In this document: piece after piece, positions 1-64,000 of the stretch
Numbering within the stretch: position 1 is the stretch's first letter
Layout of the letters: each line of letters begins with the position of its first letter
From: Siphonodentalium dalli
Taxonomy: Eukaryota > Mollusca > Scaphopoda > Gadilida > Siphonodentaliidae
Direction: 5' to 3'
Assembly: GCA_032622095.1 (NCBI GenBank)
Contig: CP136067.1
Location: forward strand, 48,709,899-48,773,898
Length of the DNA stretch: 64,000 nt
Position numbers and translations under genes: made by a program
Notes under the pieces: model-generated
The model's database searches: none
The model's input: only the letters and a program-made list of their open reading frames with translations
Told to the model about the DNA's origin: nothing

Positions 1-176
1 ACTTGTTCGGGTGCTGAAACACCGTTGCATCGACAGTGGACTACATTTGTTGCAATTACTATACACATGCGTGTATTAAACGTGAGCTTATTGGTACGAT
101 GTCTTGTCATCATAGTTCGTTAGGTACACGTACAGCGTTGAAACGAATTTCGAAAATGTAGTGAAACAAAACGCAC

Positions 177-3151
177 CTGTTTGGATTCGAAGAATTCCTT
201 ATACCCGCCATGAAGGATATAGATTTCAGGGTAAAACAGGTTCGGGTAATTCTCTGCGTTCATCTCTCTGTCCTTCTGTCGCAGGTGTCTGAGCCTAGAA
301 AAAATACATTCAGATATAAACCTTGGCTCACGACATAATCATAGCAATAACATATACATGTAGTGAACTGTATTGCTACGTGTATGCTTACATCCGATTA
401 CAAAGAACTTAATAAAATAATTAAATAATGCTCCAATTTCTCCTTTTTAAATTTCATGTTAAACTTAAAGGGGTATACTAAATCCGGCCATATATGGGAC
501 CATCTGCTTTTATATAGAATATAAGCATATAATTAATGAATTTGAGCCATGAATTAGTATGAAATAGTATAATGATAATGAATTTATGACTCCAGGCATG
601 AATTCATTATCATTACAATTACCCTGTCAAGGAGATAGTCCCATAAATTGACGGATTTAGTGTACAGTACCCCTTTAAGGTTTGTTAATTAATACTTTAA
701 TAAACTATGGTTGACATAGAATTGATACTTACATTTTTGGACCGCGTTCAGATGAGAACTCGCAGTGAAAGATGACGATGGTCCGGTGTTTGAGGGGAGC
801 GTCGCCCAGAAACCTCTTCTCGATCATCGCCTGTGTGTGGAGATTCTCAGCATCCTGCAAATAAGAGGTGACTTAGATACAGATCCTAAGACAATACAAA
901 CACTACACAATTCAACCGCAAAATCGGCCGATAGGAAAACTGATTATTATTTTAACAAAAATATATTTTTTTCGGGTATTGTCGATTGTTGGGTGGCTGA
1001 ATTTAGATTATTGACACAAACCACCATTAAGGGTGATACCATACATCTGAATTGATATTCTGAGCGTGTTACAAATTTTATTATTGGACTCATCAACAAA
1101 CAAAAAATCCATTAAGAAATAAAACTATACGGATATACATGTACAATATGTAATTTCAACATATATATTGATATTTGTTACGTAATAAAATAATGTTGTC
1201 AATCAACATAATGCCAATAAGATCATTTAACTTGGCATGATCCTCATTATTTTACAAAAGAAAGAAATCGATTGTTGTGTGAAATTGGCAAATATTAGAA
1301 CAGAGGTCACGTCGGTGACGCACACGTACCTGGATATGACCACCTTCGTACTCATATGGGTATCGACAGTCTACGACCACAAACTCGTCGACGCTGTTGC
1401 TGAATCGGCCTGACATCAAATCTTCCAACTGTAAAAAAAATGAATGACAAATTTCACTACCTATATGTTATAACTGGAACAAATCTACGATGAAGGTATA
1501 CGGTATTTGGATATGTTCCACGTTATTGGTGGACTCGTCCTATAAGAACACGGGACGTCTGGTGAAGAATTTCGAGACATGATTGTATACATCATTTATC
1601 ACACATCTTTCCTAACCTAACTACTTCATTATCTTCACCCATCAATCACACCCCACTCTTTCTCATCCCAACTCGCTTAACTATCCAAACATTTATGAGA
1701 AAACATAGAACTATATTAAAATTGTCGTCTTCTTTACCAAGTAGTTGTCTGTATTGACACGTCACACTTGGGGTAACATTTCAAGAGGAAATAATTTGTA
1801 TCCCATCATAATTTGAACAGTTTGCTTTTCTATCAGTTTGAATTTCAGATATAGAAGGAAGTCCAGATAGTTGGGCACAAAAGCAACATGGGAACATTCA
1901 TATTACATTTATACGACAATCAAATACATGTATTGGAAGTCTCGATTATTGTATACATTAATCATTTGAAAGCACTCACTGTTTGTGGGGAGATGTACTT
2001 AAGATCCTTGTGCCGACCGGAGATGACATGGAGAGTGTGGGTCAGGGTCCCGTCACCAATCAGATCGTCGTTGGAGGTAATCGAGTTCAGAGCTTCTTTA
2101 ATTCTCACGTCGTCTTTGGCTGATTTCTCTACCAGGTGGCGTTTGGCTGCTGGTTCGATGATGTCACACTTATCAGCGATCTGGCGCTTCAGACAGTTGT
2201 CGGAGGATTTTGAACGCCCGAAAAGACATCGAACTGGTCTACGACAGATGGAAAACTGGAAGGGATATATATAGAACAGATATTTACTTGTTTAGATGTT
2301 TGTTTTCCAGTGGCTTAAATACAAAAATTCAACAAATAAAATGTGTGCGTATGATACTGGCAATTGCGTTTGAAGCATTGCAACGCATATATTCATGCTG
2401 AACTGTTTTGGTTTGGGTGGTGCCTGCAGTTGATACATGTATGACCGTTTGTATTATGTTCTTTATATATATATATTGTGTTCATATATACAATCTTCAG
2501 TAATGGAGGATAATTAAAGATATATATCATTGTGGCGTTCTTGGTTTACGTAATTTATAAATAACAATTACACGTACCTCAGACTTAGTTGGTGTTTCTG
2601 ATGGGAGAATCGAACAGAAACTACCCTCATGTTCGCTGATGTGTGCAGCAGTTGGTGTCTGGAAAACAAATTATATTGATTAATGTGGATATAATTAGCC
2701 ATATCAGTTAACATTTAAGTCAAGCAACTCAATTACTATTTCCTGTGAGCAGCATAATATGCCTCTTATACTATATATACAGCATAGACTAATGAAAGAA
2801 AATAGTCGAAAATATGCGAATAAAAAACATAACATAATTTGACCATGTATGTGCCATAATAGAAACGTATACAGGTTCATTACTGTGGTTGCTTTAAAAT
2901 TTTCACATAAACCGAACTGACGAAATAATTTGTGATCGATTCCTTAATACTGCTCTTAAATAAGCACAATGTTTAAACTGAACAATTTTCTCTAAATTAC
3001 GGATAATAGGTCCTTATAAATCACGTTTGTACGAGTTGGCAATTTCTCCTGCTCTAATCCTGCTTACCTCTACGTCTATACCGCTATCTCTGGACGACTC
3101 ATCGACTTGAAGCTTGAAGTCACAAGGGCTCAACAGCTGGATGATATCCAT
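177..3151 (-). CDS. cdc25: Cdc25-type phosphatase, copy A (3' end outside window)
   Basis: Coding exons read leftward: exon 2 3151-3068 (whole exon to 3184), exon 3 2658-2578, exon 4 2255-1980, exon 5 1428-1330, exon 6 854-733, exon 7 294-177. Exon 8 lies off the left edge. All junctions are AG/GT, and phases agree (0 everywhere except exon 6/7, where ATG is split AT|G). Exon 5 encodes [12 protein letters not shown] and exon 6 [11 protein letters not shown], the HCX5R loop of the Cdc25 rhodanese fold. Exon 7 encodes [15 protein letters not shown]. Cdc25 removes inhibitory Thr/Tyr phosphates from cyclin-dependent kinases to start mitosis. The start is chosen at 3151 because it is the first ATG after the leader exon and sits in ACCATGG. 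The regulatory part has SSRDSGID, like the DSG degron of Cdc25A, and GRSKSSD, which may bind 14-3-3. No break is seen. The family call is firm; the start is likely but unproven. Confidence 0.88.
465..678. mobile_element. MITE-like inverted-repeat element in intron 6 of copy A
   Basis: The ends are imperfect inverted repeats of about 40 bp (left aaggggtatactaaatccgg, right ggatttagtgtacagtaccc) bounded by TTAA on both sides. An inner perfect 15-bp inverted repeat pairs 570-584 with 601-615. There is no coding capacity. TTAA flanks suggest a piggyBac-type target, which is inference. Confidence 0.55.
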
Positions 3152-3706
3152 GGTATCGTCTATGTCGAAAGTGATGTTAGGAATCTGAAAGAAAAATGGT
3201 TTCAATTAATTAATTGAAGCAAAAGAGGAATCATTGACGTCTAGCTAGGATATCAACCTACTGTCAGCTACACTATCTATAGATATAGGCAATATATCAC
3301 CAACACTAATATTGCGGGAATTTGATCTATTCTGGTGATATTCTCCGATACGTTCAATTATTTGAAATATTTAATAAAACGCGGAAATATTCAGGCAACT
3401 AAAAATGTATTGGGCAATAAATTGTTGCCGCTAAATTCCATCACCTCGCTAAAGAATGTCAGATAATGAGCACACGCTACATGCCACTGATAAGATATAT
3501 TTGATCCAGTTTATGCGGTCGCCATGGGAATGATAAATGTAAGGGAATACACTATAACTTAAAATAGGTGTATCGACATAGGTGTATTCCCGGTTCGAAA
3601 TGTTAAATAATAGCATTAAGGCTCTGCAAGTACCAGTTTTGAAACATGTGAAATGAATTGAGGTAAACGGTAAAACTGAGAACCACGCGATGACGAGGAT
3701 ACTCAC

Positions 3707-3773
3707 AATGGGTTCAAGGCGAGAAGAGCGAATGAATAAAAAGTCCAAACTTTACTGCTTATAAAGTATATAA
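3707..3773 (-). promoter_or_regulatory. Copy A core promoter and noncoding exon 1
   Basis: On the minus strand a TATA box (CTTTATAAG, 3766-3758) with a second TA-rich motif beside it is followed about 25-30 bp later by a short leader. The leader ends at CATT|gtgagt (donor at 3706). No ATG lies in the leader, and the frame leading into exon 2 has a stop just upstream, so exon 1 is taken as 5' UTR. The start site near 3735 is inferred. Confidence 0.5.
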
Positions 3774-5077
3774 GGGACAGAATGTTGTTTATTTTGAGAA
3801 TACGTGAGAAACTATTCGCGATGTTGTATGATAACAAATTGTAACACATCGGGATCGCGTGGCAGAACGTTGCTCACGGATACGGCTGCCTATCACAACT
3901 CGGGGCGTTAAAATTACACAGATAGTGGGAAGAGCAGCGTCGATGCGCATGACAACGTGTTAGATTTCCTGTTCAGAAGTGTTTAGTCGAATATTTGGAA
4001 GTGAGCTAACAGTTTGTGAGTGAAATTCAGCCCAGGAACTGTCAACTATATTGTTTACAACTTATCAACTATGTTAGCAATTTGGTCAGTCGGTGATTTG
4101 CTGAAGATGAATAACGACCAATGTGGGGATCACGAACCTCACGAAGGCCCACAAAATATATTAACACCGACACGGTGCTATTGTTTTTGTTATCTGCTGA
4201 AGAAACACCGGGACCTAAGTTTTCTCAATTATATGAATTGAACAAATCTGTATCGGGCACATATATTCCGGACAATGTCTGTTACCACCAATGTGATGAG
4301 AATTCAACAATCTTATGCGACCTACTAACTTCAATATAATACTCTTTAGTCCGACCTCTACGATGAAGAGCAGTGAGGTTATTGAATTGTATCATTTTTC
4401 TATTCACAAATTCGTGGAGAGTATATATAAACAGTAAAAAACCCAAATGTAAAAGTCAAAACCAAATGTAATAATCAATTAGCACATATCAGCGGCGAAA
4501 GGGTGGTGTAACTTCAAAAAAAATAGGTACACATTATTAGAATATCCTGTTTTGTGTAAACATAATTTTAAACATACCATATTGCAGATAGTTGAAAGTA
4601 TTGAGTGTATATAGTTGAATATGCGTTTTCTACTGCAACAAAATGAAATTGAACTGAGAAGTTATCACGGAGCACCATTTTATTAACTACGTGCACACAT
4701 CACGTGACATCAGTTGAGCTTGGCTTACCATATTGTGTAAGTGATTGAATTTCAACCATCAAAGAGTAACTTCGTAATATGTCCCTAGCCTAAGCGCGAC
4801 TGGCGGCGTTTTCTCGCCTGATAGTGTGAAAGTCTGAGCCCTTTATTAATCACCGGAACTAACTTATCTGTTTCGTCGTTAACATTATCACTACAATACG
4901 TGCAATAAGACATTATATGGTCGTGTAATAGAGGACGAGACGGTTAGCTTTTATTAAGTCTCCCCATCCAATTACTTTGACTCCCGTACATGTAAGTGAT
5001 TTCAGTGAACACATGTGGTAAATGAGAAGATCACACCACCTATTCGACCATACCGGGCGCTTCACACCAAACTACTC

Positions 5078-5079
5078 TC

Positions 5080-5131
<52 letters not shown>
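5078..5131. repeat. CT microsatellite (unit A)
   Basis: Nearly pure (CT)n; it differs in length from the same site in units B and C. Confidence 0.95.
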
Positions 5132-5135
<4 letters not shown>

Positions 5136-6267
5136 TATCTCTAGAGGACTTAATAGGTACACATTATTAACAGATCCGGTTTTGTGTAGACATAATTTTA
5201 AACATACCATATTGTAGATAGTTGAAAGTATTGAGTGTTTATGAATATGCGTTTTCTACTGCAACAAAATGAAATTGAACTGACAAGTTAAGACGGGGCA
5301 CCATTTTATTAACTACGTGCACATATCACGTGACTTCAGTTGAGCTTGGCTTACCATATTGTGCAAGTGATTGAATTTCAACCGACAAAGAGTCACTTCG
5401 TAATATGTCCCTAGCCCATAAGCGCGACTGGTTGCGTTTTCTCGCCTGATAGTGTGAAAGTCTGACCCCTTTATTACTCACCGGAACTAACTTATATGTT
5501 TCGTCGTTAACATTATCACTCCGCGAGGAGCTTATCACTCAGAGGGGAGCTTTACGAATGTGACAAGTTTGAAGAATTCGTTTCGCTTTTTTTTTCAACT
5601 CAGGTTTTGCCCCCAAATTATCCGTAGTAATGGTCAATTCTATACCATTCCAGTGATGTTCGGAAGATCAATATACACGTAGGTCGATAAATACAACAAT
5701 GCGGACTTTATATGCCAACGGAAGACGTGGACCCTATGTCAAGGAGTTCTATAAATATATATAGGGGCACCCTTTTGCATTATTGTTCAGCAACCGCTGG
5801 GCAGATTTAGCTGATATTTGGTATGGTGATAGAACAGCATGGGGGAACAGCTGCATGCATAGCGTGGATTTCGCCCACTTATTTTCACCAGAGTTATGGC
5901 CCTTTTATTTACTTAGAAAATTAAATTTTTCTCTTGTTTTTGGGGTTTCCAGATGATAGCGTGAGCTTTGGTGGTACGATTGCAAACTTAAATCCCGTAG
6001 TTTTGTGGACCAGTTATATGAAAATACATGTCAAGTGCGAATTTGGGTATGATCTGATTTTGCCAGAGTTATGGCGGTCGCCATGCGAATGATAAATGTA
6101 AGGGAATACATTATAACTTAAAATATGTGTATCGACATAGAGATGTATTCCCGGTTCGAAATGTTAAATAATAGCATTAAGGCTCTGCAAGTACCAGTTT
6201 TGAAACATGTGAAATGAATTGAGGTACTCGGTAAAACTGAGAACCACGCGATGACGAGGATACTCAC

Positions 6268-6330
6268 AATGGGTTCAAGGCGAGAAGGGCGAATGAATAA
6301 AACGTCCAAACTTTACTGCTTATAAAGTAA
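6268..6330 (-). promoter_or_regulatory. Second copy of the promoter/exon 1 block upstream of copy A
   Basis: The block 6073-7030 repeats 3524-4460 (about 95% by eye), including the TATA box (6327-6319), leader and donor (CATT|gtgagt at 6267). It joins the surrounding repeat at 'agttatggc|ggtcgcc'. Copies B and C lack it. It could act as an alternative upstream promoter for copy A. Confidence 0.4.
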
Positions 6331-8088
6331 GGGACAGAATGTTGTTTATTTTGAGAATACGTGAGAAACGATTCGCGATGTTGTATGATAACAAATTGTA
6401 ACACATCGGGATCGCGTGGCAGAATGTTGCTCACGGATACGGCTGCCTATCACAACTCGGGGCGTTAAAATTACACAGATAGTGGGAAGAGCAGCGTCGA
6501 TGCGCATGACAACGTGTTAGATTTCCTGTTCAGAAGTGTTTAGTCGCATGTTTGGAAGTGAGATAACAGTTTGTGAGTGAAATTCAGCCCAGGAACTGTC
6601 AAATATATTGTTTACAACTTATCAACTATGTCAGCAATTTGGTCAGTCGGTGGTTTGCTGAAGATGAATAACGATCAATGGGGGATCACGAACCTCCCGA
6701 AGGCCCACAAACTATACTAACACTGACAAGGCGCTTCTTTTTTTTATCTTCTGAAGAAACATCGGGACCTAACTTTTCTAAATTCTATGAATTGAACAGA
6801 TCTGTCTCGGGCACATATAGTCCGGACAATGTACGTAACGTATGTTACCACCAATGTGATGAGAATTCAACAATCTTATGCGACCTACTAACTTCAATAT
6901 GATACTCTTTATTCCGGCCTCCACGGTGAAGAGCAGTGAGGTTTTTTAATTGTATCTTGTTTCTATTAACAAATTCGTGGAAAGTATATATAAACAGCAA
7001 AAACCCAAATGTAAAAGACAAACCCAAATGTAAAAGTCAATTAGCACATATCAGCGCGGAACGGGTGTTGTAACTTAATAGGTACACATTATTAACAGAT
7101 CCGGTTTTGTGTAGACATAATTTTAAACATACCATATTGTAGATAGTTGAAAGTATTGAGTGTTTATGAATATGCGTTTTCTACTGCAACAAAATGAAAT
7201 TGAACTGACAAGTTAAGACGGGGCACCATTTTATTAACTACGTGCACATATCACGTGACTTCAGTTGAGCTTGGCTTACCATATTGTGCAAGTGATTGAA
7301 TTTCAACCGACAAAGAGTCAATTCGTAATATGTCCCTAGCCCATAAGCGCGACTGGTTGCGTTTTCTCGCCTGATAGTGTGAAAGTCTGACCCCTTTATT
7401 ACTCACCGGAACTAACTTATATGTTTCGTCGTTAACATTATCACTCCGCGAGGAGCTTATCACTTTACGAATGTGACAAGTTTGAAGAATTCGTTTCGCT
7501 TTTTTGTTCAACTCAGGTTTTGCCCCCAAATTATCCGTAGTAATGGTCACTTCTATACCATTCCAGTGATGTTCGGAAGATCAATATACACGTAGGTCGA
7601 TAAATACAACAATGCGGACTTTATATGCCAACGGAAGACGTGGATCCTATGTCAAGGAGTTCTATAAATATATATAGGGGCACCCTTTTGCATTATTGTT
7701 CAGCAACCGCTGGGCAAATTTAGCTGATATTTGGTATGGTGATAGAACAGCATGGGGGAACAGCTACATGCATAACGTGGATTTCGTCCACCCATTTTCA
7801 CCAGAGTTTTTGCCCTTTATTTACTTAGAAAATTAAATTTTTCTCTTGTTTTTGGGGTTTCCAAATGATAGCGTGAGCTTTGGTGGTACGATTGCAAACT
7901 TAAATCCCATAGTTTTGTGGACCAGTTATATGAAAATACATGTCAAGTGCGAAAATGCCACGCGACAGCGTACCTCTTGTTACATACAGCCGACTAAGGG
8001 TATGTTCTAAGAGCTGGAAAACTTCGCAATTGGTCTTATATTTATGTGGCGCGTGTTGGAAAGGGATGAATCACTATGAATTTAGTTT

Positions 8089-9169
8089 TTAGTAGGACCC
8101 TCTTTTGTGAATTCGGTATGCACCACGTGACCAGAAAGAGCTTGTATTATCAGATTGAGTAACGGATTGAATTTCATCAGCCAGCAAAGAGCCATTTCCC
8201 ATATGGCACCAGCCAATGCAGATGTGACAGTCGGCCTTTTCCGATTGGAGGGTGCAATAAGCCGGTCCTTTAAAGGACAGATAATTTTGGCCAGATGCTA
8301 AGTGAACAGTCAATATAGTTTAGTTATATGTGTTATTATATTACCACACACATTTGGAATTTATTAGTGTCGAGATCCTTTTTTCGCCACGAAGATTAGA
8401 AGGCCCCTACCTGGTCACTATACCACGGGTTCCTGTCAGATTAGTCATAAAACAAAAAGTACCTATATATTAGACTTATATATAGGTAAGTTTCGCAGAA
8501 GTGAAGCAAACGCTCTTTATTTTTTGCCTTATCATCCATAAACTGGCAAGCAATACTGCTCTTTATTATTCCACCGACATTTTTTATTTTCGGAACTGGA
8601 CGGTGTGTGCGGAAAAGCTAGAACAATTCCACGGTGATTGAAATGGCAACCCAAAATGAACAGTGACAGATTACAATTTAATATACATCCGTTATAATTC
8701 AAACTATGGACAAACGCCCGTTTTATGAGCATATATAAATACACGATTTGATATCCAATAGTACTTACTATATTGACTGTTCTGATTGCATATTTTTTGG
8801 AGTTTTACTGAGAGTTACAATAAAAACAATCTAAAACGATTATCTCGATCCTGACCATGAAGCGAGGAAACCATACATGCATCAATTTAATGGATCTGGT
8901 TGAATTCTCCATATAGTTGACGTGAAGGCCACATAAGAACATGAGAATGAGTAATCGTAACTTACCTTGCGCGCCTGTGTATGAACCGGGAATATAGAAC
9001 TCTAGGCTACCATATAGTTGACGCGAAGGCCACATAAGAACATGCGAATGAGTAATCGTAACTTACCTTGCGCGCCTGTGTATGAGCCGGGAATATAGAA
9101 CTCTAGGCTACCGAGTACCACTCGTATTAGCTTACGTTTTGCTGTATATACAGGGTTTCGATTCCTCAT
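8089..9169 (-). CDS. Candidate three-exon gene of unknown function (unit A)
   Basis: Not recognised. Exon a 9169-9067 starts ATG (MRNRNPVYTAKRK...) with an in-frame stop upstream and ends CAAG|gtaagt. Exon b 8807-8769 (39 bp) lies between CTCTCAG and gtaagtac. Exon c 8297-8089 follows TTCACTTAG and ends TAA. Phases fit (1, 1), and the joined frame is open for 116 codons. Exon c is Cys-rich (ADCHICIGWCHMGNGS). Exons a and b with their splice sites recur at least five times in the window, and where a deletion removed bases at the exon b acceptor (near 50926) an AG is still present. In unit B exon c has a one-base deletion. There is no database match to offer, and decayed repeat DNA remains possible. 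It lies between Cdc25 copies B and A, same strand. Confidence 0.28.
8461..8487. repeat. 10-bp perfect hairpin
   Basis: acctatatat (8461-8470) pairs with atatataggt (8478-8487) across a 7-base loop. Copies occur near 17500, 50586 and 54470. Confidence 0.6.
8910..9113. repeat. About 100-bp tandem duplication over exon a of the candidate gene
   Basis: The block 'catatagttgacg' to 'gaactctaggctacc' occurs twice in unit A and once in unit B. Confidence 0.8.
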
Positions 9170-10202
9170 AAGGATTTCCCAAAATGAAGCCGCTTAATGA
9201 GATAATGTTGTTTCGGCAATAACAAGGTTTCCTATTTCTGGATCTTTAATAATCCTCTTATGGGAATTAAAATCCTCGGGTCCTTCGTCAACAAATTCCA
9301 CAAGCATCACACTTTGACAGTTTGACCAAAACAATATAATTTAGTATTGCTCACTCTTAATGAAATTTCAAAACGAGACATTGTCTTGTGTTTGATGTAC
9401 TTAAAACGGAAGGAACATGTACATATTATGTTATTAGATGCAAGTGGCAACAGGACTTCCGGTCGTGGAGAAAATCACACTCTGGGCTAGACGAGGTCAT
9501 GGGTTCGAACTTCGAACAAATACTATAAAACTAAAATTATTGTAATGTGGTTGTTACTTTGGAATTACACATTTTATTATAAAATTATAGCATACAAATT
9601 TGTATTACGTAATTAGTAAATTCCCAAGTAACACTCACGTTACAATAAAATTTTTTTTATTATGGTGATCAACTGTATTTCTACCAATGTATGTCTCTCA
9701 CTGTTGATTTAGTTTCAAGATACATGACGAAAACTTCATTAACAACATGCCTCCACGAGAAATGATATTCAACAGATCTTCTGGGACAGTATTGGGCCAT
9801 GGGTTGAGGGAACTCGCAATGTGCCATTCTCGTCGATAGAGTAGTAACATAAGTTTGACAACAATATTTATTTACAATGTAGCACGTTATGTGAAACAAT
9901 ATATATTAACAATAATTTAGCGAGCTCTTTACAGCATATACATTTTATAAATAACAATAACAGTATCACAGCTAAGCTTGAAAACAAAACAAATATCTCA
10001 CACACCAAGCAGTTCATATATTGCTACCCAAATGACGTTTTTTTGGGGTTGGGGTGTATTAATAAATAGACATGTGACTACCCGTCAAGTACGCTGATCA
10101 AATCTTAAACACTTGGTGCACTGGTGTCTGAGAAATAACATGACAACAAATAACAAATAACAACAAACAACAGAGTAACAACAACTTGATGACGACGAAC
10201 AG
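9170..10202. other. 3' flank of copy B
   Basis: The first 350 bases after the stop (reading leftward) are T-rich with TTGTTATTTG runs and reach AATAAA at 9872-9867, so they are a plausible 3' UTR. The rest holds the tRNA-like remnant and no supported gene. Confidence 0.5.
9440..9520 (+). repeat. tRNA-like (SINE-derived?) remnant in the Cdc25 3' flank
   Basis: It contains a B-box-like ggttcgaac in 'gaggtcatgggttcgaactt', with a possible A box (tggcaacagg) about 60 bp before it. Copies lie near 18430, 28580, 51510 and 55390. No cloverleaf is convincing, so this is a remnant at best. Confidence 0.25.
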
Positions 10203-13200
10203 CTAGAATCTCAGCGACCTCTTCCTCTGACCGTTGGACCAGGACTTGGATTTGGCTCGGAAGTGACGTAGCTGAGATGAGTAATCCTGGTGCAGCATAG
10301 GTCGATATGACTGTGGGGTGCAGAGAGTCTGGGAAGAGTAATATATAGCAAATAAGAACACAATAATATTCACAATTTCACGAATTATATGCAGAAGAAG
10401 TACTTGTTCGGGTGCTGAAACACCGTTGCATCGACAGTGGACTACATTTGTTGCAATTACTATACACATGCGTGTATTAAACGTGAGCTTATTGGTACGA
10501 TGTCTTGTCATCATAGTTCGTTAGGTACACGTACAGCGTTGAAACGAATTTCGAAAATGTAGTGAAACAAAACGCACCTGTTTGGATTCGAAGAATTCCT
10601 TATACCCGCCATGAAGGATATAGATTTCAGGGTAAAACAGGTTCGGGTAATTCTCTGCGTTCATCTCTCTGTCCTTCTGTCGCAGGTGTCTGAGCCTAGA
10701 AAAAATACATTCAGATATAAACCTTGGCTCACGACATAATCATAGCAATAACATATACATGTAGTGAACTGTATTGCTACGTGTATGCTTACATCCGATT
10801 ACAAAGAACTTAATAAAATAATTAAATAATGCTCCAATTTCTCCTTTTTAAATTTCATGTTAAACTTAAAGGGGTATACTAAATCCGGCCATATATGGGA
10901 CCATCTGCTTTTATATAGAATATAAGCATATAATTAATGAATTTGAGCCATGAATTAGTATGAAATAGTATAATGATAATGAATTTATGACTCCAGGCAT
11001 GAATTCATTATCATTACAATTACCCTGTCAAGGAGATAGTCCCATAAATTGACGGATTTAGTGTACAGTACCCCTTTAAGGTTTGTTAATTAATACTTTA
11101 ATAAACTATGGTTGACATAGAATTGATACTTACATTTTTGGACCGCGTTCAGATGAGAACTCGCAGTGAAAGATGACGATGGTCCGGTGTTTGAGGGGAG
11201 CGTCGCCCAGAAACCTCTTCTCGATCATCGCCTGTGTGTGGAGATTCTCAGCATCCTGCAAATAAGAGGTGACTTAGATACAGATCCTAAGACAATACAA
11301 ACACTACACAATTCAACCGCAAAATCGGCCGATAGGAAAACTGATTATTATTTTAACAAAAATATATTTTTTTCGGGTATTGTCGATTGTTGGGTGGCTG
11401 AATTTAGATTATTGACACAAACCACCATTAAGGGTGATACCATACATCTGAATTGATATTCTGAGCGTGTTACAAATTTTATTATTGGACTCATCAACAA
11501 ACAAAAAATCCATTAAGAAATAAAACTATACGGATATACATGTACAATATGTAATTTCAACATATATATTGATATTTGTTACGTAATAAAATAATGTTGT
11601 CAATCAACATAATGCCAATAAGATCATTTAACTTGGCATGATCCTCATTATTTTACAAAAGAAAGAAATCGATTGTTGTGTGAAATTGGCAAATATTAGA
11701 ACAGAGGTCACGTCGGTGACGCACACGTACCTGGATATGACCACCTTCGTACTCATATGGGTATCGACAGTCTACGACCACAAACTCGTCGACGCTGTTG
11801 CTGAATCGGCCTGACATCAAATCTTCCAACTGTAAAAAAAATGAATGACAAATTTCACTACCTATATGTTATAACTGGAACAAATCTACGATGAAGGTAT
11901 ACGGTATTTGGATATGTTCCACGTTATTGGTGGACTCGTCCTATAAGAACACGGGACGTCTGGTGAAGAATTTCGAGACATGATTGTATACATCATTTAT
12001 CACACATCTTTCCTAACCTAACTACTTCATTATCTTCACCCATCAATCACACCCCACTCTTTCTCATCCCAACTCGCTTAACTATCCAAACATTTATGAG
12101 AAAACATAGAACTATATTAAAATTGTCGTCTTCTTTACCAAGTAGTTGTCTGTATTGACACGTCACACTTGGGGTAACATTTCAAGAGGAAATAATTTGT
12201 ATCCCATCATAATTTGAACAGTTTGCTTTTCTATCAGTTTGAATTTCAGATATAGAAGGAAGTCCAGATAGTTGGGCACAAAAGCAACATGGGAACATTC
12301 ATATTACATTTATACGACAATCAAATACATGTATTGGAAGTCTCGATTATTGTATACATTAATCATTTGAAAGCACTCACTGTTTGTGGGGAGATGTACT
12401 TAAGATCCTTGTGCCGACCGGAGATGACATGGAGAGTGTGGGTCAGGGTCCCGTCACCAATCAGATCGTCGTTGGAGGTAATCGAGTTCAGAGCTTCTTT
12501 AATTCTCACGTCGTCTTTGGCTGATTTCTCTACCAGGTGGCGTTTGGCTGCTGGTTCGATGATGTCACACTTATCAGCGATCTGGCGCTTCAGACAGTTG
12601 TCGGAGGATTTTGAACGCCCGAAAAGACATCGAACTGGTCTACGACAGATGGAAAACTGGAAGGGATATATATAGAACAGATATTTACTTGTTTAGATGT
12701 TTGTTTTCCAGTGGCTTAAATACAAAAATTCAACAAATAAAATGTGTGCGTATGATACTGGCAATTGCGTTTGAAGCATTGCAACGCATATATTCATGCT
12801 GAACTGTTTTGGTTTGGGTGGTGCCTGCAGTTGATACATGTATGACCGTTTGTATTATGTTCTTTATATATATATATTGTGTTCATATATACAATCTTCA
12901 GTAATGGAGGATAATTAAAGATATATATCATTGTGGCGTTCTTGGTTTACGTAATTTATAAATAACAATTACACGTACCTCAGACTTAGTTGGTGTTTCT
13001 GATGGGAGAATCGAACAGAAACTACCCTCATGTTCGCTGATGTGTGCAGCAGTTGGTGTCTGGAAAACAAATTATATTGATTAATGTGGATATAATTAGC
13101 CATATCAGTTAACATTTAAGTCAAGCAACTCAATTACTATTTCCTGTGAGCAGCATAATATGCCTCTTATACTATATATACAGCATAGACTAATGAAAGA

Positions 13201-13552
13201 AAATAGTCGAAAATATGCGAATAAAAAACATAACATAATTTGACCATGTATGTGCCATAATAGAAACGTATACAGGTTCATTACTGTGGTTGCTTTAAAA
13301 TTTTCACATAAACCGAACTGACGAAATAATTTGTGATCGATTCCTTAATACTGCTCTTAAATAAGCACAATGTTTAAACTGAACAATTTTCTCTAAATTA
13401 CGGATAATAGGTCCTTATAAATCACGTTTGTACGAGTTGGCAATTTCTCCTGCTCTAATCCTGCTTACCTCTACGTCTATACCGCTATCTCTGGACGACT
13501 CATCGACTTGAAGCTTGAAGTCACAAGGGCTCAACAGCTGGATGATATCCAT
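10203..13552 (-). CDS. cdc25: Cdc25-type phosphatase, copy B, complete
   Basis: This is the best complete copy: exon 2 13585-13469 (ATG 13552-13550), exon 3 13059-12979, exon 4 12656-12381, exon 5 11829-11731, exon 6 11255-11134, exon 7 10695-10578, exon 8 10328-10203 with stop TAG at 10205-10203. The product is 301 aa: residues 1-147 regulatory, about 140-301 catalytic, active-site Cys211 and Arg217 in HCEFSSER. The C-terminal exon encodes [10 protein letters not shown], then a basic tail ending KRSLRF, as in the Cdc25 family where this tail contacts the Cdk substrate. KRQ and AKRH clusters near residues 78-100 may be a split nuclear signal. A possible poly(A) signal AATAAA lies at 9872-9867. 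The copy is almost identical to copies A and C, so it is a recent duplicate. The regulatory region is much shorter than in vertebrate or fly Cdc25. Confidence 0.9.
10866..11079. mobile_element. MITE-like element, intron 6 of copy B
   Basis: Same 214-bp element as 465-678, carried along by the duplication. Confidence 0.55.
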
Positions 13553-14107
13553 GGTATCGTCTATGTCGAAAGTGATGTTAGGAATCTGAAAGAAAAATGG
13601 TTTCAATTAATTAATTGAAGCAAAAGAGGAATCATTGACGTCTAGCTAGGATATCAACCTACTGTCAGCTACACTATCTATAGATATAGGCAATATATCA
13701 CCAACACTAATATTGCGGGAATTTGATCTATTCTGGTGATATTCTCCGATACGTTCAATTATTTGAAATATTTAATAAAACGCGGAAATATTCAGGCAAC
13801 TAAAAATGTATTGGGCAATAAATTGTTGCCGCTAAATTCCATCACCTCGCTAAAGAATGTCAGATAATGAGCACACGCTACATGCCACTGATAAGATATA
13901 TTTGATCCAGTTTATGCGGTCGCCATGGGAATGATAAATGTAAGGGAATACACTATAACTTAAAATAGGTGTATCGACATAGGTGTATTCCCGGTTCGAA
14001 ATGTTAAATAATAGCATTAAGGCTCTGCAAGTACCAGTTTTGAAACATGTGAAATGAATTGAGGTAAACGGTAAAACTGAGAACCACGCGATGACGAGGA
14101 TACTCAC

Positions 14108-14174
14108 AATGGGTTCAAGGCGAGAAGAGCGAATGAATAAAAAGTCCAAACTTTACTGCTTATAAAGTATATAA
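14108..14174 (-). promoter_or_regulatory. Copy B core promoter and noncoding exon 1
   Basis: Same arrangement as copy A: TATA box 14167-14159 and leader ending at donor gtgagt (14107-14102). Confidence 0.5.
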
Positions 14175-15479
14175 GGGACAGAATGTTGTTTATTTTGAGA
14201 ATACGTGAGAAACTATTCGCGATGTTGTATGATAACAAATTGTAACACATCGGGATCGCGTGGCAGAACGTTGCTCACGGATACGGCTGCCTATCACAAC
14301 TCGGGGCGTTAAAATTACACAGATAGTGGGAAGAGCAGCGTCGATGCGCATGACAACGTGTTAGATTTCCTGTTCAGAAGTGTTTAGTCGAATATTTGGA
14401 AGTGAGCTAACAGTTTGTGAGTGAAATTCAGCCCAGGAACTGTCAACTATATTGTTTACAACTTATCAACTATGTTAGCAATTTGGTCAGTCGGTGATTT
14501 GCTGAAGATGAATAACGACCAATGTGGGGATCACGAACCTCACGAAGGCCCACAAAATATATTAACACCGACACGGTGCTATTGTTTTTGTTATCTGCTG
14601 AAGAAACACCGGGACCTAAGTTTTCTCAATTATATGAATTGAACAAATCTGTATCGGGCACATATATTCCGGACAATGTCTGTTACCACCAATGTGATGA
14701 GAATTCAACAATCTTATGCGACCTACTAACTTCAATATAATACTCTTTAGTCCGACCTCTACGATGAAGAGCAGTGAGGTTATTGAATTGTATCATTTTT
14801 CTATTCACAAATTCGTGGAGAGTATATATAAACAGTAAAAAACCCAAATGTAAAAGTCAAAACCAAATGTAATAATCAATTAGCACATATCAGCGGCGAA
14901 AGGGTGGTGTAACTTCAAAAAAAATAGGTACACATTATTAGAATATCCTGTTTTGTGTAAACATAATTTTAAACATACCATATTGCAGATAGTTGAAAGT
15001 ATTGAGTGTATATAGTTGAATATGCGTTTTCTACTGCAACAAAATGAAATTGAACTGAGAAGTTATCACGGAGCACCATTTTATTAACTACGTGCACACA
15101 TCACGTGACATCAGTTGAGCTTGGCTTACCATATTGTGTAAGTGATTGAATTTCAACCATCAAAGAGTAACTTCGTAATATGTCCCTAGCCTAAGCGCGA
15201 CTGGCGGCGTTTTCTCGCCTGATAGTGTGAAAGTCTGAGCCCTTTATTAATCACCGGAACTAACTTATCTGTTTCGTCGTTAACATTATCACTACAATAC
15301 GTGCAATAAGACATTATATGGTCGTGTAATAGAGGACGAGACGGTTAGCTTTTATTAAGTCTCCCCATCCAATTACTTTGACTCCCGTACATGTAAGTGA
15401 TTTCAGTGAACACATGTGGTAAATGAGAAGATCACACCACCTATTCGACCATACCGGGCGCTTCACACCAAACTACTCT

Positions 15480-15480
15480 C

Positions 15481-15535
<55 letters not shown>
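15480..15535. repeat. CT microsatellite (unit B)
   Basis: Same site as 5078-5131, one CT unit longer. Confidence 0.95.
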
Positions 15536-15538
<3 letters not shown>

Positions 15539-16187
15539 TATCTCTAGAGGACTTAATAGGTACACATTATTAACAGATCCGGTTTTGTGTAGACATAATT
15601 TTAAACATACCATATTGTAGATAGTTGAAAGTATTGAGTGTTTATGAATATGCGTTTTCTACTGCAACAAAATGAAATTGAACTGACAAGTTAAGACGGG
15701 GCACCATTTTATTAACTACGTGCACATATCACGTGACTTCAGTTGAGCTTGGCTTACCATATTGTGCAAGTGATTGAATTTCAACCGACAAAGAGTCACT
15801 TCGTAATATGTCCCTAGCCCATAAGCGCGACTGGTTGCGTTTTCTCGCCTGATAGTGTGAAAGTCTGACCCCTTTATTACTCACCGGAACTAACTTATAT
15901 GTTTCGTCGTTAACATTATCACTCCGCGAGGAGCTTATCACTCAGAGGGGAGCTTTACGAATGTGACAAGTTTGAAGAATTCGTTTCGCTTTTTTTTTCA
16001 ACTCAGGTTTTGCCCCCAAATTATCCGTAGTAATGGTCAATTCTATACCATTCCAGTGATGTTCGGAAGATCAATATACACGTAGGTCGATAAATACAAC
16101 AATGCGGACTTTATATGCCAACGGAAGACGTGGACCCTATGTCAAGGAGTTCTATAAATATATATAGGGGCACCCTTTTGCATTATT

Positions 16188-16880
16188 GTTCAGCAACCGC
16201 TGGGCAGATTTAGCTGATATTTGGTATGGTGATAGAACAGCATGGGGGAACAGCTGCATGCATAGCGTGGATTTCGCCCACTTATTTTCACCAGAGTTAT
16301 GGCCCTTTTATTTACTTAGAAAATTAAATTTTTCTCTTGTTTTTGGGGTTTCCAGATGATAGCGTGAGCTTTGGTGGTACGATTGCAAACTTAAATCCCG
16401 TAGTTTTGTGGACCAGTTATATGAAAATACATGTCAAGTGCGAATTTGGGTATGATCTGATTTTGCCAGAGTTATGGCCCTTTTTTCAACTTAGAAAATT
16501 TCAATTTTGTCCGTCCGTACAAACATTTTGCATTATCGTTCAGCAACCGCTGGGAAGATTTAGCTGATATTTGGTATGGTCATAGAGCGGCATGGGGGAA
16601 CAGCTACATGCATAGCGCGAGTTTCGTCCACCCATTTTCACCTGAGTTATGGCCGTTTTTTTACTAAGAAAATTCAATATTTTTTTTGGTTTTCCAGATG
16701 ATAGCTTGAGCTTTGGTGGTACGATTGCAAATCCCGTATTTTTGTGGATCAGTTATATGAAAATACATGTCAAGTGCGAATTTGGGTATGATCTGATGAT
16801 TTTTGCCAGAGTTATGGCCTTTTTTTCAACTTAGAACATTTGAATTTTCGCTTGTTTTTGGGTTTCCTGGTCGCTTGTTT
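16188..16880. repeat. About 350-bp tandem repeat, two diverged units
   Basis: 'gttcagcaaccgctggg' recurs at about 16188 and 16539, and each is followed by a similar block with 'gagttatggcc' and 'ttggtggtacgattgcaaa'. Units A have single copies (5787-6075, 7700-7953). The text resembles dispersed repeats common in mollusc genomes. Confidence 0.7.
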
Positions 16881-17800
16881 GTGGGTTTCTGGAATTTCTA
16901 GAACGAACTTCTTTTGGAATGGTCATAAATACCACCTCGGATATCCGCAGTTTGGTCCATGCTTAATCCGAATTGTATGGACGGGGGAAAATGCCACGCG
17001 ACAGCGTACCTCTTGTTACATACAGCCGACTAAGGGTATGTTCTAAGAGCTGGAAAACTTCGCAATTGGTCTTATATTTATGTGGCGCGTGTTGGAAAGG
17101 GATGAAGCACTATGAATTTAGTTCTTAGTAGGACCCTCTTTTGTGAATTCGGTATGTACCACGTGACCAGAAAGAGCTTGTATTATCAGATTGAGTAACG
17201 GATTGAATTTCATCAGCCAGCAAAGAGCCATTTCCCATATGGCACCAGCCAATGCAGATGTGACAGTCGGCCTTTTCCGATTGGAGGGTGCAATAAGCCG
17301 GTCCTTAAAGGACAGATAATTTTGGCCAGATGCTATAAGTGAACAGTCAATATAGTTTAGTTATATGTGTTATTATATTACCACACACATTTGGAATTTA
17401 TTAGTGTCGAGATCCTTTTTTCGCCACGAAGATTAGAAGGCCCCTACCTGGTCACTATACCACGGGTTCCTGTCAGATTAGTCATAGCACAAAAAGTACC
17501 TATATATTAGACTTATATATAGGTAAGTTACGCAGAAGTGAAGCAAACGCTCTTTATTCGTTGCCTTATCACCCATAAACTGGCAAGCAATACTGCTCTT
17601 TATTATTCCACCGACATTTTTTATTTTCGGAAATGGACAGGGGTGTTAGGAAAAGCGAGAACAATTCCACGGTGATTTAAATGGCAACCCAAAATGAACA
17701 GTGGCAGATTACAATATAATATACATCCGTTATAATTATGGACAAACCCCCGTTTTATGAGCATATATAAATACACGATTTGATATCCAATAGTACTTAC

Positions 17801-18100
17801 TATATTGACTGTTCTGATTGCATATTTTTTGGAGTTTTACTGAGAGTTAAAATAAAAACAATCTAAAACGATTATCTCGATCCTGACCATGAAGCGAGGA
17901 AACCATACATGCATCAATTTAATGGATCTGGTTGAATTCTCCATATAGTTGACGTGAAGGCCACATAAGAACATGCGAATGAGTAATCGTAACTTACCTT
18001 GCGCGCCTGTGTATGAGCCGGGAATATAGAACTCTAGGCTACTGAGTACCACTCGTATTAGCTTACGTTTTGCTGTATATACAGGGTTTCGATTCCTCAT
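17801..18100 (-). CDS. Candidate unknown gene, exons a-b (unit B)
   Basis: Exon a 18100-17998 and exon b 17839-17801 have the same splice signals as in unit A. The exon c equivalent near 17335 keeps an acceptor AG despite a 2-base insertion (CTTATAG). It has lost one T in the TTTAAA run, so it reads a different but still open frame. Function unknown. Confidence 0.22.
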
Positions 18101-19127
18101 AAGGATTTCCCAAAATGAAGCCGCTTAATGAGATAATGTTGTTTCGGCAATAACAAGGTTTCCTATTTCTGGATCTTTAATAATCCTCTTATGGGAATTA
18201 AAATCCTCGTGTCCTTCGTCAACAAATTCCACAAGCATCCCACTTTGACAGTTTGACCAAAACAATATAATTTAGTATTGCTCACTCTTAATGAAATTTC
18301 AACACGAGACATTGTCTGGTGTTTGATGTACTTAAAACGGAAGGAACATGTACATATTATGTTATTAGATGCAAGTGGCAACAGGACTTCCGGTCGTGGA
18401 GAAAATCACACTCTGGGCTAGACGAGGTCATGGGTTCGAACTTCGAACAAATACTATAAAATTATTGTAATGTGGTTGTTACTTTGGAATTACACATTTT
18501 ATTATAAAATTATAGCATACAAATTTGTATTACGTAATTAGTAAATTCCAAAGTAACATTCACGTTACAATAATTTTGTTTTTATTATGGTAATCAACTG
18601 TATTTCTACCAATGTATGTCTCTCATTGTTGATTTAGTTTCAACATACATGACGAAAACTTCATTAACAACATGCCTCCACGAGAAATGATATTCAACAG
18701 ATCTTCTGGGACAGTATTGGGCCATGGGTTGAGGGAACTCGCAATGTGCCATTCTCGTCGATAGAGTAGTAACATAAGTTTGACAACAATATTTATTTAC
18801 AATGTAGCACGTTATGTGAAACAATATATATTAACAATAATTTAGCGAGCTCTTTACAGCATATACATTTTATAAATAACAATAACAGTATCACAGCTAA
18901 GCTTGAAAACAAAACAAATATCTCACACACCAAGCAGTTCATATATTGCTACCCAAATGACGTTTTTTTGGGGTTGGGGTGTATTAATAAATAGACATGT
19001 GACTACCCGTCAAGTACGCTGATCAAATCTTAAACACTTGGTGCACTGGTGTCTGAGAAATAACATGACAACAAATAACAAATAACAACAAACAACAGAG
19101 TAACAACAACTTGATGACGACGAACAG
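18101..19127. other. 3' flank of copy C
   Basis: Same content as 9170-10202; AATAAA at 18797-18792. Confidence 0.5.
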
Positions 19128-22100
19128 CTAGAATCTCAGCGACCTCTTCCTCTGACCGTTGGACCAGGACTTGGATTTGGCTCGGAAGTGACGTAGCTGA
19201 GATGAGTAATCCTGGTGCAGCATAGGTCGATATGACTGTGGGGTGCAGAGAGTCTGGGAAGAGTAATATATAGCAAATAAGAACACAATAATATTCACAA
19301 TTTCACGAATTATATGCAGAAGAAGTACTTGTTCGGGTGCTGAAACACCGTTGCATCGACAGTGGACTACATTTGTTGCAATTACTATACACATGCGTGT
19401 ATTAAACGTGAGCTTATTGGTACGATGTCTTGTCATCATAGTTCGTTAGGTACACGTACAGCGTTGAAACGAATTTCGAAAATGTAGTGAAACAAAACGC
19501 ACCTGTTTGGATTCGAAGAATTCCTTATACCCGCCATGAAGGATATAGATTTCAGGGTAAAACAGGTTCGGGTAATTCTCTGCGTTCATCTCTCTGTCCT
19601 TCTGTCGCAGGTGTCTGAGCCTAGAAAAAATACATTCAGATATAAACCTTGGCTCACGACATAATCATAGCAATAACATATACATGTAGTGAACTGTATT
19701 GCTACGTGTATGCTTACATCCGATTACAAAGAACTTAATAAAATAATTAAATAATGCTCCAATTTCTCCTTTTTAAATTTCATGTTAAACTTAAAGGGGT
19801 ATACTAAATCCGGCCATATATGGGACCATCTGCTTTTATATAGAATATAAGCATATAATTAATGAATTTGAGCCATGAATTAGTATGAAATAGTATAATG
19901 ATAATGAATTTATGACTCCAGGCATGAATTCATTATCATTACAATTACCCTGTCAAGGAGATAGTCCCATAAATTGACGGATTTAGTGTACAGTACCCCT
20001 TTAAGGTTTGTTAATTAATACTTTAATAAACTATGGTTGACATAGAATTGATACTTACATTTTTGGACCGCGTTCAGATGAGAACTCGCAGTGAAAGATG
20101 ACGATGGTCCGGTGTTTGAGGGGAGCGTCGCCCAGAAACCTCTTCTCGATCATCGCCTGTGTGTGGAGATTCTCAGCATCCTGCAAATAAGAGGTGACTT
20201 AGATACAGATCCTAAGACAATACAAACACTACACAATTCAACCGCAAAATCGGCCGATAGGAAAACTGATTATTATTTTAACAAAAATATAATTTTTTCG
20301 GGTATTGTCGATTGTTGGGTGGCTGAATTTAGATTATTGACACAAACCACCATTAAGGGTGATACCATACATCTGAATTGATATTCTGAGCGTGTTACAA
20401 ATTTTATTATTGGACTCATCAACAAACAAAAAATCCATTAAGAAATAAAACTATACGGATATACATGTACAATATGTAATTTCAACATATATATTGATAT
20501 TTGTTACGTAATAAAATAATGTTGTCAATCAACATAATGCCAATAAGATCATTTAACTTGGCATGATCCTCATTATTTTACAAAAGAAAGAAATCGATTG
20601 TTGTGTGAAATTGGCAAATATTAGAACAGAGGTCACGTCGGTGACGCACACGTACCTGGATATGACCACCTTCGTACTCATATGGGTATCGACAGTCTAC
20701 GACCACAAACTCGTCGACGCTGTTGCTGAATCGGCCTGACATCAAATCTTCCAACTGTAAAAAAAATGAATGACAAATTTCACTACCTATATGTTATAAC
20801 TGGAACAAATCTACGATGAAGGTATACGGTATTTGGATATGTTCCACGTTATTGGTGGACTCGTCCTATAAGAACACGGGACGTCTGGTGAAGAATTTCG
20901 AGACATGATTGTATACATCATTTATCACACATCTTTCCTAACCTAACTACTTCATTATCTTCACCCATCAATCACACCCCACTCTTTCTCATCCCAACTC
21001 GCTTAACTATCCAAACATTTATGAGAAAACATAGAACTATATTAAAATTGTCGTCTTCTTTACCAAGTAGTTGTCTGTATTGACACGTCACACTTGGGGT
21101 AACATTTCAAGAGGAAATAATTTGTATCCCATCATAATTTGAACAGTTTGCTTTTCTATCAGTTTGAATTTCAGATATAGAAGGAAGTCCAGATAGTTGG
21201 GCACAAAAGCAACATGGGAACATTCATATTACATTTATACGACAATCAAATACATGTATTGGAAGTCTCGATTATTGTATACATTAATCATTTGAAAGCA
21301 CTCACTGTTTGTGGGGAGATGTACTTAAGATCCTTGTGCCGACCGGAGATGACATGGAGAGTGTGGGTCAGGGTCCCGTCACCAATCAGATCGTCGTTGG
21401 AGGTAATCGAGTTCAGAGCTTCTTTAATTCTCACGTCGTCTTTGGCTGATTTCTCTACCAGGTGGCGTTTGGCTGCTGGTTCGATGATGTCACACTTATC
21501 AGCGATCTGGCGCTTCAGACAGTTGTCGGAGGATTTTGAACGCCCGAAAAGACATCGAACTGGTCTACGACAGATGGAAAACTGGAAGGGATATATATTA
21601 GAACAGATATTTACTTGTTTAGATGTTTGTTTTCCAGTGGCTTAAATACAAAAATTCAACAAATAAAATGTGTGCGTATGATACTGGCAATTGCGTTTGA
21701 AGCATTGCAACGCATATATTCATGCTGAACTGTTTTGGTTTGGGTGGTGCCTGCAGTTGATACATGTATGACCGTTTGTATTATGTTCTTTATATATATA
21801 TATTGTGTTCATATATACAATCTTCAGTAATGGAGGATAATTAAAGATATATATCATTGTGGCGTTCTTGGTTTACGTAATTTATAAATAACAATTACAC
21901 GTACCTCAGACTTAGTTGGTGTTTCTGATGGGAGAATCGAACAGAAACTACCCTCATGTTCGCTGATGTGTGCAGCAGTTGGTGTCTGGAAAACAAATTA
22001 TATTGATTAATGTGGATATAATTAGCCATATCAGTTAACATTTAAGTCAAGCAACTCAATTACTATTTCCTGTGAGCAGCATTATATGCCTCTTATACTA

Positions 22101-22478
22101 TATATACAGCATAGACTAATGAAAGAAAATAGTCGAAAATATGCGAATAAAAAACATAACATAATTTGACCATGTATGTGCCATAATAGAAACGTATACA
22201 GGTTCATTACTGTGGTTGCTTTAAAATTTTCACATAAACCGAACTGACGAAATAATTTGTGATCGATTCCTTAATACTGCTCTTAAATAAGCACAATGTT
22301 TAAACTGAACAATTTTCTCTAAATTACGGATAATAGGTCCTTATAAATCACGTTTGTACGAGTTGGCAATTTCTCCTGCTCTAATCCTGCTTACCTCTAC
22401 GTCTATACCGCTATCTCTGGACGACTCATCGACTTGAAGCTTGAAGTCACAAGGGCTCAACAGCTGGATGATATCCAT
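19128..22478 (-). CDS. cdc25: Cdc25-type phosphatase, copy C, complete
   Basis: Exons: exon 2 22511-22395 (ATG 22478-22476), exon 3 21985-21905, exon 4 21581-21306, exon 5 20754-20656, exon 6 20180-20059, exon 7 19620-19503, exon 8 19253-19128. All coding exons match copy B in length and frame, giving the same 301-aa protein with intact HCEFSSER. Copy C differs from B mainly outside exons: a 1-base insertion just upstream of exon 4 and a 42-bp deletion in intron 1 next to the exon 2 acceptor. The deletion leaves the TTTCTTTCAG acceptor in place. A possible AATAAA lies at 18797-18792. To its right the array is interrupted at about 24420 by unrelated sequence. It appears functional from sequence alone. 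Confidence 0.9.
19791..20004. mobile_element. MITE-like element, intron 6 of copy C
   Basis: Same 214-bp element at the same intron position. Confidence 0.55.
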
Positions 22479-22991
22479 GGTATCGTCTATGTCGAAAGTG
22501 ATGTTAGGAATCTGAAAGAAAAATGGTAGCTAGGATATCAACCTACTGTCAGCTACACTATCTATAGATATAGGCAATATATCACCAACACTAATATTGC
22601 GGGAATTTGATCTATTCTGGTGATATTCTCCGATACGTTCAATTATTTGAAATATTTAATAAAACGCGGAAATATTCAGGCAACTAAAAATGTATTGGGC
22701 AATAAATTGTTGCCGCTAAATTCCATCACCTCGCTAAAGAATGTCAGATAATGAGCACACGCTACATGCCACTGATAAGATATATTTGATCCAGTTTATG
22801 CGGTCGCCATGGGAATGATAAATGTAAGGGAATACACTATAACTTAAAATAGGTGTATCGACATAGGTGTATTCCCGGTTCGAAATGTTAAATAATAGCA
22901 TTAAGGCTCTGCAAGTACCAGTTTTGAAACATGTGAAATGAATTGAGGTAAACGGTAAAACTGAGAACCACGCGATGACGAGGATACTCAC

Positions 22992-23058
22992 AATGGGTTC
23001 AAGGCGAGAAGAGCGAATGAATAAAAAGTCCAAACTTTACTGCTTATAAAGTATATAA
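22992..23058 (-). promoter_or_regulatory. Copy C core promoter and noncoding exon 1
   Basis: TATA box 23051-23043 and leader ending at donor gtgagt just below 22992, identical to copy B. Confidence 0.5.
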
Positions 23059-24363
23059 GGGACAGAATGTTGTTTATTTTGAGAATACGTGAGAAACTAT
23101 TCGCGATGTTGTATGATAACAAATTGTAACACATCGGGATCGCGTGGCAGAACGTTGCTCACGGATACGGCTGCCTATCACAACTCGGGGCGTTAAAATT
23201 ACACAGATAGTGGGAAGAGCAGCGTCGATGCGCATGACAACGTGTTAGATTTCCTGTTCAGAAGTGTTTAGTCGAATATTTGGAAGTGAGCTAACAGTTT
23301 GTGAGTGAAATTCAGCCCAGGAACTGTCAACTATATTGTTTACAACTTATCAACTATGTTAGCAATTTGGTCAGTCGGTGATTTGCTGAAGATGAATAAC
23401 GACCAATGTGGGGATCACGAACCTCACGAAGGCCCACAAAATATATTAACACCGACACGGTGCTATTGTTTTTGTTATCTGCTGAAGAAACACCGGGACC
23501 TAAGTTTTCTCAATTATATGAATTGAACAAATCTGTATCGGGCACATATATTCCGGACAATGTCTGTTACCACCAATGTGATGAGAATTCAACAATCTTA
23601 TGCGACCTACTAACTTCAATATAATACTCTTTAGTCCGACCTCTACGATGAAGAGCAGTGAGGTTATTGAATTGTATCATTTTTCTATTCACAAATTCGT
23701 GGAGAGTATATATAAACAGTAAAAAACCCAAACGTAAAAGTCAAAACCAAATGTAATAATCAATTAGCACATATCAGCGGCGAAAGGGTGGTGTAACTTC
23801 AAAAAAAATAGGTACACATTATTAGAATATCCTGTTTTGTGTAAACATAATTTTAAACATACCATATTGCAGATAGTTGAAAGTATTGAGTGTATATAGT
23901 TGAATATGCGTTTTCTACTGCAACAAAATGAAATTGAACTGAGAAGTTATCACGGAGCACCATTTTATTAACTACGTGCACACATCACGTGACATCAGTT
24001 GAGCTTGGCTTACCATATTGTGTAAGTGATTGAATTTCAACCATCAAAGAGTAACTTCGTAATATGTCCCTAGCCTAAGCGCGACTGGCGGCGTTTTCTC
24101 GCCTGATAGTGTGAAAGTCTGAGCCCTTTATTAATCACCGGAACTAACTTATCTGTTTCGTCGTTAACATTATCACTACAATACGTGCAATAAGACATTA
24201 TATGGTCGTGTAATAGAGGACGAGACGGTTAGCTTTTATTAAGTCTCCCCATCCAATTACTTTGACTCCCGTACATGTAAGTGATTTCAGTGAACACATG
24301 TGGTAAATGAGAAGATCACACCACCTATTCGACCATACCGGGCGCTTCACACCAAACTACTCT

Positions 24364-24364
24364 C

Positions 24365-24403
<39 letters not shown>
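24364..24403. repeat. CT microsatellite (unit C)
   Basis: Same site, shorter. Just right of it (24420) the A/B/C homology ends. Confidence 0.95.
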
Positions 24404-24406
<3 letters not shown>

Positions 24407-24419
24407 TATCTCTAGAGGA

Positions 24420-27240
24420 CAAAGTCCTTACATTGTATGTTACTACATTTATTTGTTGCTATTTTATCTCTTCTCTCAAATGAAACGGAGATGACGCTTT
24501 CGAATCTCCATTTTGTCTGTGTCATCTGTAATGAGGGATGATGTAGGTCGATAAATCTATTGATACCGGGTAAATGCTCTGTATAATATGAAAGAACTGG
24601 CAATTGTCAAACCTGTTTTCCAGTTTTCACACAGAAGTAAACCAAACGCTATTTATTTTGTCTTATCATCAATAGACTAACTAGTAATAACGTTCTTTAT
24701 TATTCCACAGACATTTTTTTAATTTCCGGAACCAGCGCACGGGTGTACGGAAAGCTAGAATAATGCCACGGTGCTTTAAGTGCACGTTGGCCCAAAATGA
24801 ATAGTGAGAGTTCACAATTTATTATACATTTGAAATGCTATGTCAACATATGGAGAAACCACGGAGTTAGGGGTGTTTATATGTTTATATCCAACGTATT
24901 TATTACTATATTGGCTGTTATCTTTCTTGGAGTTGTACTGAGAGTTACATTCTCTGTACCATAAGCTTACAATGCTAACCGGCTGCGTGCGACATTTCGA
25001 CAATATTTAATTTTTCGCACGTACTACTAATCCGGATGCGTGCGACATATCAAACATTCACCTAGGACATTTTCTTGAGACATAGCATTTTTGTATACAC
25101 TCACATTGACATTACCCTGAAATGATGTTTTATAAGAGTGTCCCCAATATTTAATTTCACACACGCACGGTTACGCGTACAATGGTAACCGGCTGCGTGC
25201 GACATATCGACATATGATCAAACCACTACAGTAATTATGTGTTCGTTGCAACAATCGTATAATAATTGTAACATGTATTTATAGCTATTTATCTATACCA
25301 TAAATGCTGTGTTTATAACCGTGCATCTGATTTCCGCGATAAACCTCTATATACACATGTACATTATAATTGACATTGCTTGCAGAATTTATGCCTAATT
25401 GCTCGCAATCGGCAACACAACTATTTTCACCATCGAAACGTAATTCCATTCACCTGGGCCATTTGAGTGTGACATAGCAGTTTTCATACACGCACAATCA
25501 CCTTACCCTGACTGAAGTTTTTTATCTAACAATAGCTAAATTAACTAATCTTCTTTGTTTTATCCATATCACCCATACCTGACTATCTCTTGCCTACTAC
25601 CTCGTCCACAATATTTTATTTTCCGCACGTACTACTACGGTACATGCTATCCGGATGCGTGCGAATTATCATCAAACCACTACAGTAATGTATAGTTATG
25701 TACATTGATCAGAGATTAAAGCATATCAATCAATTATCGTACTACAGTTATTACATTCATTTATTTATACTACCTCGTCCACAATATTTTATTTTCCGCA
25801 CGTACTACTACTACGGTACATGCTATCCGGATGCGTGCGAATTATCATCAAACCACTACAGTAATGTATAGTTATGTACATTGATCAGAGATTAAAGCAT
25901 ATCAATCAATTATCGTACTACAGTTATTACATTCATTTATTTATATATACTTATATGTACAATAATCTTGTGTTGATAATTATATATCTTGCCTGTAAAT
26001 ACTTGAAATAATGTACATGTACTCTCATGTGAAGCAGGTCAATAAACAATTCTATTAAGAGGTGGCCCAAAATGAATAGTGACAATAAACAATTTTATAC
26101 ATTCGAAATTCTATGTCAAACTATGGAGAAACCACGGATTTAGAGGTGTTTGTATGTACACGGCTTGATATCCAATATTACTTACTATATTGACAGTTTT
26201 CTTTCTTGGAGTTGTACTGAGAGTTACATTCTCACAGTAAACAAAATTCAAGTTAATTGCCTATTGGTGTAAAAAGATTATCTCGATTGATTGATTGTGG
26301 TTTTAATGTCGCTTTCAGCAACTAAGACCATATCACGACATTGCCAGTGTTAATGGTGCAGGACATCTAACAGTGCATGATTTCAATGGCTGACAAACTC
26401 GTCGACCAATTTTCACGGTATAAAAATAGGTAGATAATGCCCAAACTACCTTTCTAGGACCAATATATGTCCCAAAAAGACGCATTCAAGTCATGAAAAT
26501 TACAACAAAGTCGTGGTGTTTGGGGCCCAAACAATCAGCCTGCCAATTTGGATGAAGAAACCACCGATAACAGCCGAGGATCTCCGGGTGTCTTCGCAAA
26601 TAAGCTTCCCCCGTGTCTATCATTTTCGGTACGCGACAAGGCGTTTGGGTTTGATGTTATGTGTTCCTGCGTGAACAATGGTCTCTGTTGACAAGAACGT
26701 AATGATAAAACGGTTCACCTACATTTATCAGGGAATGGTGCGATGTGGTTAGAGAAAGGAACACAATATTACTAATATAATAATTAATTATGTTGAGATG
26801 CCTTTGTATTTAAATTGCAACGCAACATAAGTATGGTAGTAAATAGCATGATTTGCAGTATATGCTGAATATTTTCTCTTTCTTATAGCATATAGGAAAG
26901 GGTAGCCAAGTATTAGATCACATCATTAATTTATACTCTGGCTACCGTGGAGATCATATTCAACCCGTTCAAGATATGGGAACTTTTTAATATTCTGACG
27001 GAGAACTTTATAGCATTTGAATAAAACAACGCAGTGACTATATATTCGTTTGTTAATACTTGTTCCTCAATAATATATTTCACAATAAGGTTGGTCACAA
27101 CTCCATATTGCATGATTTGATTCTGTCTTTTGTGAGTCGACATCGAAATAAACATTGAATTGCTTACCGTGAAAACTTCAATGATTGTATAAAGTGACAT
27201 CTTTCATGTAACATCGAGCTGGAAATTTCACCTACACTGT
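24420..27240. other. Interrupting region unlike the rest of the array
   Basis: No gene supported. It holds diverged exon-b-like sequence (about 24905, 26190), five copies of a CCGG(C/A)TGCGTGCGA motif (about 24979, 25032, 25189, 25649, 25826), the 173-bp tandem repeat, and from about 26280 a stretch (gtcgctttcagcaactaaga) resembling dispersed mollusc repeats. Confidence 0.5.
25595..25943. repeat. 173-bp tandem duplication
   Basis: 25595-25767 repeats at 25768-25943, the second with an extra 'cta'. Both contain ccggatgcgtgcga. Confidence 0.85.
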
Positions 27241-27964
27241 GGAATATAGTATTTACTGAGGAACGATATTAACTAATGAACAGTGACATTTTACAATTTA
27301 ATATACATCCGTTATAATTCAAACTACGGACAAACCCCCGTTTTATGAGCATATATAAATACATGATTTGATATCCAATAGTACTTACTATGTTGACTGT
27401 TCTGATTGCATATTTTTTGGAGTTTTACTGAGAGTTACAATAAAACAATCAAGGAGGGTGTCGAAAACGATTATCTCGATCCTGACCATGAAGCGAGGAA
27501 ACCATACATGCATCAATTTAATGGATCTGGTTGAATTCTTCCATATAGTTGACGAAAAGGCCACATAAGAACATGAGAATGAGTAATCGTAACTTACCTT
27601 GCGCGCCTGTGTATCAACCGGGAATATAGAACTCTAGGCTACCGAGTACCACTCGTATTATGTGGGAATGTGATTTGGGGGGCTAAATCTTGCGCGCCTG
27701 TGTATGAACCGGGAATATAGAACTCTAGGCTACCGAGTACCACTCGTATTAGCTTACGTTTTGCTGTATATATAGGGTTTCGATTCCTCATAAGGATTTC
27801 CCAAAATGAAGCCGCTTAATGAGATAATGTTGTTTCGGCAATAACAAGGTTTCCTATTTCTGGATCTTTAATAATCCTCTTATGGGAATTAAAATCACTC
27901 ACGTTACACTAATTTGTTTTATGAGCATATATAAATACACGATTTGATATCCAATAGTACTTAC

Positions 27965-28277
27965 TATATTGACTGTTCTTATTGCATATTTTTTGGAGTT
28001 GTACTGAGAGTTACAATAAAAACAATCAAGTAGAGTGTCTAAAACGATTATCTCGATCCTGACCACGAAGCGAGGAAACCATACATGCATCAATTTAATG
28101 GATCTGTTTGAATTATGCCATATAGTTGACGTGAAGGCCACATAAGAACATGAGAATGAGTAATCGTAACTTACCTTGCGCGCCTGTGTATGAACCGGGA
28201 ATATAGAACTCTAGGATACCGAGTACCACTCGTATTAGCTTACGTTTTGCTGTATATATAGGGTTTCGATTCCTCAT
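27965..28277 (-). pseudogene. Candidate unknown gene, exons a-b, between copies C and D
   Basis: Exon a 28277-28175 and exon b 28003-27965 keep ATG, donor and acceptor. Further partial copies lie left of it: exon a without its donor near 27791-27688, and exon b near 27433-27395. No exon c was found to the left before unrelated sequence. Confidence 0.2.
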
Positions 28278-29525
28278 AAAGATTTCCCAAAATGAAGCCG
28301 CTTAATGAGATAATGTTGTTTCGGCAATAACAAGGTTTCCTATTTCTGGATCTTTAATAATCCTCTTATGGGAATTTAAATCGTCGGGTCCTTCGTCAAC
28401 AGATACCACAAGCATCCCACTTTGACAGTTTGACCAAAAAAAATAATTAAGTATTGCTCACTCTTAATGAAAATTCAACACGAGACATAGTCTGGGGCTT
28501 GTACTGAAAACGGAACGAACAAGTACATATTATGTTATTACATTGTAGATGCAAGTGGAGAAAATCACTCTGGGCTAGACGAGGTCATGGGTTCGAACTT
28601 CGAACATATACTATTAAACTAAAATTATTGTAATGTGGTTGTTACTTTGGAATTACACATTTTATTACAAAATTATAGCATTATAACACGCACGATACAA
28701 TAACTTCAATCACTTTGTTTTTATAGTATTCAACTGGATTTCTACCAGTGTTTGTCTCTCATTGTTGATATTTATTCAACATACATGTATGACGATAACT
28801 TCATTAACAACATGCATTCACGAGAAATGATATTCAAGAGATCTTCTGGAAAACTCTTTGCTTATTGTGAAGAATGGGAACGTGAATGTTCCATCTTTTG
28901 AGGTCGATGGTATATTTATACACACTCGATTTGCCTAGTCTATTTTATTTACAAGTTGTTGCCTACGCTATTAAAATTTCGGAGTTCATAGTACTCGCCA
29001 TCTTCTTCGCGGTTCAAATCACCATGTTTGTAATTTTATAGTATTGGGCCCTGGGATGAGGGAAATCACAATGTGCCATTGTCTTCGATTGAGTAGTAAC
29101 ATAAGTTTGAGAACAATATTTATTCACAATGTAGCACGTTATGTGAAACAATATATATTAACAATAATTTAACCAGCTCTTTATATCATATACATTTTTA
29201 TAAATAACAAAAACATTATCACAGCTAAGCTTGAAATCAAAACAAAAATCTCAAACACCAAGCAGTTCATATATTGCTATACCCAAATTACTTTGGGGGG
29301 GATGTATTAATAAATATTTAGTCAAGAAAGACGTGTGACTACCGTCAAGTGCGGCTGAACTACGCCACAACGCCGTTAAACATGGTTGAACCCCATTTGA
29401 ACATCGAAAATGTGCGCTGATCAAGTTTTAATCACTTGGTGCACTGGTGTCTGAGAAATAACATAACAACAAATAACAAATAACAACAAACAACAGAGTA
29501 ACAACAACTTGATGACGACGAACAG
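28278..29525. other. 3' flank of copy D
   Basis: Diverged version of the Cdc25 3' flank with an extra block (28850-29040) and AATAAA at 29124-29119. No gene seen. Confidence 0.5.
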
Positions 29526-30169
29526 CTAGAATCTCAGCGATCTCTTTCTCTGACCGTTGGACCAGGACTTGGACTTGGTTCGGAAGTGACGTAGCTGAGA
29601 TGAGTAATCCTGGTGCAGCATAGGTCGATATGACTGCGGGGTGCAGAGCGCCTGGAAAGAGTAATATATAGCAAATAAGTACAAAATAATACTATCACAG
29701 TTTCACGAATTATATGTAGAAAACGTACTTGTTGAGGTGCTGAAACACCGTTACATCGACAGTGAACTACATTTGTTGCAATAACTCTACACATGTGTGT
29801 ATCAAACGTGAGCTTATTGGCACAATGTCTTGTCACCATATTTTGAAACGAATTTCGAAAATGTAGTGAAACAAAACGCACCTGTTTGGATTCGAAGAAT
29901 TCCTTATATCCGCCATGAAGTATATAGATTTCAGGGTAAAACAGGTTCGGGTAATTCTCTGCGTTCACCTCTCTGTCCTTCTGGCGCAGGTGCCTGAGCC
30001 TAGAAATGAATACATTCACATATAAACCTTCGCTCACGACATAATCATAGCAATCACATATACATGTAGTTAACTGTATTGCTACGTGTATGCTTACATC
30101 CGATTACAAAGAACTTAATTAAATAATTAAATAATGCTACAATTTATCCTTTTCATTTTCATGTTAAAC

Positions 30170-30342
30170 TTAAAGGGGTACTGTATACTAAATCCGGCCA
30201 TATATGGGACCATCTGCGTTTATACCGAATATCAGCATAACATTAATGAATTAGAGACATGGATTAGTGTAAAATACACGTGTACTCTATGCACGATGCA
30301 AACAACATGGTAATTATAATGAAAATGAATTTAGTGTTTTAA
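30170..30342. mobile_element. Damaged MITE-like element, intron 6 of copy D
   Basis: The left end is intact, including a fuller start (aaggggtactgtatactaaa). The right end is reduced to 'tttagtgttttaa' by deletion. The element therefore predates the split of the A-C and D-H subfamilies. Confidence 0.45.
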
Positions 30343-31556
30343 GGTTTGTCAATTAGCATATTCCATTCATATGTTAATACATTAATAAACTATGGTTGAC
30401 ATAGAATTGATACTTACATTTTTGGACCGCGTTCAGATGAGAACTCGCAGTGAAAGATGACGATGGTCCTGTGTTTGAGGGGAGCGTCGCCCAAAAACCT
30501 CTTCTCGATCATCGCCTGCGTGTGGAGATTCTCAGCATCCTGCAAATAAGAGGTGACTTAGATACAGATCCTTAGACAATACAAACACTACACAATTCAA
30601 CCGCAAAATCGCCCGACAGGAAAACTGATCATTATTATAACAAAAATATAATTTTGTTCGGGTATTGACGATTGTTAACAATGGGTGGCTGCATTTAGAT
30701 TCTTGACACACACCACCATTAAGAGTGATACAATAAATCTGAATTGATATTCTTATTATTATTATTAATATATATATTGATATTTGTTACGTAATAAAAT
30801 AATGTTGTCAATCAAAATAATGCCAATAAGATAATTTAACTTGACATGATCCTCATTATTTTACAAAAGAAATAAATTGATTGCTGTGTTATATTGGCAA
30901 ATATTAGAGCAGAGGTCATGTCGGTGACGCACACGTACCTGGATATGTCCACCTTCGTACTCATATGGGTATCGACAGTCTACGACCACAAACTCGTCGA
31001 TGCTGTTGCTGAATCGGCCTGACATCAAATCTTCCAACTGTAAACAAAAATTATCAATTTCACTATCTATATTTTAAAACTGGAACAAGTCTACGATGAA
31101 ACTACGGCACTTGGATATTTTAGCATATTTGTTTTACTCATCCTATAAGAACACTGGACGTCTAGTGAAGAATTTCGAGACATGACTGTATACACCATTT
31201 ATCACACATCTTTCCTAACTACTTTATTATCTTATCCCTTCTATCACACCTCACTCTTACTCATCCCTGCACTCCAACATTTATGAGAGAACAGAGAACT
31301 ATATTTGAATTTCCGCCTTTACATTGTAGCTGCCTGTATTGAAACTTGAGGTAACATTTACATAGCAATTATTTTTATAAAAGCCATAGGCTTGTTATCC
31401 CGTCATAATTTGAACAGTTTACTTTTCTATCAGTTTGAATTTCAGATATAGAAGGAAGTCCAGATAGTTGGGCACAAAAGCAACATGGAAACATTCATAT
31501 TACACGTATACGACAATCAAATACCAGGCGGGGGTGGCTAACTCTGAGCTATTTAA

Positions 31557-31796
31557 GTAAAACATTATATTGTACCTTCTTGCGCAGATTATTCCGACCG
31601 ATATACAACTAAGTCCCTTAGCGATTTGAAGCTTTCAGGACCCCATGCCAAACAAGCATCATGGTCGAACATATTCTATATGAAGCCTGTATATGCCAGA
31701 CGTGTCGCTTCTGGTGTTCGTGCATTAATAAAATGTCACACAGAGTTGACTAATTTCCGCATCCGTAAGAGAAGACGTGTTTTGGACTGGCCTTAA
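31557..31796 (+). other. Unrecognised 80-codon open frame in intron 3 of copy D
   Basis: Antisense to the Cdc25 copy. The frame has no ATG at its start but a good acceptor (cttcttgcgcag, ending at about 31589), and it ends TAA. Peptide parts include SWSNIFYMKPVYARRVASG and RIRKRRRVLDWP. Copies of exactly 240 bp lie at 38949-39188, 46337-46576 and 59800-60039, none with an indel. It is absent from A-C, where intron 3 is about 320 bp rather than about 1.1 kb. Probably part of an inserted element; function unknown. Confidence 0.25.
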
Positions 31797-33274
31797 ATGT
31801 CCTGATAGCAGACAGTTTGACTTCGCTTATCACTACTCACTTGTCTGGCATGTTAACAATGAACGCTCGCAGATATTTAATGTTGTCAATTATTGGTGTG
31901 TCCATGTAAAATACATGTATTTTACACACAGAAATTACATGCATACTGTGTGTATCCACCCTTAGGCTGCTGAAATGCTTTCCTAAATTGCTGGATAAAC
32001 TGTATTCGTGTATAGGTTTCTTGGTGTTAATTGTCCGGCCATAATTTTAGCCGGTCCTATATGGTTTTTGTCAAATCTTATTAACCTATTAATGTGGCGT
32101 TCATTGTTTTCTTAATTTTAGAAATAATAATATAACGTACCTCAGACTTAGTAGGTGTTTCTGATGGGAGAAAAGAACTGAAGCTACCCTCATGTTCGCT
32201 GATGTGTGCAGTAGTTGGTGTCTGGAAAACAAATTATATTCATTAATGTGGATATAATTAGACATATCAATTAAAATTTATGTCAAGGAACTCAATTACT
32301 ATTTCCTGTGTGGAACATTCTGTGCCTCTTATATTATACATTATAGCATAGACTATTGAAAGAAAATAATCGAAAATATGCGAATAAAATACATAACATA
32401 ATGTGAGCATGTAGGTGTCATAATACATACGTTCGTGTCCATTACTGTGGTTGCGTTCGAATCTTCGCATAAAACGAACTGACGAACTAACTATTGATCT
32501 ATTACTTAATACTGTTCTTAAATAAGCACAATGTTTAAACTGAAATTGTTTCTCTAAATTACGGATAATAGGTCCTTATAAATCACGTTTGTACGAGTTG
32601 GCAATTTCTCCTGCTCTAATCCTGCTTACCTCTACGTCTATACCGCTATCTCTGGACGACTCGTCGACGTGAAGCTTGAAGTCACAAGGGCTCAACAGCT
32701 GGATGATATCCATGGTATCGTCTATGTCGAAAGTGATGTTAGGAATCTGAAAGAAAAATGGTTTCAATTAATTAATATGGCAAAAGAGGACGTATTGACG
32801 TCAACTCGGATATCAACCTACAATCAACTACACTCTCGATAAATATAGGCCATATATTAATAATATAATAAATTTATACTGTGAGAATTTTATCTATTCT
32901 GGTAATATTCTCCGATACGTTCATTTATTTGAAGTATTTAATAACACGCGGAAATATTCAGGCAACTAAAAATATATTGGGCAATAAATTGTTGCCGCTA
33001 AATTCCACCACCTCGCCAAAGAATGTCAGACAATGAGCACATGCTACATGCCACTGATAAGATATATTTGATCCAGTTTACGCGGTGGCGATGTGAATGA
33101 TAAATATAAGGGAATACATTATAACTTAAAATATGTGTATCGACATAGAGGTGTATTCCAGTTCGAAATTTTAAATAATAGCATTAGGGCTCTACAAGTA
33201 CCAGTTTTGAAACATTTGAAATGGATTGAGGTACACGGTAAAACTAATAACCACGCGATGACGACGATACTCAC

Positions 33275-33337
33275 AATGGATTCAAGGCGAGAAGAGCGAA
33301 TGAATAAAAAGTTCAAACTTTACTGCTTATAAAGTAA
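33275..33337 (-). promoter_or_regulatory. Copy D core promoter and noncoding exon 1
   Basis: TATA box 33334-33326. The leader ends CATT|gtgagt at 33275/33274. The second TA-rich motif beside the TATA box in A/B/C is absent here. Confidence 0.45.
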
Positions 33338-36300
33338 GGGACATAATGTTGTTTATTTTGAAAATACGTGAGAAACGATTCGCGATGTTGTATGATAACA
33401 AATTGTAACACATCGGGATCGCGTGGCAGAATGTTGCTCACGAATACGGTTGCCTATCACAACTCGGGGCGTTAAAATTACACAGATAGTGGGAAGAGCA
33501 GCGTCGATGCGCATGACAACGTGTTAGATTTCTTGTTCAGAAGTGTTTAGTCGCATGTTTGGAAGTGAGATAACAGTTTGTGAGTGAAATTCAGCCCAGG
33601 AACTGTCAACTATATTGTTTACAACTCATCAACTATGTTAGCAATTTAGTCAGTCGGTGATTTGCTGAAGATGAATAACGATCAATGGGGGATCACGAAC
33701 CTCACGAAGGCCCACAAAATATACTAACAGTGACACTGCGCTTTTTTTTGTTATCTGCTGAATAACATCGGGACCTAACTTTTCTAAATTCTATGAATTG
33801 AACAAATCTGTATCGGGCACATGTAGTCCGGACAATGCATGCACCAATGTTACCACCAATGTGATGAGAATTCAACAATTTTATGCGACCTACTAGCTTC
33901 AATATAATACTCTTTATTCCGGCCTCCACGTATTCCGGCTTCCACGATGAAGAGCAGTGAGGTTATTGAATTGTATGTTTTTCTATTCACAAATTCGTGG
34001 AGAGTGTATATAAACAGCAAAACAACAATTGTAAAAGACAAATCCAAATGTAAAAGTCAGTTAGCACATATCAGCGCGGAACGGGTGTTGTAACATAAAA
34101 AAAAATAGGTACACATTATTAAGAGATCCGGTTTTGTGTATATGTAAACATAATTTTAAACATACCATATTGTAGATAGTTGAAAGTATTGAGTGTTTTT
34201 ATATATGAATATGCGTTTTCTACTGCAACAAAATGAAATTGAACTGACAAGTTAAGACGGGACACCATTTTATTAACTACGCGCACATATCACGTGAGCT
34301 TGGGCTTGGCTTACCATATTGTGCAAGTGATTGAATTTCAACCGACAAAGAGTCACTTCGTAATATGTCCCTAGCCCATAAGCGCGACTGGCGGCGTTTT
34401 CTCGCCTGATAGTGTGAAAGTCTGACCCCTTTATTAATCACCGGAACCAACTTATATGTTTCGTCGTTAACATTATGACTCCATGAAGAGCTTATCACTC
34501 CGAGGGGAGCTTTGCGAATATGACAAGATAGAAGAATTCGTTTCGTTTTTTTTTCAACTCAGGTTTTGCCCCCAAATTATCCTTAGTAATGCTCACTTCC
34601 ATAACATTCCAGTGATGTTCGGAAGATCAATATACACTTATGTCGATAAATGCAACAATGCGGACTTCATATGCCAACGGATGACGTATACAGGCCATAT
34701 GTAAGTCATTGAGTTCTATAAATATATATAGGGGCACCATGAAACAATAAAGAGTGTTCATTGACAGTATATTCATGACATGTTTCTAAAGAGCATATTT
34801 CTACCTCTTGTGTGGAAACAGTTTCTAATGCTCATGTGAATTTATTTTTGGAGAAATATTTATGCAGTCTGTAAGACGACATTTCATCTGATTATATTGA
34901 TCATACATATATATATACTACCACATTGCGTAACTATGTATAGGCGTAACCATATAAAGAGCGTTTTAGGTTCAATGTTTAACTGAGTTCAACCCTCCGC
35001 ACAGCAGTGAGGCAAACGCGCTATATTTTTAACCACACCGGGAACATACATAACTGAACGCTCTTTATATTGTTACATACAGCCGACTAAGGGTATGTTA
35101 CAAGAGCTAGAAAACTTCGCAATTGGTCTTATATTTATGTGGCGCGCGTTGGAGCTTATCACTCCGAGTGGAACTTTGCGAATATGACAAGTTTGAAGAA
35201 TTCGTTTCGTTTTTTATTCAACTCAGATTTTCCCCCAAAATTATCCTTAGTAATGGTAACTTCTATAACATTCCATTGATGTTCGGAAGATCAATATACA
35301 CGTAGATAAATACAACAATGCGGCCTTCATATGTAAACAGATGACGTATACAGGCCCTATGTAAGTCAATGAGTTCTATAAATATATATAGAGGCACAAT
35401 GAAACAATAAAGAGCGTTCATTGACAGTATATTCATGACATGTTTCTAAAGAGCATATTTCTAACTCTTGTGTGGAAACAGTTTCCAATTCTCATGTGAA
35501 TTTGTTTTTGGAGATACATTTATACAGTCTGTATGACGACATTTCATCTGATTATATTGATCATACATATATACTACCACATTGCGTAACTATGTATATG
35601 CGTAACAATATAAAGAGCGTTTTAGTTTCACTATTTAACTGAGTTAAACCCTCCGCACAGCAGTGAGGCAAACGCTCTATATTTTTACCACATCAGCCAA
35701 CAAAGATCCCTTTCCCATATGGCACCAGCCAATGCAGATGTGACAGTCGGCCTTTTCCGATTGGAGGGTGTAATAAGCCGGTCCTTTAAAGGACAGATAA
35801 TTTTGGACAGATGCTAAGTGAACAGTCAATATAGTTTAGTTATATGTGTTATTATATTACCACACACATTTGGAATTTATGAAGATGAATAACGATCACT
35901 GTGGGGATCACGAACCTCACGAAGGCCCACACAATATACTAACAGTGACACTGCGCTTTTTTTTGTTATCTGCTGAATAACATCGGGACCTAACTTTTCT
36001 AAATTCTATGAATTGAACAAATCTGTATCGGGCACATGTAGTCCGGACAATGCATGCACCAATGTTACCACCAATGTGATGAGAATTCAACAATTTTATG
36101 CGACCTACTAGCTTCAATATAATACTCTTTATTCCGGCCTCCACGTATTCCGGCTTCCACGATTAAGAGCAGTGAGGTTATTGAATTGTATGTATTTCTA
36201 TTCACAAATTCGTGGAGAGTGTATATAAACAGCAAAAAAACAATTGTAAAAGACAAATCCAAATGTAAAAGTCAGTTAGCACATATCAGCGCGGAACGGG

Positions 36301-36476
36301 TGTTGTAACATAAAAAAAAATAGGTACACATTATTAAGAGATCCGGTTTTGTGTATATGTAAACATAATTTTAAACATACCATATTGTAGATAGTTGAAA
36401 GTATTGAGTGTTTTTATATATGAATATGCGTTTTCTACTGCAACAAAATTAAATTGAACTGACAAGTGCTGAGATA
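33338..36476. other. Upstream/intergenic region of copy D
   Basis: Contains the open block frame 34277-34498 (minus), a plus-strand 73-codon frame 34483-34704, two TATAAATATATATAG motif blocks (about 34715, 35380), a cut-short exon c of the candidate gene (about 35700-35810), and a repeat (35880-36470) of 33670-34250. No gene supported. Confidence 0.5.
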
Positions 36477-36961
36477 GTGATTTGGGGGGCTAACCCCGGG
36501 ATGGTCGAATAGACCGAGTGGTCTACTCCTTCACCCCTCATTTTTAGAGCTTTATTTGTAATGATCATAAAAAAAGGAAAAAAAAGATAGCAATTTTAAC
36601 CCTTTTTTTTGGTCTTCAATTTCTTTTTCTTCCTGGGTATGGTGGTTTTTTAGAGAGGTTGATGTTGATATCTTTATTGCTCTTTGATGTTCGAACGATG
36701 AGTTCTCCAGGCGATGGGTGATGCTGGTCAGGCCCTTGATAGATCTGGCGATCCCTCAGCAGGAAGAATTCATAGTTAGTGAGCTGGTATTTCTTTCCTG
36801 CTGAGTGGTGTAAATTGATCGCTGTCCTGATTCTCATATGTTCGTCATATAGTAGTTGCTGCTCTGCTCTGCTATGCGACGCCGGAACCTCTTCGTAATT
36901 CGGCGTCGCAGGGGCGGAGGTGGTACTTTCCGCCCCTGGTGGAGTCTGGCTTGTTGGAGTA
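36477..36961 (-). mobile_element. Mobile-element-like segment fused to exon 6 of copy E
   Basis: The minus strand is open from the break at about 36961 to TGA at 36616 (about 115 codons, no start needed). It reads through ATPNYEEVPAS, EHMRIRTAINLHH and YEFFLLRDRQIYQGPDQHH to a Lys/Arg-rich end. It is followed by AATAAA (near 36558) and a GC-hairpin end (ggggctaacccc, 36484-36495). This looks like the C-terminal part of an element-encoded protein with its 3' end; the family is not recognised. A short 'gtgatttggggggctaa' end also occurs near 27670. Confidence 0.45.
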
Positions 36962-39900
36962 GCCCAAAAACCTCTTCTCGATCATCGCCTGTGTGTGGAG
37001 ATTCTCAGCATCCTGTAAATAAGAAGTTACTTGTGACTTAGATACAGACCCTAAGACAATACAAACACTACTCAATTCAACTGCAAAATCGGCCGATAGG
37101 AAAACTGATCATTATTATAACAAAAATATAATTTTGTTCTGGTATTGACGATTGTTAACAATGGGTGGCTGCATTTAGATTCTTGACACACACCACCATT
37201 AAGAGTGATACAATAAATCTGAATTGATGGTCTGAGCGTGTTACCAATTTAATTATTGGACTCATTATCAGGAAAAAAACAAACAAAAGAAATAAAACTA
37301 TACGGATATACATGTACAAATGTGTAATACATGGATATGTAATTTCAACATATATATTGATATTTGTTACGTAATAAAATAATGTTGTCAATCAAAATAA
37401 TGCCAATAAAATAATTTAACTTGACATGATCCTCATTATTTTACAAAAGAAATAAATCGATTGCTGTGTTATATTGGCAAATATTAGAGCAGAGGTCATG
37501 TCGGTGACGCACACGTACCTGGCTATGTCCACCTTCGTACTCATATGGGTATCGACAGTCTACGACCACAAACTCGTCGATGCTGTTGCTGAATCGGCCT
37601 GACATCAAATCTTCCAACTGTAAACAAAAATTATGAATTTCACTATCTATATTTTAAAACTGGAACAAGTCTACGATGAAACTACGGCACTTGGATATTT
37701 TAGTATATTTGGTTTACTCATCCTATAAGAACACTGGACGTCTAGTGAAGAATTTCGAGACATGACTGTATACACCATTTATCACACATCTTTCCTAACT
37801 ACTTTATTATCTTATCCCTTCTATCACACCTCACTCTTACTCATCCCTGCACTCGCTTAACTATTCCAACATTTACGAGAGAACAGAGAACTATATTTGA
37901 ATTTCCGCCTTTACATTGTAGCTGGCTGTATTGAAACTTGAGGTAACATTTACATAGCATTTTTTTTTTATAAAAGCCATAGGCTTGTTATCCCGTCATA
38001 CTTTGAACAGTTTACTTTTCTATCAGTTTGAATTTCAGATATAGAAGGAAGTCCAGATAGTTGGGCACAAAAGCAACATGGAAACATTCTTATTACATGT
38101 ATGTCACAATCCAATACATGCATGTCTCGATTATCGAATAGATACATTAGTACGTTGAAATCACTCACTGTTTGTGGGGAGATGTACTTGAGGTCCTTGT
38201 GTCGACCTGAGATGACGCGGAGGGTGTAGCTCGAGGTCCCGTCACCGATCAGATCAACGTTGGAGGTCATGGAGTTGAGAGCTTCTTTAATTCTCATGTC
38301 GTCTTTGTCTGATTTCTCTAACAGTTGGCGTTTGGCTGGTGGTTCGATGGCATCACATTTCTCGGTGATCTGGCGTTTCAGACAGTTGTCGGAGGATTTT
38401 GAACGTCCGAAAAGACATCGAACTGGTCTACGACGGATGGACAACTGGAAGCGAAATATTTAGAACAGTGATACATGTATCAAAATATCATATAATTATT
38501 TGCTTAGCTGTTTGTATTTAAATACTTAAATTATAAGCGTAAACTTTGATGCCACACATATACTATAGAAATATGGCTTCTTGTCTTAGGGTGGATACAC
38601 ACATGCATGTAACCTCTGTAATTATCGTGTGTTTGGCGTTTTACACGGATAATACAGACAATGTAACATGTGTCCACTGACAACCCAATCATTGCGGACG
38701 TGTTGACCGCACTGAGTTCTAGTTCCAATTAAGGAATGTAGAGAAGCCGCTATCTTGGACCGAGTCGCCAGGCCACTTAAAATACTTGTTCGTGGTATAA
38801 CCCAGATGGTGGACGTTCTATTTAAATAATTATTAGTCCTCTCTTGATATTTATAGCAGTGGTGGATCCGGATTTCCCCGACGCAGGGGCTATATATATA
38901 TGATCCCGAAAGCTACCAGGCGGGGGTGGCTAACTCTGAGCTATTTAAGTAAAACATTATATTGTACCTTCTTGCGCAGATTATTCCGACCGATATACAA
39001 CTAAGTCCCTTAGCGATTTGAAGCTTTCAGGACCCCATGCCAAACAAGCATCATGGTCGAACATATTCTATATGAAGCCTGTATATGCCAGACGTGTCGC
39101 TTCTGGTGTTCGTGCATTAATAAAATGTCACACAGAGTTGACTAATTTCCGCATCCGTAAGAGAAGACGTGTTTTGGACTGGCCTTAAATGTCCTGATAG
39201 CAGACAGTTTGACTTCGCTTATCACTACTCACTTGTCTGGCATGTTAACAATGAACGCTCGCAGATATTTAATGTTGTCAATTATTGGTGTGGCCATGTA
39301 AAATACATGTATTTTACACACAGACATTATATGCATACTGTGTGTATCCACCCTTAGGCTGCTGAAATGCTTTCCTAAATTGCTGGATAAACTGTATTCG
39401 TGTATAGGTTTCTTGGTGTTAATTGTCCGGCCATAATTTTAGCCGGTCCTATATGGTTTTTGTCAAATCTTATTAACCTATTAATGTGGCGTTCATTGTT
39501 TTCTTAATTTTAGAAATAATAATATAACGTACCTCAGACTTAGTAGGTGTTTCTGATGGGAGAAACGAACTGAAGCTACCCTCATGTTCGCTGATGTGTG
39601 CAGTAGTTGGTGTCTGGAAAACAAATTATATTCATTAATTTGGATATAATTAGACATATCAATTAAAATTTATGTCAAGGAACTCAATTACTATTTCCTG
39701 TGTGGAACATTCTGTGCCTCTTATATTATACATTATAGCATAGACTATTGAAAGAAAATAATCGAAAATATGCGAATAAAATACATAACATAATGTGAGC
39801 ATGTAGGTGTCATAATACATACGTTCGTGTTCATTACTGTGGTTGCGTTCGAATCTTCGCATAAAACGAACTGACGAACTAACTAGTGATCTATTACTTA

Positions 39901-40105
39901 ATACTGTTCTTAAATAAGCACAATGTTTAAACTGAAATTGTTTCTCTAAATTACGGATAATAGGTCCTTATAAATCACGTTTGTGCGAGTTGGCAATTTC
40001 TCCTGCTCTAATCCTGCTTACCTCTACGTCTATACCGCTATCTCTGGACGACTCGTCGACGTGAAGCTTGAAGTCACAAGGGCTCAACAGCTGGATGATA
40101 TCCAT
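36872..40105 (-). pseudogene. cdc25: Cdc25-type phosphatase, copy E, truncated in exon 6
   Basis: Exons: exon 2 40138-40022 (ATG 40105-40103), exon 3 39613-39533, exon 4 38444-38169, exon 5 37617-37519, then only the first 51 bp of exon 6 (37012-36962). At about 36962 the sequence switches to a foreign segment. Reading on, the exon 6 frame runs about 29 codons into it and stops at 36872, giving about 226 aa with no HCX5R loop, so no phosphatase activity is expected. Exons 7 and 8 are missing. The upstream promoter, splice sites and regulatory exons look intact. Exon 5 has GGHSQ where other copies have GGHIQ. This is either a pseudogene or the source of a catalytically dead Cdc25-like protein. 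Confidence 0.8.
38949..39188 (+). other. Unrecognised 80-codon open frame in intron 3 of copy E
   Basis: Same 240-bp open frame as 31557-31796, antisense to copy E. Confidence 0.25.
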
Positions 40106-40666
40106 GGTATCGTCTATGTCGAAAGTGATGTTAGCAATCTGAAAGAAAAATGGTTTCAATTAATTATTATGGCAAAAGAGGACGTATTGACGTCAACTCG
40201 GATATCAACCTACAATCAACTACACTCTCGATAAATATAGGCCATATATTAATAATATAATAAATTTATACTGTGGGAATTTGATCTATTCTGGTAATAT
40301 TCTCCGATACGTTAATTTATTTGAAATATTTAATAACACGCGGAAATATTCAGGCAACTAAAAATATATTGGGCAATAAATTGTTGCCGCTAAATTCCAC
40401 CACCTCGCTAAAGAATGTCAGACAATGAGCACATGCTACATGCCACTGATAAGATATATTTGATCCAGTTTACGCGGTGGCGATGTGAATGATAAATATA
40501 AGGGAATACATTATAACTTAAAATATGTGTATCGACATAGAGGTGTATTCCAGTTCGAAATTTTAAATAATAGCATTAGGGCTCTACAAGTACCAGTTTT
40601 GAAACATTTGAAATGGATTGAGGTACACGGTAAAACTAATAACCACGCGATGACGACGATACTCAC

Positions 40667-40729
40667 AATGGATTCAAGGCGAGAAGAGCGAATGAATAAA
40701 AAGTTCAAACTTTACTGCTTATAAAGTAA
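40667..40729 (-). promoter_or_regulatory. Copy E core promoter and noncoding exon 1
   Basis: Identical in layout to copy D; TATA box 40726-40718, donor at 40666. Confidence 0.45.
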
Positions 40730-43700
40730 GGGACATAATGTTGTTTATTTTGAAAATACGTGAGAAACGATTCGCGATGTTGTATGATAACAAATTGTAA
40801 CACATCGGGATCGCGTGGCAGAATGTTGCTCACGAATACGGTTGCCTATCACAACTCGGGGCGTTAAAATTACACAGATAGTGGGAAGAGCAGCGTCGAT
40901 GCGCATGACAACGTGTTAGATTTCTTGTTCAGAAGTGTTTAGTCGCATGTTTGGAAGTGAGATAACAGTTTGTGAGTGAAATTCAGCCCAGGAACTGTCA
41001 ACTATATTGTTTACAACTCATCAACTATGTTAGCAATTTAGTCAGTCGGTGATTTGCTGAAGATGAATAACGATCAATGGGGGATCACGAACCTCACGAA
41101 GGCCCACAAAATATACTAACAGTGACACTGCGCTTTTTTTTGTTATCTGCTGAATAACATCGGGACCTAACTTTTCTAAATTCTATGAATTGAACAAATC
41201 TGTATCGGGCACATGTAGTCCGGACAATGCATGCACCAATGTTACCACCAATGTGATGAGAATTCAACAATTTTATGCGACCTACTAGCTTCAATATAAT
41301 ACTCTTTATTCCGGCCTCCACGTATTCCGGCTTCCACGATGAAGAGCAGTGAGGTTATTGAATTGTATGTTTTTCTATTCACAAATTCGTGGAGAGTGTA
41401 TATAAACAGCAAAACAACAATTGTAAAAGACAAATCCAAATGTAAAAGTCAGTTAGCACATATCAGCGCGGAACGGGTGTTGTAACATAAAAAAAAATAG
41501 GTACACATTATTAAGAGATCCGGTTTTGTGTATATGTAAACATAATTTTAAACATACCATATTGTAGATAGTTGAAAGTATTGAGTGTTTTTATATATGA
41601 ATATGCGTTTTCTACTGCAACAAAATGAAATTGAACTGACAAGTTAAGACGGGACACCATTTTATTAACTACGCGCACATATCACGTGAGCTTGGGCTTG
41701 GCTTACCATATTGTGCAAGTGATTGAATTTCAACCGACAAAGAGTCACTTCGTAATATGTCCCTAGCCCATAAGCGCGACTGGCGGTGTTTTCTCGCCTG
41801 ATAGTGTGAAAGTCTGACCCCTTTATTAATCACCGGAACCAACTTATATGTTTCGTCGTTAACATTATGACTCCATGAAGAGCTTATCACTCCGAGGGGA
41901 GCTTTGCGAATATGACAAGATAGAAGAATTCGTTTCGTTTTTTTTTCAACTCAGGTTTTGCCCCCAAATTATCCTTAGTAATGCTCACTTCCATAACATT
42001 CCAGTGATGTTCGGAAGATCAATATACACTTATGTCGATAAATGCAACAATGCGGACTTCATATGCCAACGGATGACGTATACAGGCCATATGTAAGTCA
42101 TTGAGTTCTATAAATATATATAGGGGCACCATGAAACAATAAAGAGTGTTCATTGACAGTATATTCATGACATGTTTCTAAAGAGCATATTTCTACCTCT
42201 TGTGTGGAAACAGTTTCTAATGCTCATGTGAATTTATTTTTGGAGAAATATTTATGCAGTCTGTAAGACGACATTTCATCTGATTATATTGATCATACAT
42301 ATATACTACCACATTGCGTAACTATGTATAGGCGTAACCATATAAAGAGCGTTTTAGGTTCAATGTTTAACTGAGTTCAACCCTCCGCACAGCAGTGAGG
42401 CAAACGCGCTATATTTTTAACCACACCGGGAACATACATAACTGAACGCTCTTTATATTGTTACATACAGCCGACTAAGGGTATGTTACAAGAGCTAGAA
42501 AACTTCGCAATTGGTCTTATATTTATGTGGCGCGCGTTGGAGCTTATCACTCCGAGTGGAACTTTGCGAATATGACAAGTTTGAAGAATTCGTTTCGTTT
42601 TTTATTCAACTCAGATTTTCCCCCAAAATTATCCTTAGTAATGGTAACTTCTATAACATTCCATTGATGTTCGGAAGATCAATATACACGTAGATAAATA
42701 CAACAATGCGGCCTTCATATGTAAACAGATGACGTATACAGGCCCTATGTAAGTCAATGAGTTCTATAAATATATATAGAGGCACAATGAAACAATAAAG
42801 AGCGTTCATTGACAGTATATTCATGACATGTTTCTAAAGAGCATATTTCTAACTCTTGTGTGGAAACAGTTTCCAATTCTCATGTGAATTTGTTTTTGGA
42901 GATACATTTATACAGTCTGTATGACGACATTTCATCTGATTATATTGATCATACATATATACTACCACATTGCGTAACTATGTATATGCGTAACAATATA
43001 AAGAGCGTTTTAGTTTCACTATTTAACTGAGTTAAACCCTCCGCACAGCAGTGAGGCAAACGCTCTATATTTTTACCACATCAGCCAACAAAGATCCCTT
43101 TCCCATATGGCACCAGCCAATGCAGATGTGACAGTCGGCCTTTTCCGATTGGAGGGTGTAATAAGCCGGTCCTTTAAAGGACAGATAATTTTGGACAGAT
43201 GCTAAGTGAACAGTCAATATAGTTTAGTTATATGTGTTATTATATTACCACACACATTTGGAATTTATGAAGATGAATAACGATCACTGTGGGGATCACG
43301 AACCTCACGAAGGCCCACACAATATACTAACAGTGACACTGCGCTTTTTTTTGTTATCTGCTGAATAACATCGGGACCTAACTTTTCTAAATTCTATGAA
43401 TTGAACAAATCTGTATCGGGCACATGTAGTCCGGACAATGCATGCACCAATGGTACCACCAATGTGATGAGAATTCAACAATTTTATGCGACCTACTAGC
43501 TTCAATATAATACTCTTTATTCCGGCCTCCACGTATTCCGGCTTCCACGATTAAGAGCAGTGAGGTTATTGAATTGTATGTATTTCTATTCACAAATTCG
43601 TGGAGAGTGTATATAAACAGCAAAAAAACAATTGTAAAAGACAAATCCAAATGTAAAAGTCAGTTAGCACATATCAGCGCGGAACGGGTGTTGTAACATA

Positions 43701-43864
43701 AAAAAAAATAGGTACACATTATTAAGAGATCCGGTTTTGTGTATATGTAAACATAATTTTAAACATACCATATTGTAGATAGTTGAAAGTATTGAGTGTT
43801 TTTATATATGAATATGCGTTTTCTACTGCAACAAAATTAAATTGAACTGACAAGTGCTGAGATA
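40730..43864. other. Upstream/intergenic region of copy E
   Basis: Near-identical to 33338-36476. Confidence 0.5.
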
Positions 43865-44349
43865 GTGATTTGGGGGGCTAACCCCGGGATGGTCGAATAG
43901 ACCGAGTGGTCTACTCCTTCACCCCTCATTTTTAGAGCTTTATTTGTAATGATCATAAAAAAAGAAAAAAAAAGATAGCAATTTTAACCCTTTTTTTTGG
44001 TCTTCAATTTCTTTTTCTTCCTGGGTATGGTGGTTTTTTAGAGAGGTTGATGTTGATATCTTTATTGCTCTTTGTTGTTCGAACGATGAGTTCTCCAGGC
44101 GATGGGTGATGCTGGTCAGGCCCTTGATAGATCTGGCGATCCCTCAGCAGGAAGAATTCATAGTTAGTGAGCTGGTATTTCTTTCCTGCTGAGTGGTGTA
44201 AATTGATCGCTGTCCTGATTCTCATATGTTCGTCATATAGTAGTTGCTGCTCTGCTCTGCTATGCGACGCCGGAACCTCTTCGTAATTCGGCGTCGCAGG
44301 GGCGGAGGTGGTACTTTCCGCCCCTGGTGGAGTCTGGCTTGTTGGAGTA
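43865..44349 (-). mobile_element. Mobile-element-like segment fused to exon 6 of copy F
   Basis: Duplicate of 36477-36961 with the same frame (44348-44004). One amino-acid change (TSK to TTK) and a one-base shorter A-run occur, and the frame stays open. Confidence 0.45.
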
Positions 44350-47300
44350 GCCCAAAAACCTCTTCTCGATCATCGCCTGTGTGTGGAGATTCTCAGCATC
44401 CTGTAAATAAGAAGTTACTTGTGACTTAGATACAGACCCTAAGACAATACAAACACTACTCAATTCAACTGCAAAATCGGCCGATAGGAAAACTGATCAT
44501 TATTATAACAAAAATATAATTTTGTTCTGGTATTGACGATTGTTAACAATGGGTGGCTGCATTTAGATTATTGACACACACCACCATTAAGAGTGATACA
44601 ATAAATCTGAATTGATGGTCTGAGCGTGTTACCAATTTAATTATTGGACTCATTATCAGGAAAAAAACAAACAAAAGAAATAAAACTATACGGATATACA
44701 TGTACAAATGTGTAATACATGGATATGTAATTTCAACATATATATTGATATTTGTTACGTAATAAAATAATGTTGTCAATCAAAATAATGCCAATAAAAT
44801 AATTTAACTTGACATGATCCTCATTATTTTACAAAAGAAATAAATCGATTGCTGTGTTATATTGGCAAATATTAGAGCAGAGGTCATGTCGGTGACGCAC
44901 ACGTACCTGGCTATGTCCACCTTCGTACTCATATGGGTATCGACAGTCTACGACCACAAACTCGTCGATGCTGTTGCTGAATCGGCCTGACATCAAATCT
45001 TCCAACTGTAAACAAAAATTATGAATTTCACTATCTATATTTTAAAACTGGAACAAGTCTACGATGAAACTACGGCACTTGGATATTTTAGTATATTTGG
45101 TTTACTCATCCTATAAGAACACTGGACGTCTAGTGAAGAATTTCGAGACATGACTGTATACACCATTTATCACACATCTTTCCTAACTACTTTATTATCT
45201 TATCCCTTCTATCACACCTCACTCTTACTCATCCCTGCACTCGCTTAACTATTCCAACATTTACGAGAGAACAGAGAACTATATTTGAATTTCCGCCTTT
45301 ACATTGTAGCTGGCTGTATTGAAACTTGAGGTAACATTTACATAGCATTTTTTTTTTATAAAAGCCATAGGCTTGTTATCCCGTCATACTTTGAACAGTT
45401 TACTTTTCTATCAGTTTGAATTTCAGATATAGAAGGAAGTCCAGATAGTTGGGCACAAAAGCAACATGGAAACATTCATATTACATGTATGTCACAATCC
45501 AATACATGCATGTCTCGATTATCGAATAGATACATTAGTACGTTGAAATCACTCACTGTTTGTGGGGAGATGTACTTGAGGTCCTTGTGTCGACCTGAGA
45601 TGACGCGGAGGGTGTAGCTCGAGGTCCCGTCACCGATCAGATCAACGTTGGAGGTCATGGAGTTGAGAGCTTCTTTAATTCTCATGTCGTCTTTGTCTGA
45701 TTTCTCTAACAGTTGGCGTTTGGCTGGTGGTTTGATGGCATCACATTTCTCGGTGATCTGGCGTTTCAGACAGTTGTCGGAGGATTTTGAACGTCCGAAA
45801 AGACATCGAACTGGTCTACGACGGATGGACAACTGGAAGCGAAATATTTAGAACAGTGATACATGTATCAAAATATCATATAATTATTTGCTTAGCTGTT
45901 TGTATTTAAATATTTAAATTATAAGCGTAAACTTTGATGCCACACATATACTATAGAAATATGGCTTCTTGTCTTAGGGTGGATACACACATGCATGTAA
46001 CCTCTGTAATTATCGTGTGTTTGGCGTTTTACACGGATAATACAGACAATGTAACATGTGTCCACTGACAACCCAATCATTGCGGACGTGTTGACCGCAC
46101 TGAGTTCTAGTTCCAATTAAGGAATGTAGAGAAGCCGCTATCTTGGACCGAGTCGCCAGGCCACTTAAAATACTTGTTCGTGGTATAACCCAGATGGTGG
46201 ACGTTCTATTTAAATAATTATTAGTCCTCTCTTGATATTTATAGCAGTGGTGGATCCGGATTTCCCCGACGCAGGGGCTATATATATATGATCCCGAAAG
46301 CTACCAGGCGGGGGTGGCTAACTCTGAGCTATTTAAGTAAAACATTATATTGTACCTTCTTGCGCAGATTATTCCGACCGATATACAACTAAGTCCCTTA
46401 GCGATTTGAAGCTTTCAGGACCCCATGCCAAACAAGCATCATGGTCGAACATATTCTATATGAAGCCTGTATATGCCAGACGTGTCGCTTCTGGTGTTCG
46501 TGCATTAATAAAATGTCACACAGAGTTGACTAATTTCCGCATCCGTAAGAGAAGACGTGTTTTGGACTGGCCTTAAATGTCCTGATAGCAGACAGTTTGA
46601 CTTCGCTTATCACTACTCACTTGTCTGGCATGTTAACAATGAACGCTCGCAGATGTTTAATGTTGTCAATTATTGGTGTGGCCATGTAAAATACATGTAT
46701 TTTACACACAGAAATTACATGCATACTGTGTGTATCCACCCTTAGGCTGCTGAAATGCTTTCCTAAATTGCTGGATAAACTGTATTCGTGTATAGGTTTC
46801 TTGGTGTTAATTGTCCGGCCATAATTTTAGCCGGTCCTATATGGTTTTTGTCAAATCTTATTAACCTATTAATGTGGCGTTCATTGTTTTCTTAATTTAA
46901 GAAATAATAATATAACGTACCTCAGACTTAGTAGGTGTTTCTGATGGGAGAAACGAACTGAAGCTGCCCTCATGTTCGCTGATGTGTGCAGTAGTTGGTG
47001 TCTGGAAAACAAATTATATTCATTGATGTGGATATAATTAGACATATCAATTAAAATTTATGTCAAGGAACTCAATTACTATTTCCTGTGTGGAACATTA
47101 TGTGCCTCTTATATTATACATTATAGCATAGACTATTGAAAGAAAATAATCGAAAATATGCGAATAAAATACATAACATAATGTGAGCATGTAGGTGTCA
47201 TAATACATACGTTCGTGTTCATTACTGTGGTTGCGTTCGAATCTTCGCATAAAACGAACTGACGAACTAACTAGTGATCTATTACTTAATACTGTTCTTA

Positions 47301-47470
47301 AATTGTTTCTCTAAATTACGGATAATAGGTCCTTATAAATCACGTTTGTACGAGTTGGCAATTTCTCCTGCTCTAATCCTGCTTACCTCTACGTCTATAC
47401 CGCTATCTCTGGACGACTCGTCGACGTGAAGCTTGAAGTCACAAGGGCTCAACAGCTGGATGATATCCAT
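44260..47470 (-). pseudogene. cdc25: Cdc25-type phosphatase, copy F, truncated in exon 6
   Basis: Exons: exon 2 47503-47387 (ATG 47470-47468), exon 3 47001-46921, exon 4 45832-45557, exon 5 45005-44907, exon 6 first 51 bp 44400-44350. The truncation point and the fused foreign segment are the same as in copy E, with the run-on stop at 44260, so the break happened once and was then duplicated. The E-F repeat period is about 7.39 kb and the two are nearly identical. Exon 4 differs from E by few residues (AIKPPAKRQ against AIEPPAKRQ). No active-site loop, exon 7 or exon 8 remains. Confidence 0.8.
46337..46576 (+). other. Unrecognised 80-codon open frame in intron 3 of copy F
   Basis: Same 240-bp open frame, antisense to copy F. 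Confidence 0.25.
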
Positions 47471-48031
47471 GGTATCGTCTATGTCGAAAGTGATGTTAGG
47501 AATCTGAAAGAAAAGTGGTTTCAATTAATTAATATGGCAAAAGAGGACGTATTGACGTCAACTCGGATATCAACCTACAATCAACTACACTCTCGATAAA
47601 TATAGGCCATATATTAATAATATAATAAATTTATACTGTGAGAATTTGATCTATTCTGGTAATATTCTCCGATACGTTCATTTATTTGAAATATTTAATA
47701 ACACGCGGAAATATTCAGGCAACTAAAAATATATTGGGCAATAAATTGTTGCCGCTAAATTCCACCACCTCGCTAAAGAATGTCAGACAATGAGCATATG
47801 CTACATGCCACTGATAAGATATATTTGATCCTGTTTACGCGGTGGCGATGTGAATGATAAATATAAGGGAATACATTATAACTTAAAATATGTGTATCGA
47901 CATAGAGGTGTATTCCAGTTCGAAATTTTAAATAATAGCATTAGGGCTCTACAAGTACCAGTTTTGAAACATTTGAAATGGATTGAGGTACACGGTAAAA
48001 CTAATAACCACGCGATGACGACGATACTCAC

Positions 48032-48094
48032 AATGGATTCAAGGCGAGAAGAGCGAATGAATAAAAAGTTCAAACTTTACTGCTTATAAAGTAA
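48032..48094 (-). promoter_or_regulatory. Copy F core promoter and noncoding exon 1
   Basis: TATA box 48091-48083, donor gtgagt at 48031-48026. Confidence 0.45.
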
Positions 48095-51000
48095 GGGACA
48101 TAATGTTGTTTATTTTGAAAATACGTGAGAAACGATTCGCGATGTAGTATGATAACAAATTGTAACACATCGGGATCGCGTGGCAGAATGTTGCTCACGA
48201 ATACGGTTGCCTATCACAACTCGGGGCGTTAAAATTACACAGATAGTGGGAAGAGCAGCGTCGATGCGCATGACAACGTGTTAGATTTCTTGTTCAGAAG
48301 TGTTTAGTCGCATGTTTGGAAGTGAGATAACAGTTTGTGAGTGAAATTCAGCCCAGGAACTGTCAACTATATTGTTTACAACTTATCAACTATGTTAGCA
48401 ATTTAGTCAGTCGGTGATTTGCTGAAGATGAATAACGATCAATGGGGGATCACGAACCTCACGAAGGCCCACAAAATATACTAACAGTGACACTGCGCTT
48501 TTTTTTTATCTGCTGAATAACATCGGGACCTAACTTTTCTAAATTCTATGAAATGAACAAATCTGTATCGGGCACAATTAGTCCGGACAATGCATGCACC
48601 AATGTTACCACCAATGTGATGAGAATTCAACAATTTTATGCGACCTACTAGCTTCAATATAATACTCTTTATTCCGGCCTCCACGTATTCCGGCTTCCAC
48701 GATGAAGAGCAGTGAGGTTATTGAATTGTATGTTTTTCTATTCACAAATTCGTGGAGAGTGTATATAAACAACAAAAAAACAATTGTAAAAGACAAATCC
48801 AAATGTAAAAGTCAGTTAGCACATATCAGCGCGGAACGGGTGTTGTAACTTAAAAAAAAATAGGTACACATTATTAAGAGATCCGGTTTTGTGTATATGT
48901 AAACATAATTTTAAACATACCATATTGTAGATAGTTGAAAGTATTGAGTGTTTATATATGAATATGCGTTTTCTACTGCAACAAAATGAACTGACAAGTT
49001 AAGACGGGACACCATTTTATTAACTACGCGCACATATCACGTGACTTCAGTTGAGCTTGGCTTACCATATTGTGCAAGTGATTGAATTTCAACCGACAAA
49101 GAGTCACTTCGTACTATGTCCCTAGCCCATAAGCGCGACTGGCGGCATTTTCTCGCCTGATAGTGTGAAAGTCTGACCCCTTTATTAATCACCGGAACCA
49201 ACTTATATGTTTCGTCGTTAACATTATCACTCCATGAGGAGCTTATCACTCCGAGGGGAGCTTTGCGAATATGACAAGATAGAAGAATTCGTTTCGTTTT
49301 TTTTTCAACTCAGGTTTTGCCCCCAAATTATCCTTAGTAATGCTCACTTCCATAACATTCCAGTGATGTTCGGAAGATCAATATACACGTATGTCGATAA
49401 ATGCAACAATGCGGACTTCATATGCCAACGGATGACGTATACAGGCCCTACGTAAGTCACTGAGTTCTATAAATATATATAGGGACACCATTAAACAATA
49501 AAGAGCGTTCATTGACAGTATATTCATGACATGTTTCTAAAGAGCATATTTCTAACTCTTGTGTGGAAACAGTTTCTAATGCTCATGTGAATTTATTTTT
49601 GGAGATATATTTATGCAGTCTGTATGACGACATTTCATCTGATTATATTGATCATACATATATACTACCACATTGCGTAACTATGTATAGGCGTAACCAT
49701 ATAAAGAGCGTTTTAGGTTCAATGTTTAACTGAGTTCAACCCTCCGCACAACAGTGAGGCAAACGCGCTATATTTTCACCACACCGGGAACATAACTCTT
49801 GTGAATTTATTTTTGGAGATATATTTATGCAGTCTGTATGACGACATTTCATCTGATTATATTGATCATACATATATAATACCACATTGCGTAACTATGT
49901 ATAGGCGGAACCATATAAAGAGCGTTTTAGGTTCAATGTTTAACTGAGTTCAACCCTCCGCACAGTAGTGAGGCAAACGCGCTATATTTTTACCACACAG
50001 GGAACATACATAACTGAACGCTCTTTATAGTGTTACATACAGCCGACTAAGAGTATGTTCCAAGAGCTGGAAAACTTCGCAATTGGTCTTATATTTATGT
50101 GGCGCGCGTTGGAGCTTATCACTCCAAGAGGAACTTTGCGAATATGACAAGTTTGAAGAATTCGTTTTGTTTTTCAATTCAGGTTTTGCCCCCGAATTAT
50201 CCTTATTAATGGTAACTTCTATAACATTCCAGTGATGTTCGGAAGATCAATATACACGTAGGTCGATAAATACAACAATCCGGACGACGTAGGCCTTATG
50301 CCAAGGAGTTCTATAAATATATATAGAGGCACCATGAAACAATAAAGAGCGTTCATTGACAGTATATTCATGACATGTTTCTAAAGAGCATATTTCTAAC
50401 TCTTGTGTGGAAACATATTTTTACCACATCGGGAACATACATAACTGAACGCTCTTTATATTGTTACATACAGCCGACTAAGGGTATGTTCTAAGAGCTG
50501 GAAAACTTCGCAATTGGTCTTATATTTATGTGGCGCGTGTTGGAAAGGGACGAAGCACTAGGAATTTAGTTTTTACACAAAAAGTACCTATATATTAGAT
50601 TTATATATAGGTAAGTTACACATTAGTGAAGCAAACGCTCTTTATTTTTTTGCCGTATCATCAATAAACTGGCAAGCAATACAGCTCTTTGTCGACTTTT
50701 TTATTTTCGGAACTGGACAGGGGTGTGCGGAAAAGCGAGAACAATTCCACGGTGATTTAAGTGGCAACCCAAAATGAACAGTGACAGTTTACAATTTAAT
50801 ATGCATCCGTTATAATTCAAACTATGGACAAACCCCCGTTTTATGAGCATATATAAATACACGATTTGATATCCAATAGTACTTACTATATTGACTGTTC
50901 TGATTGCATATTTCTTGGAGTTTTACTATAAAAACAATCAAGTAGAGTGTCTAAAACGATTATCTCGATCCTGACCACGAAGCGAGGAAACCATACATGC

Positions 51001-52442
51001 ATCAATTTAATGGATCTGGTTGAATTATGCCATATAGTTGACGTGAAGGCCACATAAGAACATGAGAATGAGTAATCGTAACTTACCTTGCGCGCCTGTG
51101 TATGAACCGGGAATATAGAACTCTAGGCTACCGAGTACCACTCGTATTAGCTTTCGTTTTGCTGTATATATAGGGTTTCGATTCCTCATAAGGATTTCCC
51201 AAAATGAAGCCGCTTAATGAGATAATGTTGTTTCGGCAATAACAAGGTTTCCTATTTCTGGATCTTTAATAATCCTCTTATGGGAATTTAAATCGTCGGG
51301 TCCTTCGTCAACAGATACCACAAGCATCCCACTTTGACAGTTTGACCAAAAAAAATAATTAAGTATTGCTCACTCTTAATGAAAATTCAACACGAGACAT
51401 AGTCTGGGGCTTGTACTGAAAACGGAACGAACAAGTACATATTATGTTATTAGATGCAAGTGGCAACAGGACTTCCGGTCGTGGAGAAAATCACTCTGGG
51501 CGTGACGAGGTCATGGGTTCGAACTTCGAACATATACTATTAAACTAAAATTATTGTAATGTGGTTGTTACTTTGGAATTACACATTTTGTTACAAAATT
51601 ATAGCATTATAACACGCACGATACAATAACTTCAATCACTTTGTTTTTATAGTATTCAACTGGATTTCTACCAGTGTTTGTCTCTCATTGTTGATATTTA
51701 TTCAACATACATGTATGACGATAACTTCATTAACAACATGCATTCACGAGAAATGATATTCAAGAGATCTTCTGGAAAACTCTTTGCTTATTGTGAAGAA
51801 TGGGAGCGTGAATGTTCCATCTTTTGAGGTCGATGGTATATTTATACCCACTCGATTTGCCTAGTCTATTTTATTTACAATTTGTTGCCTACGCTATTAA
51901 AATTTCGGAGTTCATAGTACTCGCCATCTTCTTCGCGGTTCAAATCACCATGTTTGTAATTTTATAGTATTGGGCCCTGGGATGAGGGAAATCACAATGT
52001 GCCATTGTCTTCGATTGAGTAGTAACATAAGTTTGAGAACAATATTTATTCACAATGTAGCACGTTATGTGAAACAATATATATTAACAATAATTTAACC
52101 AGCTCTTTATATCATATACATTTTTATAAATAACAAAAACATTATCACAGCTAAGCTTGAAATCAAAACAAAAATCTCAGACACCAAGCAGTTCATATAT
52201 TGCTATACCCAAATTACTTTGGGGGGGGGGGGATGTATTAATAAATATTTAGTCAAGAAAGACGTGTGACCACCGTCAAGTGCGGCTGAACTACGCCACA
52301 ACGCCGTTAAACATGGTTGAACCCCATTTGAACATCGAAAATGTGCGCTGATCAAGTTTTAATCACTTGGTGCACTGGTGTCTGAGAAATAACATAATAA
52401 CAAATAACAACAGAGTAACAACAACTTGATGACGACGAACAG
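48095..52442. other. Upstream/intergenic region of copy F to fragment G
   Basis: Holds the block frame 49037-49249, TATA motif blocks (about 49470, 50313), a doubled block (49560-49990), the candidate gene exons a-b, a run of G (52219-52230), and the 3' flank of fragment G. No other gene supported. Confidence 0.5.
50887..51189 (-). pseudogene. Candidate unknown gene, exons a-b (F/G interval)
   Basis: Exon a 51189-51087 and exon b 50925-50887. A deletion removed the usual CTCTCAG acceptor, but TTTTTATAG now abuts exon b. Exon c is missing at the expected place, where the sequence jumps near 50570. Confidence 0.2.
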
Positions 52443-52916
52443 CTAGAATCTCAGCGATCTCTTTCTCTGACCGTTGGACCAGGACTTTGACTTGGCTCGG
52501 AAGTGACGTAGCTGAGATGAGTAATCCTGGTGCAGCATAGGTCGATATGACTGCGGGGTGCAGAGCGCCTGGAAAGAGTAATATATAGCAAATAAGTACA
52601 AAATAATACTTTCACAGTTTCACGAATTATATGTAGAAAACGTACTTGTTGAGGTGCTGAAACACCGTTGCATCGACAGTGAACTACATTTGTTGCAATT
52701 ACTCTACACATGTGTGTATCAAACGTGAGCTTATTGGCACAATGTCTTGTCACCATATTTTGAAACGAATTTCGAAAATGTAGTGAAACAAAACGCACCT
52801 GTTTGGATTCGAAGAATTCCTTATATCCGCCATGAAGTATATAGATTTCAGGGTAAAACAGGTTCGGGTAATTCTCTGCGTTCATCTCTCTGTCCTTCTG
52901 TCGCAGGTGCCTGAGC
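52443..52916 (-). pseudogene. cdc25: Cdc25 fragment G: exons 7 and 8 only
   Basis: Exon 7 is 52916-52799 and exon 8 is 52568-52443, both with good splice sites and open frames ([37 protein letters not shown]). About 150 bp to the right of exon 7, within intron 6, the sequence jumps (about 53066) to intergenic block sequence otherwise found at about 49180. Exons 1-6 and a promoter are therefore missing. It is a dead 3' fragment unless used as downstream exons by a transcript from further right. Confidence 0.85.
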
Positions 52917-53065
52917 CTAGAAATGAATACATTAAGATATAAACCTTCGCTCACGACATAATCATAGCAATCACATATACATGTAGTTAACTGTATTGCT
53001 ACGTGTATGCTTACATCCGATTACAAAGAACTTAATTAAATAATGCTACAATTTATCCTTTTCAT

Positions 53066-56000
53066 TTATTAATCACCGGAACCAACTTATATGTTTCGTC
53101 GTTAACATTATCACTCCATGAGGAGCTTATCACTCCGAGGGGAGCTTTGCGAATATGACAAGATAGAAGAATTCGTTTCGTTTTTTTTTCAACTCAGGTT
53201 TTGCCCCCAAATTATCCTTAGTAATGCTCACTTCCATAACATTCCAGTGATGTTCGGAAGATCAATATACACGTATGTCGATAAATGCAACAATGCGGAC
53301 TTCATATGCCAACGGATGACGTATACAGGCCCTACGTAAGTCACTGAGTTCTATAAATATATATAGGGACACCATTAAACAATAAAGAGCGTTCATTGAC
53401 AGTATATTCATGACATGTTTCTAAAGAGCATATTTCTAACTCTTGTGTGGAAACAGTTTCTAATGCTCATGTGAATTTATTTTTGGAGATATATTTATGC
53501 AGTCTGTATGACGACATTTCATCTGATTATATTGATCATACATATATACTACCACATTGCGTAACTATGTATAGGCGTAACCATATAAAGAGAGTTTTAG
53601 GTTCAATGTTTAACTGAGTTCAACCCTCCGCACAACAGTGAGGCAAACGCGCTATATTTTCACCACACCGGGAACATAACTCTTGTGAATTTATTTTTGG
53701 AGATATATTTATGCAGTCTGTATGACGACATTTCATCTGATTATATTGATCATACATATATAATACCACATTGCGTAACTATGTATAGGCGGAACCATAT
53801 AAAGAGCGTTTTAGGTTCAATGTTTAACTGAGTTCAACCCTCCGCACAGTAGTGAGGCAAACGCGCTATATTTTTACCACACAGGGAACCTACATAACTG
53901 AACGCTCTTTATAGTGTTACATACAGCCGACTAAGAGTATGTTCCAAGAGCTGGAAAACTTCGCAATTGGTCTTATATTTATGTGGCGCGCGTTGGAGCT
54001 TATCACTCCAAGAGGAACTTTGCGAATATGACAAGTTTGAAGAATTCGTTTTGTTTTTCAATTCAGGTTTTGCCCCCGAATTATCCTTATTAATGGTAAC
54101 TTCTATAACATTCCAGTGATGTTCGGAAGATCAATATACACGTAGGTCGATAAATACAACAATCCAGACGACGTAGGCCTTATGCCAAGGAGTTCTATAA
54201 ATATATATAGAGGCACCATGAAACAATAAAGAGCGTTCATTGACAGTATATTCATGACATGTTTCTAAAGAGCATATTTCTAACTCTTGTGTGGAAACAT
54301 ATTTTTACCACATCGGGAACATACATAACTGAACGCTCTTTATATTGTTACATACAGCCGACTAAGGGTATGTTCTAAGAGCTGGAAAACTTCGCAATTG
54401 GTCTTATATTTATGTGGTGCGTGTTGGAAAGGGACGAAGCACTAGGAATTTAGTTTTTACACAAAAAGTACCTATATATTAGATTTATATATAGGTAAGT
54501 TACACATTAGTGAAGCAAACGCTCTTTATTTTTTTGCCGTATCATCAATAAACTGGCAAGCAATACAGCTCTTTGTCGACTTTTTTATTTTCGGAACTGG
54601 ACAGGGGTGTGCGGAAAAGCGAGAACAATTCCACGGTGATTTAAGTGGCAACCCAAAATGAACAGTGACAGTTTACAATTTAATATGCATCCGTTATAAT
54701 TCAAACTATGGACAAACCCCCGTTTTATGAGCATATATAAATACACGATTTGATATCCAATAGTACTTACTATATTGACTGTTCTGATTGCATATTTCTT
54801 GGAGTTTTACTATAAAAACAATCAAGTAGAGTGTCTAAAACGATTATCTCGATCCTGACCACGAAGCGAGGAAACCATACATGCATCAATTTAATGGATC
54901 TGGTTGAATTATGCCATATAGTTGACGTGAAGGCCACATAAGAACATGAGAATGAGTAATCGTAACTTACCTTGCGCGCCTGTGTATGAACCGGGAATAT
55001 AGAACTCTAGGCTACCGAGTACCACTCGTATTAGCTTTCGTTTTGCTGTATATATAGGGTTTCGATTCCTCATAAGGATTTCCCAAAATGAAGCCGCTTA
55101 ATGAGATAATGTTGTTTCGGCAATAACAAGGTTTCCTATTTCTGGATCTTTAATAATCCTCTTATGGGAATTTAAATCGTCGGGTCCTTCGTCAACAGAT
55201 ACCACAAGCATCCCACTTTGACCAAAAAAAATAATTAAGTATTGCTCACTCTTAATGAAAATTCAACACGAGACATAGTCTGGGGCTTGTACTGAAAACG
55301 GAACGAACAAGTACATATTATGTTATTAGATGCAAGTGGCAACAGGACTTCCGGTCGTGGAGAAAATCACTCTGGGCTAGACGAGGTCATGGGTTCGAAC
55401 TTCGAACATATACTATTAAACTAAAATTATTGTAATGTGGTTGTTACTTTGGAATTACACATTTTATTACAAAATTATAGCATACACATTTTGTATTACA
55501 AAATTAGTAAATTCCAAAGTAACACTCACGTTACACTAATTTTTTTTTATTATGGTAATCAACTGGATTTCTACCAATGAATGTCTCTCACTGTTGATTT
55601 AGATTCAACATACATGACGATAACTTCATTAATAACATGCCTCCACGAGAAATGATATTCAACAGATCTTCTGCATGGGACAGTATTGGGCCCTGGATTG
55701 AGGGAACTCGCAATGTGCCATTCTCGTCGATAGAGTAGTAACAAAAGTTTGACAATAATATTTATTTACAATGTAGCACGTTTTGTGAAACAATATATAT
55801 TAACAATAATTTAGCGATCTCTTTACAGCATATACATTTTATAAATAACAATAACAGTATCACAGCTAAGCTTGAAAACAAAACAAATATCTCACACACC
55901 AAGCAGTTCATATATTGCTACCCAAATGACGTTTTGGGGGGGGGGTGTATTAATAAATAGTTAGTCAAGAAAGACATGTGACTACCCGTCAAGTACGCTG

Positions 56001-56161
56001 AACTACGTGACAGTGTCGTTAAACAGGGCTGAACATCATCTGAACGTCGAAAATGTACGCTGATCAAATCTTAAACACTTGGTGCACTGGTGTCTGAGAA
56101 ATAACATGACAACAAATAACAACAAACAACAGAGTAACAACAACTTGATGACGACGAACAG
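53066..56161. other. Intergenic region between fragment G and the exon 8 piece
   Basis: Repeats 49180-51600, then a Cdc25 3' flank of the A/B/C-like type. No promoter/exon 1 block is present, so fragment G has no recognisable promoter of its own. Confidence 0.5.
54771..55073 (-). pseudogene. Candidate unknown gene, exons a-b (G/H interval)
   Basis: Duplicate of 50887-51189 at an offset of 3884 bp, with the same splice sites (exon a 55073-54971, exon b 54809-54771). Confidence 0.2.
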
Positions 56162-56960
56162 CTAGAATCTGAGCGACCTCTTCCTCTGACCGTTGGACCA
56201 GGACTTGGATTTGGCTCGGAAGTGACGTAGCTGAGATGAGTAATCCTGGTGCAGCATTATGGTAATCAACTGGATTTCTACCAATGTATGTCTCTCACTG
56301 TTGATTTAGATTCAACATACATGACGATAACTTCATTAACAACATGCCTCCACGAGAAATTATATTCAACAGATCTTCTGCATGGGACAGTATTGGGGCT
56401 TTGTCGAGGGAACTCGCAATGTGGCATTCTCGTCGATAGAGTAGTAACATAAGTTTGACAACAATATTTATTTACAAAGTAGCACGTTTTGTGAAACAAT
56501 ATATATTAACAATAATTTAGCGATCTCTTTACAACATATACATTTTATAAATAACAATAACAGTATCACAGCTAAGCTTGAAAACAAAACAAATATCTCA
56601 CACACTAAGCAGTTCATATATTGCTACCCAAATGACGTTTTTTTTGGGGGGGTTGTATTAATAAATAGTCAAGAAAGACATGTGACTACCCGTCAAGTAC
56701 GCTGAACTACGTCACAATGTCGTTAAACAGGGCTGAACATCATCTGAACGTCGAAAATGTACGCTGATCAAATCTTAAACACTTGGTGCACTGGTGTCTG
56801 AGAAATAACATGACAACAAATAACAAATAACAACAAACAACAGAGTAACAACAACTTGATGATGACGAACAGCTAGAATCTCAGCGACCTCTTCCTCTGA
56901 CCGTTGGACCAGGACTTGGACTTGGCTCGGAAGTGACGTAGCTGAGATGAATAATCCTGG
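55554..56960. repeat. Direct duplication of about 705 bp covering Cdc25 3' flank and part of exon 8
   Basis: 55561 matches 56266. The first unit ends inside exon 8 at about 56257. Confidence 0.85.
56162..56257 (-). pseudogene. cdc25: Cdc25 fragment: last 96 bp of exon 8
   Basis: This holds the C-terminal codons of exon 8 down to the TAG at 56164-56162. At about 56257 it joins abruptly to 3'-flank sequence that repeats from about 55554. The arrangement is a direct duplication of about 705 bp (55554-56257 against 56259 onward) whose right end falls inside exon 8. Only a silent CTG-to-CTC change is seen near the stop. No complete gene is attached. Confidence 0.8.
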
Positions 56961-57530
56961 TGCAGCATAGGTCGATATGACTGCGGGGTGCAGAGCGCCT
57001 GGAAAGAGTAATATATAGCAAATAAGTAAAAAATAATATTCACAGTTTCACGAACTATATGTAGAAAAAGTACTTGTTGAGGTGCTGAAACACCGTTGTA
57101 TCGACAGTGGACTACATTTGTTGCAATTACTCTACACATGCGTGTATCAAACGTGAGCTTATTGGCACAATGTCTTGTCACCATATTTTATTAGGTATAT
57201 GTACAGCGTTGAAACGAATTTCGAAAATGTAGCGAAACAAAACGCACCTGTTTGGATTCGAAGAATTCCTTATATCCGCCACGAAGGATATAGATTTCAG
57301 GGTAAAACAGGTTCGGATAATTCTCGGCGTTCATCTCTCTGTCCTTCTGTCGCAGGTGTCTGAGCCTAGAAAAAATACATTCAGATATAAACCTTCGCTC
57401 ACGACATAGCAATCACATATACATGTAGTGAACTGTATTGCTAGTTGTATGCTTACATCCGATTACAAAGAACTCAATTAAATAATGCTCCAATTTCTCC
57501 TTTTAATTTTCATGTTAAACTTAAAGGGGT

Positions 57531-57693
57531 ACTGTATACTAAATCCGGCCATATATGGGACCATCTGCTTTTATATCGAATACACGCATAAAATTAATGA
57601 ATTTGAGCCATGGATTAGTGTAAAATACACGTGTACTCTATGCACGATGCAAACAACATGGTAATTATAATGAAAATGAATTTAGTGTTTTAA
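57531..57693. mobile_element. Damaged MITE-like element, intron 6 of copy H
   Basis: Same left end and same right-end deletion as in copy D. Confidence 0.45.
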
Positions 57694-59799
57694 GGTTTGT
57701 CAATTAGCCTATTCCATTCATATGTTAATACATTAATCAAATACGGTTGACATAAAATTGATACTTACATTTTTGGACCGCGTTCAGATGAGAACTCGCA
57801 GTGAAATATGATAATGGTCCGGTGTTTGAGGGGAGCGTCGCCCAAAAAACCTCTTCTCGATCATCGCCTGCGTGTGGAGATTCTCAGCGTCCTATAAATA
57901 AGAGGTGACTTAGATACAGATCCTAAGACAATACAAACACTACACAATTCAACCGCAAAATCGGCCGATAGGAAAACTGAGCATTATTATAACAAAAATA
58001 TAATTTTGTTCGGGTATTGACGATTGTTAACAATGGGTGGCTGCATTTAGATTCTTGACACACACCACCATTAAGAGTGATACAATAAATCAGAATTGAT
58101 AGTCTGAGCGTGTTACCAATTTAATTATTGGACTCATTATCAGCAAAAACAAAAGATACGGATATACATGTACAAATTTGTAATACATGTATATGTAATT
58201 TCAACATATATATTGATATTTGTTACGTAATAAAATAATGTTGTCAATCAAAATAATGCCAATAAGATAATTTAACTTGACATGATCCTCATTATTTTAC
58301 AAAAGAAATAAATCGATTGCTGTGTCATATTGCCAAATATTAGAGCAGAGGTCATGTCGGTGACACACACGTACCTGGATATGTCCACCTTCGTACTCAT
58401 ATGGGTATCGACAGTCTACGACCACAAACTCGTCGATGCTGTTGCTGAATCGGCCTGACATCAAATCTTCCAACTGTAAACAAAAATTATGAATTTCACT
58501 ATCTATATTTTAAAACTGAAACAACTATACGATGAAACTACGGCAACTGGATATTTTAGCATATTTGGTTTACTCATCCTATAAGAACACTGGACGTCTA
58601 GTGAAGAATTTCGAGACATGACTGTATACACCATTTATCACACATCTTTCCTAACTACTTTATTATCTTCTCCCTTCTATCACACCTCACTCTTACTCAT
58701 CCCTGCACTCGCTTAACTATTCCAACATTTATGAGAGAACAGAGAACTATATTTGAATTTCCGCCTTCTTTACATTGTAGCTGCCTGTATTGAAACTTGG
58801 GGTAACATTTACATAGCAATTATTTTTATAAAAGCCATAGGCTTGTTATCCCGTCATAATTTGAACAGTTTACTTTTCTATCAGTTTGAATTTCAGATAT
58901 AGATGGAAGTCCAGATAGCTGGGCACAAAAGCAACATGGAAACATTCATATGACATGTATGTCACAATCAAATACATGCATGTCTCGATTATCGAATAAA
59001 TACATTAATACGTTGAAATCACTCACTGTTTGTGGGGAGATGTACATGAGGTCCTTGTGTCGATCTGAGATGACACGGAGGGTGTAGCTCGAGGTCCCGT
59101 CACCGATCAGATCAACGTTGGAGGTCATGGAGTTCAGAGCTTCTTTAATTCTCATGTCGTCTTTGTCTGATTTCTCTAACAGATGGCGTTTGGCTGGTGG
59201 TTCGATGACATCACATTTATCGGTGATCTGGCGTTTCAGACAGTTGTCGGAGGATTTTGAACGTCCGAAAAGACATCGAACTGGTCTACGACGGATGGAC
59301 AACTGGAAGCGAAATATTTAGAACAGTGATACATGTATCAAAATATCATATAATTATTTGCTTAGCTGTTTGTATTTAAATACATAAATTATAAGCTTAA
59401 ATGCCACACCTACACTATGGAAATATGGCTTCTTGTCTTAGGGTGGATACACACATGCATGTAATCTCTGTAATTATCGTGTATTTGGCGTTTTACACCG
59501 ATAATACAGACAATGTAACATGTGTCCACTGACAACCCAATCATTGCGGACGTGTTGACCGCACTGAGTTCTAGTTCCAATTAAGGAATGTAGAGAAGCC
59601 GCTCTCTTGGACCGAGTCGCCAGGCCACTTAAAATACTTGTTCGTGGGATAACCCAGATGGTGGACGTTCTATTTAAATAATTATTAGTCCTCTCTTGAT
59701 ATTTATAGCAGTGGTGGATCCGGATTTCCCCGACGCAGGGGCTATATATATATGATCCCGAAAGCTACCAGGCGGGATGGCTAACTCTGAGCTATTTAA

Positions 59800-60039
59800 G
59801 TAAAACATTATATTGTACCTTCTTGCGCAGATTATTCCGACCGATATACAACTAAGTCCCTTAGCGATTTGAAGCTTTCAATACCCCATGCCAAACAAGC
59901 ATCATGGTCGAACATATTCTATATGAAGCCTGTATATGCCAGACGTGTCGCTTCTGGTGTTCGTGCATTAATAAAATGTCACACAGAGTTGACTAATTTC
60001 CGCATCCGTAAGAGAAGACGTGTTTTGGACTGGCCTTAA
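59800..60039 (+). other. Unrecognised 80-codon open frame in intron 3 of copy H
   Basis: Same 240-bp frame with base changes (GP to IP near the middle) but no frame break, antisense to copy H. Confidence 0.25.
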
Positions 60040-61463
60040 ATGTCCTGATAGCAGACAGTTTGACTTCGCTTATCACTACTCACTTGTCTGGCATGTTAAC
60101 AATGAACGCTCGCAGATATTTAATGTTGTCAATTATTGGTGTGGCCATGTAAAATACATGTATTTTACACACAGAAATTACATGCATGTGTGTATCCACC
60201 CTTAGGATGCTGAAATGCTTTCCTAAATTAATGATAAACTGTATTCGTGTATAGGTTTCTTGGTGTTAATTGTCCGGCCATAATTTTAGCCGGTCCTATA
60301 TGGTTTTTGTCAAATCTTATTAACCTATTAATGTGGCGTTCATTGTTTTCTTAATTTTAGAAATAATAATATAACGTACCTCAGACTTAGTAGGTGTTTC
60401 TGATGGGAGAAACGAACTGAAGCTACCCTCATGTTCGCTGATGTGTGCAGTAGTTGGTGTCTGGAAAAAAAATTATATTCATTAATGTGGATATAATTAG
60501 CCATATCAATTAACATTTATGTCAAGGAACTCAATTACTATTTCCTGTGTGGAACATTCTGTGCCTCTTATATTATACATTATAGCATAGAATATTGAAA
60601 GAAAATAATCGAAAATATGCGAATAAAATACATAACATAATGTGAGCATGTAGGTGTCATAATACATACGTTCGTGTTCATTACTGAGGTTGCGTTCGAA
60701 TCTTCGCATAAAACGAACTGACGAACTAACTTGTGATCTATTACTTAATACTGTTCTTAAATAGGTCCTAATAAATCACGTTTGTACGAGTTGGCAATTT
60801 CTCCTGCTCTAATCCTGCTTACCTCTACGTCTATACCGCTATCTTTAGACGACTCGTCGACGTGAAGCTTGAAGTCACAAGGGCTCAACAGCTGGATGAT
60901 ATCCATGGTATCGTCTATGTCGAAAGTGATGTTAGGAATCTGAAAGAAAAATGGTTTCAATTAATTAATATGGCAAAAGAGGACGTATTGACGTCAACTC
61001 GGATATCAACCTACAATCAACTACACTCTCGATAAATATAGGCTATATATTAATAATATAATTAATTTATACTGTGAGAATTTGATCTATTCTGGTAATA
61101 TTCTCCGTTACGTTCATTTATTTGAAATATTTAATAACACGCGGAAATATTCAGGCAACTAAAAATATATTGGGCAATAAATTGTTGCCGCTAAATTCCA
61201 CCACCTCGCTAAAGAATGTCAGACAATGAGCACACGCTACATGCCACTGATAAGATATATTTGATCCAGTTTACGCGGTGGCGATGTGAATGATAAATAT
61301 AAGGGAATACATTATAACTTAAAATATGTGTATCGACAGGTGTATTCCAGTTCGAAATTTTAAATAATAGCATTAGGGCTCTACAAGTACCAGTTTTGAA
61401 ACATTTGAAATGGATTGAGGTACACGGTAAAACTAATAACCACGCGATGACGACGATACTCAC

Positions 61464-61526
61464 AGTGGGGTCAAGACGAGAAGAGCGAATGAATAAAAAG
61501 TCCAAACTTTACTGCTTATAAAGTAT
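61464..61526 (-). promoter_or_regulatory. Copy H core promoter and noncoding exon 1
   Basis: TATA box 61522-61514. The leader ends CACT|gtgagt at 61464, differing by one base from the other copies, and the donor is kept. Confidence 0.45.
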
Positions 61527-64000
61527 GGGACATAATGTTGTTTATTTTGAAAATACGTGAGAAACGATTCGCGATGTTGTATGATAACAAATTGTAACAC
61601 ATCGGGATCGCGTGGCAGAATGTTGCTCACGAATACGGTTGCCTATCACAACTCGGGGCGTTAAAATTACACAGATAGTGGGAAGAGCAGCGTCGATGCG
61701 CATGACAACGTGTTAGATTTCTTGTTCAGAAGTGTTTAGTCGCATGTTTGGGAGTGAGATAACAGTTTGTGAGTGAAATTCAGCCCAGGAACTGTCAACT
61801 ATATTGTTTACAACTTATCAACTATGTTAGCAATTTAGTCAGTCGGTGGTTTGCTGAAGATGAATAACGATCAATGTGGGGATCACGAACCTCACGAAGG
61901 CCCACAAAATATACTAACACTGACACTGCGCTTTTTTTTGTTATCTGCTGAAGAACATCGGGACCTATCTTTTCTAAATTCTATGAATTGAACAAATCTG
62001 TATCGGGCACATGTAGTCCGGACAATGCATGCACCAATGTTACCACCAATGTGATGAGAATTCAACAATCTTATGCGACCTACTAACTTCAATATAATAC
62101 TCTTTATTCCGGCCTCCACGTATTCCGGCCTCCACGATGAAGAGCAGTGAGGTTATTGAATTGTATGTTTTTCTATTCACAAATTCGTGGAGAGTGTATA
62201 TAAACAGCAAAAAAACAATTGTAAAAGACAAATCCAAATGTAAAAGTCAGTTAGCACATATCAGCGCGGAACGGGTGTTGTAACTTAAAAGAAAATAGGT
62301 ACACATTATTAAGAGATCCGGTTTTTGTGCATATCTAAACATAATTTTAAACATACCATATTGTAGATAGTTGAAAGTATTGAGTGTTTATATATGAATA
62401 TGCGTTTTCTACTGCAACAAAATGAAATTGAACTGACAAGTTGGTTGTTGTTGTGTAGTTTCCGGCCGCAGGCCGGTTAGGATGGTCGGAATGCATTGTG
62501 CAGTTCCCTTCACCCTTTCTTTAATTCTTCGATGAAAATCGGTTGGAAACTGACAAGTTAAGACGGGGCACCATTTTATTAACTACGCGCACATATCACG
62601 TGACTTCAGTTGAGCTTGGCTTACCATATTGTGCAAGTGATTGAATTTCAACCGACAAAGAGTCACTTCGTACTATGTCCCTAGCCCATAAGCGCGACTG
62701 GCGGCGTTTTCTCGCCTGATAGTGTGAAAGTCTGACCCCTTTATTAATCACCGGAACCAACTTATATGTTTCGTCGTTAACATTATCACTCCATGAGGAG
62801 CTTATCACTCCGAGGGGAGCTTTGCGAATATGACAAGATAGAAGAATTCGTTTCGTTTTTTTTTCAACTCAGGTTTTGCCCCCAAATTATCCTTAGTAAT
62901 GCTCACTTCCATAACATTCCAGTGATGTTCGGAAGATCAATATACACGTATGACGATAAATGCAACAATGCGTACTTGATATGCCAACGGATGACGTATA
63001 CAGGCCCTACGTAAGTCACTGAGTTCTATAAATATATATAGGGACACCATTAAACAATAAAGAGCGTTCATTGACAGTATATTCATGACATGTTTCTAAA
63101 GAGCATATTTCTAACTCTTGTGTGGAAACAGTTTCTAATGCTCATGTGAATTTATTTTTGGAGATATATTTATGCAGTCTGTATGACGACATTTCATCTG
63201 ATTATATTGATCATACATATATACTACCACATTGCGTAACTATGTATAGGCGTAACCATATAAAGAGCGTTTTATGTTCAATGTTTAACTGAGTTCAACC
63301 CTCCGCACAGCAGTGAGGCAAACGCGCTATATTTTCACCACACCGGGAACATAACTCTTGTGAATTTATTTTTGGAGATATATTTATGCAGTCTGTATGA
63401 CGACATTTCATCTGATTATATTGATCATACATATATAATACCACATTGCGTAACTATGTATAGGCGTAACAATATAAAGAGCGTTTTAGGTTCAATGTTT
63501 AACTGAGTTCAACCCTCCGCACAGTAGTGAGGCAAACGCGCTATATTTTTACCACACAGGGAACATACATAACTGAACGCTCTTTATAGTGTTACATACA
63601 GCCGACTAAGAGTATGTTCCAAGAGCTGGAAAACTTCGCAATTGGTCTTATATTTATGTGGCGCGCGTTGGAGCTTATCACTCCAAGAGGAACTTTGCGA
63701 ATATGACAAGTTTGAAGAATTCGTTTTGTGTTTCAATTCAGGTTTTGCCCCCGAATTATCCTTATTAATGGTAACTTCTATAACATTCCAGTGATGTTCG
63801 GAAGATCAATATACACGTAGGTCGATAAATACAACAATCCGGACGACGTAGGCCTTATGCCAAGGAGTTCTATAAATATATATAGAGGCACCATGAAACA
63901 ATAAAGAGCGTTCATTGACAGTATATTCATGACATGTTTCTAAAGAGCATATTTCTAACTCTTGTGTGGAAACAGTTTCTAATGCTCATGTGAATTTGTT
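61527..64000. other. Upstream region of copy H to window end
   Basis: Same blocks as upstream of F: block frame 62596-62808, TATA motif blocks at about 63028 and 63873, plus the 105-bp insertion. No gene supported. Confidence 0.5.
62443..62547. mobile_element. 105-bp insertion with 12-bp target duplication
   Basis: The block is present only here; homologous sites at 7210, 34247, 41640 and 48990 lack it. It is flanked by the 12-bp direct repeat aactgacaagtt (62431-62442 and 62548-62559). It contains a GC hairpin, ccggccgcaggccgg, and no frame. A short SINE-like or other nonautonomous insert is likely. Confidence 0.6.

Follow-up and report, generated by a model that had tools for sequence, protein, structure and literature searches.

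Almost all of the window (the whole 64 kb stretch of DNA that was analysed) is made of head-to-tail duplicated units, each carrying a whole or partial Cdc25 phosphatase gene on the minus strand. Exons (E1 to E6) were defined in one copy, c2, by reading frame and splice sites, and were then mapped across the whole window. This exon-by-exon mapping yielded eight complete or partial copies (c1 to c8) and one scrap of the last exon. The original prediction had listed eight complete or partial copies and a 96-bp scrap, all on one strand, between positions 177 and 60906. The mapping bore out this count and the span fits as well: position 177 is the low edge of E5 of c1, and the ATG of c8 begins at position 60906. 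The features of the locus are as follows.

177-3184, minus strand: c1, E1-E5 (3184-3068, 2255-1980, 1428-1330, 854-733, 294-177), ATG at 3151, exons identical to those of c2
6260-6753, minus strand: orphan upstream block, not associated with a gene
10203-13585, minus strand: c2, E1-E6 complete and open (13585-13469, 12656-12381, 11829-11731, 11255-11134, 10695-10578, 10328-10203), ATG at 13552, CDC25B match and Rhodanese domain
14100-14600, minus strand: upstream block of c2, conserved, containing the 82-bp stretch 14369-14288
19128-22511, minus strand: c3, all of E1-E6 present and open, with the same exon sequences as c2
29526-32746, minus strand: c4, lacking E2, with E1 and E3-E6 forming an open frame and a Rhodanese domain in the predicted product
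36468-36958, minus strand: foreign segment of 491 bp, joined to the broken E4 of c5
36959-40138, minus strand: c5, E1-E3 plus 54 bases from the start of E4, without HCEFSSER, E5 and E6
43856-44346, minus strand: second copy of the foreign segment, at the E4 break of c6; the two copies are 99.6% identical and the segment is absent from the other units
44347-47503, minus strand: c6, same structure as c5
52443-52916, minus strand: c7, E5 and E6 only
56150-56257, minus strand: E6 scrap, 96 coding bases (56257-56162) and 12 others
56873-60939, minus strand: c8, E1-E6 all present, ATG at 60906

Self-comparison of the window gave 252 repeat pairs at E ≤ 1e-20, all of them direct and none inverted. 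With a looser search using one unit, three short inverted matches were found in spacers (123-137 aligned bases, 75-77% identity). The window was also painted with the unit 10089-19013: most of the 64 kb is composed of head-to-tail pieces of this single unit, and some stretches are uncovered. Shared flanking DNA and head-to-tail order on one strand are both present in the Cdc25 copies. Identities among units are graded, from 100% down to about 85%, and the array continues beyond the left end of the window at least. Loss of introns, as expected of retroposed genes, was not seen: adjacent exons, wherever they are present in a copy, keep their intervening sequence.

The assignment to the Cdc25 family had been made from three quoted motifs (35 residues in all). 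These were located on the minus strand, one copy of the YPEIY motif reading LRGGYKEFF, and the assignment was confirmed by comparison with solved structures. The joined exons 2-6 of c2 matched CDC25B at E=9.6e-62, with an alignment over 184 query residues, a value that excludes a chance identity. Among the matched sequences of solved structures, 12 of the 14 were CDC25A, CDC25B or CDC25C, and the other two were yeast YGR203W. The Rhodanese-like domain (PF00581) was found by Pfam above its cut-off of 22.2 in c2 (41.9 bits) and c4 (42.6 bits). The HC(X)5R signature of the active site, which reads HCEFSSER, is in frame in c1 to c4, encoded but out of frame in c8 and absent from c5, c6 and c7.

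The coding sequence of c2 is divided among six exons (117, 276, 99, 122, 118 and 126 bases), and all exon junctions of c2 and c3 are GT-AG. In E1, 33 bases precede the ATG, whose context is ACCATGG; this start codon and the first exon are predicted. The predicted product has 274 residues and would comprise the catalytic domain with HCEFSSER and a short leader. Human CDC25A has about 520 residues. The array gene is similar to the M-phase inducer phosphatases CDC25A/B/C (e.g. PDB 1cwr, 1c25 and 3op3) in the catalytic domain, over a stretch of 24 residues and the GGYKEFF region, and likewise has a Rhodanese-like domain (Pfam), but its predicted product is shorter, with only a short leader, and Pfam recognized no N-terminal M-inducer region in it. 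This region (which we take to be PF06617) gave no match at E ≤ 0.1 with the full c2 and c4 products or at E ≤ 1 with exons 2-6, in searches where the HMMER filters drop most weak matches. The leader contains DSGIDVE and PVRCLF, which may be akin to a beta-TrCP degron and a cyclin-docking motif. The possibility of an additional small exon separating E3 from E4 was rejected, since the alignment with CDC25B is continuous in its absence. A coding exon upstream of E1 (open frame 14152-13853) was not accepted, since its silent bias was not significant (c2-c8, p=0.20; c2-c5, p=0.80); a coding first exon may lie elsewhere.

The copies differ in their state. Two of the eight (c2 and c3) are intact inside the window, or three when c1 is counted, which is open as far as it is visible and whose E6 lies off the left end of the window. 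In c3, about 40 bp were lost directly upstream of the E1 acceptor, a loss that might harm splicing. In c4, the loss of E2 does not disturb the frame, since the end of E1 and the start of E3 both fall between codons; the missing exon encodes the beginning of the catalytic domain. The catalytic exons are partly or wholly absent from c5, c6 and c7. In c8, one extra T within a T run of E4 causes a frameshift ahead of the active site, and this T is possibly a sequencing error. Three copies, c1, c2 and c3, appear able to make a whole enzyme, and c4 and c8 are doubtful. The locus had been described as a local amplification of a dose-sensitive activator. The amplification stands, as a tandem array on one strand, but not as eight doses: about three copies look intact. 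The array does not amount to eight genes because c4 is without E2, c8 is frameshifted and c5 to c7 lack the active-site motif.

Divergence was then estimated between copies. Two older gene lineages can be recognized, c1-c3 and the others, with dS of about 0.15-0.2 and dN of about 0.01 in the catalytic exons. Between c2 and c4, the catalytic exons differ by 13 silent changes (96.8 sites) and by 4 amino-acid changes (365.2 sites; p=9e-7); the corresponding changes are 9 silent and 1 amino-acid between c2 and c7 (p=4e-6), and 7 silent and 2 amino-acid between c2 and c8 for E5-E6 (p=4e-4). Silent changes being many and amino-acid changes few, the catalytic domain was therefore long under selection. 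E2 evolves faster (c2-c8: 14.5 silent and 16.5 amino-acid changes, p=0.003), and the introns differ by 8-24% in the c2-c8 and c2-c4 comparisons. These data bear on whether the whole array could be a dead field of pseudogenes, the working Cdc25 being elsewhere in the genome. The short leader lacking a Pfam N-terminal match and the damage in 5/8 copies are compatible with this, as is the weakness of the silent bias among the decayed copies, which was undetectable between c8 and c6 (p=0.71) and between c8 and c5 (p=0.46), in comparisons with few changes. However, all six exons of c2 and of c3 form an open frame and have standard junctions, and the strong silent bias of the catalytic exons between the lineages is opposed to it, so that we consider a wholly dead array improbable.

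Within the c1-c3 lineage, the copies are nearly identical. No difference was found between c1 and c2 over 4600 bp, one alignment of 6077 columns having no mismatch and two gaps; c2 and c3 differ at 3 of 4871 aligned bases, with 43 gap columns. By comparison, c5 and c6 show 50 differences in 5935 aligned bases. With zero differences between c1 and c2, recent duplication, gene conversion and duplicated assembly are each possible. The last of these would mean that c1 and c2, and perhaps c3, are one locus assembled repeatedly, the number of intact genes being inflated. The near-identity of the three copies is what such an artefact would produce, but the surroundings of c1 and c2 differ past the shared stretch, including the orphan upstream block at 6260-6753, and the divergence of the other units (0.8% to about 15%) is too large for one repeated error. 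An assembly duplication is thus possible but unlikely. A sign of exchange within the array is given by the E6 scrap, which is closer to the c1-c3 type (1/108 differences) than to c8, its neighbour, from which it differs at 4/108 positions; few bases are involved.

The conserved block upstream of c2 starts about 0.7 kb upstream of E1. Its 82-bp stretch (14288-14369 and copies) is identical in 8 of the 8 upstream blocks that carry it, in surroundings that differ by several percent. Two further fragments consist of the outer edge of the block alone. A TATA-like box and a donor-like GTGAGT come after it. We infer that the upstream block is a promoter with a non-coding first exon, the 82 bp being read as the promoter core. 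The constancy of this stretch and the identical exons of c1-c3 would both be expected if the array were selected for dosage, identical intact copies being kept and homogenized for a high Cdc25 need, for example in an egg store or in the germ line. Division timing in fly embryos is set by the Cdc25 level (PMC8228447). Against selection for dosage, five of the eight copies (c4-c8) are damaged, as expected under neutral turnover, and identity also arises from very recent duplication without selection. We regard dosage selection as an unlikely explanation, and a neutral birth-and-death array also explains the anatomy of the locus. The sequence gives no indication that the array serves a maternal, germline or selfish function.

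The locus is probably a birth-and-death tandem gene array whose working genes, c1-c3, were recently copied or homogenized. Successive rounds of unequal exchange would have amplified a unit of roughly 7-10 kb, comprising a single Cdc25 gene and the region upstream of it, into head-to-tail copies; this process is suggested by the direct orientation, the shared flanks, the retained introns and the chimeric junctions. Two lineages diverged with the catalytic domain preserved. In the c4-c8 lineage, exons were lost, genes were joined to the foreign 491-bp piece or a frameshift was acquired. In the c1-c3 lineage, recent duplication or homogenization to exon identity left three genes for the predicted 274-residue Cdc25. 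The predicted enzyme would remove inhibitory phosphates from Cdk1, as other Cdc25s do, and the effective dose would come only from the intact copies. A far more elaborate proposal is that the locus is actively homogenized and selected for dosage of a shortened Cdc25, that c4, c5 and c6 are expressed as docking decoys and that copy-number change tunes division timing; we give it very little credence.

Birth-and-death tandem arrays typically hold immune, sensory or detoxification genes. The present array shares with those formed by unequal crossing-over the head-to-tail units with flanks, the graded ages, the chimeras, the pseudogenes and the homogenized copies, but the gene is here a dose-sensitive core cell-cycle regulator. 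The protein and the gene structure suggest an animal host. That such an array is unusual for an animal, as had been proposed, was supported by comparison with two model animals. Like the array species, both have more than one Cdc25 per genome: two homologues in Drosophila, string and twine (PMC8228447), and four cdc-25 genes in C. elegans (PMC3814331). In these animals the genes are few and separate, whereas here they are head-to-tail, near-identical and accompanied by decayed copies; the comparison covers gene number and arrangement. In a literature search that covered neither most subscription journals nor bioRxiv preprints and in which some queries were narrow, no recognizable report of a tandem Cdc25 array was found.

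The Cdc25 level helps to set when cells divide, and extra neighbouring copies of such a gene would be expected to carry a cost. In PpV mutant fly embryos, an average increase of about 47% in Twine accompanies an additional mitosis in 30-50% of the embryos (PMC8228447). Several adjacent intact copies, if real, would be unusual because the Cdc25 level matters in fly embryos and because the animals checked have few genes. They would then make this animal a natural experiment on how additional doses of a mitotic activator are tolerated or exploited; otherwise, the locus is a birth-and-death array open to misreading as eight genes. The control of mitotic entry by this gene is also the sole point in favour of a selfish origin, in which the array would lie on a B chromosome, a germline-restricted chromosome or a sex chromosome and the extra mitotic activator would aid the spread of that element. 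The window holds no pointer to such a chromosome and Cdc25 is absent from the literature matches listed on this topic; we consider this origin extremely improbable.

The units were examined for other genes. Pfam scans in all six frames of 24400-34000 and 12700-19100, and in five of the six frames of 34000-39600, gave nothing above cut-off. Three matches below cut-off were obtained in these scans, all at a CT repeat near 15.5 kb (DUF3915 twice and Atrophin-1). Matches to PAXNEB, SidM_Rab1-act, OspG_kinase and Git3 in single open frames (10, and 4 beside the Cdc25 query) were also below cut-off and were taken as due to chance. In the same search for a second gene, no tRNA was found and no Rfam match reached the gathering score. 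No relative of Cdc25 was found in viral contigs.

Read on the minus strand, the 491-bp segment includes the terminal part of an open frame together with an AATAAA signal, and it resembles the 3' end of another gene or of a mobile element. The 121-aa frames containing it had no Pfam match, and 104 residues from it had no relative in viral contigs. A foldback of about 120 bp (18458-18577) matches its own reverse complement at 76% and has relatives near 9.5-9.6 kb and 55.4-55.6 kb; it may be a small mobile element. The spacers contain tandem repeats of two copies each, their periods being 101, 176 and 214 bp, at 8909-9112, 25595-25945, 49582-50008, 53466-53889 and 63141-63567.
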